Below, one piece after another: positions 1 through 64,000 of a stretch of 64,000 nt of DNA (position 1 is the first letter of the stretch; each line of letters begins with the position of its first letter). The stretch spans positions 35,086 through 99,085 of the forward strand of contig CAKQHH010000004.1 of the NCBI GenBank assembly GCA_934234035.1. Direction: 5' to 3'. A program made the translations under genes and the position numbers. This DNA comes from an uncultured Clostridia bacterium. GTDB taxonomy: Bacteria; Bacillota; Clostridia; Peptostreptococcales; Anaerovoracaceae. The notes below the pieces were generated by a model, which did no database searches, was not told the DNA's origin, and saw only the letters and a program-made list of their open reading frames with translations.

Positions 1-933
1 GAGCAAGATGCCCAGCGTGCCGGCCGCCATAATAAAGAACGAGAGGCCCAGCATTCTGCCGGTGCCGATTTTGTCGGTGATAAATCCTCCGCCCACGTTG
101 CCGAACAGGGAAAACCATCTCTTCAGTGCCGCCAGAGTTGCCGCAAAAGTCGCCGATGCGCCGAGAATGCTGGTGGAGTACGGTGTGAAGTAGTACAGGG
201 AAAGGGTAAAAACATAATTGCAGAAGGTCACGAAACCGATGATCCACACGGCCGGCAGGCGCAGTACTTCGCCGATGCCCTTGAAAGAAATCCGTTCGCT
301 CTCTTCCATTTTGTCATCCTTGACGGTAAGAAATGCCAGGACACCCATCAGAATGGTCAGCACGGAGTAGAACACGATGACATACTTCATGCCTCTTTCC
401 TGATTCTCCATATGGCCCGTGCCCATGCGGAACGCAACCACCGCCGCCATGGCCATCAATGCCGCCGCGATGCCTCTGCCTCCCTCAAAGAATCCGAAGG
501 CTTTGCCCTGGTCTCCTGAACCGGACAGGATTCGTACCGCCTTCACGCAGGCCGGCCAGAAAGCGAACAGGGAGCTGACGCCCCAGAACGCATACAGGCA
601 CACCAGTGCCGGAAAGTTCAGCGGCAGCAGGTGCACAAAACCGCCCAGGCCGGTACCCACCAGGGATACGGTCAGAATCGTTCGGGTGGAAAAACGGTCG
701 GCCACGATACCGCCGAATAAATAGGACACCATGCCGAATACCCCCAGCACGCTTCCGAACACACCCATCTCCGTATTGGTCAGATGATAGGTTTCCAGGT
801 ACACGTCGTAGTAGTCAAAACGAAAATACGGCAATCCGTAAATGATTGCGCCGCCAAAGGCGACAATTAGAATTGCCAGAAAGTTTCTGGACAATTCCTC
901 GCCCATGCCGATCTTGGATAATAACTTGCTCAT
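1..933 (-). CDS. MFS transporter (5' part, runs off the window)
   Basis: The gene starts at an ATG at 933-931 behind an AAAGGAGA ribosome binding site and stays open for 311 codons to the window edge, so the C-terminus is missing. The translation begins MSKLLSKIGMGEELSRNF and has alternating long hydrophobic segments separated by short charged loops (for example a GGIVADRFSTR loop near residue 75), typical of the major facilitator superfamily, inner-membrane secondary transporters. The visible part would be the N-terminal six-helix bundle, the central loop and the start of the second bundle. The substrate cannot be read. Its leader contains a terminator-like hairpin (1023-1050) and a second inverted repeat, so expression may be attenuated. 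MFS membership is fairly sure; subfamily is not assigned. Confidence 0.8.
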   Translation of the reverse strand, partial: MSKLLSKIGMGEELSRNFLAILIVAFGGAIIYGLPYFRFDYYDVYLETYHLTNTEMGVFGSVLGVFGMVSYLFGGIVADRFSTRTILTVSLVGTGLGGFVHLLPLNFPALVCLYAFWGVSSLFAFWPACVKAVRILSGSGDQGKAFGFFEGGRGIAAALMAMAAVVAFRMGTGHMENQERGMKYVIVFYSVLTILMGVLAFLTVKDDKMEESERISFKGIGEVLRLPAVWIIGFVTFCNYVFTLSLYYFTPYSTSILGASATFAATLAALKRWFSLFGNVGGGFITDKIGTGRMLGLSFFIMAAGTLGILL

Positions 934-977
934 AATAATCTCCTTTTCTAGTCCCAAATTTTCCACGGTCTCCCTGA

Positions 978-1007
978 GAATCCCCTTGCCCCATACGATT
1001 GGGATTC
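978..1007 (-). promoter_or_regulatory. Inverted repeat in leader of MFS gene
   Basis: GAATCCC (978-984) and GGGATTC (1001-1007) form a 7 bp stem with a 16 nt loop in the untranslated leader about 45 nt upstream of the MFS start. It lies just downstream of the terminator-like hairpin at 1023-1050. It could be part of an alternative fold; function is inferred only from position. Confidence 0.35.
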
Positions 1008-1020
1008 CCTTATCCGTGAA

Positions 1021-1053
1021 TTAAAAAAAATCTCTCCTTAAGTTCCCGGAGAG
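1021..1053 (-). terminator. Terminator-like hairpin in front of MFS gene
   Basis: On the minus strand TCTCTCC and GGAGAGA pair perfectly (7 bp, 10 nt loop) and are followed by eight T residues. It sits about 90 nt upstream of the MFS start codon with no minus-strand gene ending nearby. It is therefore either the end of a short upstream transcript or an attenuator of the MFS gene. Confidence 0.6.
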
Positions 1054-1154
1054 AACAATTACCCTTGTTGGTAGTTTATACATATCCGAACAAGAAATCA
1101 ACATTTTCTTTGATTGTTTTAACAAAAATACTTGTTTTCTTTATACATTTTCAC

Positions 1155-1186
1155 AAAATAAAAAAGCAGCCGCCGAGCGGCCGCAT
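1155..1186 (-). terminator. Rho-independent terminator candidate
   Basis: On the minus strand a GC-rich imperfect hairpin (GCGGCCG...CGGCTGC) is followed by TTTTTTATTTT. No minus-strand gene that it would end is recognisable immediately upstream; the nearest is the DUF2500 gene ending at 1826. Confidence 0.5.
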
Positions 1187-1248
1187 TCCGCAGTGCACTC
1201 TCAAAAAAAACTCTTTCCGCATCACATCCTCCGCTGCGCAGGGAAGCG

Positions 1249-1331
1249 TATTTAAAAAAACGGTCTTACTTTTAAATAAGGCGCCATATGCTGAACACCT
1301 ATTTAAAAAATGAGCTGTTTTTTTAAATAGG
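1249..1331. repeat. Two TATTTAAA-type inverted pairs
   Basis: The first pair is TATTTAAAA (1249-1257) with TTTTAAATA (1270-1278). The second is CCTATTTAAAAAA (1298-1310) with a perfect complement ending at 1331. Both use the same AT-rich arm, so they look like two copies of one palindromic element. They could be terminators, protein binding sites or remnants of a mobile element. Confidence 0.55.
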
Positions 1332-1449
1332 TAACGAAACTGTTTGCTTTATCGCTTTATTAAACTTCTGCGATGAAAAGACGGGCGGTCTAATCGCATT
1401 ATCTACCATCTTCATGCAGAATCCCATATGCCTAGAATCACAAAAGTGA

Positions 1450-1687
1450 TTCACGCTTTCTGAGAAGAATCTACGATTTAGCGTGAACGCAATTCGCCGA
1501 TTTTGCGGAATTCTAATTTTGGAGCGACGGAATACCACCGATAATTCACGCCAAACGAATAATTTCCTTCAAGAAGCGTGAACCATTTTTAGAATGATTG
1601 TTTACACATAAGAAATCCAGTATGGCAGCCGAGCTAAACCGGAAAACCATTCACGCTAATCTCTTAATTTAAGCAAATTAGCGTGAA
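1450..1687. repeat. Three TTCACGC-N22-AGCGTGAA inverted-repeat units
   Basis: TTCACGCT/C occurs at 1450, 1545 and 1650, and its complement AGCGTGAA at 1480, 1575 and 1680. The arm-to-arm distance is exactly 30 bp in all three units and the units are 95 and 105 bp apart. The third has 12 bp arms (1649-1660, 1677-1688). The intervening sequences differ, so only arms and spacing are conserved, which suits dimer or tetramer binding sites or structured elements. Confidence 0.75.
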
Positions 1688-1825
1688 TTCATCTCGAAAA
1701 TCTAGGCATATTTAATTCTGCCTGTTCTTGGAAATCTAATTTGCGTGTTGTGGGTGATATGATATACGTTGCTCTATACAACGCAGAGAGAACGGATTGA
1801 AATCTATCAATTTAATCCGGCCAAA

Positions 1826-2203
1826 CTACCGTTCAAAGGACAGGTACCGGGTTCCCTGGAACGTTAGCTTTCCCTCGTCCCCTTCCGCCAGCATTCCGTA
1901 TTCGGAACCGTACACTTGGAATTCCATTCTGTCGCCGCTTTCGAACTGAAAGGTCACATAATATGTCGTATGGGTATCGGTATAGAATCCATGGGCGCCC
2001 GTCGTATCCCCGGCATTTGCATGATTATGGTGGGTCACATTCGTCCTTTTGGCCACAATAACGGCAGGGGCCGTTATCCGCGGGGATTGATTGTTCTTAT
2101 TCCATGTAACAATTCCCCTTGCCACGGCGAAGCCAAACACCCCAAATGCAAGGGCAATCATAATTGGAAACAGAATATCAAAGTAATCGAACATATCAAA
2201 CAT
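1826..2203 (-). CDS. DUF2500 domain membrane-anchored protein
   Basis: This 125-residue protein has one hydrophobic helix at about residues 12-33 and then a soluble domain with PAVIVAKRTNV, YYVTFQFESGDRMEF and YGMLAEGDEGKLTFQGTRY, the signature layout of DUF2500 proteins in Firmicutes. The start is the first ATG with a GGAGATCCC sequence upstream. Function of the family is unknown; the domain looks like a small beta-rich fold on the outer face of the membrane. It is monocistronic here, with a promoter at 2250-2277. Confidence 0.85.
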   Translation of the reverse strand: MFDMFDYFDILFPIMIALAFGVFGFAVARGIVTWNKNNQSPRITAPAVIVAKRTNVTHHNHANAGDTTGAHGFYTDTHTTYYVTFQFESGDRMEFQVYGSEYGMLAEGDEGKLTFQGTRYLSFER

Positions 2204-2249
2204 TATCGGGATCTCCTTGCTTTACGTTGAGCTATTTTTATTCCGCTTC

Positions 2250-2277
2250 ATTGTAACATAGTGCATTAATTTCTCAA
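2250..2277 (-). promoter_or_regulatory. Promoter for DUF2500 gene
   Basis: On the minus strand TTGAGA, a 16 bp spacer and TACAAT lie about 47 bp upstream of the start codon. It is a plausible sigma-A-type promoter. Confidence 0.5.
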
Positions 2278-2308
2278 AAGGAACTTGCGGCGGCATACAA
2301 AAAAGTGG

Positions 2309-2330
2309 GTCTTCACTTTTTCCTCGGGGA
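2309..2330 (-). repeat. Left 22 bp inverted repeat flanking the toxin-antitoxin module
   Basis: The reverse complement of 2309-2330 matches 3574-3595 at 21 of 22 positions (TCCCCGAG-x-AAAAAGTGAAGAC). The two copies face each other around the RelBE-like pair. A third partial copy (AAAAAGTGAAG) is at 2369-2379. Confidence 0.7.
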
Positions 2331-2570
2331 TGGATTTTTTGCACGAGGAATAGACAAAAGTTTTATCAGGGTAAAAAGTGAAGCGCCTAAAAACTATCCC
2401 GACCGCCAACGTCAATCCGCCACACGGGGACGGGAGCAATTCGAGTTCCCGGCGGTTTTTTCGGATATGATTGACGATGAAAGTGAAAAGACAAGTCGTT
2501 AGAATTTGTGTCGGCCTTACTGCAAAGGTTTGTTATTCTGCTAAAATTCCAAAGGAAAAATTAAAGACGC

Positions 2571-2603
2571 AAAAAAGAGCGGTAAGCCCCGCTCTTTTTG
2601 CAT
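2571..2603. terminator. Bidirectional terminator
   Basis: AAAAAAGAGCGG and CCGCTCTTTTT form a stem with an A-tract on one side and a T-tract on the other, so it can stop transcription from either direction. On the minus strand it lies 65 bp beyond the toxin stop codon and probably ends the toxin-antitoxin transcript. Confidence 0.8.
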
Positions 2604-2667
2604 TAGTGTATCTCACCGCCAACCGCTACGATATCATCTTCGTTCGCGAGAATTGCTTTGATTGGTT

Positions 2668-3015
2668 CTATAAAGGGTCCGTTTCGCTGGTCTTCATATC
2701 TCTGAGCTGTTTCTTTTGATCTTGTCTGCTAAGGCACACGGCAGTTACGCGAACAATATTCTCCTGCAAGATTACAAAGTATGCAATGTAATTCCCCATG
2801 ACATATTTATGTACGCCTCTGCTACGCCACGGCTCCATATCAATCAGAACCACTCTTTCCGGCATCGTATCTAGTTTTGACAGCTCCGTCTCAAGATAAT
2901 CGATTGTACGCTTTGCCGCATCCGGAGCCTGCAGTTCGTCGCGTATGTATTCCGCTATCTGAAGAAGCTGCTTAGCGACAAGTGGGGTCATTTCAACTTT
3001 ATATTTCTTGCTCAT
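2668..3015 (-). CDS. RelE/ParE-family toxin
   Basis: This 115-residue protein is a type II toxin candidate. The start (KYKVEMTPLVAKQLLQIAEYI), the central LDTMPERVVLIDMEPW segment, a GVHKYVMGNYIAYFVI strand and an IVRVTAVCLSRQD strand give the usual RelE/ParE order of helices followed by a beta sheet. RelE members cleave mRNA on the ribosome and ParE members poison gyrase; which applies here cannot be decided. It follows the antitoxin gene with a 2 bp gap, in the antitoxin-first order usual for RelBE. It is AT-rich and bracketed by inverted repeats, which suggests lateral acquisition. Confidence 0.85.
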   Translation of the reverse strand: MSKKYKVEMTPLVAKQLLQIAEYIRDELQAPDAAKRTIDYLETELSKLDTMPERVVLIDMEPWRSRGVHKYVMGNYIAYFVILQENIVRVTAVCLSRQDQKKQLRDMKTSETDPL

Positions 3016-3017
3016 AT

Positions 3018-3317
3018 TTACAGTTTCTTTCTGATTTCTTCGAAAACTTCAGAAATCGGTTTTGCATCGTCATTGAGAGCCTGCCGGTATCCTTCTTCCA
3101 TCATTGCATTAAATGTCTGGCTGTCCATTTCATCGATAGCGAATGGTTCTTTTGGTATGGAAAGTGAAAAAGGTATACTCTTCGTCATGATGATCTGCTT
3201 GTATAGTGAATTTATTACGACCGATGCAGGAATTCCAAGCTGATCCATGATAGCTTCCGCTTGTGTCTTCACATCCGGTGCAACCCTTGCCACAACGTTT
3301 GCTGTTTTCGTAGCCAT
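3018..3317 (-). CDS. RelB/DinJ-family antitoxin
   Basis: The 99-residue product starts MATKTANVVARVAPDVKTQA and continues with AEAIMDQLGIPASVVINSLYKQI, the ribbon-helix-helix DNA-binding segment of RelB/DinJ antitoxins. The acidic, flexible C-terminal part (about residues 60-99) would wrap the toxin. The start codon has a perfect AGGAGGTGA site 6 bp upstream. The family normally represses its own operon as a toxin-antitoxin complex. The gene lies directly upstream of the toxin gene, and a promoter is at 3341-3369. Confidence 0.88.
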   Translation of the reverse strand: MATKTANVVARVAPDVKTQAEAIMDQLGIPASVVINSLYKQIIMTKSIPFSLSIPKEPFAIDEMDSQTFNAMMEEGYRQALNDDAKPISEVFEEIRKKL

Positions 3318-3340
3318 ATCGTCACCTCCTGTTTAATGCT

Positions 3341-3369
3341 ATTATATCTATTTGTATAACTAAACGCAA
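3341..3369 (-). promoter_or_regulatory. Promoter of the toxin-antitoxin operon
   Basis: On the minus strand TTGCGT, a 17 bp spacer and TATAAT are found, ending 24 bp before the antitoxin start codon. The short leader suits an autoregulated operon with the operator overlapping the promoter. Confidence 0.7.
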
Positions 3370-3573
3370 TACATTATTTTAGCAGAGCCCACAAGCGCCA
3401 CAGCTACTACGACTACTATCCGCTTCCTTATAAATGAAAGCAATTCAAAAATGAAAAAGACAGCACAAGCTGTTTGCAAAAGTAACTTCCTGTCTGAATT
3501 TGCAAATTTAAAATCCAGTGCCGCCAGAACAAAAGCAGAACTTGCTTTTTCAATTCACCCTATTCTGCTTAAA

Positions 3574-3595
3574 TCCCCGAGTAAAAAGTGAAGAC
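3574..3595 (+). repeat. Right 22 bp inverted repeat flanking the toxin-antitoxin module
   Basis: This partner of 2309-2330 has one mismatch in 22 positions and the opposite orientation. It lies about 205 bp upstream of the toxin-antitoxin promoter. Confidence 0.7.
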
Positions 3596-3603
3596 GCATA
3601 AAA

Positions 3604-3640
3604 TAAGCCTTGAAATTCAATCACTTCAAGGCCTTTTGTG
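3604..3640 (+). terminator. Hairpin with T-rich tail
   Basis: GCCTTGAA and TTCAAGGC form an 8 bp stem with a 10 nt loop, followed by CTTTTGTGT on the plus strand. No plus-strand gene ends here, so it may belong to the repeat-bounded cassette. Confidence 0.45.
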
Positions 3641-4030
3641 TGTCTAAATTATCATTTAATACTACTAGCTGCCTGCGCCATGCCATCCCTTTTGGCTGGA
3701 AGGAAGTTAAGGAATCAGCATATCAGCAACCGGATTTTCCGGCATAACCTGCCAATACCCAAACCCCTAAATACCGTGCTTTCTATCATGTCGGAAATTG
3801 GGGGAATCAAATGTTCTTCCGGCACAACAAGCACATATTCTGTCGATGTAACGTATGTTATCCCTTCCTGCTCGCTTTATAATTCTGAGTAGAAGTGATT
3901 GGTATGGTGGGGAACATTTTTGTTCTCTTCCGGGGACAGCAAAGACTACAGGCAGTGTTATTATTGCACCTCGTTCGCCGCTATTGAAATAAGGTATGCG
4001 TATCCTGTCAGTTTGAATGCGTAATTGGTG

Positions 4031-4059
4031 TTGTTGCGAATGGTATTGTAAGATATAAT
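4031..4059 (+). promoter_or_regulatory. Promoter of the LytTR/GHKL operon
   Basis: TTGTTG, a 17 bp spacer and TATAAT lie about 36 bp upstream of the response-regulator start codon. Plausible vegetative promoter. Confidence 0.6.
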
Positions 4060-4095
4060 GACAATGAATTTTTGTGCATAGATGGAGGTGACGAA

Positions 4096-4803
4096 ATGCG
4101 CATTGCAATTGTTGAAGATGAACAATTTTTTGCAGATGAACTGATTGAATACGCATCACGTTTCAGCCGGGAATGTCAAGAAACGGTGCAGTGTCAGCAT
4201 TTCGAATCAAGTGTCGCGTTTCTTTCCGCCTATCAGCCGACATGGGACTTGCTTTTATTGGATATTGAGATGCCCTACATGGACGGAATGACGCTTGCAC
4301 GCAAAATCCGAGAAATAGATCCGGATGTTCTTCTGATTTTTATTACTAACGTGGCGAAATATGCAATGTCGGGATATGAAGTTGCTGCTCTGGACTATGT
4401 TCTGAAGCCGGTCAACTATTATGCTTTTTCCATGAAATTGCGGCGGTGTTTGAGTCTTCTTGAAACCAAACATAAAAACTACATAATCGTACAGGGGAAC
4501 GGATTTATTCGAAAAATCCCGGTGGAAACGATTCGATATATCGACGTTCGCGGCCACACGATTTCTTATCACACGCCTCAGGAAACCATCTCGACCACCG
4601 GTTCCAAGAGCATTCGATCGTTGGAAAGTGAACTGCAGCCCGATGGCTTTTGTAAATGCAATCAATGCTATCTTGTAAATCTCCGATATGTCCGGTCCGT
4701 AGAAAAGGATACGGTTGTGCTGATAGATGATGAGTGTCTGAGCATCAGCCGCAATCGAAAAAAAACGTTTATGCAAGCGCTGCTTGATTTTTGGGGGAGG
4801 TGA
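4096..4803 (+). CDS. LytTR-family response regulator (AgrA/LytR type)
   Basis: The start at 4096 is preferred to an in-frame ATG 24 bp upstream because GGAGGTGA lies directly in front of it. The receiver domain spans about residues 1-115, with the acidic pair in MRIAIVEDE, phospho-acceptor Asp56 in LLLLDIEMP and the conserved Lys in YVLKPV. A LytTR DNA-binding domain follows (about 135-232), with the IRYIDVRGH and QCYLVNLRYVRSV strands typical of AgrA-like regulators. It is followed after 4 bp by a GHKL sensor kinase. Such pairs usually control peptide-responsive quorum sensing or bacteriocin genes; no peptide gene or AgrB protease is evident next to it. Confidence 0.93.
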   Translation: MRIAIVEDEQFFADELIEYASRFSRECQETVQCQHFESSVAFLSAYQPTWDLLLLDIEMPYMDGMTLARKIREIDPDVLLIFITNVAKYAMSGYEVAALDYVLKPVNYYAFSMKLRRCLSLLETKHKNYIIVQGNGFIRKIPVETIRYIDVRGHTISYHTPQETISTTGSKSIRSLESELQPDGFCKCNQCYLVNLRYVRSVEKDTVVLIDDECLSISRNRKKTFMQALLDFWGR

Positions 4804-4807
4804 CCGA

Positions 4808-6190
4808 ATGGGCTATGATGTTTCTCAAATTCTAACGCCCGGTGCAGTTCAGTGCGGGTTGGTGACAGGTTTTCTGTACATGCTTCCGTTGCAGAAACGA
4901 ATGCATTTTCCGCAGCGCGTCATTGTATCCGTCGTAATTTCTCTTCTGTTGGCACCGTTGTTGAAGTCCTATCAAACTTTCTCTGTGGGACTTTTTCTCA
5001 GGACAAACGCATTTCCTACATTATTGGCAACTGTGATCGGAACCGGTGTAACTTTGCTTCTGAACTTATTGCTTCTTTTTGTGACAGTGTTTTTTTGCTG
5101 TAAACTCAAATGGTACAAAGCGCTGTATTGCGCAGTCTGTGCCTATCTGACACAGGACATCGCATATACCGTTTTTGTTGTTTTGATGCCGAATGCAGCG
5201 AACCGAGGAGTACACCCTGTTCAGCCGGACACCCTGTGGCTGGAGTTTTTGATTATGCTGCTGGTTTATAGCTTCTTTTTTGTATTCTTTGCAAGAAAGC
5301 TGCCTGAAAATGGGGATTACCATTTTCAATGCAGTCACTCTCTTCCTGCGATGCTGGTGCTCATATTCATTGGCCGCATCCTCGGAACCTGCGCAAAATG
5401 GGAATATGATTTGCAAAACAACAGAACCTTTGTCCTGATGCTAATCTATGATGCGCTGCTGTCTACTACGCTTTTGGTCACACAGCTATTGCAGCGAAAA
5501 GAAGAAAGCTACCGTACCGCTGCTGCATTGGAATCTCAGCTTCGCCTGATGCAGAAACTGCACTACGAAGCATTCCGTTCCAACTTGGATGCGATCAATC
5601 ATAAGTGCCACGATTTAAAACTCTTGGTGGCAGCACTCCAAAACGAATCTGACAGTAATCGAAAAAAAGAACTTCTTTGTGAATTGGAGCAGGATGTTAT
5701 GATTTATGATGCGCACATGGATACGGGAAATGATGCGTTGGATGCGCTTCTATCGGATGCATGGATGAATTGCTACCACAAAGATGTGCAGTGGACCTGT
5801 ATGGCAGATGGACATGCCGTGAGCTTCATCGATTCGATTGATCTTTATACAATGCTGGGAAACGCACTCGAAAACGCCATAGAAAGTGCTTCACAAGTAG
5901 AGAATCCACAGAAGCGCTTCCTCAGCGTTAATATTTGGCGAAAAGAACGGATGGCTTTCTTGAAAATTGAGAACTACTGTGAAACCGAGCCTCATTTTCA
6001 AAATGGTCTGCCGGTCACAACCAAGAACAACAATTCATTCGATCATGGCTACGGGATGCGAAGTATCCGGTCTGTAGTGCGACGTTACGACGGTGAACTT
6101 AAAATATCAACGAATAACCACGTTTTCACTCTTTCCGTCCTGCTTCCGATTCCAATGGATTTTTACAGCAGCACAGAGTCCATAGACTAA
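4808..6190 (+). CDS. GHKL-domain sensor histidine kinase (AgrC type)
   Basis: The start is the ATG at 4808, behind GGGGGAGGTGA that overlaps the stop of the response-regulator gene. The first ~220 residues contain several transmembrane helices, as in AgrC-type peptide receptors. The cytoplasmic part has a coiled linker, a DAINHKCHDLKLL segment holding the probable phospho-His, an N-box (MLGNALENAIES) and a late G-box (HGYGMRSIRSVV), marking a GHKL/HATPase_c domain. It would phosphorylate the regulator encoded just upstream. The ligand is unknown. The gene is more AT-rich than the flanking housekeeping genes. Confidence 0.92.
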   Translation: MGYDVSQILTPGAVQCGLVTGFLYMLPLQKRMHFPQRVIVSVVISLLLAPLLKSYQTFSVGLFLRTNAFPTLLATVIGTGVTLLLNLLLLFVTVFFCCKLKWYKALYCAVCAYLTQDIAYTVFVVLMPNAANRGVHPVQPDTLWLEFLIMLLVYSFFFVFFARKLPENGDYHFQCSHSLPAMLVLIFIGRILGTCAKWEYDLQNNRTFVLMLIYDALLSTTLLVTQLLQRKEESYRTAAALESQLRLMQKLHYEAFRSNLDAINHKCHDLKLLVAALQNESDSNRKKELLCELEQDVMIYDAHMDTGNDALDALLSDAWMNCYHKDVQWTCMADGHAVSFIDSIDLYTMLGNALENAIESASQVENPQKRFLSVNIWRKERMAFLKIENYCETEPHFQNGLPVTTKNNNSFDHGYGMRSIRSVVRRYDGELKISTNNHVFTLSVLLPIPMDFYSSTESID

Positions 6191-6251
6191 CAACCGGACG
6201 AACAATCGCATCCGCAGTCGTTTTGCGCCGAAAGGAGAACCCCTTGATTCT

Positions 6252-6263
6252 GGACGTGGGTTC
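6252..6263 (+). repeat. Inverted 12 bp copy of the tmRNA T-arm sequence
   Basis: GGACGTGGGTTC here equals the T-arm end of the tmRNA gene (complement at 6343-6354) but lies on the opposite strand, about 80 bp beyond it. The terminator sits between the two copies. It may be chance, a relic of rearrangement at an ssrA integration site, or a structural element. Confidence 0.35.
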
Positions 6264-6287
6264 ACCTCCCTCATTTCTATGCATGAC

Positions 6288-6318
6288 AAAAAGAGAGCCA
6301 TTCAGGCTCTCTTTTTGC
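6288..6318. terminator. Bidirectional terminator between sensor kinase gene and ssrA
   Basis: AAAAAGAGAGCC and GGCTCTCTTTTT form a perfect stem with a 4 nt loop. It serves the converging plus-strand kinase gene and the minus-strand ssrA gene. Confidence 0.9.
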
Positions 6319-6322
6319 GATA

Positions 6323-6677
6323 TGGTGGAGATGGTGGGAGTCGAACCCACGTCCAAAAATATTTCCGAAGAACTTTCTCCGAGCGCAGTCAGTGCTTTGT
6401 CATTCGCAGAATCCGCCGTGACGCTGACACACTACGGAACTGCTATCCTGTAAGTCCGCTGAAATACCAGGAGCTCTCCCAGCGGTTTCCTGCATTCATG
6501 ACACCGGATTTCAAGCCTGCAGGTGAGCCTGAAGCGGCGCGCGGGGCTGAACTATGCAGCCAGTGCGAAATTGTTGTTATTTTTAGCGTTTATATTTAAC
6601 GGCCCCTTTTTACGTGGACTGGGCGCCACGGCTCGCTTATCCTTGTTCCACATTCCTGTCGAAACCATTACATCCCC
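6323..6677 (-). ncRNA. ssrA: tmRNA (ssrA)
   Basis: The minus strand starts GGGGATGTAATGGTTTCGAC and ends with GGTTCGACTCCCACC, then ATCTCCACCA, giving the tRNA-Ala-like acceptor stem (GGGGATG with CATCTCC) and an encoded CCA at 6325-6323. The tag-encoding segment lies at about 6586-6554: the resume codon GCT starts the tag AKNNNFALAA followed by TAG. tmRNA rescues stalled ribosomes and marks the nascent chain for proteolysis with SmpB, whose gene lies 137 bp upstream in the same direction. Ends are inferred from the acceptor stem pairing and are good to a base or two. Confidence 0.97.
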
Positions 6678-6813
6678 GGAATGTGTGACGAATGTCACAC
6701 TATTTTTCTTCTATGAATTATACAACATCTTCCCGGTAAAAAAAAGATACCGCCTCTTCAATTTTCCGATTGTCCGAAGGGAATTCGTTTTTCCTGAAGG
6801 GAATTCGATGCTC

Positions 6814-7287
6814 CTATCGGTGACGGCTTTCCTTGATGGCCCGGTCCATCTTGCGGTCCGCATCTTTTTTTGCGATGGAATCCCGCTTGTCGTACAGCTT
6901 TTTACCTCTGCAGATGCCGATTTCCACCTTGCACCGCCCGTCTTCGTTGAGGTACACGTTCAGCGGAATGATGGTGAGACCGGACTCCTTGATTTTCCCC
7001 GCGATTTTGTTGATTTCCCGGCGGTGAAGGAGCAGCTTTCGTTCCCGAAGGGGCTCCACGTTGAAGCGGTTGCCCTGTTCAAACGGCGAGATGTGCATTC
7101 CGCAGATCTTCATCTCTCCCTTCTTGTCGATGTAGACATAGCTCTCCTTAATGCTGCACCGGCCGGCCCGAATGGATTTGATCTCCGTTCCGGTGAGAAC
7201 GATTCCCGCCTCAAGAGAATCTTCCACGAAGTAATCGTGGCGGGCCTTCTTGTTGTTTGCGATTAGTTTTCTGGATTTCTTTGCCAT
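6814..7287 (-). CDS. smpB: SsrA-binding protein SmpB
   Basis: The 157-residue protein opens with KLIANNKKARHDYFVEDSLEAG and has the GTEIKSIR and GKMKICGMHISPFE-like strands of the SmpB OB fold. The basic tail ends DRAIKESRHR, the part that enters the ribosomal decoding centre. SmpB binds the tRNA-like domain of tmRNA and is needed for trans-translation. The gene precedes ssrA on the same strand, a common pairing. Length is standard for the family. Confidence 0.98.
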   Translation of the reverse strand: MAKKSRKLIANNKKARHDYFVEDSLEAGIVLTGTEIKSIRAGRCSIKESYVYIDKKGEMKICGMHISPFEQGNRFNVEPLRERKLLLHRREINKIAGKIKESGLTIIPLNVYLNEDGRCKVEIGICRGKKLYDKRDSIAKKDADRKMDRAIKESRHR

Positions 7288-7316
7288 TCCGGTTCCTACC
7301 CTGCTTTCTCCTCAAA

Positions 7317-7862
7317 TTAGAAAGTCTTAATCTTGTTGAACGGGAACAGGCGGAGTACGGCCTTGCCCTGGATCTGGTCCTTATCCACGTATCCAACATC
7401 CGTATATCGGCTGTCCACGCTGACCACCCGGTTATCGCCCATGACGAAGTAATGGTCCTCCGGCACGTTCCAGGTGCCCTCTCCGGTGGTGTATCCGTCC
7501 TTGAGATAATTCTCTTTGTACTTCTTTCCGTTGATGTACACCTTCTGATTTTTAATCTGAATCTCATCTCCCGGCAGTCCGATGACCCGCTTGATCAGCA
7601 GCTTGTCCTTGCCCTCCTCGTCCGGAAGATCCGACTTGAAGATGATAATATCTCCCCGCTCCGGAGCCTTGCTGCGATAGGCCTGACGGTACATGATCAG
7701 GTAATCGTTGGGATTCATGGTGGACTGCATGGACGTCTGCTTCACGATGGTCGGCCGAATAAAGTACAGTACCGCACCGGCGATGACCATGGCTACCACC
7801 AGATCCTTCAAAAGTGCCGGAAGCATCGGTGCGTTTTCGTTTACAATTTCATTCTTGCTCAT
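7317..7862 (-). CDS. lepB: Signal peptidase I
   Basis: A 181-residue type I signal peptidase with one N-terminal membrane helix (about residues 20-37) and the catalytic domain outside. The nucleophile is Ser44 in TSMQSTM; most relatives have SMxPT, so the proline is replaced by serine here. The general base is Lys91 in LIKRVIGLPGD, and the late box is HYFVMGDNRVVSVDSRYTDVG. It cleaves signal peptides of secreted proteins. The start codon overlaps the stop codon of the upstream pseudouridine synthase gene (TAATG), so the two are translationally coupled. Confidence 0.95.
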   Translation of the reverse strand: MSKNEIVNENAPMLPALLKDLVVAMVIAGAVLYFIRPTIVKQTSMQSTMNPNDYLIMYRQAYRSKAPERGDIIIFKSDLPDEEGKDKLLIKRVIGLPGDEIQIKNQKVYINGKKYKENYLKDGYTTGEGTWNVPEDHYFVMGDNRVVSVDSRYTDVGYVDKDQIQGKAVLRLFPFNKIKTF

Positions 7863-8845
7863 TACTTGCTCAATTCCTCTAAAATCTCTTCAAACTGCTC
7901 CGGAAGCGGAGCTTCAAAAACTCTCCCGTTTAAATATTCCAAAGGGCCGTCGCAATCCCGGAACTCCAGCCGGAAGCTGTGGAGCAACTGGGTGCTCAGG
8001 TGGCAGGACTCATACAACCGATGGTTGAATCCCTTGGCCGGTCCCTTGGCGTACTTGCTGTCTCCGATAACCGGGTGCCCGATGCTGGCCAGGTGCGCAC
8101 GAATCTGATGCGTTCGGCCCGTTACCAAATCCACCTCCACCAGCGTGGAATTTCTCAGCGGCTGAATCGGGGTGACAATGGTCTCAATAGCCCGTCCCTC
8201 CGTCTCGTTCACATCGTAAATCGCCACGGTGTTGGTGCCGGAATCCTTCTCCAATCGTCCGTGAAGCTCCAGCTTTTTTTCCAGATTTCCAAAAACAATC
8301 GTGCGGTAGAATTTGGATATCCGATCTTCCCGGATGTATCGGTTCAGCGTGCGAAGCGCATCGCTGTTTTTACCGAATAAAACCAAACCCGTAGTGTTGC
8401 GGTCCAGCCGGTTGGCCGGTGCCGGGGAGAATACCTTTTCCGTTCTCGGATTGTATTCCCCTTTCTCGATGAGATAATCCTTTACCTGATTGGCCAAATG
8501 GTTCTTCTTTTCGTTCTGATCCCCGTGGGTCAGCAGTCCGAAAGGCTTGTTGGCAATCAGGATGTTGTCGTCCTCGTAGATGACGGTAAAGGTCTTCTTG
8601 GTCTTCCGCCGGGAAGCGGCCTTCTTCGGGGCCGACAGGGCGGCAATTCGTTCGTCGCTGAGGTACAGCGTGATTTCATCGCCCTCTTCCAGAACGTAAT
8701 TGTTGTCCTTCCGCTGACCGTTCACCTTGACATCCTTTCGGATGATTTTGTAAATGGAGCCCAGGGTGGCCCGCTCTAAGTATTTTCGAAGGAATCGGTC
8801 CAGACGCCGCTTGGCGTCGTTGGCCGTCACTTTGATTTTCTGCAT
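7862..8845 (-). CDS. RluC/RluD-family pseudouridine synthase
   Basis: I take the ATG at 8845 (MQKIKVTANDAKRRLDRFL); an in-frame ATG lies further upstream, but the N-terminal S4 RNA-binding domain begins right here. The S4 part covers about residues 1-75. The catalytic domain follows, with the signature NRLDRNTTGLVLF (Asp as nucleophile), FYRTIVFG and a VTGRTHQIRAHLASIGHPVIGD motif. It converts uridines to pseudouridine, probably in 23S rRNA; the exact site is not predictable. It is coupled to lepB. Confidence 0.93.
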   Translation of the reverse strand: MQKIKVTANDAKRRLDRFLRKYLERATLGSIYKIIRKDVKVNGQRKDNNYVLEEGDEITLYLSDERIAALSAPKKAASRRKTKKTFTVIYEDDNILIANKPFGLLTHGDQNEKKNHLANQVKDYLIEKGEYNPRTEKVFSPAPANRLDRNTTGLVLFGKNSDALRTLNRYIREDRISKFYRTIVFGNLEKKLELHGRLEKDSGTNTVAIYDVNETEGRAIETIVTPIQPLRNSTLVEVDLVTGRTHQIRAHLASIGHPVIGDSKYAKGPAKGFNHRLYESCHLSTQLLHSFRLEFRDCDGPLEYLNGRVFEAPLPEQFEEILEELSK

Positions 8846-8927
8846 GTATTTCTGCGTTCCTCTCCAATCAAATATTCGAAACATTATATCACAGATACCC
8901 CGGTGTTTCAAATCTCATACGGCTTCA

Positions 8928-8956
8928 TTGCATTCTATCCTCGCCGGTAGTATAAT
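8928..8956 (+). promoter_or_regulatory. Promoter for the small membrane protein and pncB
   Basis: TTGCAT, a 17 bp spacer and TATAAT lie 38 bp upstream of the start codon at 8995. No terminator separates the small gene from pncB, so both are probably co-transcribed. Confidence 0.75.
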
Positions 8957-8994
8957 TGTATCCAAATGTTATTGGCTAACATAAAGGAGAAGAA

Positions 8995-9204
8995 ATGAGG
9001 GGTTTCAAGGATTTTTTTCATGAAACGAATGATATTGCACTGGCAATTGTAATTGTTCTGTTGGCGGCCGGCCTGATTGGGTGGCGAATTCGGATTATTC
9101 TGCAGTATCCGGCGCAGCTGGCAAAGGAAGCCACCGTTTCCAACGGCACGGAGAACGAACAGATGCAGGATTCCGATTCATCCAAGGATTCCGAAGCGAA
9201 ATAG
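8995..9204 (+). CDS. Small single-pass membrane protein of unknown function
   Basis: The 69-residue product has an AAAGGAGAAG ribosome binding site and a clear promoter. Residues 14-35 form one transmembrane helix (DIALAIVIVLLAAGLIGWRI); the remaining tail is polar and rich in Ser, Glu and Asp. It is similar in size and layout to small conserved hypothetical proteins of Clostridia. It lies 24 bp upstream of pncB, likely in the same transcript. I do not recognise a family function. Confidence 0.7.
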   Translation: MRGFKDFFHETNDIALAIVIVLLAAGLIGWRIRIILQYPAQLAKEATVSNGTENEQMQDSDSSKDSEAK

Positions 9205-9228
9205 CCCTTATACACTGGAGGTTTTAAA

Positions 9229-10662
9229 ATGTTAGATAATTACAATCTGACCATGCTCACCGACTTCTACGAAGTCACCATGGCAAACGGCTACTTTCAG
9301 TCGGATATCCGGAATCACGAAGCGGTATTCGACATGTTTTTCCGGCGGGTGCCGGACGACGGCGGATTTGCCATCATGGCCGGTGTGGAACAGCTGATTA
9401 CGTATATGAAGAACTTGAAGTTCACCGACGAAGATATCGACTATCTCCGCAGCAAGAATTCCTTCTCGGAGGAGTTTCTGGAATATCTCCGGAACTTCAA
9501 ATTCACCTGCGACGTGTGGGCGGTCCCGGAAGGAACACCGATTTTCCCGCATGAACCAATCGTCACCGTGAAGGGTCCGATCATTCAGGCCCAGTTCGTG
9601 GAGACCTTTATCTTGCTGACCATCAACCATCAAACGCTGATTGCCACGAAATCCAACCGAATCGTCCGGGCCGCTCAGGGCCGTCCGGTAATGGAGTTCG
9701 GTACGCGCCGGGCACAGGGGGCTTCCGCCGCCATCGACGGCGCCCGGGCTTCCTACATTGCGGGCTGCGCGGGAACGGCCTGCACCATCGCGGATCGGGA
9801 CTACCACGTTCCGGCGCGGGGAACCATGGCCCACAGCTGGGTTCAGACCTTCGATACCGAATACGAAGCGTTCCGGGAATACACCCGAATCTATCCGGAC
9901 AACGCGGTGCTTCTGATTGACACCTACAACGTGCTGAAATCCGGACTGCCGAACGCAATCCGGGTGTTCAAAGAGCTGAAGCCGAAGAAGATGGGCGTCC
10001 GCATCGACAGCGGCGATATCGCTTATCTGACGAAGAGATGCCGGAAAATCCTGGACGAAAACGGACTGGAAGAATGTTCCATCGTCATCTCCAACTCCCT
10101 GGACGAGTACCTGATTCGAGACGTCATCATGGAGGGTGCGCAGATTGATTCCTTCGGCGTGGGCGAACGGCTGATCACTTCCAAATCCGAGCCGGTGTTC
10201 GGCGGTGTCTACAAGCTGGCGGCCGTAGAGCGCAACGGCGAGATGGTTCCGAAGATGAAGATCTCCGAGAACGTGGAGAAGATCACCAACCCGGGCTTCA
10301 AGCACGTCTACCGCCTCTACGAGAAGGAGAGCAACAAGGCCATCGCCGACGTGATCACCATGGAAGGGGAAACCATTCCGGAACAGGACGGCTACGAAAT
10401 CTTCGACCCGAATGCCATCTGGAAGAAGAAGAGCCTCAAGAACTTCTACGTTCGGAGCCTGCTGGTTCAGATTTTCGACAAGGGCGAATGCGTCTACGAA
10501 TCTCCGTCCCTGGACGAAATTCGCCGGTACTGCAAAGACCAGATTGAAACACTGTGGGAGGAAACCCTGCGTTTCGAAAACCCGCAGACCTACTACGTGG
10601 ACCTCTCCAAAAAACTTTGGAGCATCAAGCAGGACATCCTGCACCGCTATACCGATTTATAA
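9229..10662 (+). CDS. pncB: Nicotinate phosphoribosyltransferase
   Basis: This 477-residue enzyme makes nicotinate mononucleotide from nicotinate and PRPP, the entry step of NAD salvage. It begins NYNLTMLTDFYEVTMANGYF, contains FGTRRAQGASAAIDGARASY and the strongly conserved GTMAHSWVQTF motif, and later has GVRIDSGDIAYL for phosphoribosyl binding and GVGERLITSKSEPVFGGVYK. The length matches bacterial type NAPRTase. The ribosome binding site GGAGG is 8 bp upstream. A strong terminator follows. Confidence 0.97.
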   Translation: MLDNYNLTMLTDFYEVTMANGYFQSDIRNHEAVFDMFFRRVPDDGGFAIMAGVEQLITYMKNLKFTDEDIDYLRSKNSFSEEFLEYLRNFKFTCDVWAVPEGTPIFPHEPIVTVKGPIIQAQFVETFILLTINHQTLIATKSNRIVRAAQGRPVMEFGTRRAQGASAAIDGARASYIAGCAGTACTIADRDYHVPARGTMAHSWVQTFDTEYEAFREYTRIYPDNAVLLIDTYNVLKSGLPNAIRVFKELKPKKMGVRIDSGDIAYLTKRCRKILDENGLEECSIVISNSLDEYLIRDVIMEGAQIDSFGVGERLITSKSEPVFGGVYKLAAVERNGEMVPKMKISENVEKITNPGFKHVYRLYEKESNKAIADVITMEGETIPEQDGYEIFDPNAIWKKKSLKNFYVRSLLVQIFDKGECVYESPSLDEIRRYCKDQIETLWEETLRFENPQTYYVDLSKKLWSIKQDILHRYTDL

Positions 10663-10668
10663 AAAAAA

Positions 10669-10716
10669 CAAAACCGGTGTGCCGCACGTTTCCGTGCAGT
10701 GCACCGGTTTTCGGTT
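10669..10716 (+). terminator. Terminator after pncB
   Basis: AAACCGGTG (10671-10679) pairs with CACCGGTTT (10702-10710), with an inner GCAC/GTGC stem, preceded by an A-tract and followed by a T-rich stretch. It also faces the converging carboxypeptidase gene. Confidence 0.8.
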
Positions 10717-10718
10717 CT

Positions 10719-12104
10719 TTACAGATAACGATCTTCCGGATGGTCATCGACGATATCCTTTGATTTCAAGGATTCTTTCGGAACCTCCTCCTCTTTGCGC
10801 TCTGCGGAGGCAGTGTCCTTGGATTCTCCGGATTCTACGGATTCACTCGTCTCCCCCGCCTTCCGATTCTTTCGGCGACGCATCAGAAATCCGATAATGA
10901 GTGCCAAGAGCACCAGAATCACGCCGATGGCGACGGTTGCTCGGTTGGAGATGTAGAATCGGGACAGGAACCAGCCCTTTTCAATGTTCTCGTGAACCAC
11001 CAGCGGGGTGCTTCCCACTTTCTTTCCGTCACAGTACACTTCCAGCGTACCGACTTTGTCGCCGGACTTCAGCGGTGCTTTCACCACGTCCTTGTAGTTT
11101 TCCTTTACGGAAATGCTGTCGGCGGAGCCGTCCTTCGGATAGGCCAGCACCGTTTCCTTGGCATAGGTTTTCACCAAGGTGCGGGCGCCGTATTTTACCC
11201 GAACGTTACCCACGCTCTTCTTCGGATTGGTGGCTTTCTTGGTGACGATTTTCTCCGTACCGAATTTCAGGAGCTTGGCTCCATCCTTGGCCCGGGTTTC
11301 CATGTTCGCCCCGAACTGCACCAGAATCAGTTTCAGGCCCTTCTTGTCGTACATCAGGGCAACGCTGCAGTCATCTTCTTCCCAGTAACCGGTTTTTCCC
11401 GCAACGACGCCGGAACCCTTTTTCTCAATCAGGTCCAGATGGGTCTCGATGGTGCGGGCGTGGGATTTATTGGTGGCATCCATGTGGTACACCTTTGTTC
11501 CCGCGATTTTGAACACCGTCTTGTTGGACAGAGCGGCGCGAGCGATTCTAACGTAATCCGCCGCTGTGGTGTAGTGATTCTTCGCCTTTAGGCCGTTGGG
11601 ATTCACGAAATGCGTTCCCTTGCAGCCCAGCTTCTTCGCCCGTGCATTCATTTTTGCCGCAAAACTCTTAATGCTGCCGTCCCCGTCGGCCTGTCCAAGC
11701 GCATAGGCCGCATCGTTTCCGGATTCCAGCAGCAGTCCGTACATCAGCTGACGCACCGTCACCTTCTCTCCTGCCACCAGGTTCATGGTGGATCCGCCCA
11801 TGGAGGCGGCCTTCTTGGACACCGTCACTTCTTGATTCAGATCCATGGTCTCCGCAACCACCAGCGCCGTCATCAGCTTAGTGGTGCTCCACGGCTCCAC
11901 CCTTTTGTCCGGATTCTTCGCATACAGCATCTCATCGGTGGTCACGCTGTACAGCGCTGCCGACTTAGCATCGATTACCGGTCTTCTTGTATTTTCATGC
12001 ACTGCCGCCGATGCCGCGGTCGCCCCGCTTGCAAAGAGCATCAATGCGGTCAGCAGGATTGCAATGTTTCTTCTGATTCTCTTCAAACTAAAAATAACCT
12101 TCAC
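10719..12104 (-). CDS. D-alanyl-D-alanine carboxypeptidase (peptidase S11, PBP5 family)
   Basis: The precursor has a signal peptide (cleavage after about GATAASAA, residue 33), then the serine DD-carboxypeptidase domain with the three active-site motifs STTK, SGN (LLLESGNDAAYAL) and KTG (VVAGKTGYWEED). A C-terminal beta domain is followed by a membrane helix near residue 390 and a long charged cytoplasmic-type tail. It trims D-Ala from peptidoglycan stem peptides. The start shown is a GTG; a TTG six codons later is an alternative. It is the last gene of the minus-strand run behind the lipid kinase gene. Confidence 0.92.
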   Translation of the reverse strand: MKVIFSLKRIRRNIAILLTALMLFASGATAASAAVHENTRRPVIDAKSAALYSVTTDEMLYAKNPDKRVEPWSTTKLMTALVVAETMDLNQEVTVSKKAASMGGSTMNLVAGEKVTVRQLMYGLLLESGNDAAYALGQADGDGSIKSFAAKMNARAKKLGCKGTHFVNPNGLKAKNHYTTAADYVRIARAALSNKTVFKIAGTKVYHMDATNKSHARTIETHLDLIEKKGSGVVAGKTGYWEEDDCSVALMYDKKGLKLILVQFGANMETRAKDGAKLLKFGTEKIVTKKATNPKKSVGNVRVKYGARTLVKTYAKETVLAYPKDGSADSISVKENYKDVVKAPLKSGDKVGTLEVYCDGKKVGSTPLVVHENIEKGWFLSRFYISNRATVAIGVILVLLALIIGFLMRRRKNRKAGETSESVESGESKDTASAERKEEEVPKESLKSKDIVDDHPEDRYL

Positions 12105-12130
12105 CTCTCAATTCCAAGATTCCGTACTTC

Positions 12131-13075
12131 TTAGGGTTCGATTACGGTCAGTGCCCCCGGAAGCACGCGGACCTTTATCTCTCCGGTTTCCCGGATTTCT
12201 CCGTCCGCAACGTATTTCATCCGTCCCCGGTTCGGCTTCAGAATCACTTCCTCCGCCCGCATGGGGATGATGTATTTGTCCACACCCGGAATCGTCTCCA
12301 GGCGCCCTGCCTTAAAGGCCGGAAACACCCGCATCAGATACCGACGGGTAATGTTCCGCACCAGCAGAAGTTCAATTTTTCCATTGTCCAGCAAAGCACG
12401 GGGACAGCTTTCCACACCCCCGCCGCAGAAGCGCCCGTTGGCCGCGGTAGCCAGCATCAGCGGGCCGTTGTGAATCTCCTTTCCGTCGGCGAACACCTGC
12501 AGATCCGTGCCTTTCTTTTTCACCAGATTCACCAGCACTGCCAGCAGATAGGATCCGGTGCCGTGCACCAGCGGAAGCTCCTTCAGGTCATGGGCCAGGA
12601 TTGCCGTATTTCCGTCGAATCCGATATTGATGCCGTTGATGGCATAATCCTTCATTTCCGTATCGCCTTCTCGCCAGGTGTATTCCAGCACATCCACCTT
12701 TCGCAAGCACTCTTCCCGCTCACCGGCCTTCAGCTGCAGCTCCATATTCATGAAATGCTCCGGATGGTTGAAACACCGAACGTAGTCGTTTCCGCTTCCC
12801 ACCGGCACGACTCCCAGGCGGGCGTTTGGATGATTCAGCAATCCCTTCGCGATTTCCTGAATGGTTCCGTCGCCGCCGCAGGCATAGACGTTCACCGTCT
12901 CGCCCTCTTTCTCCGCCGCTGCCGCGATGGAATCCGCCAGCACGGTGGCATCCTGTTCTCCTTCGGTGCAGTAAATGCGCAGGTTATCCATCTCATAGGC
13001 TTTCAATTCCTCTCGCACCCGAGCTGCCCCTTTGCCGTTCCCGGATACGGGATTTACGATAAAAGCATATTTCAT
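12131..13075 (-). CDS. Diacylglycerol/lipid kinase (YegS/BmrU family)
   Basis: This 314-residue protein has the DAGK catalytic layout: an opening FIVNPVSGNGKGA, the nucleotide motif ACGGDGTIQEIAKGL, GVVPVGSGNDYVR, and a C-terminal beta domain with VESCPRALLDNGKIELLLV. Members phosphorylate diacylglycerol or related lipids at the membrane using ATP; the exact substrate is not evident. The gene follows the pdp gene by 18 bp. Confidence 0.92.
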   Translation of the reverse strand: MKYAFIVNPVSGNGKGAARVREELKAYEMDNLRIYCTEGEQDATVLADSIAAAAEKEGETVNVYACGGDGTIQEIAKGLLNHPNARLGVVPVGSGNDYVRCFNHPEHFMNMELQLKAGEREECLRKVDVLEYTWREGDTEMKDYAINGINIGFDGNTAILAHDLKELPLVHGTGSYLLAVLVNLVKKKGTDLQVFADGKEIHNGPLMLATAANGRFCGGGVESCPRALLDNGKIELLLVRNITRRYLMRVFPAFKAGRLETIPGVDKYIIPMRAEEVILKPNRGRMKYVADGEIRETGEIKVRVLPGALTVIEP

Positions 13076-13093
13076 GAAGTCGTCCTCTTTCTG

Positions 13094-14398
13094 TCATTGA
13101 ATTATTTTCTTTATTAATTTCGGAGGTGCCGCCGGTTCCGATGAAATCCGAATCGCCGCTTCCAGAATGGTTTCGGCCGCCTCCAAGCGTCGGGAATCGG
13201 CACCGTACAACGTTGCCAGCACGTCCCCTTCTTTTACGAAATTACCGATGCGTACGTGCATCCGAATTCCCGCCGTAAAATCAATCTCGTCTTCCTTCCG
13301 AAGTCGTCCGGCACCCAAATGCTGGGACGCCCGCCCGATTTCCTGCGCCGCCATTTCCGCGATAAAACCGTCTCGCTCCGCAAAAACGTCCCGAGAATAC
13401 CGGCTGCTTCCCATCCGCTCCGGCTCTTCAATAATACGGTCATCGCCCCCCTGGCGTCGAACCATTTCCCGGAATTTCTCCAGGGCACTGCCATCTTCCA
13501 GAACTTTCCGGGCGATATTCTTTCCTTCTTGGAAGCTTTCCGCCCGGCCTCCAATCCAAATCATTTCGCCGGCCAGCTCCAGACAGAGCTGCCGCAAATC
13601 CTCCGGTCCGCCGCCCTTCAGCACCTGAATGGCTTCTTCCACTTCCAGAGCGTTTCCAACGGCCTGCCCTAAAGGCTGACTCATATCGCTGATTACCGCC
13701 ACCATCTTCCGGCCGGCGTTCCGGCCGATGTCAATCATCAGTTCCGCCAGATTTTCCGCTTCCGCAAGGTCCTTTAGAAGGGCGCCGCTTCCGCACTTCA
13801 CGTCCAGCACGATTCCGTCGCTCCCCGCCGCCAGCTTCTTGCTCATGATGCTGGATGCAATCAGTCCCGGACTTTCCACCGTGCCCGTCACATCCCGCAG
13901 GGCGTAAATCTTCTTGTCCGCCGGGGTAATGGATCCGGTCTGGGTGATTACGGCCAGTCCCAGTTCTTCCAACTGCTTTCGAAATTCTTCCGGCTCCAAT
14001 CGGGTTCGGAATCCCGGAATCGCTTCCAGCTTGTCCGCCGTTCCTCCGGTGAAGCCCAGACCTCGCCCGCTCATCTTCGCCACGGTCACCCCGGCCGCTG
14101 CGGCAACGGGTGCCACCACCAACGTGGTTTTATCCCCTACGCCGCCGGTGGAATGCTTGTCCACCTTCACGCCGGGCAGATCCGACAGATCCTCCACGTC
14201 GCCGCTGAATTCCATGGCCTCCGTCAAGGCAAAGGTCTCCGCCCGGGACAGCCCGCGAAAATAAATGGCCATCAGCAGCGCCGACGCCTGATAATCCGGT
14301 ATGCGGTCCTTTACGTAATTGTCGATAAAAAAATGAATTTCCTCCGGCGTCAGTTCTCCGCCGTCTCTTTTTTTCGTGATAATGTCCACCATGTTCAT
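13094..14398 (-). CDS. pdp: Pyrimidine-nucleoside (thymidine) phosphorylase
   Basis: The 434-residue product starts MVDIITKKRDGGELTPEEIHFF and has the family signature SGRGLGFTGGTADKLEAIPGF, a KHSTGGVGDKTTL phosphate-binding loop and the lid residues around LRDVTGTVESPGLIASSIMSKKLA. It splits uridine, deoxyuridine and thymidine with phosphate to pentose-1-phosphate plus base. It may cooperate with the cytidine deaminase encoded at 23147-23536. Pdp versus DeoA specificity is not certain. It starts 4 bp after the stop of the phosphoesterase gene. Confidence 0.95.
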   Translation of the reverse strand: MNMVDIITKKRDGGELTPEEIHFFIDNYVKDRIPDYQASALLMAIYFRGLSRAETFALTEAMEFSGDVEDLSDLPGVKVDKHSTGGVGDKTTLVVAPVAAAAGVTVAKMSGRGLGFTGGTADKLEAIPGFRTRLEPEEFRKQLEELGLAVITQTGSITPADKKIYALRDVTGTVESPGLIASSIMSKKLAAGSDGIVLDVKCGSGALLKDLAEAENLAELMIDIGRNAGRKMVAVISDMSQPLGQAVGNALEVEEAIQVLKGGGPEDLRQLCLELAGEMIWIGGRAESFQEGKNIARKVLEDGSALEKFREMVRRQGGDDRIIEEPERMGSSRYSRDVFAERDGFIAEMAAQEIGRASQHLGAGRLRKEDEIDFTAGIRMHVRIGNFVKEGDVLATLYGADSRRLEAAETILEAAIRISSEPAAPPKLIKKIIQ

Positions 14399-14402
14399 GG
14401 AA

Positions 14403-15122
14403 TCACCCCCATATCTGTTTCGGTCTTCCGCCCAGGTAGTCCAGGGAAGTCAGGTAATACCGAATTCCCTCTTGCTCATATTTGATGCCCTTCTCAAAGG
14501 CGTGCATCCCATGCAGATGCCCGTAGACGCAGTCGGTTACCGGATATTCTCGCAGGAGCGCCGTCATATCCGATTCCTTCCGGGCCATCTCCGCCGGCGG
14601 GTAATGCAGTGCCGCAAGAATCCGGTCCGGAGAGGATTTCATGGCAGCATTCAGGCTATTTCTCATCCGCCCCAGTTCCCGGGTCCATATCTTCCGATCG
14701 TGTTCCGTGAAATCGTCGGAGCCCGGCAGCACCCAGCCCCGGCTTCCGCAGATGGCAATCCGCTCTCCGCCGGTTTCCTCTTCCGTCAGCAAAACGCAGT
14801 CGTTCTGAAGGAAGTGAATATCCTCATAGAGAGTATTTAAATAGGTGATCCGGCTCCACCACAGGTCGTGATTTCCCTTCAGCAGCACCTTTCGCCCCGG
14901 CAGCCGGTGAATCCATTCCAGGTCCGGAATCGCCTCCTCCAGGGAGAGCCCCCAGGACAGGTCTCCCGGCAGAATCACCACGTCCTCCGGGGAAATCAGC
15001 TCGTGCCAATAGTCCGAAAGCCGCTTCTCGTAATCCTCCCAGCCCGCACCGAAAATGCTCATGGGTTTATCAATATTCTCATGGAATGACAGATGCAGAT
15101 CTGCGATTGCGAAAATCTTCAC
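14403..15122 (-). CDS. Calcineurin-like metallophosphoesterase
   Basis: The 239-residue protein has the metal-binding series of the family: ADLHLS near the N-terminus, ILPGDLSWG, LLKGNHDLWW, a histidine in LAALHYPP and a final YGHLHG. Two metal ions would be held by these Asp, Asn and His residues. Clostridial relatives are annotated only as metallophosphoesterases and the substrate is unknown. It sits between recX and pdp with very short gaps. Confidence 0.9.
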   Translation of the reverse strand: MKIFAIADLHLSFHENIDKPMSIFGAGWEDYEKRLSDYWHELISPEDVVILPGDLSWGLSLEEAIPDLEWIHRLPGRKVLLKGNHDLWWSRITYLNTLYEDIHFLQNDCVLLTEEETGGERIAICGSRGWVLPGSDDFTEHDRKIWTRELGRMRNSLNAAMKSSPDRILAALHYPPAEMARKESDMTALLREYPVTDCVYGHLHGMHAFEKGIKYEQEGIRYYLTSLDYLGGRPKQIWG

Positions 15123-15126
15123 GTTT

Positions 15127-15606
15127 CTACTCCTTGATTTCTTCCAGAATCCGGATGATTACCGATGAGCCGTATCCCATCTGCTCCAGTTTTCTGGCAA
15201 CGCGGGCCACGGATTTCTGCTCCAAAGGGCGCTCCGCTCCCGCCAATGTTTTCTCCGCCACCAGTCGTGCCAGGGCGCATTCGTCCACCCGGTTTTCGTA
15301 CATGTAATCGTCGATTCCGTTCTGAATCGTTTCCGATTCGATTCCCTTGTTTCGAAGCTCGCTGCGAATTCGGGTGCTTCCTCTTCTTTTCCCAAAAGCA
15401 TATTCGCAGTAGGCCCGCACGTAGTCCGAATCGTCCAAATATTTCAACTCCAGGAACCGCTGCAGGGTCTCCCGAATCTCCGATTCATCGTATGCCTTCT
15501 CCTCCAAATGCGTTCGGGCTTCCGCCACCGTGCGCATGCGAGGTGCCAGGTAGCGGGTCAGCTCCTCCGCGGCACTCCTCCGAGTCTCTTTTTTCTCTTT
15601 CTCCAT
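15127..15606 (-). CDS. recX: Regulatory protein RecX
   Basis: This 159-residue protein has tandem three-helix repeats: TRYLAPRMRTVAEARTHLEEKAYDE, FLELKYLDDSDYVRAYCEYA, GSTRIRSELRNKGIESETIQ and KLEQMGYGSSVIIRILEEI, the layout of RecX. RecX modulates RecA filament formation. recA is not in the window. The start overlaps the stop of the phosphopantetheinyl transferase gene (TAATG). Confidence 0.9.
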   Translation of the reverse strand: MEKEKKETRRSAAEELTRYLAPRMRTVAEARTHLEEKAYDESEIRETLQRFLELKYLDDSDYVRAYCEYAFGKRRGSTRIRSELRNKGIESETIQNGIDDYMYENRVDECALARLVAEKTLAGAERPLEQKSVARVARKLEQMGYGSSVIIRILEEIKE

Positions 15607-16160
15607 TACAGCCTTTCCATTTCTATTTCTTCCGGAATATCTTCCTCCCGGACGCCGATGCAGACTGCCGCTGCCAGGTCGAAAGGCATGGTGATGTCGC
15701 GGATTTCCCAGAATTGATCTTCGGAAACCACCCGATTCCAGAGGACGGAAGGGGCTTCCGAGAATACGGATTCTCCCTCAGCCTTTCGCAAAGCTTCCCG
15801 CCGTGCCCAAATTCGGAAAAACTCCGCCTCGCCTTTTTCTTTTACCTCCAGATATTCATCCTTGTTGTAAAACCGAAAGGCCAGCTTGAGAAAGTTGGAG
15901 GGCTGCCACTTCTGAATATCCAGGCCGCACGGCCGGTCGTCCATCAAGACCGCCCAGTACTGCCCCGTATGGGAAATGGAGAAATCCGGACCGCCGTGGA
16001 GAAAGGGTTTGCCCTTCTCCGTCGTCTGAATCTCTTCCGGCTTTCGGCATGTCGGCTCCCGGCCGCTTTCGGCATTGTACCGTGCCAGCGCTTCTCCCAG
16101 CAGGCGGCGGCTCTCTTCCCGGCTGCCGTCGTAATTAAGTGCGTAATATATCTTCATCAT
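15606..16160 (-). CDS. 4'-phosphopantetheinyl transferase
   Basis: The 184-residue protein has the transferase motifs in order: FSISHTGQYWAVLMDD, CGLDIQKW and FFRIWARREALRKAEG. The usual WxxKEA motif reads WARREA here, with Arg in place of the Lys, while the catalytic Glu is kept. Such enzymes move the phosphopantetheine arm from CoA onto acyl or peptidyl carrier proteins; this short Sfp-like form may serve fatty-acid synthesis or a secondary pathway. It sits between recX and the S41 protease gene. Confidence 0.85.
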   Translation of the reverse strand: MMKIYYALNYDGSREESRRLLGEALARYNAESGREPTCRKPEEIQTTEKGKPFLHGGPDFSISHTGQYWAVLMDDRPCGLDIQKWQPSNFLKLAFRFYNKDEYLEVKEKGEAEFFRIWARREALRKAEGESVFSEAPSVLWNRVVSEDQFWEIRDITMPFDLAAAVCIGVREEDIPEEIEMERL

Positions 16161-16162
16161 TT

Positions 16163-17320
16163 CTATTTTCCGGACAGCTCCCGTATGCCTCGAGCCAGTG
16201 CTTTTCCCGAAGCCACACGAATATCCGGCTGAATTCCTTTCTTGTTAATTGGGGTGCCGTCCGGCAGGAAATATTCTTCCGTGGTAAATTTAAAGGCGGA
16301 TCCGTCTTCCAGCTTTTCCACGCTCTGGATGACGCCCTTTCCGTAGGTTTTCTCTCCGATGAGCTTTCCGCCCCGGTTCACCTGAACGGCGCCCGCAAAG
16401 ATTTCCGCCGCGCTGGCGGTATTGCCGTTCACCAGCACCACATACTCGAAATCCGCACACTGTCCGTCGGCCCGGGACACCTTCTTCTTTCCCTGATTGT
16501 TTTTTTCAATCAGAATCTTTCCCGATGGAAGAAGCAGGTCGGCACACTTCACCCCTTCGTTTTTGATACCGCCGGGATTGTCCCGAACATCAATGACCAC
16601 GCCGGACACCCGGCCGTCCATCAGGCGTTCTTCCGCTTCCTTCAGTTCCTCCGAAGTGCCTTCCCGGAAATGGCGGATTCGAATGTAGCCCAGCTTCTTC
16701 CCGTTCTCCGATTTCAGGAACTTGGAATCCACGCTGTCCTCTTCCACCTCCTGCCGAGTCAGGGTAACGGTCACATCCTGACCGCCCCGTTTCAGCTTCA
16801 GTACCACGTCGGTTCCCGCCTCTCCGCCGATTCGGTCGGAAGCATCGTCCACGCTGCGGACTTTCTTCCCGTCCACGGAGATAATTTGGTCTCCCTTTCG
16901 AAGACCGCCCTGCTCCGCCGGTCCATCTTTAATCACGTGGGAAATCAAAAGCTTGCCCTTCTTCTCCTCCACACTGATTCCGATGCCGGAATAGGACTCG
17001 GAATACCGCCGCTCCAGCTTCTCGTAATCCGATTTGGTGTAGTAGGCGGCATACGGGTCCGGCAGGGACTGAATCAGCGCCTGAGACAGACCCCGGTCTC
17101 GTTTCTTCTTATCGATGGAATACAGGGATTTGTCCTGTATGGATTCCTGCATCTTGTAGTACTTTCCGTACTCCGCATCCAAATCCTTGTAGTAATTGAT
17201 TTTCCCGGCGGAGAGGATGCCCGCGCCTCGGATTCCGTACACGAACGCGAACCCCAGCACCAATGCGGTCACCATTCCCAGGAGGAAGGAAACCATTATT
17301 TTTTTTCGTTCATCTCGCAT
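16163..17320 (-). CDS. S41-family C-terminal processing protease
   Basis: The 385-residue precursor has an N-terminal membrane anchor (about residues 9-30), a PDZ domain (about 110-180, with GIGISVEEKKGKLLISHV and GLRKGDQIISVDG) and the protease domain with catalytic Ser in NGNTASAAEIFAGA and Lys in GEKTYGKGVIQ. CtpA/CtpB proteins trim secreted or membrane substrates. The nearby ftsEX and M23 genes are a common neighbourhood for this protease in Firmicutes; here recJ is inserted between them. Confidence 0.93.
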   Translation of the reverse strand: MRDERKKIMVSFLLGMVTALVLGFAFVYGIRGAGILSAGKINYYKDLDAEYGKYYKMQESIQDKSLYSIDKKKRDRGLSQALIQSLPDPYAAYYTKSDYEKLERRYSESYSGIGISVEEKKGKLLISHVIKDGPAEQGGLRKGDQIISVDGKKVRSVDDASDRIGGEAGTDVVLKLKRGGQDVTVTLTRQEVEEDSVDSKFLKSENGKKLGYIRIRHFREGTSEELKEAEERLMDGRVSGVVIDVRDNPGGIKNEGVKCADLLLPSGKILIEKNNQGKKKVSRADGQCADFEYVVLVNGNTASAAEIFAGAVQVNRGGKLIGEKTYGKGVIQSVEKLEDGSAFKFTTEEYFLPDGTPINKKGIQPDIRVASGKALARGIRELSGK

Positions 17321-17347
17321 TGTTTTCCGTTCCTCTCCGTCGTTTTT

Positions 17348-18994
17348 CTATCCCATAAAATCTTCCGTCGGTGCCATCTCCGTCACCATCAGCTGTACCT
17401 TCCGGGTATCCCGCCAGGTATTGATATCCAGCGTCCCGTACACATCCAAAAATTCATGGTTCTGCATCATATCAAAGTACCGTTTGGCATCGTGGAAGAG
17501 GACGCAGTCCAGATCCCCGATCTGAAAGCGGGCGTACTTCGTATCGTTTTTCAAAAAATGCCAATTCTCCGGCATCACGTAAGTAATCCGGAACTTCGGT
17601 GCCTCGTTGTCCTTTCCGCAAGGCTCAAAGCATCGCAGCGCTTCCGCCAGCTCCAGGCTCACTTCATCCGGCTCCAGATCCAAATCGTAGGTAATCTCAT
17701 CCTCGAACAAAGCCGGGTCCTTCTTCAGCATCTCCGCCAGATCCCGATTCAGATTCTGCCGCAAGGACTCGATCCGATCCGGCTCCACCGTAAAACCGCA
17801 GGCGGCTTTATGCCCGCCGAACCGCAGGAAGCAGTCCCGATACCGGCTCAGCATCTCATAAATATCCACCTTGTTCACCGACCGTCCGGTCCCCTTGTAT
17901 TCATCTCCGTTCGGCGCCACAATCACCGTCGGCCGCTTCGCTTCTTCTTTGATTTTTCCCGCTACAATTCCCAGGATGCCCTCGTGCACATCCTTCGCTT
18001 CGATCAGCAGGAAATTTCCCTTCCGATACTCCTGCCGCGCCTTCACGATGCACTGCTGATAGGCCTCTTCCTGCCACTGTTTCCGCAAATTGTTTCGTTC
18101 AATCATGGTCCGGCAATAGTTCTCGATTTCGTCCGGATCCTCTGCCAAAAATAGTTTTACGCCCAGGTCCGCGTCTCCCACTCGTCCCGCCGCATTGATT
18201 CGCGGGGCAATTCCGAAGGACACGTTGGTGGCCGTCAAGTTCCGGCAGTCCAGCCCCGACAGCTCGATGAGCCGGCGAAGTCCCGGATTCCGGCATCCCC
18301 GGTTGATCCACTTCAAACCGTACTTCACGAAAGATCGATTCTCGTCCAGCAGCGGCATGATATCCGCAATGGTTCCGATAGCCACAAATTCCAGCACCTC
18401 GGAAATCACCCGGCGGGGAATCTCCCGCTTTCGGCTGACCGCCAATCCCAGCTTATAGGCCACGCCCACACCGGCCAAGCCCTTAAACGGATAGGTATCT
18501 CCCGGTGCTCTCGGATTGATGATCAGTTCGTTCACCGGTTCGTCCTTCATGTTGTGGTGATCCGTCACCACCATGTCGATGCCCAGGCTTCGGGCGTAGG
18601 CAATTTCATTAAGCGAAGAGGAACCGCAGTCCACCGTGACGATGAACTCGCCCCCCCCTTCCCGAATCCGATCGATGGATTCATTGTGCAGGCCGTAGCC
18701 CTCGGTAATCCGGGATGGGATGTAGTAGGTAATATTGTCCGTGAGGCACCGCAGGATTTTCATCAGCACCACCGTGGAGGTGACGCCGTCGGCATCGTAG
18801 TCTCCGTAGATGACGATTCTCTTTCCCGCATCAATGGCCTGCAGCAGTCGATCCACACCCTGATCCATATTGGTGAGCAGGGTCGGCGCATAGGCCAGTT
18901 TCGGGGTTTCCGCCAGAAATTCCTCCTGGGTTTCCGCCCCGGTAATGCCTCTTTTTTCCAGTATCTCTCTGATGATCTCCTGATTCGGGTTCAT
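17348..18994 (-). CDS. recJ: Single-stranded-DNA exonuclease RecJ
   Basis: This 548-residue protein has the DHH phosphoesterase core: IVIYGDYDADGVTSTVV, VTVDCGSSS and VVTDHHNM, then a DHHA1 domain with GIAPRINAAGRVGDA, GIVAGKIKEEAKRPTVIV and the GGHKAACGF motif, and a C-terminal OB-like part. RecJ degrades ssDNA 5' to 3' in recombination and mismatch repair. At 548 residues it is of the compact type. Start ATG with GGAGAATGA upstream. It lies within the cell-wall gene run, probably co-transcribed. Confidence 0.95.
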   Translation of the reverse strand: MNPNQEIIREILEKRGITGAETQEEFLAETPKLAYAPTLLTNMDQGVDRLLQAIDAGKRIVIYGDYDADGVTSTVVLMKILRCLTDNITYYIPSRITEGYGLHNESIDRIREGGGEFIVTVDCGSSSLNEIAYARSLGIDMVVTDHHNMKDEPVNELIINPRAPGDTYPFKGLAGVGVAYKLGLAVSRKREIPRRVISEVLEFVAIGTIADIMPLLDENRSFVKYGLKWINRGCRNPGLRRLIELSGLDCRNLTATNVSFGIAPRINAAGRVGDADLGVKLFLAEDPDEIENYCRTMIERNNLRKQWQEEAYQQCIVKARQEYRKGNFLLIEAKDVHEGILGIVAGKIKEEAKRPTVIVAPNGDEYKGTGRSVNKVDIYEMLSRYRDCFLRFGGHKAACGFTVEPDRIESLRQNLNRDLAEMLKKDPALFEDEITYDLDLEPDEVSLELAEALRCFEPCGKDNEAPKFRITYVMPENWHFLKNDTKYARFQIGDLDCVLFHDAKRYFDMMQNHEFLDVYGTLDINTWRDTRKVQLMVTEMAPTEDFMG

Positions 18995-19015
18995 TCATTC
19001 TCCATTATTTCTTTA

Positions 19016-20125
19016 TTAATAGATACTCTTCGGATCCACAAAGCTTCCGTTCTTCAGCAAGCTGTAATGCAGGTGCGGTCCGGTGGACCAGCCCGTGCTT
19101 CCCACGTAGGCCACCACCTGGCCCTTCTTCACGTAAGCTCCCTGGGACACCGCAAAACCGGACAGATGTCCGTACAGCGTCGTGTATCCGTTTCCAATGT
19201 AAATCTGCATGCAGTTACCGTAGCCGCCGTAGGAGGAAGCCATGGTCACCACGCCGCTTCCCGCCGCATAGACCGGCGTTCCGGTGGATGCCGCGATATC
19301 GTATCCGCTGTGGTAGGTCCGCGTTCCGAAAATCGGATGGGTTCTCCATCCGTAGTAAGAGGTCAGCGGGCCGTCACACGGCCATACGTAGCCGCCGGAA
19401 TTGGTCGGCGCCTTCTTGTTGTGCTTCTGCAGAAGCCGCTCTGCCTCCGCCTGCTTTCTCCGGGCTTCCGCCGCCAGAGACTCCGCCTGGGACTGCAGGT
19501 TCTCCTGTTGCTTCCGGTACGCACCGGCCTGATCCTTGTATTTTTCTTTCAGGGCTTCCAGATCCTTCTTCTCCTGAACCAGCTTTGCCTCTTCCGCTTC
19601 CTGCTGCTTCTTCAGCTTATTGATTTTCTTGTATTCCACCCGAAGCTTCCGCAGAAGGCTCTGGTCGCTGTGCAGCAGCTTCTGCACCATGGACATGTTG
19701 GTAATCAACTCGTCGATGCTGTTGGAATTCAGGATGACATCCACGTATCCCACCGTTCCGGTTTTGTACATGGCCACCAGCCGGGAATTCAAATCCTTCT
19801 CCTGCTTCTTCACCTGAGCCTGCTTCTTCGCCAGCTTTTTCTTGGTCTTGGCCAGCTTGGCTTCCGCCGTCGCGATTTCGGTCTGCTTTTTCTCAATCGC
19901 GGTTACCGCTTCTTCCAGCTTATCTTCCGCCGCATCCGCTTTCTTTCCCGCTTCTTCCGCCTGACGGGACGCTTCTTCCGACTGCTGCTGTTTGGCCTTG
20001 GCCGCCTTCTTGGCTTCCGCCGCTTTTCCGCCGTAGACGGACACTGCGGAGGCAAAAATAAGAATTCCGCAGAGCAGCAGGCTGAGAGCGCGTCTGAATT
20101 TTCTTTGATTTCTCATCATACGCAT
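19016..20125 (-). CDS. Coiled-coil M23 peptidoglycan hydrolase (EnvC/PcsB type)
   Basis: The 369-residue protein has a signal peptide ending near residue 33, then a long Lys/Glu/Ala-rich coiled coil to about residue 240, and a C-terminal LytM/M23 domain with zinc and catalytic residues in THPIFGTRTYHSGYDIA and WSTGPHLHYSL. Such hydrolases cut septal peptidoglycan and are controlled by the FtsEX complex, which binds the coiled coil. The gene follows ftsX by 9 bp, which strongly supports that partnership. Confidence 0.94.
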   Translation of the reverse strand: MRMMRNQRKFRRALSLLLCGILIFASAVSVYGGKAAEAKKAAKAKQQQSEEASRQAEEAGKKADAAEDKLEEAVTAIEKKQTEIATAEAKLAKTKKKLAKKQAQVKKQEKDLNSRLVAMYKTGTVGYVDVILNSNSIDELITNMSMVQKLLHSDQSLLRKLRVEYKKINKLKKQQEAEEAKLVQEKKDLEALKEKYKDQAGAYRKQQENLQSQAESLAAEARRKQAEAERLLQKHNKKAPTNSGGYVWPCDGPLTSYYGWRTHPIFGTRTYHSGYDIAASTGTPVYAAGSGVVTMASSYGGYGNCMQIYIGNGYTTLYGHLSGFAVSQGAYVKKGQVVAYVGSTGWSTGPHLHYSLLKNGSFVDPKSIY

Positions 20126-20134
20126 CCGGCCCTC

Positions 20135-21028
20135 CTACTTATCCAAGAACTTCCGGATGGAAATGATACTTCCGCAGGTACCGATTCCCACGCCCAGCGC
20201 CAGGAAGATGATTAGCAGATTCGGCATCAGATACTTCGCGGAAATCACCGGCACCGACAGCACCCGGAGGATGTCCGGTCCGATGCTCTTCACAAAACGA
20301 ATATAGAGTGCGCCCAGAATTCCGGTGGCCACCGCCGCGGAGACGGTGCCCAGGATGATTCCTTCCAGCACAAACGGCGCCCGAACAAACCAGTCCGTCG
20401 CCCCCAGGTATTTCATAATTCCGATTTCCTTCGCCCGGTTGAACACCGTGAGCTTGATGGTGTTGGCCACCAGGATGACGGAAACCACAATCAGAAAGGC
20501 CATCATTACGACGGAACCCACTTCCACCGCACGGGTAATCTTGCTCAGCTTTTCCACCGTGTCCTGATAATATTTAATATCGCTGACGCCGGCAATCTCC
20601 GGTGCTTCCTTGGAAACCCGGTCAGCGCTGGCCTTGTCATTGACATAGACCATATAGGAGTTCGGCAGCGGATTCTGCTGCAGATTGTCCAGCAGATAAG
20701 CGTTGTCTCCCCACCGTTCCTTCATGATGTTCATGGCATCCGCTTTGGAACGGTACTTCACGCTGCTGACGCCCTGAATAGCTTCCAAATTCTTTCCCAC
20801 GGTTTCGTTCTTTGCATCGTCGTTGGCATCGTCCAGATACACTTCGATGACGTTGTAGTCCTGCTGAATCACCTCAGCGAATAAATCCACATTCACAAAC
20901 GTGGAGAAGAAAAGCCCCAGAATCAGCATCATGGCCGTAATCGCCAGCGTCGCCGTAAAGCTCATTCCTCGGTTGCGAAAGACCTGAGAAAAAGCTTGTT
21001 TTACCGTATATCCTATTCTAGAAAACAT
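20135..21028 (-). CDS. ftsX: Cell division protein FtsX
   Basis: I take the ATG at 21028 (MFSRIGYTVKQAFSQVFRNRG), which gives the usual length of about 297 residues; it lies inside the end of ftsE, behind AGGAGG. The protein has a first membrane helix (about 22-45), an extracellular domain (about 50-165) and three further helices in an FtsX/MacB-like permease fold (SVVMMAFLIVVSVILVANTIKLTVFNRAKEIGIMKYLGAT). With FtsE it forms the ABC-like complex that activates the M23 hydrolase encoded next. Confidence 0.96.
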   Translation of the reverse strand: MFSRIGYTVKQAFSQVFRNRGMSFTATLAITAMMLILGLFFSTFVNVDLFAEVIQQDYNVIEVYLDDANDDAKNETVGKNLEAIQGVSSVKYRSKADAMNIMKERWGDNAYLLDNLQQNPLPNSYMVYVNDKASADRVSKEAPEIAGVSDIKYYQDTVEKLSKITRAVEVGSVVMMAFLIVVSVILVANTIKLTVFNRAKEIGIMKYLGATDWFVRAPFVLEGIILGTVSAAVATGILGALYIRFVKSIGPDILRVLSVPVISAKYLMPNLLIIFLALGVGIGTCGSIISIRKFLDK

Positions 21029-21749
21029 ATGGAGATTCGTCCTCCTTTGTACTGATTTCATACAGGTGTTCCGGAGTGATTCCATAGGTTCCCTGCTCGT
21101 CCCGAACAATCTGACCGTCCTTAATAGCCACCACCCGCTTGTTCATCTGATCCACGATATCCTTGGCGTGGGTTACCATCAGAATGGTGGTGCCCCGCAC
21201 GTTGATCTTCTCCAGCAGCTGCATGATTTCCATCGCCGTGACCGGATCCAGATTTCCCGTCGGCTCATCGGCAATCAGCAGCTTCGGATTGTTCACGATG
21301 GCACGGGCGATGCCCACTCTCTGCTGCTCGCCGGCAGAAAGCTCATTGGGATAGCGGTCCGCCTTGTCGGCGATGCCCACCAGATCCAAAGCGAACGGAA
21401 CTTCTTTCCGAATCACCTTCTTTTTCTTATGCCGCACTTCCATGGCGAACGCCACGTTCTCGTAGACGGTTTTCTTCTCTAGCAGCCGGAAATCCTGGAA
21501 AACCATTCCGATCTGCTGCCGCAGCTCCGGAATCTCCCGATGGGTCATCCGGGTAACATCCCGGCCCCCCACCAGAATCGTGCCGCTGTCCGCCTCGATT
21601 TCCTTCAGGATCAGGCGCACGAAAGTGGTCTTTCCCGCACCGCTGGGTCCTACCAGAAATACGAAATCTCCCTTTTCAATGTGCACCGTGGCATCCTTCA
21701 ATCCCACATTGGTTCCATAATTCTTGTTTACTCTGTTAAAAACAATCAT
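21018..21749 (-). CDS. ftsE: Cell division ATP-binding protein FtsE
   Basis: A 243-residue ABC ATPase: Walker A GPSGAGKTT, Q-loop GMVFQDFRLL, signature LSAGEQQRVGIARAI, Walker B LLIADEPTGNLD and the switch His in MVTHAKD. The opening MIVFNRVNKNYG and the Asn-Leu-Asp after Walker B are typical of FtsE. The last 11 bases overlap the chosen ftsX start. Ribosome binding site AAGGAGAAA. It is the first gene of the minus-strand wall/division run. Confidence 0.97.
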   Translation of the reverse strand: MIVFNRVNKNYGTNVGLKDATVHIEKGDFVFLVGPSGAGKTTFVRLILKEIEADSGTILVGGRDVTRMTHREIPELRQQIGMVFQDFRLLEKKTVYENVAFAMEVRHKKKKVIRKEVPFALDLVGIADKADRYPNELSAGEQQRVGIARAIVNNPKLLIADEPTGNLDPVTAMEIMQLLEKINVRGTTILMVTHAKDIVDQMNKRVVAIKDGQIVRDEQGTYGITPEHLYEISTKEDESPYVF

Positions 21750-21805
21750 GCTTTCTCCTTATTTTCAGACACACGTATGTATTATAACACAAACCGGCGT
21801 CAGAA

Positions 21806-22996
21806 TCATTTCACCGGAGCAGTGCCCTCCTCCGGCACGTCGGCCTTTCGGCACCCGGTATTTCTCCGCCGGATGTCCGCCTGCACTAATTTGTAAATGG
21901 CCGAGAACAGCGGAATGAAGAACAGCATGCCCAGAATACCGAAGGCACTGCCGCCGATGGTTACCGCCGCCAGCACCCAGATTCCCGGAAGGCCGATAGA
22001 GCCCCCCACGATTCTCGGATAGGTCACGTTGTTGTCAATCTGCTGCACTACCAGGAACAGAATCAAGAAGATGACCGCCTTGGTGACGGACACGGAAAGA
22101 ATCAGGACAAACCCCACTACCGCACCGATCAATGCGCCCACAATCGGCACCAGCGCCAACACCGTAACGATTACGGCAATCATTCCCGCATACGGCATCC
22201 GGAAAATCATCATGGCGATGGCCAGCATAATGCCCAGCACGCAGGCGTCCTTCACCTGTCCCACGATAAAACTGCGGAAGCTGTTGTTCAGTACGTCCAG
22301 CACTTCGAACAGTTTGGATTCCACCGACGGGCAGTAGGTGTGAACCACCCGGCGGAACTGGCTTCCGTATTTCTCCTTGCCGCTCAGCAAATAGAATGAG
22401 AAGAACAATCCGATAAAAAGGGTTGCCGCCACTCCGGTCACCTTCTGAAGCACTCCGGTGACGTTATCCAACCAGCCGATGTTTCCGCTCTGCAGAATGT
22501 GGATCGCTTTCTGAACCAGCTCTCCGTTGGGCTGCATTCCCGATACGCTTTGCTCCAGCATTGCACCGTATTTCGCCAGAGCCGGGACCGATTTCAGCAA
22601 GTGGACCACCTGATCGATGGCCGCTCCGCTTCGGGCAATCAGCAGGGACACGCAGGTGGTAAGCTGCGGTACCAGGATACCGATAACGCCGGCGATAATC
22701 AGCACCAAAAGAAGGTAGGCGCAGATGATACACACCGTCCGTTTTGCCCGCTGTGCGCGCCGTCCCCGGAGAATCTGATCGTAGTTTCTCTCAAAAAATC
22801 CCATGAGAATGTTCACCGCATAAGCGATTATTCCCCCCACAATCAGCGGAACCATTGCATTTCCGAACATCACCAGAACCTTCTCCATGCGGGACCAATA
22901 ATATGTCAAAAGGTATAAGATAAACACGGTAAGGCCCAGGCGGAAATACACATTTCCCGTTACCGTCTGAAATTTCGATTTCTTTTCTTCTTTCAT
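21806..22996 (-). CDS. AI-2E family transporter (PerM-like membrane protein)
   Basis: I chose the ATG at 22996 (MKEEKKSKFQTVTGNVYFRLG); an ATG 42 bp upstream lacks any ribosome binding site. The ~396-residue product has about eight transmembrane helices, a soluble region around residues 120-220, and the FVGQVKDACVLGIMLAIAMMIFRMPYAGMIAVIV and ALVPIVGALIGAVVGFVLIL segments of the AI-2E/PerM family. Relatives export autoinducer-2 or act as Na+/H+ antiporters; the role here is open. It is separate from ftsE by 56 bp. Confidence 0.9.
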   Translation of the reverse strand: MKEEKKSKFQTVTGNVYFRLGLTVFILYLLTYYWSRMEKVLVMFGNAMVPLIVGGIIAYAVNILMGFFERNYDQILRGRRAQRAKRTVCIICAYLLLVLIIAGVIGILVPQLTTCVSLLIARSGAAIDQVVHLLKSVPALAKYGAMLEQSVSGMQPNGELVQKAIHILQSGNIGWLDNVTGVLQKVTGVAATLFIGLFFSFYLLSGKEKYGSQFRRVVHTYCPSVESKLFEVLDVLNNSFRSFIVGQVKDACVLGIMLAIAMMIFRMPYAGMIAVIVTVLALVPIVGALIGAVVGFVLILSVSVTKAVIFLILFLVVQQIDNNVTYPRIVGGSIGLPGIWVLAAVTIGGSAFGILGMLFFIPLFSAIYKLVQADIRRRNTGCRKADVPEEGTAPVK

Positions 22997-23146
22997 CAAT
23001 GTCGTCTCTTTCTCACTATCTAATTTATATGTGTGCAACTATATCACAACCGTTATGGAACTTCAACCGGCCGGCCGAAATCATCCGGCTTACATTCGTA
23101 TCGAAACGGGCTTTTTTTAAACCACGCACACATCCTTCTCCCAATT

Positions 23147-23536
23147 TTATTTCTGCAGCGAAAAAGCCCCGGGAAGCAGTTCCTGAAGGGAATAGCTTTC
23201 CAAATGCTCCTCATCCTTTCCGGTAATCACCCGCAGTTCCGGTTCGAATTCCATCAGCACCTGACGGCAGATTCCGCAAGGCATCGCCTCTCCTGCCGAA
23301 GATGCAATGGCCAGCGCTCGGAACTCCCCGTCCCCTTCCGAGACGGCCTTTGCCACAGCGCCTCGCTCGGCGCAAAGGGTCGCACCGTAGGAAGCATTCT
23401 CCACATTTACACCGGTATATACTTTTCCGCTTCGGGTCAGCAGTGCGGCGCCTACTCGAAATCCGGAATACGGCGCATAGGCATTTTCCTTCACATCGTT
23501 GGCAATCCGATACAGTTCCTGGTCAGTCATATCCAT
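23147..23536 (-). CDS. cdd: Cytidine deaminase
   Basis: The 129-residue enzyme has AYAPYSGFRVGAALLT, the zinc motif CAERGAV with the catalytic Glu, and PCGICRQVLMEF with the two zinc cysteines, as in homotetrameric cytidine deaminase. It turns cytidine and deoxycytidine into uridine and deoxyuridine, feeding pyrimidine salvage together with the phosphorylase at 13094-14398. Start at 23536; an ATG two codons later is an alternative. Confidence 0.96.
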   Translation of the reverse strand: MDMTDQELYRIANDVKENAYAPYSGFRVGAALLTRSGKVYTGVNVENASYGATLCAERGAVAKAVSEGDGEFRALAIASSAGEAMPCGICRQVLMEFEPELRVITGKDEEHLESYSLQELLPGAFSLQK

Positions 23537-23611
23537 TCATCCTCCTCTGTCGGGAATCGTTTTCATTTCATTCACGGAAGTTTATTATACCATTTGAAAC
23601 AACGATAAAAA

Positions 23612-23644
23612 AAAAGATACCGTGAATATTTCACGGTATCTTTT
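23612..23644 (-). terminator. Terminator of tuf
   Basis: GATACCGTGAA (23616-23626) pairs perfectly with 23630-23640 around a 3 nt loop; on the minus strand a long T-tract follows. It lies 28 bp after the tuf stop codon. Confidence 0.92.
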
Positions 23645-23672
23645 GAAATTCATTCTGATTCTAAAACATCAA

Positions 23673-24866
23673 TTACTCGATGATTTCAGTTACAACGCCG
23701 GAACCTACGGTTCTGCCGCCTTCTCTGATAGCGAATCTCAGTCCTTCTTCGATAGCAATCGGAGTGATCAGGGAGATATTCATTACTACGTTATCTCCAG
23801 GCATGCACATCTCAGTACCTTCCGGCAGCTGCAGATCTCCGGTTACGTCAGTTGTTCTGAAATAGAACTGCGGTCTGTATCCGTTGAAGAACGGAGTGTG
23901 TCTTCCACCCTCTTCCTTCTTCAGTACGTATACCTGACCCTTGAACTTGGTGTGCGGGTGAATTGTGCCCGGCTTAGCCAGTACCTGTCCTCTTTCGATC
24001 TCGTCTCTCTGAACACCTCTCAGCAGAGCTCCGATGTTGTCTCCGGTTTCAGCCTCGTCCAGAGTCTTCTTGAACATCTCAACTCCGGTTACAACAACCT
24101 TTCTCTTCTCATCGCTCAGACCAACGATTTCTACTTCGTCGCCAACCTTCAGCATACCTCTCTCTACTCTTCCGGTAGCTACAGTACCACGACCGGTGAT
24201 GGAGAATACGTCCTCAACCGGCATGATGAACGGCTGGTCGTTTGCTCTCTGTGGTTCCGGAATGTAGCTGTCTACTGCTTCCATCAGCTCACAGATCTTG
24301 TCTCCCCACTCGCTGCTTGGATCTTCCAGAGCCTTCAGAGCGGATCCTCTGATGATCGGTGTGTCGTCGCCAGGGAATTCATACTCGTCCAGAAGTTCTC
24401 TTACTTCCATCTCAACCAGGTCGAGCAGCTCCTCGTCATCAACCATATCACACTTGTTCAGGAATACGATGATGTAAGGTACGCCTACCTGTCTGGAGAG
24501 CAGGATGTGCTCTCTGGTCTGAGGCATCGGACCATCGGTTGCAGCTACTACCAGGATAGCACCATCCATCTGAGCAGCTCCGGTGATCATGTTCTTTACG
24601 TAGTCGGCGTGTCCCGGGCAGTCTACGTGAGCGTAGTGTCTGTTCGGAGTCTCGTACTCTACGTGTGCGGAAGAAATCGTGATTCCTCTTGCCTTTTCTT
24701 CCGGTGCCTTGTCGATTTCATCAAATGCTACGTCTGCACCCAGACCGTATCTTGCATGCAGTGTCTTTGTGATTGCTGCAGTCAGAGTAGTCTTACCGTG
24801 GTCAACGTGACCAATTGTACCGATATTAATATGCGGTTTGGTTCTTTCGTACTTCTGTTTAGCCAT
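23673..24866 (-). CDS. tuf: Translation elongation factor Tu
   Basis: The 397-residue protein carries the GTPase motifs [31 protein letters not shown] and GSALKAL in the first domain and the two beta-barrel domains ending [15 protein letters not shown]-Tu delivers aminoacyl-tRNA to the ribosome. It stands alone with a tRNA-Thr gene just upstream, not in the usual str operon, so a second copy may exist elsewhere. Codon use is strongly biased, as expected for a highly expressed gene. Confidence 0.99.
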
Positions 24867-24909
24867 TATCTCCCTCCTAGATTGTTTTTTATTTTTGTTT
24901 TAAAAAAAT

Positions 24910-24986
<77 letters not shown>

Positions 24987-25001
24987 ACATCAACAATTAG
25001 A

Positions 25002-25030
25002 ATTGTATAATAAAAAGTGTTCGCTGTCAA
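25002..25030 (-). promoter_or_regulatory. Strong promoter of tRNA-Thr and tuf
   Basis: On the minus strand a consensus TTGACA, a 17 bp spacer and TACAAT end 15 bp before the tRNA 5' end. This is the best -35 box seen in the window, matching high expression. Confidence 0.85.
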
Positions 25031-25152
25031 GCACAATCCCCTATTTTTTTCCAATCGTTTTTATTATTTTAACGCACCCGTCAGTTCCTTGAAAATCAAG
25101 GGTTCGGGACCGAATTCGCCATTCGGCCCCGCCTCTCTGATTCATTTTGAAA

Positions 25153-26319
25153 TTAATTTTCCGGTACGGTGTATGGCTCTACACCTTCGCAGATACGGAT
25201 TCTGTCTACTGCAGACGCTTTGATTTCAGCGAAGTCCTGCAGCTCTTCCTCGCCACGGAGTACTCTCAGTGCACCACCGGCAAGAGCTTCCATCTCATAT
25301 TCGCCCGGCATCATTTCAACCGGTGCAATCCAGTCTACCTTCTCTGCAATCTGAGAAGTGAGATACTTGGAGTATGCGATACCGCCGGTAAGGATGATGC
25401 GGTCAACCTTTCCTGCAACCGGTACGGACAGGGTGCCGATGTCTTTTGCCACTCTGTATGCCATTGCATCATATACAACCTTTGCATACTTGTCGCCGGC
25501 TTCGATTCTCTTCTCTACCTCGATGGCGTCGGTCGTGCCCAGATGTGCCTTCAGACCGCCGTTTCCGTGAATCTTCTTCATTACGGTCTTCTCGCCGGCA
25601 CCTTCGCTGAACTCCTTGAAGCACAGCTTTACCAGCTCCTTGCCGCTGCAGCCGCCGCCTCTCTCCGGAGAGAAGTTTCCTTCGTCATCATTCACACAGT
25701 CGATGTTTACGCCCTTGTGATACAGACGGATGGAGCTTCCGCCGCCCAGATGAGCAACGATAAAGGTGCACTCATTAAACGGCTTCTTCAGTACTTCTTC
25801 TGCACACTTGATGGCCATTGCACGAGTGTTCAGTGTATGTCCAACGGTGAACCGTGGGATTTCCGGAAGTCCGGTAACTCTTGCGATTGGCTGCATTTCA
25901 TCGGTTCCGATGGCATCGTAGATGCATGCCGGAATACCGAATTCCTTGTGCAAGTCAAATGCAATCATGCTTCCCAGCAGGGATGCGTGCTTTGCGGTGT
26001 CTTCCGGTCTGGTCAGATAATCGATCATCTCCTGATCGATGCCAATGGCACCGTGCGGGCATGCGATGATATTTCCGCCTCTGGAGCATACTGCAGTCAG
26101 TGTGTTCACGCCGATACCGTTGCTCTCCAGCGCATTTCTTACCTTTTCGTTACGGAAGGAGAACTGGTCCAGAATATCGCTGAACTGTGCCATCTCTTCC
26201 TGTGTGTGACGAATGGTTTCCTTGAATACTTCTTCGGTATCATCATACACAGCGATTTTGCTGGATGTGGAACCGAGGTTCAGAACAAGAATACGTTCTT
26301 TTTTTGCTTCGTTAGCCAT
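25153..26319 (-). CDS. buk: Butyrate kinase
   Basis: The 388-residue product belongs to the acetokinase/butyrate kinase family: ILVLNLGSTSSKIAVYDD at the phosphate-binding N-terminus, FTVGHTLNTRAMAIKCAEE, FIVAHLGGGSSIRLYHKG and the late DRIILTGGIAYSKYLTSQI. Butyrate kinase makes ATP and butyrate from butyryl phosphate. The protein is some 25-30 residues longer than typical members through a C-terminal extension. No phosphotransbutyrylase gene is adjacent, which is unusual; branched-chain fatty acid kinase is an alternative. Ribosome binding site AAAGGAGA. Confidence 0.93.
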   Translation of the reverse strand: MANEAKKERILVLNLGSTSSKIAVYDDTEEVFKETIRHTQEEMAQFSDILDQFSFRNEKVRNALESNGIGVNTLTAVCSRGGNIIACPHGAIGIDQEMIDYLTRPEDTAKHASLLGSMIAFDLHKEFGIPACIYDAIGTDEMQPIARVTGLPEIPRFTVGHTLNTRAMAIKCAEEVLKKPFNECTFIVAHLGGGSSIRLYHKGVNIDCVNDDEGNFSPERGGGCSGKELVKLCFKEFSEGAGEKTVMKKIHGNGGLKAHLGTTDAIEVEKRIEAGDKYAKVVYDAMAYRVAKDIGTLSVPVAGKVDRIILTGGIAYSKYLTSQIAEKVDWIAPVEMMPGEYEMEALAGGALRVLRGEEELQDFAEIKASAVDRIRICEGVEPYTVPEN

Positions 26320-26388
26320 TGGTGTTAATCTCCTTTTCTCTTTTCCCCGGGATTTCAGACATTACCTCTGCCCGGATTTTGTAAAAAT

Positions 26389-29300
26389 TTATTTCTTGAA
26401 GTACTCCACTGCGGATTCGAACAGCTTCAAATCGAACTCACCCGGTACGTTGCGGTACAGGCCTTTTCCGATTCTTTCCGAGTGTCCCATCTTACCCAAA
26501 ATTCTGCCGTCCGGAGACAGGAGTCCTTCAATTGCCATAACGGATCCGTTTGGATTGTACTGAATATCCATACTTGGATTACCGTCAAGGTCCACATACT
26601 GGGTGAGGATTTGACCGTTGCTGATGAGCACATCCAGGTCATCCTCATTTGCCACGAACTTACCTTCGCCGTGAGAAATCGGAACGGTCACGATGTCGCC
26701 TACCGCTGCCTTTCTCATCCACGGAGATTTCGTGGAGCATACTTTGGTGCACACCAGCTTGGACTGGTGACGACCGATATCGTTAAATGTCAGGGTCGGG
26801 CTGTCCGGCGTCTGCATGGAAATTTGTCCGTACGGCAGCAATCCCAGCTTAATCAGGGCCTGGAAGCCGTTGCAGATTCCGATCATCAGACCGTCTCTGT
26901 CATTCAGCATTTTCATCACTTCTTCCTTCACGCCTTCATTTCGGAAGAAGGAGGTGATGAACTTTCCGGAACCATCCGGTTCATCGGCGCCGGAGAAACC
27001 ACCCGGGATGAAAATCGCCTGGGATCTTCCGATTGCCGTCCGGAAATCCTCCACGGACTTCTTCAATGTATCTGCGGTCAGGTTGTTGATTACGAAAATT
27101 TCCGCTTCGCCGCCGGCATTTTCAACTGCCTTCGCCGAATCGTATTCACAGTTCGTGCCCGGGAATACCGGAATCAGGAAATGTGGTTTTGCAACGGCCA
27201 CTCTCGGCTCGCTGTTGTCTCTGGAGCGGTAGGATACCTCTGCCGGGATGTCCTTCTCGTTATCGCTGTGGAAGGTATAGATGGATTCCAGCTTCGACTC
27301 GTATTCCCGATTCATCTCTACCAGACGGATATGGCCTTCGCCGCAGACGATGGATTCTCTGTTCAAGGTCTTACCCAGAACCTCCATATCATCGGTCACG
27401 TCCACACCGCTGTTCAGTTCAACCACAAATGCACCGTACTTGTATCCGAAAATATCTCTCATTCCATACTTCCGGTCGAATTCGAAACCGATTTCGTTTC
27501 CGATGCACATCTTGTACACGGCCTCGGCCAGGCCGCCGTATCCCGGCGTGTAGCATGCCGCAACCGCACCCTGCTCTACCAGCCGGTTCAGCTCTTCGAA
27601 GTTCTCCAGGATGGATTCTGCGGTTGGCAGACCGTCCGGTCCGATTTCCGGCTCCAGTAAAATAACGTTGTGTCCTCTGCCCTTGAATTCCGGGGATACC
27701 ACGCGATCCAATTTCTCGGTGGTTACCGCGAAGGAAATCAAGGTTGGCGGTACGTGAATATCTTCAAACGTTCCGCTCATGGAGTCCTTACCGCCGATGG
27801 CACCGACGCCCAGCTCCATCTGAGCGCGGAATGCACCCAGTACAGCCGAAAGGGCGGTTCCCCAAGCCACATCGTTGCTGCCCAGCTTCTCGAAGTATTC
27901 CTGAAGGCTGAGGTACACGTGTTCGAACTTGGCACCGGTTGCAATCAGCTTGCAGATACTCTCTACAATGGAGAGGTATGCGCCGTGGTACGGGCTCTTC
28001 TCAGAAATGTACGGATTGAATCCGTATGCCATCATGGAGACCGTCTTCACATCCTGATCTCTGTGGATGACCGGGATCTTGTGAACCATTGCCTGAATCG
28101 GGGTCTTCTGGTAGCGTCCGCCGTAAGGCATCAACACCGAACCTCTGCCGATGGTGGAGTCAAAACGCTCCGCTAAACCTCTCTTGGAGCATACGTTCAG
28201 GTCGGCCGCCAGTTCCTTCATTCCTTCGTAGAATTTTGCCGGAATCTTCTTCTCAAACTTCTGCGCGTGTTCGATAACCGCATCGGCCTTCTTCTCCGCA
28301 CCGTTGGTATCCAGGAATGCTCTGGAAATGTTTACGATTTCCTGACCCTTGAAGTTCATCACCAAGGAAGGCTCTTCCGTTACTTCTGCCACAACGGTCG
28401 CTTCCAGGTTCTCGGAAATTGCCAGTTCCTTGAATGTTTCCACATCCTCGGCTGCAACAACCACCGCCATTCTCTCCTGGGATTCGCTGATCGCCAGTTC
28501 GGTTCCGTCCAGACCGTCGTACTTCTTCGGTACGTTGTCCAGCGTCACGCGAAGTCCGTCTGCCAGCTCTCCGATGGCAACGGATACACCGCCGGCACCG
28601 AAGTCGTTGCAGCGCTTAATCAGCGTGGTTGCCGCCGGGTTGCGGAACAGTCTCTGAATCTTCCGTTCCTCCGGTGCGTTACCCTTCTGAACCTCTGCGC
28701 CGCAGCTTTCCAGAGATTCTTCGCTGTGGGATTTGGAAGATCCGGTGGCTCCGCCGATTCCGTCTCTTCCGGTCCGTCCGCCCAGCAGGATAATCTGATC
28801 TCCCGCAGCCGGACGCTCTCTTCGAATATTCTCCGCCGGTGCCGCACCAACGACTGCGCCGACTTCCATTCTCTTTGCCACATAACCCGGATGATAGATC
28901 TCATCCACCAGTCCGGTGGTCAGACCGATCTGGTTGCCGTAGGAACTGTATCCGTTGGCGGCAGTGGTCACGATCTTACGCTGCGGCAGCTTGCCCTTTA
29001 CGGTTTCTGCCGCCGGTGTCAGCGGATCTCCCGCACCGGTCACACGCATTGCCGCATATACATAGCTTCGGCCGGACAGCGGGTCACGGATGGCACCGCC
29101 GATGCAGGTTGCTGCGCCGCCGAACGGCTCGATTTCCGTTGGGTGGTTGTGGGTCTCGTTCTTAAAGAGCAGTACCCAATCTTGTTCCTCACCGTCGATT
29201 TCCGCTTTGAAATCCACGGTGCAAGCATTGATTTCTTCCGACTCTACCACGTTGGTCAGTCGTCCGTCCTTCTTCAGGGCTTTCACGGCGATGGTTGCCA

Positions 29301-30096
29301 CGTTCATCAGAGTTACCGGCTTCGTGACATTCAGATTCTCCCGTGTGTTCATGTATTCCTCGAAGGTCTCGCTTACCGTCGGGTCTTTGAACTGCACGTT
29401 GTGAAGGGTGGTATTGAATGTGGTATGTCTGCAGTGATCCGACCAATAGGTATCGATAACGCGAATCTCCGCTACGGTTGGATTTCTGTCCTCGCCCTTG
29501 AAGTAATCCTGTACCATTTTCAGATCTTCCAGATCCATGGCCAGGCCATAGGACTTCAGGAAGTCTTCCAGTTCACTGTCGTTCTTTTCGATGAAACCGT
29601 CCAGCGTTGCGACCGGCTGCGGTTCCGGATATACAGCCTTCAGCGTTTTCGGAATTTCCAGTGCCGCTTCTCTGGATTCTACCGGGTTAATCAGGAAGTC
29701 CTTAATCTTCGCCAGATCCTCGCCGGTCAGGTCACCCTCCAGAATGTACAGCACTGCGGAGCGAACCGTCGGAGCCTCATCGTGAGCGATGAAGCGCAGG
29801 CACTCTTCCGCCGAGTTGGCTCTCTGATCGAACTGTCCCGGCAGGTATTCCACGGCGATGACCGTCTTGCCATCCAGATCCATTTCCTCGTATACGTCAT
29901 CCGTCGGCGGTTCCGAGAAAATGCATTCCTTTGCGGTTGCAAAAGCATCATCGGACAGGTCCTCTACCAGATACCGGTTGATTACCCGAACGCTTTCCAC
30001 ATTTGGAATCATCAGCACATCTCTGAATTCGTGAAGAAGTTCTCTTCCCTTTCCGGCAAAAGCTTCCCGTTTCTCAACATATAAAACCTTAACCAT
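26389..30096 (-). CDS. purL: Phosphoribosylformylglycinamidine synthase, single-chain
   Basis: The 1235-residue enzyme combines the ATP-dependent synthetase and the glutaminase in one chain, as in the clostridial/streptococcal clade. The synthetase part holds YWSDHCRHTTF, KNETHNHPTEIEPFGGAATCIGGAIRDPLSGR and GGKDSMSGTFE. The C-terminal class I glutaminase starts near FPGTNCEYDSA (about residue 980) and has its nucleophile in GICNGFQAL. It catalyses the fourth step of IMP synthesis. Ribosome binding site AGGAGG. It is the last gene of the purE-M-N-D-L run. Confidence 0.97.
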   Translation of the reverse strand: MVKVLYVEKREAFAGKGRELLHEFRDVLMIPNVESVRVINRYLVEDLSDDAFATAKECIFSEPPTDDVYEEMDLDGKTVIAVEYLPGQFDQRANSAEECLRFIAHDEAPTVRSAVLYILEGDLTGEDLAKIKDFLINPVESREAALEIPKTLKAVYPEPQPVATLDGFIEKNDSELEDFLKSYGLAMDLEDLKMVQDYFKGEDRNPTVAEIRVIDTYWSDHCRHTTFNTTLHNVQFKDPTVSETFEEYMNTRENLNVTKPVTLMNVATIAVKALKKDGRLTNVVESEEINACTVDFKAEIDGEEQDWVLLFKNETHNHPTEIEPFGGAATCIGGAIRDPLSGRSYVYAAMRVTGAGDPLTPAAETVKGKLPQRKIVTTAANGYSSYGNQIGLTTGLVDEIYHPGYVAKRMEVGAVVGAAPAENIRRERPAAGDQIILLGGRTGRDGIGGATGSSKSHSEESLESCGAEVQKGNAPEERKIQRLFRNPAATTLIKRCNDFGAGGVSVAIGELADGLRVTLDNVPKKYDGLDGTELAISESQERMAVVVAAEDVETFKELAISENLEATVVAEVTEEPSLVMNFKGQEIVNISRAFLDTNGAEKKADAVIEHAQKFEKKIPAKFYEGMKELAADLNVCSKRGLAERFDSTIGRGSVLMPYGGRYQKTPIQAMVHKIPVIHRDQDVKTVSMMAYGFNPYISEKSPYHGAYLSIVESICKLIATGAKFEHVYLSLQEYFEKLGSNDVAWGTALSAVLGAFRAQMELGVGAIGGKDSMSGTFEDIHVPPTLISFAVTTEKLDRVVSPEFKGRGHNVILLEPEIGPDGLPTAESILENFEELNRLVEQGAVAACYTPGYGGLAEAVYKMCIGNEIGFEFDRKYGMRDIFGYKYGAFVVELNSGVDVTDDMEVLGKTLNRESIVCGEGHIRLVEMNREYESKLESIYTFHSDNEKDIPAEVSYRSRDNSEPRVAVAKPHFLIPVFPGTNCEYDSAKAVENAGGEAEIFVINNLTADTLKKSVEDFRTAIGRSQAIFIPGGFSGADEPDGSGKFITSFFRNEGVKEEVMKMLNDRDGLMIGICNGFQALIKLGLLPYGQISMQTPDSPTLTFNDIGRHQSKLVCTKVCSTKSPWMRKAAVGDIVTVPISHGEGKFVANEDDLDVLISNGQILTQYVDLDGNPSMDIQYNPNGSVMAIEGLLSPDGRILGKMGHSERIGKGLYRNVPGEFDLKLFESAVEYFKK

Positions 30097-30104
30097 TATT
30101 CCTC

Positions 30105-31364
30105 CTATTTCACTTCCAATGCTTTCGCACCGATATCTTTTCTGTAATACATATTATCAAAATGAACGGTCTTCATCGTGGCATATGCCTTATCCACTGC
30201 CTCCTGCAGAGTATCCGCCACTTCGGTTACCCCCAGCACTCGGCCGCCGCTGGTGCGCTGCACGCCATCCTCCAGACGGCTTCCGGCAATGAAAATATTA
30301 TCGTGTTCTTCCGGCAAGGTAATTTCAAACCCCTTCTCATAGGATACCGGATATCCCTCCGATGCCGCTACCAGGCAGCATGCGCACTTATCCGCAAAGG
30401 AGAAGTCCACCGCATCCAGCGTTCCCTCTGTGGTGGCCTGCATGATTTCAAACAGGTCTCCCTCCAGCAGCGGAAGCACCACCTGTGTCTCCGGATCGCC
30501 GAACCGAGAATTGTATTCGATGACCTTCGGACCATCCTTGGTAATCATCAATCCGAAATAGAGGCAGCCCTTGAATGTCCGTCCTTCTTTTTCCATGGCG
30601 CGAATGGTCGGCAGGAAAATCTTCTCCATGCATTCCGCCGCCACGTCGTCAGTGTAGTACGGATTCGGTGCAATGGTTCCCATTCCGCCGGTGTTCAGGC
30701 CCTTATCGCCGTCCAGTGCTCTCTTGTGATCCATGGAAGACACCATCGGCCGTACCGTCTTTCCGTCCGTAAAAGAAAGTACGCTCACTTCCGGTCCTTC
30801 CAAAAATTCCTCGATGACCACCGTATCTCCGCTGGCACCGAATTTCCGCTCTTCCATAATCGTATGGATTCCGTCAATGGCATCCTCGCGGGTTTCCGCA
30901 ATGATGACGCCCTTGCCCAGCGCCAGGCCGTCCGCCTTGATGACCACCGGAATCCGGCAATTCCGAACGTATTCCAGTGCCTTATCCATATCGTCAAAGG
31001 TCTCGTATTCCGCCGTCGGAATTCCGTATTTTTTCATCAGATCCTTGGAGAACGCCTTGCTGCCCTCGATAACTGCAGCCGCCTTCGTCGGTCCGAAGCA
31101 AGGAATGCCCTTCTCATTCAGCATATCCACCAATCCCAGGACCAGCGGATCGTCCGGTGCCACCACCACATAATCCATGTGTTCCTTCACGCACCACTCC
31201 GTAATCTTGTCCAGGTCCTTGGCACCGATTGCCACGCATTCCGCATCCTCCGCAATTCCGCCGTTTCCAGGCAGCGCGTAGATTTCCGAAACCTTCGGGC
31301 TCTTCTTCAATGATTTGATGATGGCATGCTCTCTTCCGCCACCACCGATAACTGCAACTCTCAT
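30105..31364 (-). CDS. purD: Phosphoribosylamine-glycine ligase
   Basis: I take the ATG at 31364 (MRVAVIGGGGREHAIIKSL) behind AGAAGGAGA, giving 419 residues; an upstream in-frame ATG inside purN would add seven residues. It is an ATP-grasp enzyme with NGGIAEDAECVAI, an ATP-binding VIKADGLALGKGVIIAET segment, FEGPEVSVLSFTD-like motif and EYNSRFGDPETQ. It makes glycinamide ribonucleotide, step two of purine synthesis. It begins one base after the purN stop. Confidence 0.97.
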   Translation of the reverse strand: MRVAVIGGGGREHAIIKSLKKSPKVSEIYALPGNGGIAEDAECVAIGAKDLDKITEWCVKEHMDYVVVAPDDPLVLGLVDMLNEKGIPCFGPTKAAAVIEGSKAFSKDLMKKYGIPTAEYETFDDMDKALEYVRNCRIPVVIKADGLALGKGVIIAETREDAIDGIHTIMEERKFGASGDTVVIEEFLEGPEVSVLSFTDGKTVRPMVSSMDHKRALDGDKGLNTGGMGTIAPNPYYTDDVAAECMEKIFLPTIRAMEKEGRTFKGCLYFGLMITKDGPKVIEYNSRFGDPETQVVLPLLEGDLFEIMQATTEGTLDAVDFSFADKCACCLVAASEGYPVSYEKGFEITLPEEHDNIFIAGSRLEDGVQRTSGGRVLGVTEVADTLQEAVDKAYATMKTVHFDNMYYRKDIGAKALEVK

Positions 31365-31365
31365 C

Positions 31366-31974
31366 CTATTCTCCTTCTGATTCATGTTCCACTATTTCCC
31401 GGGCCACGGTCTCCACGGCTTCCGGTAAAAGAATCCACTCGGCCTGCTCCATAATCCGGCGCTGCAGCGTCTCCGGCGTATCATCCGGTTTCACTTCCAC
31501 CGCCTTCTGCGCAATAATCCGACCGCCGTCGGTCACCTCGTTGACGAAGTGGACCGTTGCACCGGAAACCTTGACTCCGTATTCCAGTGCCGCTTCATGC
31601 ACCTTCAGACCGTAGAAGCCATCTCCGCAGAAGGATGGAATCAGGGACGGATGCACGTTGAGAATCCGGTCCGGATATCTCCGTACAAAATCCCGGCTGA
31701 GGATTTTCAGAAAACCGGCCAACACGATAATGTCAATTTGCTCTTCTTCCAGCAACTGAATCAAGCGGGCTTCGAAGTCTTCCTTTGGCAGGAACACGTT
31801 TCGAATTCCGGCCTTCTCCGCCCGCTGCAGTCCACCGGCTTTGCTGCGGTTGGATACCACCAGGGCCAAATCTCCGTGGGGGAGATCGCCTGCCTGCCAC
31901 CGATTGATGATGGCCTGCAGGTTGGTTCCCCCACCGGAAACCAGTACAGCAATTCTTGCCTTCTGCTTATTCAA
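31366..31974 (-). CDS. purN: Phosphoribosylglycinamide formyltransferase
   Basis: The 202-residue protein begins RIAVLVSGGGTNLQAII and has IVLAGFLKILS, the catalytic NVHPSLIPSFCG motif with His, and GATVHFVNEVTDGGRIIAQ with the catalytic Asp. It uses 10-formyl-tetrahydrofolate to formylate GAR. Most relatives have a proline where SFCG has the cysteine. Its start overlaps the purM end by 8 bases, showing tight coupling. Confidence 0.97.
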   Translation of the reverse strand: MNKQKARIAVLVSGGGTNLQAIINRWQAGDLPHGDLALVVSNRSKAGGLQRAEKAGIRNVFLPKEDFEARLIQLLEEEQIDIIVLAGFLKILSRDFVRRYPDRILNVHPSLIPSFCGDGFYGLKVHEAALEYGVKVSGATVHFVNEVTDGGRIIAQKAVEVKPDDTPETLQRRIMEQAEWILLPEAVETVAREIVEHESEGE

Positions 31975-33004
31975 TGATAACTCCTTCGCTGCTCTTTACG
32001 ATCTCACCGATAACCTTTGCATGCTCTCCGGCTGCTTCGATGATTTCCACCGCCCGGGCCGCATCTTCCTTCGGAACCACAACGGTCATACCGGTACCCA
32101 TGTTGTAGGTATTGAACATATCTCTTTCCGGAATATTTCCTTCCTTCATCAGCAGCTTGAAGATTCCCGGAATTTCCAGCTCGTCCTTATAAATCTTTGC
32201 GGACATGCCTTCCGGCAGTGCTCTCGGAATATTCTCATAAAATCCGCCGCCGGTGATGTGCATTACCGCATGCGGCGTCATTTCCTTGAACAGCGCCAGC
32301 ATCGGCTTCACGTAGATCTTGGTCGGTGTGAGCAGCACTTCACCCAGCGTCTTTCCGTCCAGTTCCTCATAAGTCTTGTTCAGATCGGTGTTCTCCACGT
32401 CGAATACCTTCCGAACCAGGGAGTATCCGTTGGAGTGGATTCCGGAGGATGCGATTCCGATGATGGCATCACCCTCGCTCACCTTCTCGATATCGATGAC
32501 CTTCTTCTTGTCCACGATACCAACGGCAAATCCGGCCAGATCGTATTCGTCTTCCGGATAGAATCCCGGCATCTCCGCGGTCTCACCGCCGATCAGACAG
32601 CATTCCGACTGAATGCAGCCTTCGGCCACACCCTTTACGATGGATGCCACCTTCTCCGGAACGTTCTTGCCTACTGCAATGTAGTCCAGGAAAAACAGCG
32701 GCTTCGCGCCAACGCAGATGATGTCGTTCACGCACATTGCCACGCAGTCCAGACCTACCGTATCGTGCTTGTCCTGGAGGAACGCCAGCTTCAGCTTTGT
32801 TCCCACGCCATCTGTTCCACTTACGAGAATCGGCTCTTCCATTCCGGTCAGATCCGGCTGAAGCAGGCCTCCGAATCCTCCTACCGGGGATGTATTTCCG
32901 AATACCATGGTCTTCGACACATGTTCCTTCATCAGCTCTACCGCTCTGTATCCGCTGGTAATATCCACACCTGCTTCTTTATAGCTTTCGCTCTGGCTTT
33001 TCAT
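31967..33004 (-). CDS. purM: Phosphoribosylformylglycinamidine cyclo-ligase
   Basis: The 345-residue AIR synthetase begins YKEAGVDITSGYRAVELMKEHV and has PVLVSGTDGVGTKLKLAF-like motif, CLIGGETAEMPGFY, GIASSGIHSNGYSLVRKV and HITGGGFYENIPRALP. It closes the imidazole ring in step five of purine synthesis. Ribosome binding site AGGAGG 4 bp before the ATG. It follows purE by 61 bp. Confidence 0.97.
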   Translation of the reverse strand: MKSQSESYKEAGVDITSGYRAVELMKEHVSKTMVFGNTSPVGGFGGLLQPDLTGMEEPILVSGTDGVGTKLKLAFLQDKHDTVGLDCVAMCVNDIICVGAKPLFFLDYIAVGKNVPEKVASIVKGVAEGCIQSECCLIGGETAEMPGFYPEDEYDLAGFAVGIVDKKKVIDIEKVSEGDAIIGIASSGIHSNGYSLVRKVFDVENTDLNKTYEELDGKTLGEVLLTPTKIYVKPMLALFKEMTPHAVMHITGGGFYENIPRALPEGMSAKIYKDELEIPGIFKLLMKEGNIPERDMFNTYNMGTGMTVVVPKEDAARAVEIIEAAGEHAKVIGEIVKSSEGVIIE

Positions 33005-33065
33005 TTGTCCTCCTAAAAAATAAAAATTTCGATACCTTACCTTTTAATGACTTCTATAACATCAA

Positions 33066-33557
33066 TCAGTTAAACTGTGCACTGATCTTTGCATCTTTCT
33101 CCACCACTGCATCGTGGGCTTTCTTCCGCTCGTCCCAGAGCTTCCGGTTCAGTTCCGGATCTCCGATGGCCAGCATCTCTACGGCCAGAATTGCCGCATT
33201 CTTCGCACCGTCAATGGCAACGGACGCAACCGGAATCCCCGGCGGCATCTGTACGGTAGACAGCAGTGCATCCACACCTTCCAAAGCGGACGCCTTAATC
33301 GGAATGCCGATTACCGGAAGAACCGTATTGGCCGCAATCACACCGCCCAGGTGCGCTGCTTTTCCCGCTGCGGAAATCAGCACGCCGAATCCGTTCTTCT
33401 CCGCATTCTGCGCAAATTCAATGGCTTCCACCGGTGTCCGATGTGCGGAATACACATGAACCTCCGTCGGAATCTCATACTTCTTCAGCTCATTAATACA
33501 TTTCTCTACTACTGGCAGGTCGCTGTCGCTCCCCATAATAACCCCAACTTTTTTCAC
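33066..33557 (-). CDS. purE: N5-carboxyaminoimidazole ribonucleotide mutase
   Basis: A 163-residue class I PurE: KKVGVIMGSDSDLPV, VHVYSAHRTPVEAIEFA, AAGKAAHLGGVIAANTVLPVIG and the MPPGIPVASVAIDGAKNAAILA motif. It moves the carboxylate in the AIR-to-CAIR step; purK is not adjacent. The start is a GTG with AGGAGG 6 bp upstream. It leads the purine operon; purC, purF and purH are not in the window. Confidence 0.97.
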   Translation of the reverse strand: MKKVGVIMGSDSDLPVVEKCINELKKYEIPTEVHVYSAHRTPVEAIEFAQNAEKNGFGVLISAAGKAAHLGGVIAANTVLPVIGIPIKASALEGVDALLSTVQMPPGIPVASVAIDGAKNAAILAVEMLAIGDPELNRKLWDERKKAHDAVVEKDAKISAQFN

Positions 33558-33594
33558 GTTTCGCCTCCTGTAAGAAATAATCTTCTAATATATT

Positions 33595-33622
33595 ATTTTA
33601 CCGTATCCGTTTTCAATGTCAA
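33595..33622 (-). promoter_or_regulatory. Promoter of the purE operon
   Basis: On the minus strand TTGACA, a 16 bp spacer and TAAAAT lie about 38 bp upstream of the GTG start. There is too little room for a purine riboswitch, so control would need a DNA-binding repressor or lies elsewhere. Confidence 0.7.
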
Positions 33623-33663
33623 CTGCTAAACCCCTTTGAAAACCACTTCCTGTGGCATTTCTT

Positions 33664-34605
33664 TTATTTCTTTTCCGATTCCGGGGCCGGAATTCCCAAA
33701 TAGTCCCGCAGTTCCCGAATATACAGCTGTGCGGTCTTGCTCAGAATGCTGTTTTTCTTCTGAATGTAGCCGATTTTCATGGCCTTGTCCCCGCCGATGA
33801 CCGGATCGTTGAAGGGAACCGCTACGTAATCCCCGCCGTTAAAGTCCTCGCAGATGATACCGGAACACAAAGTGTATCCGTGCACCCCTTTCATCAGGTT
33901 CAGCATGGTGGCCCGGTCGTTCACCCGGATGCACCGGGAATAGTTATTCTCCGAGAAAATCTCCTCCGCATAATACAATGTGGAGTCATCCCCCTGCTCA
34001 AACGTCAGGTTCGGATAGTCCGACAGATCCTGAAAATTCACGCTGTCCCGATCCGCCAGCGGGTGGCCGCTCCACAGATACACAAAGGCGTCGCAGTCCA
34101 CCAACTCGTGAAACTGCAGGCTGTTCTGCCGCAGAATTTTGGTGATGGCATTCCGATTGAAATCGCTCTGGTAGATAATGCCGATCTCACTCTTCAGGGA
34201 AGCCACATCGCTGATGACCTCCTTCGTCTTCGTCTCCCGAATGGCGAAATCGTACTCCGCCAGGTCGTACTTGTTCACCAGATTCACAAATGCTTTTACC
34301 GCGAAGGAATAGTGCTGCATGGAAATTCCGAATTTCTGCTTCAGCCCCTCGTCGTCGCTGTACTTCTGCATCACCGCCTCATACTGGCTGTAAATCTCCC
34401 GAGCGTACAAAAGGAACTCCGCCCCGTCGTTGGTCAGCGTCACGCCCCGGCCGTTCCGATGGAAGACGGTAATCCCCAGTTCCCGCTCCAGTTCCTTGAT
34501 GGCACTGGTGAGAGACGGCTGGGTGATGTACAGGCGTTCCGCCGCCCGATTCATGGAACCGGCCTCCGCCACCGTAATGATGTAATGCAATTGATTCAGC
34601 GTCAT
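33664..34605 (-). CDS. LysR-family transcriptional regulator
   Basis: The 313-residue protein opens with the LysR winged helix-turn-helix: MTLNQLHYIITVAEAGSMNRAAERLYITQPSLTSAIKELERELGI-type sequence (residues 1-60), then a two-lobed effector domain. It lies 109 bp downstream of the OFA transporter gene in the same direction with a terminator between, so it is probably transcribed on its own. It may regulate that transporter, but LysR genes more often sit divergent to their targets. Confidence 0.93.
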   Translation of the reverse strand: MTLNQLHYIITVAEAGSMNRAAERLYITQPSLTSAIKELERELGITVFHRNGRGVTLTNDGAEFLLYAREIYSQYEAVMQKYSDDEGLKQKFGISMQHYSFAVKAFVNLVNKYDLAEYDFAIRETKTKEVISDVASLKSEIGIIYQSDFNRNAITKILRQNSLQFHELVDCDAFVYLWSGHPLADRDSVNFQDLSDYPNLTFEQGDDSTLYYAEEIFSENNYSRCIRVNDRATMLNLMKGVHGYTLCSGIICEDFNGGDYVAVPFNDPVIGGDKAMKIGYIQKKNSILSKTAQLYIRELRDYLGIPAPESEKK

Positions 34606-34672
34606 GAATTTCCCCTTTCACCGTAAAAGAATATGTACTTATTATATAGGATTTTCGGGTATTTGAAAATAA

Positions 34673-34705
34673 AAAAACTGATACCCGCAAAGGGCATCAG
34701 TTTCC
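34673..34705 (-). terminator. Terminator of the OFA transporter gene
   Basis: AAACTGATxCCC and GGGxATCAGTTT form a 12 bp near-perfect stem with a 5 nt loop, followed on the minus strand by TTTTTTATTTT. Confidence 0.88.
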
Positions 34706-34714
34706 GGTGAAGCT

Positions 34715-35953
34715 TTATTTGTAGTCTTCGTTCACGCTCTTCTTGCTGGCGCCGTTGAGCAGTACCCACAGTACCAGAGAAATCAGGGTGAATACGATGA
34801 TTGCGATGAAGCATGTGTCGTATTTTCCGCCTGCCGCTTCCAGGAGCTTTGCGGAGATCATCGGTCCCACGATCGCTGCCGGGAGCAGGGAGAAGTTGGC
34901 AATACTGAAGTTTGCCGTGAAGTTCTTCGGTCCGAAGGACAGGTTGGTATATGCGGAAGTGATGGTTGGTGTACCGCCGTACGCCATTCCAACGAATACC
35001 AGACCCACGGTGATCAGCAGCAGGGAATTGGTCTTTCCGGCCAGTACCAGAAGGATTCCCGCAATCATCATGAAGCAAACATTAATCAGTGTGGACTTCT
35101 TTCTGCCGAAACGGTCGAAGTTGTTTCCGGCAATGATTCGGCCTGCGCCGTTGAACAGGGATACTACCATGCCCAGAATTGCGGAACCGCCGAATGCCAG
35201 GGAAATATTTGCAGCACTGTTGATTACCATCAGACCGGCCGAGTTGAGGGCAATCGCCCACAGGAAGAAGATCCAGAATCTGGAGGTCTTCAGCATCTCG
35301 CCGGCGCTGAAGCTGACTGCAGTGGACTTCTCTTCCTTCTCCTCTGCCTTTGCTTCTGCCGGAGCCGCCGGTGCTTCCGGTGCTTTGATGATGATGGCAC
35401 CGAGTACCATTACCACGGTGATGGCAATTGCCAGAATCTTAAAGGTCGGGAACAGGCCCTGTGCTGCAACCATGCCGGTTACAACGGAACCCAGCAGCAA
35501 GCTGCCCAGACCGAAGCCCATGAGCATGATGCCGGATGCCAGACCCACCTTGTCCGGGAACCATTTCGTAATGGTGGAAATAACTGCATTGTAGCCGATT
35601 CCTACGCCGCCGCCGCCGAATACACCGTAGAAGATGTACAGCTTCGTCAAACTGCCGGCGGAATCTGCCGGATTCAGCATGGATACACCGAAGAATCCGA
35701 TGAAGAGGCATACTGCGGTGATGAGGAATCTCACCTTCACACCCAGTTTCTTGCTGAGCTGTCCGCCGACGAATCCGCCCAGGCAGAAGCAGCTGATGGA
35801 AATCGTGAAGGTCATGGATAACTGAGCAACTGTCCAGTCCGTGTAGATTTCACTAAACGGTGTTCTGAACAGCGACCATGCGTAGATCAGGCCCTGGAAC
35901 AGCAGGATTACTGTTGCCACAGCCAGATACAACCATCTCTTGTTGTTGTTCAT
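34715..35953 (-). CDS. OFA-family MFS antiporter
   Basis: The 412-residue membrane protein has twelve predicted helices and the oxalate/formate antiporter family pattern: a first helix with LLFQGLIYAWSLFRTPFSE, FVGGQLSKKLG, FGGGGVGIGYNAVISTITKWFPDKVGLASGIMLMGFG and a C-terminal half with AGRIIAGNNFDRFGRK. A charged Ala/Glu-rich linker separates the halves. Members exchange small carboxylates; the substrate here is unknown. The gene is monocistronic with a terminator at 34673-34705. Confidence 0.92.
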   Translation of the reverse strand: MNNNKRWLYLAVATVILLFQGLIYAWSLFRTPFSEIYTDWTVAQLSMTFTISISCFCLGGFVGGQLSKKLGVKVRFLITAVCLFIGFFGVSMLNPADSAGSLTKLYIFYGVFGGGGVGIGYNAVISTITKWFPDKVGLASGIMLMGFGLGSLLLGSVVTGMVAAQGLFPTFKILAIAITVVMVLGAIIIKAPEAPAAPAEAKAEEKEEKSTAVSFSAGEMLKTSRFWIFFLWAIALNSAGLMVINSAANISLAFGGSAILGMVVSLFNGAGRIIAGNNFDRFGRKKSTLINVCFMMIAGILLVLAGKTNSLLLITVGLVFVGMAYGGTPTITSAYTNLSFGPKNFTANFSIANFSLLPAAIVGPMISAKLLEAAGGKYDTCFIAIIVFTLISLVLWVLLNGASKKSVNEDYK

Positions 35954-36014
35954 TTCTTTCTCCTTTAACGTTTCAAAATAGTGTTTAATAAAAATAGATA
36001 GAATCTTTCAACAT

Positions 36015-36046
36015 GAAAACGGCTGCCCAATCGGCCAGCCGTTTTC
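36015..36046 (-). terminator. Terminator after B3/4-domain gene
   Basis: GAAAACGGCTG (36015-36025) pairs with CAGCCGTTTTC (36036-36046). The T-run on the minus strand is short, so it may act as a bidirectional stop. Confidence 0.65.
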
Positions 36047-36068
36047 ACGCACATGACGATGTATTATA

Positions 36069-36776
36069 TCATAATTCCGTCTCAAATTCCATGTTTTCTT
36101 TGTCAATCATTCCGGTTTTCACCGTGCCGCCCAGATATTTTTCCGCCAGTTCCGCCAGCTCTTCCCGAGCAGCCAGAACTTCTTCCAGGTTGCACTCGAA
36201 ACCGTCGATGATGTACAGCATGTGGGATGTGGATTCGGTAATCATTCCCTCATTCCCCTGTCTCCAGGTCCAACGCCGGGTTCGCACGTGACTGCCGGTG
36301 GCATAGACCACCTCTCCGGCTTCTACCGGTTCCCGCTCGTCCGCGCCAAAAGGCAGGAAGGTATCCCCTTCTTCCGATACCCGAACACCGAACGCTCCGT
36401 CCATCATGGTGTCCAGGTCATGGGCGCCGATGGGCAGATGGTGCTTCAAGGAAACCCCGTTCCCCAGATCCACGATGGTGTTGATGGTCGGCATTCCCTG
36501 CCCCTTGGCAATCCGAGTCATCAGCGCCTCGATGGCGCACATGTATCGGTTGGGATTGATTCCCATATTCCGGAAGGCCTCCCGGTAAGGCTGCAGCTCC
36601 GGCTCGTTTTTCACTTTCTTTCCGGTATAGAATTCGGTGCACTTCTCCACGTTTTCCTGAAGAAACGCTTCTATTTCCGGATTGCTGCCCGTGTTATCCG
36701 CCCCGGTCACGCTTACCAGTCCGAATTTCCCATCGGGAATTTTCTCAAAAACATCTTTGGTTACATAGAATTTCAT
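36069..36776 (-). CDS. B3/4 tRNA-binding-domain protein
   Basis: The 235-residue protein resembles the stand-alone B3/B4 domain of phenylalanyl-tRNA synthetase beta chains: YREAFRNMGINPNRYMCAIEALMTRIAKGQGMPTINTIVDLGNGVSLKHHLPIGAHDLD. In the synthetase this domain edits mischarged tRNA; free-standing forms may edit Tyr-tRNA-Phe or similar. It lies 42 bp downstream of the SurE-fusion gene on the same strand and may share its transcript. Confidence 0.85.
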   Translation of the reverse strand: MKFYVTKDVFEKIPDGKFGLVSVTGADNTGSNPEIEAFLQENVEKCTEFYTGKKVKNEPELQPYREAFRNMGINPNRYMCAIEALMTRIAKGQGMPTINTIVDLGNGVSLKHHLPIGAHDLDTMMDGAFGVRVSEEGDTFLPFGADEREPVEAGEVVYATGSHVRTRRWTWRQGNEGMITESTSHMLYIIDGFECNLEEVLAAREELAELAEKYLGGTVKTGMIDKENMEFETEL

Positions 36777-36818
36777 CTCTCTCTCCCTTCTTGTAAACCC
36801 CTTTAACGTACCCTTTTT

Positions 36819-38102
36819 CTATTCCTTCACGATTTCGGAAATCCGGCGGAAGGCCGTATGTCTGGACGACCGCATCATCTGATATACCAGCGTTTCATAC
36901 GTGGTGATGCGGCATCCCGCCTTCTCCAGTTCCCGAATGGCCGTGTCGAAATCCCCTTTCTTTCGCGCACCGCAGCAGTCCTTCAGGATGGTCACCCGGA
37001 ATCCCTTTTCCAGAAAATCCATCGCCGTCTGGAGGACGCAGATATGGGCTTCGATTCCGGCAATGATTACGTGTTTTGCCGTCATGCCTTCCATCTCTTC
37101 CTCAAAACCCGGTGCATCAAAACAGCTGAAGCTCAGTTTCTCCAGCTTGCTGTATTCGTGCAGCGCTTCCCGAAGCTCCGGAACCGTCGCCCCCAGTCCC
37201 CGGGTGTATTGCTGCGACAGCAGCACCGGAAGTCTCAAGGCCTCGGCGCATCTCGCCCATTTTGTGACGTTTTTCATCATCTCCTTGGGCTTTCGCATGG
37301 CCGGAACCAGCCGCTCCTGGAAATCGATGAACAGGCACAGGGCGTTGTCGTTGGTCATTCGCTGCATCCTGCGAAGGGCCGCACCGTCGGTGTAATCCAT
37401 CCGAATCGGCGTGATGGTGGCGTAGCCGTCGGCGCAGGCTGCCACATCTTCGTCCTCCGGCGTCTCTTCCGGCAGCTCGTAATGACCGCCGGCATACCGG
37501 TACAGCGATTCCTCGTCCTCCACCGGAACCAGCGAATCCTTGAACCGCTTCGGCCCGCACTTCACGATTTTCGTTCCTTTTATCTTCCACGCCGGAAGGT
37601 CCGGCGCATTTACGTTTAACACCGTGGAAGAATCCAATTCCTTGGACATCTGCATCAGTTCCGGAATCATTCCGCAAATGTACTCATAGTGATCCGGCTG
37701 ATAGTGCTCCACCGACAGGGCGATGCCCCTGACACCGGAAATCGCCCCTTCCATCGCCGCTCCCACGGTGCCGGAGTAATGGATATCCGCCCCCAGATTC
37801 AATCCCATATTGATTCCGCTGATCACATAATCGATGGACACGCCTTTCTCCGCCATCGTCTGCAATCCGAACTTCACGCAGTCCACCGGCGTTCCGCCCA
37901 CCGCGTAAGCTTCTTCGGCCCCTCGAATCGAGCGAGGTTCCACGCTCAGCTGTCCCTGAGCGGACATAGCCTGGCTCTTTGCACTCTGCTGCTCCTTCGG
38001 CGCAAACACATACACCTGCGTCGTCAGGGACAGGGTGAAAATCAGCTGCCGAATTCCCGCTGCGTCGATTCCGTCATCATTTGTCACCAGTACGTTATAC
38101 AT
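36819..38102 (-). CDS. SurE nucleotidase fused to isochorismatase-like hydrolase
   Basis: The 427-residue protein has two enzyme domains. Residues 1 to about 245 are SurE: MYNVLVTNDDGIDAAGI with the metal-binding Asp pair, VGGTPVDCVKFGL and SGINMGLNLGADIHYSGTVGAAMEGAI. Residues about 255-427 are an isochorismatase-like cysteine hydrolase: NALCLFIDFQERLVPAMR with the catalytic Asp, and IIAGIEAHICVLQTAMDFLEKGF with the catalytic Cys. SurE removes phosphate from nucleoside monophosphates; nicotinamidases belong to the second family. The two domains are normally separate proteins. No frameshift or stop separates them here. Confidence 0.9.
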   Translation of the reverse strand: MYNVLVTNDDGIDAAGIRQLIFTLSLTTQVYVFAPKEQQSAKSQAMSAQGQLSVEPRSIRGAEEAYAVGGTPVDCVKFGLQTMAEKGVSIDYVISGINMGLNLGADIHYSGTVGAAMEGAISGVRGIALSVEHYQPDHYEYICGMIPELMQMSKELDSSTVLNVNAPDLPAWKIKGTKIVKCGPKRFKDSLVPVEDEESLYRYAGGHYELPEETPEDEDVAACADGYATITPIRMDYTDGAALRRMQRMTNDNALCLFIDFQERLVPAMRKPKEMMKNVTKWARCAEALRLPVLLSQQYTRGLGATVPELREALHEYSKLEKLSFSCFDAPGFEEEMEGMTAKHVIIAGIEAHICVLQTAMDFLEKGFRVTILKDCCGARKKGDFDTAIRELEKAGCRITTYETLVYQMMRSSRHTAFRRISEIVKE

Positions 38103-38196
38103 ACTCTACCCTCCATCTGTATCTACTATTCTAGCACGGAGCTTTCTCCGATACCACGCTATAAAAAATCTGCAATTCGCAATTTCATTCCGCCGT

Positions 38197-38225
38197 TTGC
38201 CATGCCCCCCTCCGGTGGGTATAAT
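38197..38225 (+). promoter_or_regulatory. Promoter of birA
   Basis: TTGCCA, a 17 bp spacer and TATAAT end 26 bp before the birA start codon. Confidence 0.7.
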
Positions 38226-38251
38226 AAGAACACATCAAGGAGGAATCAACC

Positions 38252-39250
38252 ATGAATTCGTCAATATCAACCCGTAAAAAAATTCTCGCATATCTCGCAG
38301 ACGCCCGGACCCAGGGGGTACCGGTTTCCGGTGCCGCATTGGCTTCCGCTCTGGGAATTTCCAGAAATGCCGTATGGAAGGCCATTCACGCCCTGCAGGA
38401 GGAAGGCTACGATATTCAGAGCATTCAGAGCAAGGGCTATCTTCTGTCCTCGTCCACCGATATCCTCTCCGAAGAGCTCATTCGAGGAGACCTTTCCGCC
38501 TCCGGAATTCCGGAGAACGAGCTTCTCTTGCAGGTGCTGGACTCCGTGGATTCCACCAACAATTACTGCCGCACCCTGGATTACGGAAACCCTGCCACCG
38601 CCATCCTGGCGGACCGGCAGACCGGCGGTCGTGGGCGCTACGGCCGGACTTTTGAATCCCCGAAGGGTACCGGCATCTACCTCACCTATTCCTTCCGGCC
38701 TTATTTTCCTCTTTCCCAGGTCACCCATGTCACCTCCATCGCGGCGGTGCTCACCCACCGGGTGCTGGGAAAAATCAGCGGAGAAAAGCTGGGCATCAAA
38801 TGGGTTAACGATATCTATAAAGGAAATCTGAAAATCTGCGGCATCCTGACAGAGGGACTGGGCAGCTTGGAAAGCGGCAATTTCGAACGGGTCATCGTGG
38901 GCATCGGCATCAATTGCCTGAAGGGCAGCTTCCCACCGGAACTGGCAGGGAAAGCCGGATCCCTCACGGATTCCGATCATCCTTCTTTTACCCGGAACCA
39001 AATCGCCGCCGAACTGATTGCCGAACTCCACCGGGCGCTGAACGAACAGTCCCATCTGGATACTTCTCGGTATCTGGAGGAGTATCGGAAGAATTGTTTT
39101 ATCATCGGGCGAAATGTTACGGTTACCGAAACCGGAAAGGAACCGTATACCGCCTACGTAGAAGGGGTGGATCCGGAGTTTCGCCTGCAGGTGAAGACCC
39201 CGGAGGAGCACCGCCTCCTTTCCGGCGGAGAAGTTTCCCTGAAATTATAG
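38252..39250 (+). CDS. birA: Biotin-[acetyl-CoA-carboxylase] ligase / biotin repressor
   Basis: The 332-residue protein has an N-terminal winged helix (residues about 8-65, SGAALASALGISRNAVWKAIHALQEEGY), so it is the bifunctional repressor type. The ligase domain has DSTNNYCRTL-like motif, the ATP/biotin loop GGRGRYGRTFESPKGTGIYL, KWVNDIYKGNLKICGIL and a C-terminal SH3-like domain. It attaches biotin to carboxylases and represses biotin genes. Ribosome binding site AAGGAGG. Its stop runs into the tail of the convergent MocR gene (6 bp overlap). Confidence 0.96.
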   Translation: MNSSISTRKKILAYLADARTQGVPVSGAALASALGISRNAVWKAIHALQEEGYDIQSIQSKGYLLSSSTDILSEELIRGDLSASGIPENELLLQVLDSVDSTNNYCRTLDYGNPATAILADRQTGGRGRYGRTFESPKGTGIYLTYSFRPYFPLSQVTHVTSIAAVLTHRVLGKISGEKLGIKWVNDIYKGNLKICGILTEGLGSLESGNFERVIVGIGINCLKGSFPPELAGKAGSLTDSDHPSFTRNQIAAELIAELHRALNEQSHLDTSRYLEEYRKNCFIIGRNVTVTETGKEPYTAYVEGVDPEFRLQVKTPEEHRLLSGGEVSLKL

Positions 39251-40687
39251 GGACTGCAACTTCCGGCGCTCGTATACCGCCAGGACTTTGCTCATATTAT
39301 TTACGAACATTTTAATCAGAAGACGGAGCAGGGCGTCGGATACGCGGTAGAAGTAGAAGACCACCACCTGCTCTTTTTCTGTGCACAGATCCTGAACCGG
39401 CCGCATGGTGAGACCCAGCTTGTGGGCCGTCTGGCACACTTCTTCCACCGGGATGTCCGCGTGAATCCGAAGCATGATGGCCAGGCCGGATTTGGAATCG
39501 ATGGGTTCGATGAAATCCGCCTTGGCCTGGGCGAACATCTTCATGGTGGTTTCCAACTTGCCCGCGTTCATGCGGCGGCACCGCTTGATGTTTCGGGAAT
39601 AGTATCCCTCCTCCATGTAGATGGCCAGGCACAGCTGCTCCGCTTTGGAGCAGGTCTGGCTGTACCGCTCTTTAATCTTCTCGAAAATCTCCGCCAGCTC
39701 CTTCGGCAGCACCATGTAGCTGATTTTAATGGCCGCAAAAAGCGTGGAGGAGAAGGAGCCCAGATAGATGACCCTTCCGCTCTGGTCCAAGCCCTTCAGG
39801 GCCGGAACCGGCTTTCCGAAATAACGGAGTTCGCTGTCGTAGTCGTCCTCCAGAATGTAGCTGTCGTTGTCCACCGCCCACTTGATCAGTTCGTAGCGGC
39901 GGGCAACCGGCATTACCACGCCCGTCGGGAACTGGTTGGACGGATTCACGTATACCAAGCTCTTCATGTTTGTCGGCAGCTTCTCCACCATGATTCCCTC
40001 TTCATCGATGGGAATCCGGGAAACGTTCAGTCCCTCATCGTGGAAAATTTCCCGAACGGGACCGTATCCCGGCATCTCCGTTGCGGCGTGGGCCACATTT
40101 AATTCCCGCAGAATCCGGATCAGCTGAACCGCCAGCTGCTGAGAACCGGCGCCGATGACAATCTGGCTGGAACTGCACTTCACGCCCCGGCGTGCGTAGA
40201 GGTATTTGGCGATTTCATAGCGAAGGGCCTGTTCTCCCTGCACATCACCCTGGGTCTGGAGCATGTTGGAATGCTCGTTGAACACCTTGTTCATGCACTT
40301 CTTCCACTTGGAGAATTCGAAGCTCTCCTCATCGTAGATCAGGGATTTGTCCCGCACGTTCTTGGAATCGTCCATGGGAAGGATGCTTTCCAGGGACTCC
40401 TCTTTGAATTCCGTCTTCAGGTCGCTGACCACCTCGGCGATGTGGTCGCTCACGTAATAGCCGGACTTCGGACGGCTCTCGATGTAGCCTTCCACCAGAA
40501 GCTGGTTGTAGGCGGTCTCCACCGTGGTCACGCTGATGGCGTTGTCCTTTGCAAAACGACGCAGCGACGGGATCTTGGTGCCCGGTGAAATCTCGCCGGA
40601 AAGAATCCGTTCTTTAAATTGATTATAAATCTGTACGTATAGATTGGTCTCCAAACTGTCATCTAAGTTCAGTACAATATCCTTCAT
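39245..40687 (-). CDS. MocR/PdxR-type GntR regulator with aminotransferase-like domain
   Basis: The 480-residue protein has a GntR winged helix at residues about 10-80 (GTKIPSLRRFAKDNAISVTTVETAYNQLLVEGYIESRPKSGY-type) and a fold-type I aminotransferase domain from about 130 on (GAGSQQLAVQLIRIL, YVNPSNQFPTGVVMPVARRYEL, LEDDYDSELRY). The segment that usually carries the PLP lysine reads GSFSSTLFAAIK, so Ser314 replaces the Lys. The gene is divergent from an ECF transporter S component, which is likely its target. Confidence 0.9.
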   Translation of the reverse strand: MKDIVLNLDDSLETNLYVQIYNQFKERILSGEISPGTKIPSLRRFAKDNAISVTTVETAYNQLLVEGYIESRPKSGYYVSDHIAEVVSDLKTEFKEESLESILPMDDSKNVRDKSLIYDEESFEFSKWKKCMNKVFNEHSNMLQTQGDVQGEQALRYEIAKYLYARRGVKCSSSQIVIGAGSQQLAVQLIRILRELNVAHAATEMPGYGPVREIFHDEGLNVSRIPIDEEGIMVEKLPTNMKSLVYVNPSNQFPTGVVMPVARRYELIKWAVDNDSYILEDDYDSELRYFGKPVPALKGLDQSGRVIYLGSFSSTLFAAIKISYMVLPKELAEIFEKIKERYSQTCSKAEQLCLAIYMEEGYYSRNIKRCRRMNAGKLETTMKMFAQAKADFIEPIDSKSGLAIMLRIHADIPVEEVCQTAHKLGLTMRPVQDLCTEKEQVVVFYFYRVSDALLRLLIKMFVNNMSKVLAVYERRKLQSL

Positions 40688-40748
40688 TTCCCCTCTTATC
40701 TCCTATCTGTTCATATTAAAAAATGCTAAATTGCATATTTTTCAAATT

Positions 40749-40760
40749 ACACAACAGTGT
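40749..40760. promoter_or_regulatory. Possible operator in the mocR/ECF divergent region
   Basis: ACAC-AACA-GTGT forms a short inverted repeat in the 128 bp AT-rich gap between the two divergent genes, close to a TATTATATAT stretch that may be the -10 region of the transporter gene. A candidate binding site by position only. Confidence 0.3.
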
Positions 40761-40815
40761 TATTATATATCTATTATTTTAGTAAATCAATAAAATATCA
40801 CAAGGGGGATTACTT

Positions 40816-41373
40816 ATGAATACAAATGAACGAATGAATTCCACATCTTTACTGGTGCTGACGGCGCTGATCACCGCCATGGGCACCATCGCTACCATGT
40901 TCTTCAAGGTTCCGGTGGGCACCGGTTACATCCATCTGGGTGACACCATGGTTCTGCTGGCTGCCATGCTTCTTCCGAGAAAGCATGCCATCTTTGCCGG
41001 TTCCGTGGGTCTGGGTCTGGCCGACCTCCTCAGCGGATATGCGGTATGGGCGCCATGGTCTTTCTTCATCAAGATGGGCATGGTACTGATTATGCAGAAG
41101 GCACTGGCCACCGCTATGGAAAAAGGCGAGAAGAATCACCACATCCTGGGTGTTCCGGTTCCGGAAATGATCGGATTTGTCGTTGCCGCAGTATGGACCG
41201 TCGCCGGATACTACATCGCCGAGGGCGTAATCTACGGAAACTGGACCGCTCCGATGCTGGGCGTTCCGTTCAACGCGCTTCAGGTTGCAGTGGGTGCCGT
41301 TCTGGCCGTTCTGATTTCTCAGATGCTGGGACGCACCGGATTCGCCGCATCCTTCAGCTATCACAGAAAATAG
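40816..41373 (+). CDS. ECF transporter S component
   Basis: The 185-residue protein has about six membrane helices and the ECF S-component pattern: LTALITAMGTIATMFFKVPVGTGYIHLGDTMVLLAAMLL, then AIFAGSVGLGLADLLSGYAVWAPWSFFIKMGM. S components bind a vitamin or metal ion and dock to a shared energising module (EcfA, EcfA', EcfT), not present in this window. Divergence from a MocR regulator suggests a vitamin B6-type substrate, but the regulator lacks the PLP lysine, so this is weak. Ribosome binding site AAGGGGG. Confidence 0.88.
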   Translation: MNTNERMNSTSLLVLTALITAMGTIATMFFKVPVGTGYIHLGDTMVLLAAMLLPRKHAIFAGSVGLGLADLLSGYAVWAPWSFFIKMGMVLIMQKALATAMEKGEKNHHILGVPVPEMIGFVVAAVWTVAGYYIAEGVIYGNWTAPMLGVPFNALQVAVGAVLAVLISQMLGRTGFAASFSYHRK

Positions 41374-41391
41374 TTGTTTCTTCAAAAATAA

Positions 41392-41427
41392 TTGCGGGAT
41401 AGTTGCTCGAAACTATCCCGCTTTTTG
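41392..41427 (+). terminator. Terminator after ECF S component gene
   Basis: GCGGGATAGTT and AACTATCCCGC form a perfect 11 bp stem around GCTCG-type loop, followed by TTTTTG. The same stem recurs in the terminator at 52528-52560. Confidence 0.92.
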
Positions 41428-41440
41428 TTGGGATTCCGCT

Positions 41441-41870
41441 GGCAGGACGTGGTGCCTCACTCCCCGCTAACCCTTATTCTTTCGTCGCCGGGCACCACGG
41501 CTTCCGGGTCCGGCGGAGTTTCCGCCGGCAGGACGTGGTGCCTCACCCCCCGCTAACCCTTATTCTTTCGTCGCCGGGCACCACGGCTTCCGGGCCCGAC
41601 GGGGTTTCCGCCGGCAGGACGTGGTGCCTCACTCCCCGCTAACCCTTATTCCTTCGTCGCCGGGCACCACGACTTCCGGGTCCGGCGGGGATTCCGCCGG
41701 CAGGACGTGGTGCCTCACTCCCCGCTAACCCTTATTCTTTCGTCGCCGGGCACCACGGCTTCCGGGTCCGGCGGAGTTTCCGCCGGCAGGACGTGGTGCC
41801 TCACCCCCCGCTAACCCTTATTCTTTCGTCGCCGGGCACCACGGCTTCCGGGCCCGACGGGGTTTCGACA
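41441..41870 (+). repeat. Tandem hairpin array A: five units of 86 bp
   Basis: Units start at 41441, 41527, 41613, 41699 and 41785, exactly 86 bp apart. Each has CGTGGTGCC and GGCACCACG arms (41448-41456 and 41491-41499 in unit 1) around a 34 nt loop containing CCCCGCTAACCCTTATTC and TTCGTCGCCG. The 28-30 nt linker holds a second palindrome (CCGGCGGA-GTT-TCCGCCGG), so an alternative hairpin in the other phase is possible. Units 1-2 and 4-5 are near identical, indicating a 258 bp block duplication. The array fills the gap between two convergent genes. Confidence 0.93.
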
Positions 41871-41873
41871 ATG

Positions 41874-41932
41874 AAAGAAACAGGCAAACAATAACTGAAT
41901 GATAAATTCGGTTATTACCTGCCTGTTTCTTT
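41874..41932. terminator. Long hairpin, bidirectional terminator
   Basis: AAAGAAACAGGCA (41874-41886) pairs perfectly with 41920-41932, and an inner AATAAC...GTTATT stem extends it. T-rich sequence follows on both strands. It sits between array A and the end of apbE. Confidence 0.75.
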
Positions 41933-42028
41933 TGTGTTTGGAGCTGTCTTATTTGTTGTTAATGCGACAGCCCCCTTATTGTTGTATCAAAATCTCCAAG
42001 AAAAAGAAGAAAGTCCCTTTGGAGTGGG

Positions 42029-43066
42029 TTATTCTGCCTCGAAATCCATCCCCTCGGTGGTGGATGTTTTGTCGTCTTTTCCGTAGAATGCGGCTTCGAT
42101 GCCCTTCTGGCTGTCGATGAATTTCTTGGCCGCTTTGGTGCCCTTCATGAGGCAGATGGTGCTCATGGCGTCGGTGTCCATGGAGGAATTCTTGGTGGTG
42201 ACCAGGCTCACCGCCTCCAGGTCCGTATCCACCGGGTAGCCGGTCTTCGGGCTGAGAATGTGGTGATAGCGCTTTCCCTTGTATTCAAATTGGCGCTCGT
42301 AAATGCCGGAGGTAACCACCGTTCCTTCGCCGATGTGGGTGCGGCCGATGATTTCCTGGCGGTCGGAGAACGGCTTCTCGATGCCGATGGTGTACTCCGA
42401 GCCGTCCGGTTTCGTGCCGACGGTGACGATGTTTCCTCCCAGGTTAATAACCGCGGAGGTCACGCCCTCTTTCTTCAGCACTTTACGCATCTCATCTCCC
42501 ACGTACCCCTTGGCGATGCCGCCCAGGTCAATCTTGGCTTCCGGGTCCAGCAGGCGGATTCGGTTGCCGTCCACCTCCACATTCCGGTAATCCACGTGCC
42601 GGAGTGCCTCCTGCAGCTTGACTTCATCCGGAAGCTTTGGTTTGTCCGCATGGAAATCCCAGAGGTCCGTCACCCGTCCGATGGTGATATCGAAAGCACC
42701 GCCGGACAGTTTGCCGTAACGGAGTCCTTCTTTTATGACAGTCGCCGCATCCTTTCCCACCGTCACCCAGGCGCCGCCGGAACGGTTCACCTTGGTCACG
42801 TCGCTGGAGTCGGTCTTGTTGCTCAGGAGCTTGTCCAGCTCGCGGCACCGGTCGTAGGCTTTCGTGATGGCCGCGTTGGCCTTGTCTTCGTCCAGGCCGC
42901 CGTCAATCTGATAGACCGAAACGCTGCAGGTGGTATCCAGGAAATAGTTGTCCTGGGTGACCGGTTCAATATCCGAGTTACTATTGCAACCGGTCTGTGT
43001 TATAATAATCAGAAGTGTGGCCAGAAGCGCCACGCCTTTCATTTTTTTAACGATATAATGGGTCAC
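42029..43066 (-). CDS. apbE: FAD:protein FMN transferase
   Basis: The 345-residue lipoprotein has a signal peptide with lipobox LIIITQTGC and then the ApbE domain: YFLDTTCSVSVYQ, LSGGAFDITIGRVTDLWDFH, KIDLGGIAKGYVGDEM, AVINLGGNIVTVGTKPDG and a late SMDTDAMSTICLMKG. ApbE attaches FMN to threonine residues of extracytoplasmic redox proteins such as RnfG or EET proteins. It faces, with a 51 bp divergent gap, a NusG-domain-II gene and a Gx gene, a neighbourhood known from flavin-linked extracellular electron transfer loci. Confidence 0.96.
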   Translation of the reverse strand: MTHYIVKKMKGVALLATLLIIITQTGCNSNSDIEPVTQDNYFLDTTCSVSVYQIDGGLDEDKANAAITKAYDRCRELDKLLSNKTDSSDVTKVNRSGGAWVTVGKDAATVIKEGLRYGKLSGGAFDITIGRVTDLWDFHADKPKLPDEVKLQEALRHVDYRNVEVDGNRIRLLDPEAKIDLGGIAKGYVGDEMRKVLKKEGVTSAVINLGGNIVTVGTKPDGSEYTIGIEKPFSDRQEIIGRTHIGEGTVVTSGIYERQFEYKGKRYHHILSPKTGYPVDTDLEAVSLVTTKNSSMDTDAMSTICLMKGTKAAKKFIDSQKGIEAAFYGKDDKTSTTEGMDFEAE

Positions 43067-43117
43067 GGGGTATCCTTTCTGTTGCCTTTATATAAATAAT
43101 AATTACGAAGGAGTTCT

Positions 43118-43495
43118 ATGTTCAAAGGAATCATACGCAAAGCGGATATTCTTCTGGCCGGGGTGCTCATCCTGATTGGGGTGGCGGCGTCTCTTTGGAT
43201 TTCGCAATTCGATACGTCCGGAAGCCGGGTCATCATAAAAACAGACGGCAAGGTATACGGCAGCTATTCCATTTCCGAGGACCGCACCGTTACGGTGAAG
43301 CAGGGGGAGAAAACCAACACGGTTCGAATTCACGACGGGGAGGTTTCCGTTACCCACGCAAGCTGTCACAACCAGGTATGCGTCAAGCACAAAGCCATTC
43401 ACACCACCGGGGAGAGCATCATCTGCCTGCCCAACAAAGTGGTAGTTCAGATTCAGGGAAAAGGAGGCGATGAATACGATGCCATTTCCAGCTAA
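43118..43495 (+). CDS. NusG domain II-containing protein
   Basis: The 125-residue protein has one N-terminal membrane helix (about residues 8-28, ADILLAGVLILIGVAASLWI) and an extracellular beta domain with SGSRVIIKTDGKVYGSYS-like strands and HASCHNQVCVKHKAI, holding two close cysteines, and CLPNKVVVQIQG. This is the NusG_II family, which includes the EetA-like protein of electron transfer loci. Ribosome binding site AAGGAG. The downstream gene overlaps its end. Confidence 0.88.
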   Translation: MFKGIIRKADILLAGVLILIGVAASLWISQFDTSGSRVIIKTDGKVYGSYSISEDRTVTVKQGEKTNTVRIHDGEVSVTHASCHNQVCVKHKAIHTTGESIICLPNKVVVQIQGKGGDEYDAISS

Positions 43496-44018
43496 ATCCA
43501 AGGGAACATCTTCTCGCCGTACCGCCGATTCCCGAACCGGCAACGTGGCCACCATCGCTTTGCTGGCCGCACTGGCGCTGATATTTTCCTACGTGGAAGC
43601 TATTATACCATATAATCCGGGGGTTCCGGGCATCAAACTTGGAATTGCCAACATCGTTGCGCTGGTGGCGCTGTATCGGCTTTCCGCGAAACATGCGGCA
43701 GCGGTGAACGTCATTCGAATCCTCATCGCCGGTCTTCTGTTCAACGGTGTCTTCGGCGCCCTCTACTCTCTGGGCGGCGCAGCGGTCAGCCTTCTGGGAA
43801 TGATCGTCCTGAAGAAGACCGACAAATTCAGCATTGCCGGAGTCAGCATGGCCGGAGGCGTGCTGCACAACATGGGACAGCTCCTGGTGGCCGCCCTTCT
43901 GCTTCAGGACAGTAAAATTTTCCTATACTTTCCGGTGCTCCTGTTCTCCGGAATGATTGCGGGCATCGTCATCGGCCTGGGGGCCGCGGTGATCTGCCGC
44001 CGACTGGAACACCTTTAG
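43479..44018 (+). CDS. Gx transporter family membrane protein (heptaprenyl diphosphate synthase component I-like)
   Basis: I chose the ATG at 43479, 11 bp from GGAGG; an ATG at 43470 is too close to that site. The ~179-residue protein has five or six helices and the family features IPYNPGVPGIKLGIANIVALVALY and NVIRILIAGLLFNGVFGALYSLGGA. Despite the heptaprenyl-synthase name, the fold is that of a small ECF-like membrane protein, and relatives (EetB-like) occur beside NusG-II and ApbE genes. It overlaps the NusG-II gene by 17 bp. Confidence 0.85.
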   Translation: MPFPAKSKGTSSRRTADSRTGNVATIALLAALALIFSYVEAIIPYNPGVPGIKLGIANIVALVALYRLSAKHAAAVNVIRILIAGLLFNGVFGALYSLGGAAVSLLGMIVLKKTDKFSIAGVSMAGGVLHNMGQLLVAALLLQDSKIFLYFPVLLFSGMIAGIVIGLGAAVICRRLEHL

Positions 44019-44117
44019 ATAATGGGCTTTGCACAGTTTATGCTCGCCCGTATTATATTTTTTAGTTGTTAAACACAATTATTTAAAAATTCTAATTGGT
44101 ATATTTAGGATTTTTTG

Positions 44118-44312
44118 TTGACTTATCCAATGGAATGTTTCATAATACTAATTGTAATTCACCAATTACTCGTGCTTTTCGATTGAGACAGGTTCTTTTT
44201 CTTCTCCTTTACCTTACCTGTTTCCTGTTTCGATCTTAGATAAAAGTAACAGCACATGACATTACCGAAAGAGCCTGCAGCAACGGGATATGCTGCAGGC
44301 CCTTTTATTTTT
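44118..44312 (+). ncRNA. Candidate small RNA with own promoter and terminator
   Basis: TTGACT (44118-44123), a 17 bp spacer and CATAAT (44141-44146) form a promoter whose transcript would start near 44153. About 120 nt later a strong terminator stands: GCCTGCAGCA (44273-44282) with TGCTGCAGGC (44291-44300), then CCTTTTATTTTTTTATT. No plus-strand coding sequence lies between. The RNA could also fold GAGACAGGT with ACCTGTTTC. Alternatively the terminator simply ends the Gx transcript. Not similar to an RNA family I can name. Confidence 0.5.
44273..44312 (+). terminator. Strong terminator in convergent gap
   Basis: A perfect 10 bp stem (arms 44273-44282 and 44291-44300) is followed by a long T-rich tract. 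It ends the candidate small RNA and/or the NusG-II/Gx transcript. Confidence 0.9.
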
Positions 44313-44321
44313 TTATTCCAT

Positions 44322-45512
44322 TCACATCGGTCCCTTGCGAAAACCTCGATATGAAAGGGCAACAGTCGGAATCAGCAAAAAGCTGTAAAGCGCTATGAGC
44401 AGCGCACTCTGGCTGCACACGATATTTCCAAGCTGATACATGCACGGAAGGTTTATATTCTCCGGAACATGAAACAACCGATCCGGCATCAGCATTCGAA
44501 AACTCTCGAACGCATCATTTCCGGCCAACAACGGGAGACCCGCAAACAGAAGGAACGAAATGCTCATTGCGGAAATTGCGGATTTTGTCCTCACAAAGAG
44601 GAGCATGGCAATTCCCGCCGAAAACAGGCATGCCACATAGCCCGAAAGCAGAATCAACAGATACCGTTCCAGAAAATTTATCCCGTACATGCTGTAAGGA
44701 GATTCCGTCTGAATGGGCGCAAAGGCGCCGCTTGTGCCCATTCCGCCAAAGGATATCAAGGACATCAACAGCATGCCGCTCCAGTAGAGCAACGTTGCAA
44801 TGATAAATACCGCAAGAATCTTTGCGGCGGCGCCCCTTGTCGGTCCGTACTTCGTGGAGTAGTAGACGAAGCGGGACTCGCTGTCCATCTCGTCCGAAAA
44901 AACGCCTACCGTTAAAAACGATATCACCAAAACCAGCAGCAAGCCATATGCAGCCGCAAACGGTCCCGTTATTCGGAAGGCATCGAAGGGTTCATACTCC
45001 AACGGCGTCCGCACCTTCGCAAACTGTCTCTTCAAATATTCTTTTTTTGCTGCGGTAGTTCCGTATTCATTAATCAAAGAATCGATGTTCTCTTTTCGCA
45101 GTTCGTTCAGCCTTCCGGCGGTTTCGAGCGAAACCTGATTAATCGCATCCGGATTGTAGTCGGTTCTGTAACACAGCGTTTGATTGATAAACTCTTCGAT
45201 GTCCCGATAAGACTGGCCGATTCTTCCGTACACCGGATTGGGGCCGTTGCTTTTATTTTTGCCCTCTATATTTTGCTGCTTTTTAACAACTTCAAGCAGT
45301 ACAGAATCCGTCAGCGGTCCGTTCCATCGGCTTTTATCTTTCGTAAGCGCTCCGGGCGCCGCAAGACCCCGATGGCTCGCCCCCGCTTGGTCCACATAAT
45401 AAACGCTCCAAACGGCGAAACCGGAGAGAAGGATTCCTGCAATCAGTGCGGTGATGATTATTTTGATATGCAGCGGTTTCAATATCACTTTTTTTAATTC
45501 GTATCCCAGCAC
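44322..45512 (-). CDS. ABC transporter permease
   Basis: The 396-residue membrane protein has an N-terminal helix (about residues 18-42), a long extracytoplasmic region to about residue 180, then five or more helices, as in ABC-2 type export permeases (FSDEMDSESRFVYYSTKYGPTRGAAAKILA is the typical cytoplasmic coupling stretch). It pairs with the ATPase encoded just upstream, whose end overlaps its start by 19 bp. Last gene of the sigma-factor operon. Substrate unknown. Confidence 0.85.
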   Translation of the reverse strand: MLGYELKKVILKPLHIKIIITALIAGILLSGFAVWSVYYVDQAGASHRGLAAPGALTKDKSRWNGPLTDSVLLEVVKKQQNIEGKNKSNGPNPVYGRIGQSYRDIEEFINQTLCYRTDYNPDAINQVSLETAGRLNELRKENIDSLINEYGTTAAKKEYLKRQFAKVRTPLEYEPFDAFRITGPFAAAYGLLLVLVISFLTVGVFSDEMDSESRFVYYSTKYGPTRGAAAKILAVFIIATLLYWSGMLLMSLISFGGMGTSGAFAPIQTESPYSMYGINFLERYLLILLSGYVACLFSAGIAMLLFVRTKSAISAMSISFLLFAGLPLLAGNDAFESFRMLMPDRLFHVPENINLPCMYQLGNIVCSQSALLIALYSFLLIPTVALSYRGFRKGPM

Positions 45513-46393
45513 CGTCGATCCTCCTGCATGCCAAACTGATAAAAAAACGCATCTTCCAATGACACGTCCGTCAAAACGGCGCTTTCATGGGGCTTGTTCT
45601 CCGATATCACTCGAATTTCCGATACACTGCCTTCTTTTCGAACGTTTACAATACATCCGCCCTGCGCTGCAATGATTCCTTCCGCGTCCGAGTTTTCTGC
45701 TCTGCACATCCAAACTTTAATCGGTATCTGGCAGCAGATTTCGTTCACCGTCCCCCGGTTCACAATCTTCCCGTCTTTCATTATAAACACTTCACCGGCA
45801 ATCGTTTCCAGATCGGAAACGATATGGGAGGAAAGAAGGACGATTTTGTCTTCTGCCAAACCGGAAATCAGGTTCCGAAAATGAATCCGTTCCATCGGAT
45901 CTAAACCGACGGTGGGTTCGTCCAATATCAGGATTTCCGGATCGTTAAGCATGGCCTGAGCGATTCCCACACGCCGTTTCATTCCGCCGGAAAGATTCTT
46001 CATTTTTTTGGAAGCGCATTCTGTCAGGCCAACCGACTTTAGCAATTCCGCAATTTTTTGTTCGGAAAACCGCTTCGGAAGGCCCTTTAATGCGGATATG
46101 TACCGCAAGTAGTTCCTTACGCTGAAATCCGGATAATAGCCGAACTCCTGCGGCAGATAGCCGATTTTATCCCGATACCTCGCACCCATTTCCAGGATAT
46201 TCTCTCCCTCAAAGTAAATTGCCCCGGACGTTGGCGCAGTCACGGTGCAAATCATTCTCATAAGGGTGGTTTTTCCCGCACCGTTCGTGCCGAGCAGCCC
46301 ATACAGTCCCTTTTGCATTCTTAGGGAGATATGGTCTGCCGCAGCAACCCCGTCATATTCTTTTACTACATTATCCACTATGAGTTCAGCCAT
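45494..46393 (-). CDS. ABC transporter ATP-binding protein
   Basis: A 299-residue ATPase of the CcmA/bacitracin-export type: Walker A LLGTNGAGKTTLMRMI, signature MKNLSGGMKRRVGIAQAML, Walker B ILILDEPTVGLDP, and the switch His in VLLSSHIVSD. The C-terminal ~80 residues form the extra domain common in two-gene exporters. It is coupled to the membrane protein gene before it (shared base at 46393) and the permease gene after it. Likely exports or senses a peptide or lipid-targeting compound. Confidence 0.93.
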   Translation of the reverse strand: MAELIVDNVVKEYDGVAAADHISLRMQKGLYGLLGTNGAGKTTLMRMICTVTAPTSGAIYFEGENILEMGARYRDKIGYLPQEFGYYPDFSVRNYLRYISALKGLPKRFSEQKIAELLKSVGLTECASKKMKNLSGGMKRRVGIAQAMLNDPEILILDEPTVGLDPMERIHFRNLISGLAEDKIVLLSSHIVSDLETIAGEVFIMKDGKIVNRGTVNEICCQIPIKVWMCRAENSDAEGIIAAQGGCIVNVRKEGSVSEIRVISENKPHESAVLTDVSLEDAFFYQFGMQEDRRCWDTN

Positions 46394-47157
46394 TATAATA
46401 CCTCCCAGCCGGTTCGCCGTTCATGCAGCAATCGATAATTGAGAAGAAGGATGATTGCGAATCCGAGGGCAAACATTCCTCCCCATATTGCCGGAGTAAT
46501 CCGATTGTATACGGTATCGTTCATCGTCACCGCCATCCAGCCGGCATTCGCACCCAGACATAGCGTCGCCGCAAGGAGTTCGCTGATTTTTTTATGAAAG
46601 GACAGCGAACCTAGGCACAGTATTGTAGAAATCATAACCGGGAATATAAGCTGCTTCAAAATGTCTGTAATCAGGCACTGCTGTGCATGTACCGCGGCAA
46701 TCCCGAACAGGGATAACAGTACAATATCGACAAAACCGAAGGACAGAATCTTCGCCCCGTAAACGTGCCGCAGCGTGTAATAGGAGGCTTCTTCAATTTC
46801 CATCGACCTCGTTTCCCGGTTTTTCCATAATTCCGGTATCGTCAGTATCACAAACAAGGCCCCCACAATGCTCATGCCTCGCTGGGCATACCACGACGTG
46901 CCGATACTGTTCAAAGCGGTCCAAGCAAGAAACAGCACCGCCCCTTGCAATACCCACCACTGTTTTTTAATCAGTCGCATTTGAAGGAGCAGGAAGTCCA
47001 AATAGTTCACTCGCTCGGATGCCTGCTGCTTCGCCACGATATGCTGCGCCAAGCGGATGGTTTCTTCCATTGCCGCAGTGCCGCATTGATCCCTCTCCGC
47101 ATTTTTCTTATATTCCGATGCTGCGTTCTTTATCATGCGATCTATTTCATTCCCCAT
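46393..47157 (-). CDS. Membrane protein of unknown function, possible anti-sigma partner
   Basis: The ATG at 47157 has GGAGGGGG upstream, giving ~254 residues. Residues 1-70 are soluble and contain a conserved-looking EETIRLAQHIVAKQQ segment; about five or six helices follow (WWVLQGAVLFLAWTAL, MSIVGALFVILTI, ILSFGFVDIVLLSLFGI and others). It starts 2 bp after the sigma-factor stop codon, the position where anti-sigma factors are usual, but it lacks a recognisable zinc anti-sigma motif. It could equally be a transporter subunit. Confidence 0.65.
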   Translation of the reverse strand: MGNEIDRMIKNAASEYKKNAERDQCGTAAMEETIRLAQHIVAKQQASERVNYLDFLLLQMRLIKKQWWVLQGAVLFLAWTALNSIGTSWYAQRGMSIVGALFVILTIPELWKNRETRSMEIEEASYYTLRHVYGAKILSFGFVDIVLLSLFGIAAVHAQQCLITDILKQLIFPVMISTILCLGSLSFHKKISELLAATLCLGANAGWMAVTMNDTVYNRITPAIWGGMFALGFAIILLLNYRLLHERRTGWEVL

Positions 47158-47159
47158 TT

Positions 47160-47699
47160 TTACCCCCTCCATCCGGATTCTTCTAAAAAACCTCGAATCA
47201 GTTCTCGGCCGCGCCGCAATCGGTACTTGCAATTCGGCAAGGAAATCCCGCAGATTTGCGCAATTTCCTTGACCTTTTTTTCTTCAAAATAGTATAACAA
47301 AATAACATCTCTTATTTCTTCCGGCAGCCGTTCCACCGCTTCTGTTATTGCATTCGCATCTTCTTTTGCTTCCAAACCGCAGCTTGTTTCTGCTTCCGCG
47401 GTATCCATCACCGCATCCAGCGCAACCTCCGTGTTGCGTTTTCGCTTTTTTTCGTCGTTGCATTTGTTTCTGGCCAAAGTATACAGGTAATTCAGGAGTT
47501 TTCCCTCATGCTTGTAATTCGGAAGTGTTTTAAAAAACGTCAGGAACGTTTCCTGTGCCAAATCTTCCGCCGTATGCCGATCCTTTAAATGACAGATACA
47601 GTAATTCAATATCGTATCGTAATATTTTCGGACCAGGATATCTACCGCTTGAGGATCCCCCTTCTTTGCCCGTCGAACCAGAAAAAAATCTGAATTCAT
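47160..47699 (-). CDS. ECF-type RNA polymerase sigma factor
   Basis: I take the ATG at 47699 behind GGAGGAAG, giving 179 residues. Region 2 is seen in FLVRRAKKGDPQAVDILVRKYYDTILNYC and DRHTAEDLAQETFLTFFKTLPNY; region 4 in AVERLPEEIRDVILLYYFEEKKVKEIAQICGISLPNCKYRLRRGRELI. Such sigma-E-type factors direct transcription of a small regulon, often of their own operon. It leads a four-gene set with a membrane protein and an ABC exporter, typical of envelope stress or peptide resistance modules. Confidence 0.93.
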   Translation of the reverse strand: MNSDFFLVRRAKKGDPQAVDILVRKYYDTILNYCICHLKDRHTAEDLAQETFLTFFKTLPNYKHEGKLLNYLYTLARNKCNDEKKRKRNTEVALDAVMDTAEAETSCGLEAKEDANAITEAVERLPEEIRDVILLYYFEEKKVKEIAQICGISLPNCKYRLRRGRELIRGFLEESGWRG

Positions 47700-47781
47700 A
47701 AGTGCTTCCTCCGATATTCTCTCTCCATAGAATAACAATAGCAAATGCAGCCGGCAACCGATAAATTGAAAATTATCTATT

Positions 47782-48447
47782 TTAAATCCGATACATTCGT
47801 CCGTCTTCGATGGTGTAATTCTTTTTGGCGATTTTTCTAAAATCATCGTCATGACTCACCACCACCACGGTTTTCCCTTTCCGATTCAGTTCCAAAAGAT
47901 TTCTCATTACGATTTCCTTATTCTCTCGGTCCAGCGATCCGGTGGGTTCATCCGCCAACAAGATATCGAAGGGTTTTATCAGGTTTCGTGCCAGCGCAAC
48001 CCGCTGTTGCTCTCCGCCGGAAAGTTCGAATATCTTGGAATTCATTTTGTCGGCTACCCCAAGGTGTGTCAGCGCTTCTTCCATTGCTCGTGTTTTGTTC
48101 TTCACGCGGGCATACCGCAGCGCCAACAGCAGATTCTCCTTCACGGTCATTTTTTCCACCAACGCAAAGTTCTGAAACAGATACGCGATTTTATATCTTC
48201 TCAACCTCTCACTTTTCCTTCGATCCTTCACCGGGTTATCCACAGAAAAACAACGCAGCGTACCGGAGTCATACGTTTCCAACGTCCCCATAATGTTCAG
48301 CAGCGTGGATTTTCCGCCACCGCTTTTTCCGTAAATGCAGATAAAATCCCCCGGATAAATTTCCATACTGATTCCGTCCAGAATTTTTCTGCTTCCATAG
48401 GCTTTCTCGATGTCCTTTAATATTATTTGCGCTGAATTTTCATGCAT
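47782..48447 (-). CDS. ABC ATPase of the lactococcin-972 locus
   Basis: A 221-residue ATPase of the MacB/LolD type: Walker A IYGKSGGGKSTLLNIMGTLE, signature FELSGGEQQRVALARNLI, Walker B ILLADEPTGSLDRENKE and switch His VVVSHDDDF. It starts exactly where the DUF1430-type membrane protein gene ends, and such a pair is the standard companion of lactococcin-972 bacteriocins, presumed to export the peptide or give immunity. The gene is more AT-rich than the chromosome around it. Confidence 0.92.
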   Translation of the reverse strand: MHENSAQIILKDIEKAYGSRKILDGISMEIYPGDFICIYGKSGGGKSTLLNIMGTLETYDSGTLRCFSVDNPVKDRRKSERLRRYKIAYLFQNFALVEKMTVKENLLLALRYARVKNKTRAMEEALTHLGVADKMNSKIFELSGGEQQRVALARNLIKPFDILLADEPTGSLDRENKEIVMRNLLELNRKGKTVVVVSHDDDFRKIAKKNYTIEDGRMYRI

Positions 48448-50607
48448 TTAGCAGCCCTCCTTCAGTCTCTCCCCGATATTCTTTTTATCGCGTCCCAGCT
48501 TTATGATTTCACCGATAAAGCAAATGCTTAATACCGCAACCCCCGCCATCACAGCGATTTCGGTTTTGACCATTGTCCAGCCCGCTCTCGGCGCATACAG
48601 GCTTAGAAAGTTCATTTTCGGATATGCTTTTAGCATGCCGATGAACAACCCCAAACTGATTCCATATCCAATTCCGCTTTTGAGAAGTCTTTTTCCGTGA
48701 ACGCTCACGAACCCGTATCCCAGCAGATAGGACACATCCAGCCGTCTCCCGTGATGGTACAAATACGACTCCACGTCGATTTTTACGACAAATGCGATAA
48801 TCAGCAACAGGAGCATAAAAGCAATTGCGTTTACGGCCGCCTCTGTCCGTATTTCTTCTATCTGAAACATCACATCATCGTATACGCTGCTGATCCATAA
48901 AACATATGGATCGGCCTGCGCGTGAGTAATTGTGCGTTTCAGTTCGCCGTACGCGTTTGCGGAATTCTTTACACGGGGATGGAAGTATCCGTTTACCAGA
49001 GATGGCAGCTTTATGCTTCCGGTCGGTTTCAGACTGCCTCCGTCCACCAGGATGAGCGTGTAATCTTGAAGCCATGCCTCTTCCAAACGCATGGAGGAAT
49101 CACAGGTCATAAAACTCTGACCCTCTTTTATCGGCATGAGCTTCACAGCCGGAGCTTTTTTCTTGCTCCATTCATCTCGCTGCGTTTCTTTTATCTTTTC
49201 GATATCGTCTTTTGTCGGTTTATTTTTCTCCGGGTACAGGATCAGCCATTCGTCGTCGCGAAGGGTCGGAATGTCCGGTTTCTTGCCATCCGGTGCTGCC
49301 GGTGAAGCGAATTCCATATAGTTTTTATTGACGTACGCGTACCTTCCGCCAAAGGGTTCGGCCGCATCGGATTCGACCGGTACCCCTTCTTTTTCCGCAT
49401 TCGGCGCGAAAAACAAAATAGCGCCCTCCCGGTCCAGTTCGTTCCACAGCCGATTTAATTTTGGGACAACGACTTCATTAAACTTGTCGTCATCCTCTAC
49501 GTACGTCCACGGCCACCCACAAGAAATATTGACGTAATTCACAGACTTGCGCCATTCCGGCATATGCCGCTCCACATCCTTGAAATCCTGAAAACCGGCA
49601 ATCGTCACCGCCCCCAGCAGCAGGGTTCCCGCACAGATTACAATCTTCATTCCGATTGCCGTTTTCTCTCGATTCGGCCGCTTGCCTTTTAACGCCGGCG
49701 CTATGCCGTACCGTTTGAACTTCCATACGATAATTGCAAATTCCAATATGAAGAAAAATGCGGCTGCCGCCCCGACCGCCAGGTATACGCTCTTCGTCGC
49801 CGAAAGGAAGCCGCAGACCGTTTGCAGCTGCACGACATACATCAGCGCTCCGCTGATGATCGGAACCGCAATCAGCAGCGGTGGAATCACCAATCTTGCG
49901 GCTTTGGTTGCTGCGAAATGGGTGCTCTTCCAGCCGATCAGCCCGGCAACGGCGAGCTCTTTCGTCAACTGCCCATTGTATATCGCATAGCAGAAGAGAA
50001 TTGCGGCGACCATAATTGCCAGAATGGTTAAATACAAAAACAGTTGGTTTTCAGTTGTATCGCTAGCTACAGTTTCCGAAGAATCTACGGTCGCCTGAAC
50101 TCCCATGTTCTCGTCACCGGTCAGTTCTTTCAGAAACGCTTCCGTATCTTCTTTTGTTCCGCGAAAATAGTAATCGCCGTTAAAGTTATTGCTGTTGATT
50201 TTCGAAAACGGCAATAGGCTTACTTCCTTCGAAGTGAGGAATGTCGCCCCCTTCGCATTCTTGAATTCGTTCGTCCCGTGAATATTTCTTTGAAAAGAAA
50301 TATTCGGAAATGCCTTTTCAAACCATGCCGCATCGTTCAAATAGACAAATATCGAAATCTGCTGCCTTTCATTCCGTTGATTCCGTGGAATCCGCCGAAC
50401 CTTAATAAAACTCATGTTATGCTTTTGAGCCAGTTCCTGCAGCTTTGTCCTATTGTTTTGCGTCCGTTCCGGTGATGATACAATGTTGACTGTGGTATCA
50501 AACTCATTCGTAAAAGTCTTCAGAAACATATCATCTTGGTTATACGAAACACCAAAGGCGACGGTTACGATGAGAATCACCAGCATTGTCTGTATTATCT
50601 TTTTCAT
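48448..50607 (-). CDS. DUF1430 bacteriocin-associated integral membrane protein
   Basis: The 719-residue protein has an N-terminal helix, a large extracellular region (about 30-190), three helices near 195-310, a second extracellular region (about 340-600) and three final helices, the layout of the seven-helix bacteriocin-associated membrane family (DUF1430) related to FtsX/MacB permeases. It lies between the bacteriocin gene and the ABC ATPase gene and probably forms the membrane half of that transporter, acting in export or self-protection. Confidence 0.9.
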   Translation of the reverse strand: MKKIIQTMLVILIVTVAFGVSYNQDDMFLKTFTNEFDTTVNIVSSPERTQNNRTKLQELAQKHNMSFIKVRRIPRNQRNERQQISIFVYLNDAAWFEKAFPNISFQRNIHGTNEFKNAKGATFLTSKEVSLLPFSKINSNNFNGDYYFRGTKEDTEAFLKELTGDENMGVQATVDSSETVASDTTENQLFLYLTILAIMVAAILFCYAIYNGQLTKELAVAGLIGWKSTHFAATKAARLVIPPLLIAVPIISGALMYVVQLQTVCGFLSATKSVYLAVGAAAAFFFILEFAIIVWKFKRYGIAPALKGKRPNREKTAIGMKIVICAGTLLLGAVTIAGFQDFKDVERHMPEWRKSVNYVNISCGWPWTYVEDDDKFNEVVVPKLNRLWNELDREGAILFFAPNAEKEGVPVESDAAEPFGGRYAYVNKNYMEFASPAAPDGKKPDIPTLRDDEWLILYPEKNKPTKDDIEKIKETQRDEWSKKKAPAVKLMPIKEGQSFMTCDSSMRLEEAWLQDYTLILVDGGSLKPTGSIKLPSLVNGYFHPRVKNSANAYGELKRTITHAQADPYVLWISSVYDDVMFQIEEIRTEAAVNAIAFMLLLLIIAFVVKIDVESYLYHHGRRLDVSYLLGYGFVSVHGKRLLKSGIGYGISLGLFIGMLKAYPKMNFLSLYAPRAGWTMVKTEIAVMAGVAVLSICFIGEIIKLGRDKKNIGERLKEGC

Positions 50608-50660
50608 ATGTCGCTACCATTTAACTTAGGGCTCCGCAAAAGAATGCCGAGCCCCAGATC
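50608..50660 (-). terminator. Hairpin between bacteriocin gene and membrane protein gene
   Basis: On the minus strand GGGCTC and GAGCCC pair around a 14 nt loop at about 50629-50654, without a T-tract. It may lower read-through so that the bacteriocin is made in excess over the transporter. Confidence 0.4.
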
Positions 50661-50680
50661 CTTTATTGTTCAACGGATTG

Positions 50681-51157
50681 TTACTTCACATCTGCCCATG
50701 CTTTGTTTCCGGTTTTCGCTTTCTCCCAAGATGCGGCTGCCTGCTTTCCTTTTCCGACCCATCCGGAATAGGAATACTTACCGCCTGCTCCTTTTACGGT
50801 TGTTTTATGCGTCTTCTTAGAGTGGTTATATTTCGACCACACGTGTTTCGAGTTCACACCGTGTCTCCACTTTCCGCCATAAAAATCCTTCCATCCGCTG
50901 TCATAGGAACCCTCTCTTGCAAGGTTTTCGCTGTTAATGGTCACTTCGTAACCGAGTCCTTCTACATATGTGCACCCCAACGTGTCGCTTGCCGGGTTAT
51001 CCAAATCCACTTCATATCCGAGTTCCGGGTCGTACAGCATATCCTGCGGCGGTACATCCGACGATGACACATCCTGCGGCGCATCCGCAAATACCCCCAC
51101 CGAAGCCATCAGCATTAAACCACTTACCATCGTTACCGTAATAATTTTCTTAAGCAT
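50681..51157 (-). CDS. Lactococcin 972 family bacteriocin precursor
   Basis: The 158-residue precursor has a signal peptide (MLKKIITVTMVSGLMLMA...VFA, cleavage near residue 25) and a C-terminal ~65-residue domain with YGGKWRHGVNSKHVWSKYNHSKKTHKTTV and GKYSYSGWVGKGKQAAASWEKAKTGNKAW, the characteristic aromatic- and glycine-rich lactococcin-972 domain. Lactococcin 972 binds lipid II and blocks septum formation. Between them lies an unusual acidic segment of ~65 residues with two LGYEV copies. Ribosome binding site AAGGAGG and promoter at 51195-51222. Confidence 0.92.
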   Translation of the reverse strand: MLKKIITVTMVSGLMLMASVGVFADAPQDVSSSDVPPQDMLYDPELGYEVDLDNPASDTLGCTYVEGLGYEVTINSENLAREGSYDSGWKDFYGGKWRHGVNSKHVWSKYNHSKKTHKTTVKGAGGKYSYSGWVGKGKQAAASWEKAKTGNKAWADVK

Positions 51158-51194
51158 ATCTTCCTCCTTGTTTTCACATTGCTTACGAACCGGT

Positions 51195-51222
51195 TCTATA
51201 AGGTTTAACGAATGAGATGCAA
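51195..51222 (-). promoter_or_regulatory. Promoter of the bacteriocin operon
   Basis: On the minus strand TTGCAT, a 16 bp spacer and TATAGA end about 37 bp upstream of the bacteriocin start codon. Confidence 0.65.
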
Positions 51223-51288
51223 AAAGGATAGTCTAAAAATAAAAAAATGTAGATTTTTTCTCCGCCGCCGGCAGAGGACGCCCGGCGC

Positions 51289-51570
51289 GAACTTGGTGCA
51301 CGAAAAACCGCTACCCCTTGTGCTTCCGTTTCCTTTGCACCAAGTTCTCGAGCGGATTTCGCAGGCGCCCGGCGCACACTTGGTGCACGGAAATCCGCTA
51401 TCCCTTGTTATTCCGTTTCCTTTGCACCAAGTTCCCGAGCGGATTTCGCAGGCGCCCGGCGCACACTTGGTGCACGAAAAGCCGCTACCCCTTGTTATTC
51501 CGTTTCTTTTGCACCAAGTTCTCGTGAGGTTTCCGCCGGAATTCGGCGCGAACTTGGTGCTCAATTTGTA
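51289..51570 (+). repeat. Tandem hairpin array B: three full units of 87 bp plus a partial one
   Basis: ACTTGGTGCA arms start at 51291, 51378, 51465 and 51552, exactly 87 bp apart. In unit 1 the 12 bp arm 51289-51300 pairs perfectly with 51336-51347. The 35 nt loop carries CCGCTAxCCCTTGTTATTCCGTTT, related to the loops of arrays A, C and D although the stem is different. Frames stay open through the array on both strands because 87 is a multiple of three; I do not consider them genes. Confidence 0.92.
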
Positions 51571-51641
51571 AAAGTCTCCACTACTATGGATACATTATAA
51601 GAGATGACTCCAATTCTGGGTATTTTCAAGAAATCGGTAGA

Positions 51642-51684
51642 AATTGACGACGACCCCCTCCTCCCCGCGCTTTCGTCGTCAATT
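51642..51684. repeat. Single hairpin with ATTGACGACGA stem (1)
   Basis: The 12 bp arm AATTGACGACGA (51642-51653) pairs perfectly with 51673-51684. The 19 nt loop contains CTCCTCCCCGCGCTT, similar to the CTCCCCGC loop start of the arrays. Confidence 0.85.
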
Positions 51685-51831
51685 CCCACGCGTCCGCTTG
51701 GTAGATTAGAGTTATATGCCCGGAGGAGGGGGTAGGATAAGGTCTTGGAATCAGAAAAACTGGGTTGTAAGAAGTGATTTCAAGCCTGGGTTCGACTTTC
51801 ATTAGTGCTCCATACGTGAAGAAATTATTAG

Positions 51832-51872
51832 ATTGACGACAGTTTGTCCGAAACAAAGGGACTGTCGTCAAT
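51832..51872. repeat. Single hairpin with ATTGACGAC stem (2)
   Basis: ATTGACGACAGT (51832-51843) pairs perfectly with ACTGTCGTCAAT (51861-51872), 17 nt loop. Same ATTGACGAC start as hairpins at 51642 and 51923. Confidence 0.85.
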
Positions 51873-51922
51873 TTTTGGTGGTGTAGAATGCAGATTAGAG
51901 CAGAATGTCCGAGCAGAAGATT

Positions 51923-51969
51923 AGAATTGACGACGAAAGGTAGAAAAGAGCGAGTTCGTCGTCAATTCT
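51923..51969. repeat. Single hairpin with ATTGACGAC stem (3)
   Basis: AGAATTGACGACGAA (51923-51937) pairs perfectly over 15 bp with 51955-51969, with a 17 nt loop. This is the longest perfect stem of the region. Confidence 0.88.
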
Positions 51970-51995
51970 TTTCCGCTTGATATGACAATGATGGG

Positions 51996-52037
51996 AACTG
52001 CTGCACGAAGGGCAGGGGAACCTTTCGTGCAGCAGTT
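51996..52037. repeat. Single hairpin with CTGCTGCACGAA stem
   Basis: AACTGCTGCACGAA (51996-52009) pairs perfectly over 14 bp with 52024-52037, with a 14 nt loop. It lies directly before array C. Confidence 0.85.
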
Positions 52038-52060
52038 TTCAGACGAGCGCAGCCGGGCAT

Positions 52061-52480
52061 GTTGGCGCCGCCCTCCCCGCGAAGCCTTATTCCTCCGTCA
52101 GGCCACGCCAACACGGCCCGGATTCTCCCGGGCGGACGCCGCCTTTGTTGGCGCCTCCCTACTCGCTGCGTCTTATTCCTCCGCCTCGTCACGCCAACAC
52201 GGCCCAGTTTTTCCCGGACGGTCGCCGCCTTTGTTGGCGTCCCCCTCCCCGCGAAGCCTTATTCCTCCGCCTCGCCACGCCAACACGGTCCGACTTTTCC
52301 CGGGCGGTCGCCGCCTTTGTTGGCGTCTCCCTCCCCGCGAAGCCTTATTTCTTCGCCTCGCCACGCCAACGCAGGCCGACTTTTCCCGGGCGGTCGCCGC
52401 CTTTGTTGGCGTCCCCCTCCCCGCTGCGCCTTATTCCTTCGCCTCGCCACGCCAACACGGCCCGGGAATTTTCTGACACG
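52061..52480 (+). repeat. Tandem hairpin array C: five units of 86 bp
   Basis: GTTGGCG arms start at 52061, 52147, 52233, 52319 and 52405, exactly 86 bp apart. Each pairs with CGCCAAC about 44 bp later (52233-52240 with 52277-52284 in unit 3). The ~36 nt loop carries CTCCCCGCGAAGCCTTATTCCT and CCGCC, clearly related to array A although the stem differs. Linkers hold a second small palindrome (CCCGG...CCGGG). Not coding. Confidence 0.92.
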
Positions 52481-52527
52481 GCCGGAAATTTCCTGACAAA
52501 TTGGCGTATTGGGGTACTCGAAAATAA

Positions 52528-52560
52528 AAAAAGCAGGATAGTTCCAACAACTATCCCGCA
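52528..52560 (-). terminator. Terminator of the riboflavin operon
   Basis: On the minus strand GCGGGATAGTT and AACTATCCTGC pair around GTTGG, followed by TTTTTTTATTTT. It lies about 50 bp after the HAD gene stop codon and uses the same stem as the terminator at 41392-41427. Confidence 0.9.
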
Positions 52561-52614
52561 AGTATTCGTGAAGCGTTCCTTGTTCCGCAAGCATTTGCGA
52601 AGCGCTTCTTATTC
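52557..52614. repeat. 29 bp imperfect tandem duplication
   Basis: CGCAAGTATTCGTGAAGCG... (52557) is followed directly by CGCAAGCATTTGCGAAGCG... (52586), each 29 bp and ending in CTTGTTC or CTTATTC. The second copy covers the stop codon of the HAD gene. The GCGAAGC...CTTATTC core recalls the loop of array C. Confidence 0.6.
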
Positions 52615-53274
52615 TTGATTCCACTGCGCCAGTATTCCTGGAAGTTCCCGGATATCCGAAAGCAGGGCGTCCGCGCCCTCCAGCTCCTCTCGGGTTCCGA
52701 ACCCGTATTCGCATCCCACAAAGGGGATGCTGTGAACCACCGACACCTGCCGGTCCGAAGCCCGGTCTCCCACCATGCAGAAGCCTCCCGGGAATTTCTT
52801 GCGAATCTCCGGGAAAATTTCCTCTTTGGGGCAGAATCCGTAGGCCCCGCTGCAGTAAAAGCTTTCCAGCCGGCGGTCCAAGTGAAAATGCTCCCGCTGG
52901 GCATCCATGTAGGGCACCTTGCAGTTGGACAGGATCACCGAATGGTATCCGGACTCCGCCAGCTGCCGCAGCACCTCCGGCACGCCGGGGTACAGACGGG
53001 CCCGGCCCGCCCGAATCTCTCGGATCATCTGTTCGCCGGTTTGCCGGGAACATTCTTCCTTGATTTCCTCCGGAAGTGCCGGCATGAAATCGTTCCACAT
53101 ATCCCGGGCGTTCACCCCCAGGTAGCGCGCGAAGCGGTCGTCCGATTGATCCGCCGGCACGGAAAACCCCTGCTCTTCCAGCCGGGACAGGGTTTGACGA
53201 AGGGCGGCACCGTACAGCGCTTTTGTGTCGTGAAGGGTACCGTCCCAATCGAAAATAACCGTTTGGATTTTCAT
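52609..53274 (-). CDS. HAD-family phosphatase, last gene of rib operon
   Basis: The ATG at 53274 gives 221 residues; an in-frame GTG six codons upstream inside the ribH stop region is an alternative. The class I HAD motifs are VIFDWDGTLHD (Asp9 nucleophile, Asp11 acid), VILSNCK (motif II) and FCMVGDRASD (motif IV), with a helical cap between motifs I and II, as in phosphoglycolate-phosphatase-like enzymes. It starts 10 bp after ribH. Dephosphorylation of the pyrimidine intermediate of riboflavin synthesis is done by HAD enzymes in other bacteria, so this is a candidate for that step. Confidence 0.85.
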   Translation of the reverse strand: MKIQTVIFDWDGTLHDTKALYGAALRQTLSRLEEQGFSVPADQSDDRFARYLGVNARDMWNDFMPALPEEIKEECSRQTGEQMIREIRAGRARLYPGVPEVLRQLAESGYHSVILSNCKVPYMDAQREHFHLDRRLESFYCSGAYGFCPKEEIFPEIRKKFPGGFCMVGDRASDRQVSVVHSIPFVGCEYGFGTREELEGADALLSDIRELPGILAQWNQE

Positions 53275-53284
53275 GACTTTCAGA

Positions 53285-53761
53285 CTAGCCACGGATAACC
53301 TTTTCCAAGTTTACCATCTCGATTGCGGAAAGCGCGCAGTCATAGCCTTTGTTTCCGGCCTTGGATCCGGCTCTTTCGATGGCCTGCTCGATGTTCTCGG
53401 TGGTGATGATGCCGAAGAGTACCGGAACGCCGGACTTCAGGCTCACCTGTGCGATGCCCTTTGCGGACTCGTTGGTCACCAGTTCATAGTGGGAAGTGGC
53501 ACCGCGGATAACCGCACCGACACAGATTACCGCATCGTACTTGCCGGATTCCGCCATCTTCTGTGCCATCAGCGGAACTTCGAATGCGCCCGGTACCCAA
53601 GCCGCATCGATATTGCTCTCTTCCACGCCGTGACGAACCAGGCCGTCCACTGCGCCGTCCAGCAGCTTCTGTACGATAAAGCTGTTGAAACGGGAGGCAA
53701 TGATGCCTACCTTCATTCCTTCCGGTGCAACGACTTTTCCTTCTAACAGATTAATTGCCAT
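53285..53761 (-). CDS. ribH: 6,7-dimethyl-8-ribityllumazine synthase
   Basis: The 158-residue enzyme has [24 protein letters not shown], the [20 protein letters not shown] motif, [20 protein letters not shown] with the catalytic His, and [26 protein letters not shown]. It condenses the ribityl-amino pyrimidine with dihydroxybutanone phosphate, and usually forms 60-mer shells. It is preceded by a 106 bp gap with a GC-rich palindrome (CCCCGGACGCGTCGGGG, 53826-53842). Confidence 0.97.
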
Positions 53762-53867
53762 TTCTTTTTCCTCCTATAATATCCGTGTCTCCTGCGACAC
53801 CCTTTGCAATTTGTTTTTGTATTTTCCCCGGACGCGTCGGGGCGCCCGAATTTGTTTTTACCGAAGA

Positions 53868-55085
53868 TTACTTATCGAACTTGATCTGCTCGAACACGTG
53901 GCCCATTTTGTCCTGCTTGGTGCGGAGATAGAACTCGTCGTATTTTCCCGGCTGAATCTCGATCGGCACCCGCTGGGTGATCTTGAAATCGAAGCCTTCC
54001 AGGCCGTAGATTTTGCTCGGGTTGTTGGTCATGAGACGGATGGATTTCACGCCCAGGTCCTGCAGCATCTGCGCACCGGACCAGTACTCCCGCAGATCCG
54101 GCTCAAAGCCCAGCTCCACGTTGGCTTCCACCGTATCTCTGCCGTGCTCCTGCAGCTCGTAGGCCTTCAGCTTGTTGATCAGACCGATGCCCCGGCCTTC
54201 CTGGCGCATGTAGAGGATTACGCCCCGGCCCTCTTCCTGAACCATTTTCATCGCGGTGTGCAGCTGATCGCCGCAGTCGCAGCGAGCGGATCCGAACACG
54301 TCGCCGGTGAGGCACTCCGAGTGCACCCGGCACAGCACGTCCTCGCCGTCCCGAATGTCGCCGCAAACCAACGCCACATGGTGCTCGCCGGTGATGTCGT
54401 TCACATATCCCTTAATCCGGAACTCGCCGTACACGGTTGGCAGCTTGGCGCTTGCCACGCAGTTCATGTGCTTCTCGTAGCGGCGGATGTAGTCCTGCAG
54501 GTCCTTGATGGTGATAAAACAAATATCGTATTCTTCCGACATCTTCTGGAGTTCCGGCGCCCGCATCATGGTGCCGTCTTCTCTCATCACCTCACAGCAA
54601 AGACCCACTTCCTTCAGTCCGGCCAGTCTCATCAGGTCCACCGTCGCCTCGGTGTGTCCGTTCCGAACCAGAACGCCGCCGTGACGCGCCACCAGCGGGA
54701 ACACGTGTCCCGGTCTTCTCAGATCGTTCGGCTTCGTCTCCGGATCTGTCAGCATCCGACAGGTATACCCTCTCTCCTCCGCGGAAATTCCGGTGGTGGT
54801 ATTTACGTGGTCAATGGATACGGTAAAAGCAGTGCAGTGGTTGTCGGTGTTTTCCGATACCATCTGCGGCAGATTCAGCCGGTGGGCGAAATCCACCGAC
54901 ATCGGCGTGCAGATCAGGCCTTTGGCGTGGGTCGCCATGAAGTTCACGTTCTCCGTGGTGGCGTGCTCCGCCGCACAGATCAGGTCTCCTTCATTCTCCC
55001 GATCCGGATCGTCGGTGCAGAGAATCAGTTTTCCGGCTCTCAGCGCCTCCAGCGCTTCTTCCACTGTGTTGTATTTAAAACTCAT
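53868..55085 (-). CDS. ribBA: Bifunctional DHBP synthase / GTP cyclohydrolase II
   Basis: The 405-residue protein fuses two enzymes. The N-terminal part (about 1-200) is dihydroxybutanone phosphate synthase, with [18 protein letters not shown] and [28 protein letters not shown]. The C-terminal part (about 205-400) is GTP cyclohydrolase II, with the zinc cysteines in [20 protein letters not shown] and [19 protein letters not shown]. Both supply the first committed precursors of riboflavin. The fusion is the common Firmicute form. Confidence 0.97.
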
Positions 55086-55152
55086 TGCAATAGTCCTCCC
55101 TTGCTATTTTGTTTGCTTTATTTCACGGGCGAATCGCCCGCCGTTCTCGATT

Positions 55153-55803
55153 CTAAAATCCGTTTTCCGCCAAGAATTCCCAGGTCACTTTGCTTTCCGG
55201 GGCTTCTTCCGGTGCCGGATTCGTCAGCAACCGCTGCACGTATTTTCCGATAATATCGTTTTCCAGATTCACCACATCCCCGGCTTTCTTTCCCAGAAGG
55301 ATGGTCTCACTTCCGGTGTGGGGAATGATGGATACCTGGAAGTTGTCCGATCCCAGAGTGGCCACCGTCAGGCTAATGCCGTCGATGGTGATGGATCCCT
55401 TCTCCACAATCAGGCGCAGGATTTCCGGCGTGGTTCCGATGCGAACCCAGACCGCATTTCCTTCCTTGCGCTGTTCCACAATCCGTCCGGTTCCGTCGAT
55501 ATGCCCGGATACCAGGTGACCGCCAAACCGTCCGTCCGCCGCCATGGCCCGCTCCAGATCCACGGGATCCCCCGGCTTCAGTTGCCCCAGATTGGTGCGC
55601 CGCAGGGTTTCCGGCATCACATCCGCAGTAAAACCATCTCCCGTCATTCGGGTGACGGTCAGGCACACGCCGTTTACCGCAATGCTGTCTCCCAACTGCG
55701 TGCCTTCCAGTACCTTAGATGCCTGCAGATGAATCTCTCCGGATTGGCTTCCCATGCGAACGCCCTGCATGGTGCCCACTTCTTCTACTATTCCGGTGAA
55801 CAT
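55153..55803 (-). CDS. ribE: Riboflavin synthase alpha chain
   Basis: The 216-residue enzyme has the typical duplicated barrel: MFTGIVEEVGTM and VCLTVTRM in the first half, and GHVDGTG-like HLVSGHIDGTGRIVE and SLTVATLGSDNFQVSIIPHT in the second. It dismutates two lumazine molecules to riboflavin. Its start overlaps the ribD end by 16 bases. The end of the protein (TWEFLAENGF) is in place. Confidence 0.96.
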   Translation of the reverse strand: MFTGIVEEVGTMQGVRMGSQSGEIHLQASKVLEGTQLGDSIAVNGVCLTVTRMTGDGFTADVMPETLRRTNLGQLKPGDPVDLERAMAADGRFGGHLVSGHIDGTGRIVEQRKEGNAVWVRIGTTPEILRLIVEKGSITIDGISLTVATLGSDNFQVSIIPHTGSETILLGKKAGDVVNLENDIIGKYVQRLLTNPAPEEAPESKVTWEFLAENGF

Positions 55804-56915
55804 TCCGTCTCTCCTTCCACATCATATTCCAGCAGCATGTCGTTCAACAGCACGGTGATTTTGGCCAGCCGCAGATTTGCACATTCCTGCGGAAGGCGGA
55901 TGCCCGACCCTTCCACCGGCGTCTTGGCATCCTCGCCGCCGAAGATTTTCGGTGCGATGTACGCGTACACGTGATGAACGATATGTGCTTTTAGGGCGGC
56001 TTCGTTGACCGTGCCTCCCCCTTCAATCAGGACGGAGTCGATCTTCTCTTCCCCCAGCCGCTGCATGAGCACGTTCAAATCCGGATGGCCGTTCTTCTCC
56101 GGAAGGGTCCAGACCTTTGCCCCGGCTTCTTCCAGCTTCTGAATCCGGCTTGCTCCCTCTTCCCGGTCTCGGGTGCTCTCATTGCACACGATCAGCAGCG
56201 GGTACTCCTTCGCGCTGCGAACCAGCCGGCTGCCCATTGGAATCCGCAGGTGGCTGTCCAGAATAATCCGCAGCGGCTGATGGGCTCCGTCGATTCGGCA
56301 GTTCAGCATCGGGTCGTCCGCCAGCACCGTGCCGATGCCCGCCAGGATTCCCGCATAGCGGCCGCGCAGCTGATGCACGTGATTTCGAGCGGCCTCTCCC
56401 GTAATCCATTTGGAGGCGCCGGTGCGGGTGGCAATCTTTCCATCCAGCGTCATGGCAAATTTCAGAACGACGTACGGCGTCTTAGTGGTAATGTAGTGGA
56501 AAAACACCGGATTCAAGGCATCGCAGGCCTCCCTCATGTAATCCTCTACCACTTCGATTCCGTGCTCCCGAAGAATTCGAGCCCCTTTGCCCGCCACCTT
56601 CGGATTCGGATCCCGAGATCCAATGACCACCTTGGCGATTTTCTTTTCGATGATAATCTCCGTGCAAGGCGGCGTCTTTCCGTAGTGACAGCAAGGCTCC
56701 AGCGTCACGTACAGGGTGGCGCCCGCCGGATCTTCGCTGCAGGCCGCCAGCGCATTTCGCTCCGCGTGAAGTTCGCCGTACTTCCGGTGATATCCCTCAC
56801 CGATTACCCGACCGTTCTTCACCACCACTGCGCCTACCAACGGATTGGGCGCCGTCCAGCCGGACCCCTGTTTCGCCAGTTCAATGGCTCGTTTCATGAA
56901 TTGTTCTTCTGCCAT
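55788..56915 (-). CDS. ribD: Riboflavin biosynthesis deaminase/reductase
   Basis: The ATG at 56915 follows AGAGGAAC, giving 375 residues. The N-terminal deaminase (about 1-145) has HAERNALAAC and EPCCHYGKTPPCTEII with zinc ligands. The C-terminal reductase (about 150-375) has VVLKFAMTLDGKIATRTGASKWITGEAARNHVHQLRG and LIEGGGTVNEAAL. It performs deamination and side-chain reduction in riboflavin synthesis. First gene behind the FMN riboswitch. Confidence 0.97.
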   Translation of the reverse strand: MAEEQFMKRAIELAKQGSGWTAPNPLVGAVVVKNGRVIGEGYHRKYGELHAERNALAACSEDPAGATLYVTLEPCCHYGKTPPCTEIIIEKKIAKVVIGSRDPNPKVAGKGARILREHGIEVVEDYMREACDALNPVFFHYITTKTPYVVLKFAMTLDGKIATRTGASKWITGEAARNHVHQLRGRYAGILAGIGTVLADDPMLNCRIDGAHQPLRIILDSHLRIPMGSRLVRSAKEYPLLIVCNESTRDREEGASRIQKLEEAGAKVWTLPEKNGHPDLNVLMQRLGEEKIDSVLIEGGGTVNEAALKAHIVHHVYAYIAPKIFGGEDAKTPVEGSGIRLPQECANLRLAKITVLLNDMLLEYDVEGETECSPE

Positions 56916-56952
56916 AGCCGTTCCTCTTTCCTCAAAAACCATATAAAGCCCC

Positions 56953-57024
56953 GCATCTCTATCGACACGAGGCTTTCTTCTCCCAATCAGTCAAATATAT
57001 AAACCCCGGAACCATTGTTCCGGG
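56953..57024 (-). terminator. Expression platform hairpins after the FMN aptamer
   Basis: CCCCGGAAC (57003-57011) and GTTCCGGGG (57016-57024) form a 9 bp stem, then TTTATATATTTG follows. A second hairpin, AAAGCCTCG with CGGGGCTTT (about 56945-56977), lies just before ribD. One is likely the riboswitch-controlled terminator. Confidence 0.65.
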
Positions 57025-57038
57025 GTCGCATGCTCTGA

Positions 57039-57171
57039 CCATCTTCTTTCATCCAGACTATACTGTCGGCTTCGGAATTTCACCGAATCATGCGGTTTTC
57101 CGGAACTCCGTCCCCTGGAAAACGCTCGCGGGCTGTACCGCCGGTGGGGAATTGCGCCCCGCCCCGAAGAT
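57039..57171 (-). promoter_or_regulatory. FMN riboswitch (RFN element)
   Basis: The minus strand begins ATCTTCGGGGCGGGGC, continues with AATTCCCCACCGGCGGTA, AGCCCGCGAGC, GATTCGGTGAAATTCCGA and AGCCGACAGTATAGTCTGGA, and closes with GAAAGAAGATGG, whose AAGAT pairs with the 5' ATCTT. All six-helix-junction consensus blocks of the FMN aptamer are present. It controls the ribD operon, repressing it when FMN is high. Confidence 0.98.
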
Positions 57172-57229
57172 TTTAAATTGACACTGTTATTATACTACAT
57201 CCCGGCCAAAAGTAAAGATTGTATTTTCC

Positions 57230-58330
57230 CTACGGATGACAATTTCCGCAGGGGCTGTACCCCTCTGCAATCAGCTGTTTCCGGGACTCCTTGGTGGTCA
57301 TGGTATTCCGCTCGCTCATCTGCTTCACGGAATAGCAGGACGGGTAGTGAAATTTCCCCGTGTTGGTGTTCACGATGTACTTGGTGCCCTGCCCCTTCTT
57401 CACCGCGTGTGTCTTCAGCTTCTTGGAGGAATAGGTCCTGCCGTTCTTTCGGGTACTGTACCCGCTCTTGTCCCCGGAAATGGTGGACTTGCTCTCTCCG
57501 GTGGCGTAATCGATCTTAATCTTCGGCTGCACGTTGTAGCAATAGACGTTAAAAGAAATTCCGCGCCCGCCGTCTTCCACCGACAGCGCCTCCATGTGCA
57601 CGCCTCGGGCAACGGCTTCATCTCCCCTAAAAACAGGTGTCACGCGGTACATCACATGGTTTCCGGTGGACCGCAGGTATTCGGCCACTTTCGATTCGAA
57701 AGGCTCCATCCCTTCCACGTTCATGTACCGGGTGCCGGTAATCAGGTTGCGGGCCACCGCATTGTTTCCCGTCAGCTGCCAGCCGATTAGGTGGCAGCGG
57801 TTGTACAGGCTTCCGCCGGAGACGCTGCGGTATTGCACGCTGTGCCATCCCGTGGGATGAATCTCGCTGATGGATCCCCGCTGCTGACCGTCTTTCGGCA
57901 TGATTTCCCGCCCCAAGCAGGCCAAAGTGCCGGTACACCGTCCCAGCCGGTCCAGATCCCCAAGCCGCTCATAGGCCTTCTTCGAGATCTCCGATTTGCG
58001 GAATTCCGGCTTCCCGCCGTTCAGCTCGCGGTAGGGCTGTCCGGAATAATTCGGGATGGTTTTCCGGATGCTCTTGTCCGACAGGTTCTTGGGGGACAGG
58101 CCGCCGGATTTGTATCCGGCCTTAGCCACGCCGGCCTCCGCGTGAATGCCCTTGGATTGGATGAGGTTCTGAATTTCATCCCCTTTATGGGCGAACAGGA
58201 TGCCGGCGGCGGCAAACAGAATCACCGCCAAGGCGAGGAACCGCTTCCGGTGGGCACGCCGGCCGCTTTCGCCGGGGCCGGGTGTTTTTCTATTTGGTTT
58301 TTTTGTGGTATGGTTTGCACTCATGTTCAC
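57230..58330 (-). CDS. Secreted DNA/RNA non-specific endonuclease with Ada-like metal-binding tail
   Basis: The 366-residue protein has a basic N-terminus and one signal-anchor helix (about residues 30-47), then a nuclease domain (about 90-280) with NRCHLIGWQLTG and NLITGTRYMNVEGM, matching the DRGH-type motif of EndA/NucA beta-beta-alpha metal nucleases with Cys in place of the Gly. The C-terminus (about 315-366) has YIVNTNTGKFHYPSCYSVKQM and YSPCGNCHP, a small Cys/His metal-binding domain like that in Ada. It likely degrades external nucleic acids or aids DNA uptake. Confidence 0.88.
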   Translation of the reverse strand: MNMSANHTTKKPNRKTPGPGESGRRAHRKRFLALAVILFAAAGILFAHKGDEIQNLIQSKGIHAEAGVAKAGYKSGGLSPKNLSDKSIRKTIPNYSGQPYRELNGGKPEFRKSEISKKAYERLGDLDRLGRCTGTLACLGREIMPKDGQQRGSISEIHPTGWHSVQYRSVSGGSLYNRCHLIGWQLTGNNAVARNLITGTRYMNVEGMEPFESKVAEYLRSTGNHVMYRVTPVFRGDEAVARGVHMEALSVEDGGRGISFNVYCYNVQPKIKIDYATGESKSTISGDKSGYSTRKNGRTYSSKKLKTHAVKKGQGTKYIVNTNTGKFHYPSCYSVKQMSERNTMTTKESRKQLIAEGYSPCGNCHP

Positions 58331-58404
58331 AGTGTCCTTTTTTATTGTATTTTAAAATTTATTATACCAGGTGTATAAATAATATCAATGATGCGCAAGG
58401 GGTC

Positions 58405-58461
58405 TCATTGGGAAGAATATGGTATAATGACTCGATTTATACCCTCAAAATAATTTGAGGG
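58405..58461 (+). promoter_or_regulatory. Extended -10 promoter and 5'-UTR hairpin of the surface protein gene
   Basis: TGGTATAAT (58420-58428) is an extended -10 sequence without a clear -35 box. The 5' leader of about 110 nt contains the palindrome CCCTCAAA (58442-58449) with TTTGAGGG (58454-58461) close to the expected start of the RNA. Confidence 0.6.
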
Positions 58462-58548
58462 ATGGGTGGTATGATTTCGTCCGCCTCGGAAGCGGATGGA
58501 TTGTACGTATGTTTTTTTATTATAATCCAACAAGGGGGTATTGCCACA

Positions 58549-60672
58549 ATGAATAAGGCAACTTGCAACAAAGTATGGCTTGCAGCCATCGCGTTCATCT
58601 TTGCACTATTGATGGCCGGGGGTTCCATCGTGAATGTTCACGCTGCGGAACCGGCACAGGCCGACGTAAAGATTGATGCACAGAATTTTCCGGACGAAAC
58701 ATTCCGGAATTACGTAACACAGCATTTCGATTCCAACAAGGACGACGCTCTGTCCCCGGAGGAAATCGCTGCTGCGAAGACCGTGAACTTGGCCGATGGC
58801 AATTCCGTGGAAAGCGTTCAGGGCATCGAGCTGCTGCCGGCTTTGACCGAGATCAATGTCAGCGGCACCGCCATTTCCGGCATCGATGTCACCAAGAACC
58901 CGGAACTGAAGAAGCTGAACGCCTCCATGTGCTACATATTCGATGACGACTACAACATGGACTATCTGCTCACTTCGATTGACGTGACCCAGAACCCGAA
59001 GCTGGAGTATCTGGACATCACCTACTCCAAAATCGATAAGCTGGATGTATCCCGGAATCCGAACCTGGAAGAGCTCCACGCCTTCGTTACAAATCTGAGC
59101 GAAGTGGATGTGACCAAAAACCCGAAATTGAGAAGATTGGACCTCAACACCACCAACATCCGCAAAATCGATGTGACCCAGAACCCGGATCTGTTCGCTT
59201 TGAATCTAGAGTACACTCAGGTTTCCTCCCTGGATGTCACCCAGAATCCGAAACTGTATGAAGTGTACCTCACCGGTGACAAGGGCATCAAAGAGCTGAA
59301 CACTGCGAAGAACCCGGATTTGACGCACCTCCGAGTATCCGGAACCGGCATTCATTCTCTGGATCTGTCCAAGAACCATTCGCTGGCGGCATTCTACAAC
59401 TGCAGACAGGAATACGAGAACCCGATTACACTGGATACGGTAGTGTACGAACCCGCACCGATTGAAAAACTGGACTTCTCCCACACAACTCACATGTTTG
59501 AGATTTTCTTGGAGGGTTCGCCGATTAAATCCATCGATGTATCCAACCAGCCGGACCTGCGCCACTTGCAGATTCAGAGCACGCCAATTACGAAGGTGGA
59601 CGTTTCCAAGAACCCGAAGCTGGGTTCTCTCTGCGTGTCCAACACGAAGATCAAACATCTGGATATTTCCAAGAACAAGAAGCTGGCGACATTGGATATT
59701 TCCAACACCGATATCGACAACATGAAGAATATTGACCTCACCGGCTACACCGAAATCTATGCCGTTCGGGCAAAGAACGCCGGCGTGGAGAGCCTCAAGC
59801 TGGACAAGACCCCGAGCCTCAGCAGTCTGGAACTGGACGGAAACCACATTAAAGAGCTAGATCTGGAAGGTCGTTCCAATCCGGACACCTACAACATCCT
59901 GGATCTGGGCGAGCAGACACCGGAAATTTACGTTTCTTCCGGCAAGCTTGCATCCAACACCGTATCCCTGAAGGACCTGTTCTCCAACCCGGCGAACGTT
60001 ACAGTAAAAGCCGGCGAAGGATACACTTACGACGCAGATGCACAGACCATCACCTTTAAGGATGAGAACAGCAGAAAATTCGCATATACCTATAATACCA
60101 AGTTCGAATCCGACGGCAGTCCGCAGCTCTCCGGAACGGCATCAGTAGTTCCGGCCGCAAAGATTGCATCCGTGAAGCCGACAAAAGCGTCCTACACCTA
60201 CACCGGAAAGACCATTCGTCCGGGAGTTACGGTAAAAGGAAAGGACGGAAAGGTTCTCTCTTCCGACAACTACACCGTTTCCTATTCCAAGAGCGTGTAC
60301 CCGGGCAAGTATACGGTAAAAGCAATCGGAAAGAACAAGTACGAGGGAACCGTATCGGCATCCTACAAGATTTATCCGAAGTCTTCCGCCATCAAGAAGC
60401 TGAAGAAGGGCAAGAAGAAGATGACCGTAAGCTGGACCAAGCAGAGCAAATACGCTGTATCCGGTTATCAGATTAAATACAGCAAATCAAAGAAGTTCTC
60501 GAAGAGATCCACGAAGACCGTCACCGTTAAATCTTACAAGACCTCTTCCAAGACGATTAAGAAATTAAAAGCCCGCAAAAAATACTACGTTCGCGTTCGT
60601 GCGTACAAGACCGTAAAGGGAAGCAAGTACTATTCTTCCTGGTCCAAGACCAAGAGCGTAAAGGTGAAATAG
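58549..60672 (+). CDS. Secreted leucine-rich-repeat surface protein
   Basis: The ATG at 58549, with AAGGGGG upstream, gives 707 residues; an in-frame ATG 87 bp earlier has no signal peptide benefit. A signal peptide ends near residue 33 (VNVHA). An EF-hand-like loop DSNKDDALSPEE follows at about 63. From about 105 to 440 lie at least eleven 21-residue repeats of the type I-x-x-I/L-D-V-T-x-N-P-x-L-x-x-L. Then come an Ig-like domain (about 537-610) and a very lysine-rich fibronectin-III-like domain (about 615-707). No LPXTG motif is present; the basic tail could hold the protein on the wall. Confidence 0.88.
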   Translation: MNKATCNKVWLAAIAFIFALLMAGGSIVNVHAAEPAQADVKIDAQNFPDETFRNYVTQHFDSNKDDALSPEEIAAAKTVNLADGNSVESVQGIELLPALTEINVSGTAISGIDVTKNPELKKLNASMCYIFDDDYNMDYLLTSIDVTQNPKLEYLDITYSKIDKLDVSRNPNLEELHAFVTNLSEVDVTKNPKLRRLDLNTTNIRKIDVTQNPDLFALNLEYTQVSSLDVTQNPKLYEVYLTGDKGIKELNTAKNPDLTHLRVSGTGIHSLDLSKNHSLAAFYNCRQEYENPITLDTVVYEPAPIEKLDFSHTTHMFEIFLEGSPIKSIDVSNQPDLRHLQIQSTPITKVDVSKNPKLGSLCVSNTKIKHLDISKNKKLATLDISNTDIDNMKNIDLTGYTEIYAVRAKNAGVESLKLDKTPSLSSLELDGNHIKELDLEGRSNPDTYNILDLGEQTPEIYVSSGKLASNTVSLKDLFSNPANVTVKAGEGYTYDADAQTITFKDENSRKFAYTYNTKFESDGSPQLSGTASVVPAAKIASVKPTKASYTYTGKTIRPGVTVKGKDGKVLSSDNYTVSYSKSVYPGKYTVKAIGKNKYEGTVSASYKIYPKSSAIKKLKKGKKKMTVSWTKQSKYAVSGYQIKYSKSKKFSKRSTKTVTVKSYKTSSKTIKKLKARKKYYVRVRAYKTVKGSKYYSSWSKTKSVKVK

Positions 60673-60695
60673 CTCCAGCTTCACACATGTGCACA

Positions 60696-60732
60696 GAAAA
60701 ACTCCCGATCCGAGCGGACCGGGAGTTTTTCT
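60696..60732. terminator. Bidirectional terminator
   Basis: AAAAACTCCCG (60697-60707) pairs with CGGGAGTTTTT (60720-60730). It ends the surface protein gene and the converging lipoprotein genes. Confidence 0.9.
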
Positions 60733-60768
60733 TATTATTCATCATTTATTCTCCCAATTATTCATCAC

Positions 60769-61137
60769 TTAATCTCCCATCAGCTTGCCCGTCGGGCTCA
60801 TGCTGGAAGGGGTATACTTGCCGTTTTCATCCGCCTTGAACAGCACGTGCAGGCGGGAATTTTCATCCGGGCCCGGGAAGTCCACCACCAGGTATCCTTC
60901 TCCCCAGCTTTCGGTGGATTCCTCGTCCTCCACATACTTCACCCCCAGGAACTGTTCCATTTCCTCCGGCGTCAGTTCGTACCACTTGGTCTCCCGCAGC
61001 TTGTCGTACTGCTCCTTGGTCACGGTGGCGTTTGGATCGATGCCATCGTCTTTTTTCTTATCGTCTCCACCCCCGCAGGCGGCCACGGAGAAGCACATCA
61101 TCAACGACATCACCACCGTCATTATCTTCTTTTTCAT
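60769..61137 (-). CDS. Small lipoprotein of unknown function
   Basis: The 122-residue precursor has a lipoprotein signal peptide with lipobox FSVAACGGGDD (Cys about residue 21). The mature part is short and acidic, with KEQYDKLRETKWYELTPEEMEQFLGVKY and GYLVVDFPGPDENSRLHVLF. I do not recognise a family. It follows the larger lipoprotein gene by 11 bp and is probably co-transcribed. Confidence 0.75.
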   Translation of the reverse strand: MKKKIMTVVMSLMMCFSVAACGGGDDKKKDDGIDPNATVTKEQYDKLRETKWYELTPEEMEQFLGVKYVEDEESTESWGEGYLVVDFPGPDENSRLHVLFKADENGKYTPSSMSPTGKLMGD

Positions 61138-61148
61138 ATCCGTACCTC

Positions 61149-62555
61149 TTATTTCTTCTTTACACAGGAATAGCCGATACTCTTTTCATCATCGGATCCG
61201 AACTGTCGCGGTCCCATGAAATTCTCCCCGGAGGACTTTGTAATCCAAATTTCGCCGTTGCTGTATATTGCATAGAATTCAAAACCGGCGCTGTTCTTCT
61301 CCGCAAACTTGTCCCATTCGCTGAACTTCGCGAAAACGAATCCTCCCGGCGCCCCCACCAGGTTCTTCGGCGTCACGTAGAAATCGTACAGGAACGCGTC
61401 CTTCTCCGCCTTCTCCTGTCGGCCCGAGTACATATCGATTCGGCAGATGTACTTCATGTCCTCTCCGCTGCCCGGAGTGTAGAAGTAGAGAAAATCATCG
61501 CACAGCATCGGTCCGTAGGATTTCACATCCGAAATCTTCTTGTCCTTGCCGTTCTTCAGATTGTACACGTGAAGCGTTTCGCCGTCTTCATCGTCCTGGT
61601 AGATGAGGAATTTCGAGCTCACCCGGTACGGGAAGAAGGTCTTCTTTTCCAGGATGGTTTTCTTGTTTTTGCCGTCGAAATCGATTCGGCAGTAGTGGTT
61701 TTTCTCGTCGGTAAAGAAAATCCCGTCTTTCGTCACCTGCAGATAATCGCAAGTCCCGGTGTACAGCGTCTCCACCTTGGTTTTTCCGACTTCTGCTTTT
61801 ATAATCTTCTTCCGGTCCAAAATGCCGTAGACGGCGCCATCGTATACGGTCAAGCAGCCCGCCTTGGCATCTTTCGCCAGAACCTTTCTGTTCTCCACCT
61901 TGCTGCCGTTAATCTTGCCGACAGTGAAAGCGCCTTTGCCCCACTTCTTGCCGCCGTAATCGCCGTACAGCAGGCCGTCCGCTGCCACAAACCGGCCTTC
62001 CGAAACGAAATTACTCATGGCATAGACTTCCTCGTCACTCAAAGTGACGTCCCAGCCGTCCATAATCCGGGATTTCTTTCCCAGGTATTTCATGATGAAT
62101 TCCATTTCCATGGTCATGTCCTTGCCGTCGGACTGATAGGTGTCCTCGGAGCGGATGATCAGTTTTTCCCCATCCAGCTTCGCGGTCATGCTTTCGCCCT
62201 CTTTTTCTTGAGCACCGGAGAGGGAAATCTTGTAGGTTTTGTCCTTCTTCTTGGTCCAGGCCGCGCCGTTCTCATCGTCCATCATGGCGATGTACGCCGC
62301 ACCGTCACTGTATGCGCTGAACTTCAACACTTTGGAGAAGTCTTCCCCGAAAATGGTTTTGACGGAATCCTTCTTCATTTTCTTTCCATTGTCGGTCACT
62401 TCGATGTCCTCGCATTCCCAGCTGCCGATAATGGTAATTTCCTTTGCTTTTTCTTTATCGGAAGTCTTTCCGTTGTCCTTTCCGCCTCCGCCGCATCCTG
62501 CAAATGTGAAACACATTCCGAGTACGAGAGCGGCTGCCAGTATCTTCCTTTTCAT
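61149..62555 (-). CDS. Lipoprotein with beta-propeller-like repeats
   Basis: The ATG at 62555 follows AAGGTGG and gives 468 residues. The lipobox is FTFAGCGGGG (Cys about residue 20). Residues 40-170 look like a ligand- or sensor-type domain. From about 190 on, repeats such as GAVYGILDRKKIIKAEV, DGIFFTDEKNHYCRIDFDGKNKKTIL and SKFLIYQDDEDGETLHVYNLKNGKDKKI resemble the DUF5050-type beta-propeller found in clostridial surface lipoproteins. Function unknown. Confidence 0.78.
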   Translation of the reverse strand: MKRKILAAALVLGMCFTFAGCGGGGKDNGKTSDKEKAKEITIIGSWECEDIEVTDNGKKMKKDSVKTIFGEDFSKVLKFSAYSDGAAYIAMMDDENGAAWTKKKDKTYKISLSGAQEKEGESMTAKLDGEKLIIRSEDTYQSDGKDMTMEMEFIMKYLGKKSRIMDGWDVTLSDEEVYAMSNFVSEGRFVAADGLLYGDYGGKKWGKGAFTVGKINGSKVENRKVLAKDAKAGCLTVYDGAVYGILDRKKIIKAEVGKTKVETLYTGTCDYLQVTKDGIFFTDEKNHYCRIDFDGKNKKTILEKKTFFPYRVSSKFLIYQDDEDGETLHVYNLKNGKDKKISDVKSYGPMLCDDFLYFYTPGSGEDMKYICRIDMYSGRQEKAEKDAFLYDFYVTPKNLVGAPGGFVFAKFSEWDKFAEKNSAGFEFYAIYSNGEIWITKSSGENFMGPRQFGSDDEKSIGYSCVKKK

Positions 62556-62645
62556 CGTCGCCACCTTCTTTTCTGTTCGGTCATCTCTCGTGCTTTAACG
62601 GAACTGCTGCATTGTCCCCGTATTTATTCTGCCGGAGGACAATGG

Positions 62646-62690
62646 GGTTAGAAAAAGCCATAAACCGCCATCCGGCGATCTATGGCTGCG
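62646..62690 (-). terminator. Terminator of the upstream lipoprotein gene
   Basis: On the minus strand AGCCATA and TATGGCT pair around a GC-rich inner part (CGCCGGATGGCG), followed by TTTTTCTAA. It lies just beyond the stop codon at 62694. Confidence 0.8.
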
Positions 62691-62693
62691 GAC

Positions 62694-63173
62694 TTACTTG
62701 GTGATATCGATTTCCATGGAGTCGGTTTCGTCCCCTGCGAGATTCGCGAATTCTGCTTTTACCGGACTCTTGAGGCTGCGCAGCTTGCCGGTGGTCTTCA
62801 CCTCTAAGGATTTCCCCGGTTCCACATCGGTTCCCTTCGCGTCGTCTACGGCATCGTAGGTATCCTTCACGAACACCGTGCTGTTCTCCAGCTTTTCCCC
62901 ATCCTGGGTCAGTGCATAGTCAAACGCCCATGTAAAGGATTTCGCTTCCTCTCCGTTGTTGGTGTACTCCCAGGTCACCACAATGGCGTCGTCTTCATCG
63001 CTGTCCTTTACAATCTCATAGCCTTTGAATTCCGCCTTGTAATCCCCAATCTGCATCACGTTGGGATCGGATTTCTCACTTTTCGTACTTTCGGAATCAC
63101 CGCCGCCTCCGCCGCATCCTGTGAAAGAAAACATCAGCAGCAACGAAAGCATCAGCATTACTATCTTTTTCAT
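62694..63173 (-). CDS. DUF5067/DUF4352-type lipoprotein
   Basis: The ATG at 63173 follows GAAGGTGAG and gives 159 residues. The lipobox is FSFTGCGGGGG. The mature domain (about 40-159) has GDYKAEFKGYEIVKDSDEDDAIVVTWEYTNNGEEAKSF and VEPGKSLEV, the immunoglobulin-like pattern of DUF5067 and DUF4352 proteins, which are secreted and of unknown function. It has its own terminator and leads the group of three lipoprotein genes. Confidence 0.82.
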   Translation of the reverse strand: MKKIVMLMLSLLLMFSFTGCGGGGGDSESTKSEKSDPNVMQIGDYKAEFKGYEIVKDSDEDDAIVVTWEYTNNGEEAKSFTWAFDYALTQDGEKLENSTVFVKDTYDAVDDAKGTDVEPGKSLEVKTTGKLRSLKSPVKAEFANLAGDETDSMEIDITK

Positions 63174-63298
63174 GTCGCTCACCTTCTCTCGAAATGATTC
63201 TTTCGAATCTCGGGTGCGATAACGGTTTTGTGTAAAACATACGAAGTACTTCTTGCTTGTGAGAGTATTTTACCAAGTTCACGCCGGCGGAACATCAC

Positions 63299-63397
63299 CC
63301 GAAAGGGTATTTTTCGGGGTCTTCCCTTTTTCGTGGCCTCGAGTGCCGTATTAAAAAGACGAGCCTCCGGGGGGCTGGGGCGGCAGCGGCCCGGAGG
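63299..63397. repeat. Hairpins in front of array D
   Basis: CCCGAAA pairs with TTTCGGG near 63299-63319, and CCTCCGG (63364-63370) with CCGGAGG (63391-63397). Both are short stems in the non-coding leader between the lipoprotein gene and array D. Confidence 0.4.
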
Positions 63398-63409
63398 ATG
63401 TCAGGGGGG

Positions 63410-64000
63410 CGTGGTGCTTCACCGCCCGCAAACCCTTATTCCTTCGTCGTCGAGCACCACGTCCTCCGAGCTAAACAGGGTTTCAGCGGCCCGGGCGTGG
63501 TGCTTCACTCCCCACAAACCCTTATTTCTTCGTCGCCGGGCACCACGTCCCCCGATCTAATTGAGTCTTCAGCGGGCCGGGCGTGGTGCTTCACCGCCCG
63601 CTAGCCCTTGTTCCTTCGTCGCTGGGCACCACGTCCCCCGAGCCAAACAGGCTTTCAGCGGCCGGGGCGTGGTGCTTCATCGCCCGCTAGCCCTTATTCC
63701 TTCGTCGCCGAGCACCACGTCCCCCGAGCTAGATGGGCCTTCAGCGACCCGGGCGTGGTGCTTCATCGCCCGCTAGCCCTTATTCCTTCGTCGCCGGGCA
63801 CCACGTCCCCCGAGCTAGATGGGCCTTCGGCGACCTGGACGTGGTGCTTCACCGCCCGCAAACCCTTATTTCTTCGTCGCCGGGCACCACGCCCCCGAGC
63901 TAATTGAGTCTTCAGCGGCCGGAGCGTGGTGCTTCACCGCCCGCTAGCCCTTGTTCCTTCGTCGCTGGGCACCACGTCCCCCGAGCCAAACAGGCTTTCA
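63410..64000 (+). repeat. Tandem hairpin array D: seven units of 86 bp, continuing past the window
   Basis: CGTGGTGCT arms start at 63410, 63496, 63582, 63668, 63754, 63840 and 63925, 86 bp apart except for one 85 bp step. Each pairs with G/A-GCACCACG about 42 bp later. The loop contains CCCGCTAGCCCTTATTCC and TTCGTCG, as in array A. Linkers vary more than stems and loops. The array covers the last 590 bp of the window and is not closed. Confidence 0.93.

Follow-up and report, generated by a model that had tools for sequence, protein, structure and literature searches.

Are arrays of palindromic repeats in bacterial chromosomes functional, or are they only mobile debris? This old question is raised by a stretch of 64,000 nucleotides (hereafter the window) from an uncultured Clostridia bacterium of the Anaerovoracaceae (assembly GCA_934234035.1, contig CAKQHH010000004.1, forward-strand positions 35,086 to 99,085), in which four tandem arrays combine self-complementary arms with a common loop motif. 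A preliminary description read the changing stems and preserved pairing as a sign of selection for a hairpin, acting as DNA or RNA. The phased spacing of the arms suggests instead a series of evenly spaced docking sites for a candidate DNA-binding protein, not hairpins.

Results

Tandem Repeats Finder and an alignment of 20 full units, every one on the + strand, confirmed four arrays with a period of 86-87 bp and unit-to-unit similarities of 85-94%. Array A (41430..41866, +) consists of five 86-bp units with arms of family I (CGTGGTGC/GCACCACG; period 86, 5.1 copies) and is flanked by a convergent pair of genes, one for an ECF-type riboflavin transporter and the other of the ApbE family. Array B (51279..51560, +) has three 87-bp units and a partial one, with arms of family II (CTTGGTGCA/TGCACCAAG); the program places it at 51279-51524 or 51560, with period 87 and about 3 copies plus the partial unit. 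Array C (52060..52465, +; period 86, 4.7 copies) has five 86-bp units with arms of family III (TGTTGGCG/CGCCAACA), and array D (63407..64000, +) at least seven 86-bp units of family I, reported as 63407-63990 or 64000 with period 86 and 6.8 copies, a figure cut by the window end, past which the array continues. An associated element, a palindrome-rich repeat with no strand assigned, lies between B and C (51623..51968); copies about 72-75% identical adjoin arrays at several loci of Mogibacterium kristiansenii. An Rfam scan of the window returned only a tmRNA, an FMN riboswitch and one tRNA, with no match above gathering score at the arrays.

The 34-36 nt loop does contain a shared core, CCCGC-NARN-CCTTATTC-YTYCG-NC (41463..41486, +, in the first unit of array A), which is matched exactly 10 times in the window and never in 100 dinucleotide shuffles. 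The arms differ as described, with CGTGGTGC in A and D, ACTTGGTGCA in B and TGTTGGCG in C, each accompanied by its complement, but they are not unrelated, columns T8, G9, G10 and G12 being invariant across the 20 aligned units.

In the examined stretches of the M. kristiansenii genome (G001) the family has about 284 distinct hits in 49 groups, with six arm families, and arrays of different families adjoin one another. A congener (G033) has two units matching the family and further arrays carrying other arms. These findings speak against one recent duplication as the origin of the arrays. The search among relatives that had been recommended thus found the family in these two genomes, while a filtered model search found no member in 392 other genomes of the order. 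Array A had no blastn match in a plasmid collection, the exact core pattern was absent from a viral collection, and none of the titles and abstracts returned by a search of the open-access literature deals with these repeats.

Array A, with five units in the window, has one at the same place in M. kristiansenii, and arrays B and C, with three and five units, have six each at the orthologous places. In a comparison of M. kristiansenii with the congener that retained antisense ORFs, 66 pairs of ORFs had a hit; 19 of these lie within 400 bp of an M. kristiansenii array and two within 400 bp of a congener array, both of the latter belonging to the 19. At the first of these two pairs the arrays of the two genomes occupy different gaps, and at the second a single flanking gene is common to both. 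Most comparable array positions of M. kristiansenii are not common to the congener, and one orthologous gap there is an empty site.

That the partner changes with the stem was borne out: across 91 distinct units, drawn from more arrays than those of the window, both-sided stem changes occupy 204 cells against 70.5 in shuffles. The column 8 pair is T-A in all 91 units and the column 10 pair G-C in 90 of them. The stem is not free, as had been thought. Mean diversity within arrays is 0.05 and 0.07 for the two arms against 0.25 for the spacer, in a profile whose units needed 10 of 21 core positions, a filter that favours the core and demands no exact arm; in 46 of the 47 arrays from M. kristiansenii and the window, the spacer exceeds the arms in diversity. 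In six congener arrays the 3' arms vary by 0-0.04, against 0.06-0.28 for the remainder. Judging by the two commonest spacers in each array, one or a few types, with variants, account for the spacers there.

With the inner distance left free, arms at no more than one mismatch were found on both sides in 296 of 304 units. This distance is 43 bp in 223 of the 296, 44 bp in 72 and 37 bp in one. Same-strand gaps between units measure 42-45 bp (214 cases), 64 bp (16), 52-53 bp (10) and 33, 49 and 73 bp (one each). Unit steps taken from the loop core alone, with arms ignored, are 85-88 bp (229), 107 bp (16), 95-96 bp (10) and 76 and 117 bp (one each); steps of 62 and 80 bp also occur at edge hits, low-scoring and at contig ends, which we take for half units cut by an insertion sequence.

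Arm spacing moves in steps of about 10.4 bp, which recur at some of the junctions where one arm family meets another. Where families adjoin or arrays on opposite strands meet, the distances are 33, 51, 53, 64 and 74 bp, in a count that admitted only arm pairs 42-45 bp apart, so that the inner distance there is fixed by construction. A 10.5-bp ladder fits at P about 1e-4 against uniform spacing, the statistic being computed on about ten non-43 spacings that were partly chosen by us as independent events; values within one family are inherited. Spacings of 45 and 51 bp fit the ladder poorly, and a 37/49 pair involving a doubled arm (in L118), as well as five off-ladder neighbours involving lone arms (30, 38, 48, 51 and 60 bp), were left out by judgement. 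In the congener, arrays have periods of 74/75 and 54 bp and arms spaced at 31/44 or 30/44 bp, and one group (L119, GTGGTGGGA) has inner distances of 37-38 bp and steps of 95 and 86 bp; the test of periods omitted a CRISPR-like array (65/66 bp) and one 41-bp array of M. kristiansenii, both off the ladder. Because of the 10.4-bp steps and the congener periods, the spacings fit duplex half-sites on one face of the DNA.

None of 54 arrays overlaps a predicted gene, and most lie at the 3' ends of genes. With gene orientation taken from codon-usage gene calls, 13 arrays stand in convergent, 13 in tandem and 1 in divergent settings, against 19, 59 and 27 among all intergenic gaps longer than 100 bp; a divergent setting is thus uncommon for an array (1 of 27). 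Such avoidance of promoters is also expected from neutral intergenic repeats.

In the M. kristiansenii arrays, 11 of 13 junctions with an insertion sequence share a single position within the loop core, with CT at both ends. From its 25-residue start we take this element to be IS110-like; it had no Pfam hit. PF01548 (IS110) has two matches in M. kristiansenii and none in the congener, in view of which IS110 seems likelier to use the arrays than to make them. RVT_1 likewise has two matches and none, and a reverse-transcriptase origin was rejected because the congener has arrays all the same. Y1_Tnp (RAYT-type transposase, PF01797) was found in neither genome, in a search whose control was positive in 5 of 14 known genomes, and a REP/RAYT mobile element is accordingly not supported. 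The idea that a transposase or reverse transcriptase gene might track the repeats thus finds no backing in these two genomes for the families searched (Y1_Tnp, RVT_1 and IS110).

Discussion

How might such arrays work? We would give an even chance to their being BIME-like extragenic repeats that work as duplex DNA, with a bound protein, a location at gene ends, growth in tandem and landing of insertion sequences. Each unit would present two inverted half-sites of 7-12 bp about four helical turns apart, and the half-site of the next unit would follow about 3, 4, 5, 6 or 7 turns on, which would turn all of them towards one side of the helix. A putative sequence-specific DNA-binding protein, acting as a dimer or higher oligomer, might assemble along the arrays into an ordered nucleoprotein array, and different arm families could reflect different or diverged proteins. 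Arrays would lengthen and shorten through tandem duplication, and the loop core would offer a landing site to the IS110-like element. We propose both the binding of a protein and a purpose in local chromosome architecture or topology. The loop core is asymmetric, a feature that half-sites do not explain.

As sequence and unit length change, the spacing shifts by helical turns; the congener, with mostly unrelated arms, follows a comparable rule. The question of function thereby becomes testable with one probe. One could envision, more tentatively and with some doubt, a genus-specific bacterial satellite system of alternating half-sites on a helical-turn lattice, in which each arm family has its own putative oligomerising protein. 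Dozens of ordered nucleoprotein fibres would then form at gene ends, the geometry being kept while arms and proteins diverge between species. A binding protein, if there is one, would give a gut Clostridia lineage a new sequence-specific factor for organising the chromosome.

A possible, if somewhat improbable, alternative is that the arrays are selfish or neutral satellites, their arms and core serving as sites recognised during amplification or recombination, with no need of a host function. The differing copy numbers at three orthologous loci (5 against 1, 3 against 6 and 5 against 6 units), the array missing from the congener's orthologous gap, the arrays of different families side by side and the intact arms kept in units all speak for this possibility. 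Amplification through tiny circles might even account for helical-turn lengths, which ring closure would favour. However, the closing of a single circle gives no reason for junction spacings to fall near the ladder as well; the inner arm distance (43 bp, or 31 bp in the congener) is near whole turns as well, and the absence of Y1_Tnp hits from both genomes also counts against the satellite explanation.

It is unlikely, in our estimation, that the functional form is a stem-loop with a conserved loop, whether a structured RNA or a single-stranded or extruded DNA hairpin. The stem scores 0.510 for covariation, shuffles 0.177, and any slid version falls far short of the stem in register. Stem and loop core are both conserved, and the B unit, folded as DNA, reaches z of about -4.4 on either strand, none of 200 shuffles being equally stable. 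Yet 'stem' covariation in repeated DNA can arise from symmetric half-sites instead of folding. The consensus fold comprises only the outer stem around the loop, the A, C and D units tested as DNA reach z of only -1.4 to -2.7, and wobble pairs occupy 2 of 546 cells in the six core pairs. Array strand shows no tendency to follow that of the genes (of the arrays in tandem settings, 5 have the same strand and 8 the opposite one), no Rfam family matches the arrays, and a hairpin leaves the helical spacing unexplained. Selection on the fold, as the preliminary description had it, thus gives way to conservation of the arm sequence itself, and with 43-44 bp inside units and 43, 53 or 64 bp across spacers a duplex-DNA lattice is favoured; the repeats probably do not work as hairpins. 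A guide-RNA array of the TIGR-Tas stem-loop or CRISPR type is very improbable: TIGR-Tas systems, in the part of their description compared here, have tandem stem-loop arrays with palindromic parts and a similar general look (PMC12045711), but the present units are alike within an array and have no unit-specific 8-12 nt spacers to act as guides, the 49 groups are dispersed over the genome, and the Nop domain (PF01798), whose model may miss Tas proteins, had no hit in either genome.

The closest kind is the REP/BIME arrays, of different geometry. Among these, BIME-2 is characterised by DNA gyrase binding and cleaving it. In the sections of the published accounts compared, E. coli BIME-2 and Xanthomonas REP clusters are extragenic, palindromic and present in more than 100 copies; they form tandem clusters of alternating orientation and regular spacing, lie mostly in convergent or unidirectional gaps and are targets of insertion sequences (PMC2817692; PMC3733652; PMC1525189). 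The present arrays are likewise extragenic and, in M. kristiansenii, of high copy number, and their arms alternate, at 43-44 bp in units and near the ladder between units. According to the same sections, which make no mention of a helical spacing ladder, REP units are palindromes of 20-40 bp, mostly with GTAG or CGTC tags; here arms of 7-12 bp stand 43 bp apart, the period is mostly 86-87 bp, and the loop of about 34-36 bp holds a long conserved core. Unlike REPIN/RAYT, no Y1 (TnpA-REP) transposase was found in M. kristiansenii or the congener, a likeness to CGTC-tagged REPs, which apparently have no dedicated transposase in the portion of the account compared (PMC3733652). As described there, the latter have a stem of 8-9 bp and a loop of mostly 4-5 bp and occur mostly as head-to-head dimers, in contrast to 86-bp tandem arrays. 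The insertion sequence found here shows no sign of building the array and uses it as a target; with its IS110-like start and its insertion at CT within one conserved repeat core, it resembles IS621, the IS110 element that, in the part of its description compared, targets REP with a CT core (PMC11208160).

Results

The window carries four tandem arrays on the forward strand, A (41430-41866, period 86), B (51279-51560, period 87), C (52060-52465, period 86) and D (63407-64000, period 86, continuing past the window end), and the common period and loop core attributed to them in the preliminary description were recovered. All 20 full units aligned from these arrays lie on the + strand, and each has two inverted arms around a loop whose core reads CCCGC-NARN-CCTTATTC-YTYCG. 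The core pattern with a trailing NC matches 10 times in the window as against none in 100 shuffles.

An exact core scan of the genome collection returned 15 stretches, 12 in Mogibacterium kristiansenii and three that are single matches in other taxa. In the M. kristiansenii genome (G001, ~2.1 Mb), 249 core matches were counted at up to two mismatches, compared with 20 for the reversed pattern. The covariance-model search of relatives, proposed earlier, was productive: 150 of 1215 candidates were scored in G001 and all 150 matched, while a broader model matched both genomes at the genus level, G001 and a congener, G033, with two matches. Under stricter filters, the first model matched these same two among 197 genomes of the family, and the broader model matched one of 393 in the order, G001 itself. 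Iterated nhmmer on the fetched stretches yielded 314 matches forming 55 groups; the window accounts for 20 matches (4 groups), G033 for one and G001 for 293. As two stretches overlap, nine of the G001 matches (one group) are counted twice, and the corrected G001 figure is 284 matches in 49 groups, of which five are single units. Ten census matches are weak, mostly at contig ends. An exact arm of one of six families (I, CGTGGTGC; II, CTTGGTGCA; III, TGTTGGCG; IV, TTTGCTCCCC; V, GGTTCGCGC; VI, GTTTGCGCC; each with its complement) is present in 308 of the 314 matches and absent in six. Family V arrays missed by the model were recovered by TRF. Adjacent family III and V arrays in G001 (stretch L084, ~900-1790) appear enclosed by an inverted repeat, ATTCCGAGC/GCTCGGAAT.

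The preliminary description had held that pairing is kept while the stem is free to vary, and the first half of this claim stands. We compared 92 units (91 distinct), each group giving one or two. Of their stem cells, 90.8% are paired; 204 cells have changed on both sides, where shuffles give 70.5, and the covariation score of 0.510 compares with 0.177 in shuffles and at most 0.146 in slid register. Two other counts do not rise above shuffles: 132 of 500 reach the observed number of pairs in which both sides changed at least once, and 197 of 500 reach the observed number of pair types. Arms are inherited within families, so independent stem-change events are few. The six core pairs (columns 7-12) include one unpaired cell. 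Freedom of the stem was not borne out. Measured over 294 distinct units from 47 arrays, with a match at 10 or more of 21 core positions required and no filter on the arms, diversity averages 0.050 and 0.069 for the two arms; the CCTT, YCG and CCGC parts of the core give 0.030, 0.068 and 0.098, the remaining loop 0.15-0.18 and the spacer 0.25. Arm diversity lies below spacer diversity in 46 of the 47. Six G033 arrays, with 3-9 units each, show a variation of 0-0.04 in the 3' arm and 0.06-0.28 in the remainder. The arms are conserved, not free.

Core-to-core steps of adjacent units are 86 (165 cases), 87 (56), 85 (7) and 88 bp (1), with others of 95-96 (10), 107 (16), 117 (1) and 76 bp (1); these counts use the loop core alone, the overlapping stretch is counted twice, and steps of 62 and 80 are edge matches. 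With at most one mismatch per arm and the inner distance left free, both arms were found in 296 of 304 units; seven of the eight failures are weak matches near contig ends which, as we read them, adjoin a cut by an insertion sequence. Inner arm distances are 43 (223), 44 (72) and 37 bp (1), and from one unit to the next on the same strand the gap is 33 (1), 42 (5), 43 (206), 44 (2), 45 (1), 49 (1), 52 (1), 53 (9), 64 (16) and 73 bp (1), the 37/49 pair being a single unit with a doubled arm in stretch L118. Counting exact arms paired at 42-45 bp, which takes in more family V units and the junctions, gives gaps of 33, 42-45, 51-53, 64, 73 and 74; near the ladder of steps of about one helical turn lie gaps at between-family junctions (33, 53, 64, 74) and at opposite-strand array junctions (51, 53). 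A cruder count of neighbouring arms includes five same-family distances off the ladder (30, 38, 48, 51, 60), which involve lone arms beside arrays or the doubled arm, and many short ones due to chance arm matches within spacers. For 15 locus-level values other than 43, the fit at 10.5 bp was never equalled in 200,000 random sets; ten values that we chose as separate events gave P ~1e-4, 45 and 51 among them fitting poorly. Six distinct periods (53.5, 74.5, 86.3, 96, 107, 117) gave P 0.00025 at 10.5 bp, a 41-bp and a 65/66-bp CRISPR-like array of G001 being excluded.

Of the 11 tandem arrays with periods of 40-130 in 402 kb of G033, 10 contain an inverted repeat of at least 8 bp, nine with period 74 or 75 and one with period 54; 20 other genomes of the family (266 kb), put through the same filter, gave no such array and one tandem array in total. 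The G033 arms (TTAACGAA, TTCACGAA, TTGACGGC, GGTGGCTCAG, TTGGCGCC) are unlike those of G001 except TTGGCGCC, which is similar to family III. Three of these families have spacings of 31 and 43-44, a fourth has 30 and 43-44, and the fifth has 31/23 in its only exact pair; geometry is thus mostly kept despite differing arms. A further group in the G033 stretch L119 (GTGGTGGGA), with inner distances 37-38 and steps 95 and 86, we take for the second model match. At L119 1159-1663, three GTGGTGGGA-type hairpins are nested within an outer inverted repeat, a prolongation of the adjoining TTGACGGC array's arm.

The loop core is a target of an insertion sequence. Two kinds of element end are joined to array cores at G001 contig ends, 11 of 13 junctions falling at one identical core point (CC to the left, CTTRT to the right; families I, II, III and VI) and two elsewhere. 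One of the 11 (stretch L074 of G001, 128-142) involves a second element of other interior with the same end sequence. Tags of both ends occur solely at contig ends, so the contigs show the ends of the element. The element reading frame starts MNRILKIGMDVHS, a start which we take to be IS110-like; Pfam returned no match for these 25 residues.

None of 54 arrays overlaps a gene predicted by codon usage (29 training ORFs). With both neighbours within 1500 bp (27 arrays, some in a common gap), 13 settings are convergent, 13 tandem and one divergent, compared with 19, 59 and 27 for gaps >100 bp in the same stretches, array gaps included; in tandem settings, the array follows the gene strand five times and opposes it eight times. 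Window 24428-52861 has its counterpart on a single G001 contig (longest pieces 94-96%, others 86-90%), which places the window in this species or one close to it; the contig is partly N, so this comparison ends at array C, and window 44381-48638 (~4.2 kb) has no match on the contig. Three orthologous loci hold 5, 3 and 5 units in the window versus 1, 6 and 6 in G001. A gap between two orthologous genes measures ~150 bp without arrays in G033 and ~1.1 kb with arrays in G001. Adjoining array B is a Lactococcin_972-type bacteriocin domain (50681-51157), whose 719-aa neighbour (48448-50607) has no Pfam match.

Other repeats occur nearby. A palindrome-rich repeat of ~340 bp (TTGACGAC...GTCGTCAA palindromes; copies ~72-75% identical, several adjoining arrays) lies at window 51623-51968, L077 4394-4826, L101 12073-12417 and L114 18244-18577. 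Window 1388-1741 is a dispersed ~300 bp repeat with several 66-73% matches in G001, and window 3449-3563, which several G001 contigs match at their ends with 91-93% identity, is perhaps a multi-copy element breaking the assembly. On G001 contig C9 (L101 137-1974), a period-66 array in which a 33-base palindromic repeat alternates with differing spacers has the look of a genuine CRISPR array.

Discussion

Inverted half-sites on one helical face would form a lattice suited to a cooperative DNA-binding protein, and we give about an even chance that the arrays serve one. A selfish satellite, whose arms and core are needed solely for its own amplification, is a possible but weaker candidate. Hairpins of RNA or cruciform DNA as the working form are less likely still, since the loops are long (34-36 nt) with the outer stem alone in the consensus fold, wobble is rare (2 of 546 core cells) and the arms keep to the spacing ladder.

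The spacing rule finds no mention in the literature that our search covered. REP elements are a target of the IS110 member IS621, with CT as the core (PMC11208160). BIMEs are REPs in alternating orientation at regular spacing; BIME-2 is bound by gyrase, the inter-REP sequence of BIME-1 by IHF, and REPs by DNA polymerase I (PMC2817692). The arrays described here have layout and genomic position in common with BIMEs but differ from them in unit structure and, as far as tested, in transposase; we therefore regard them as related to BIMEs in kind and not as REP members.
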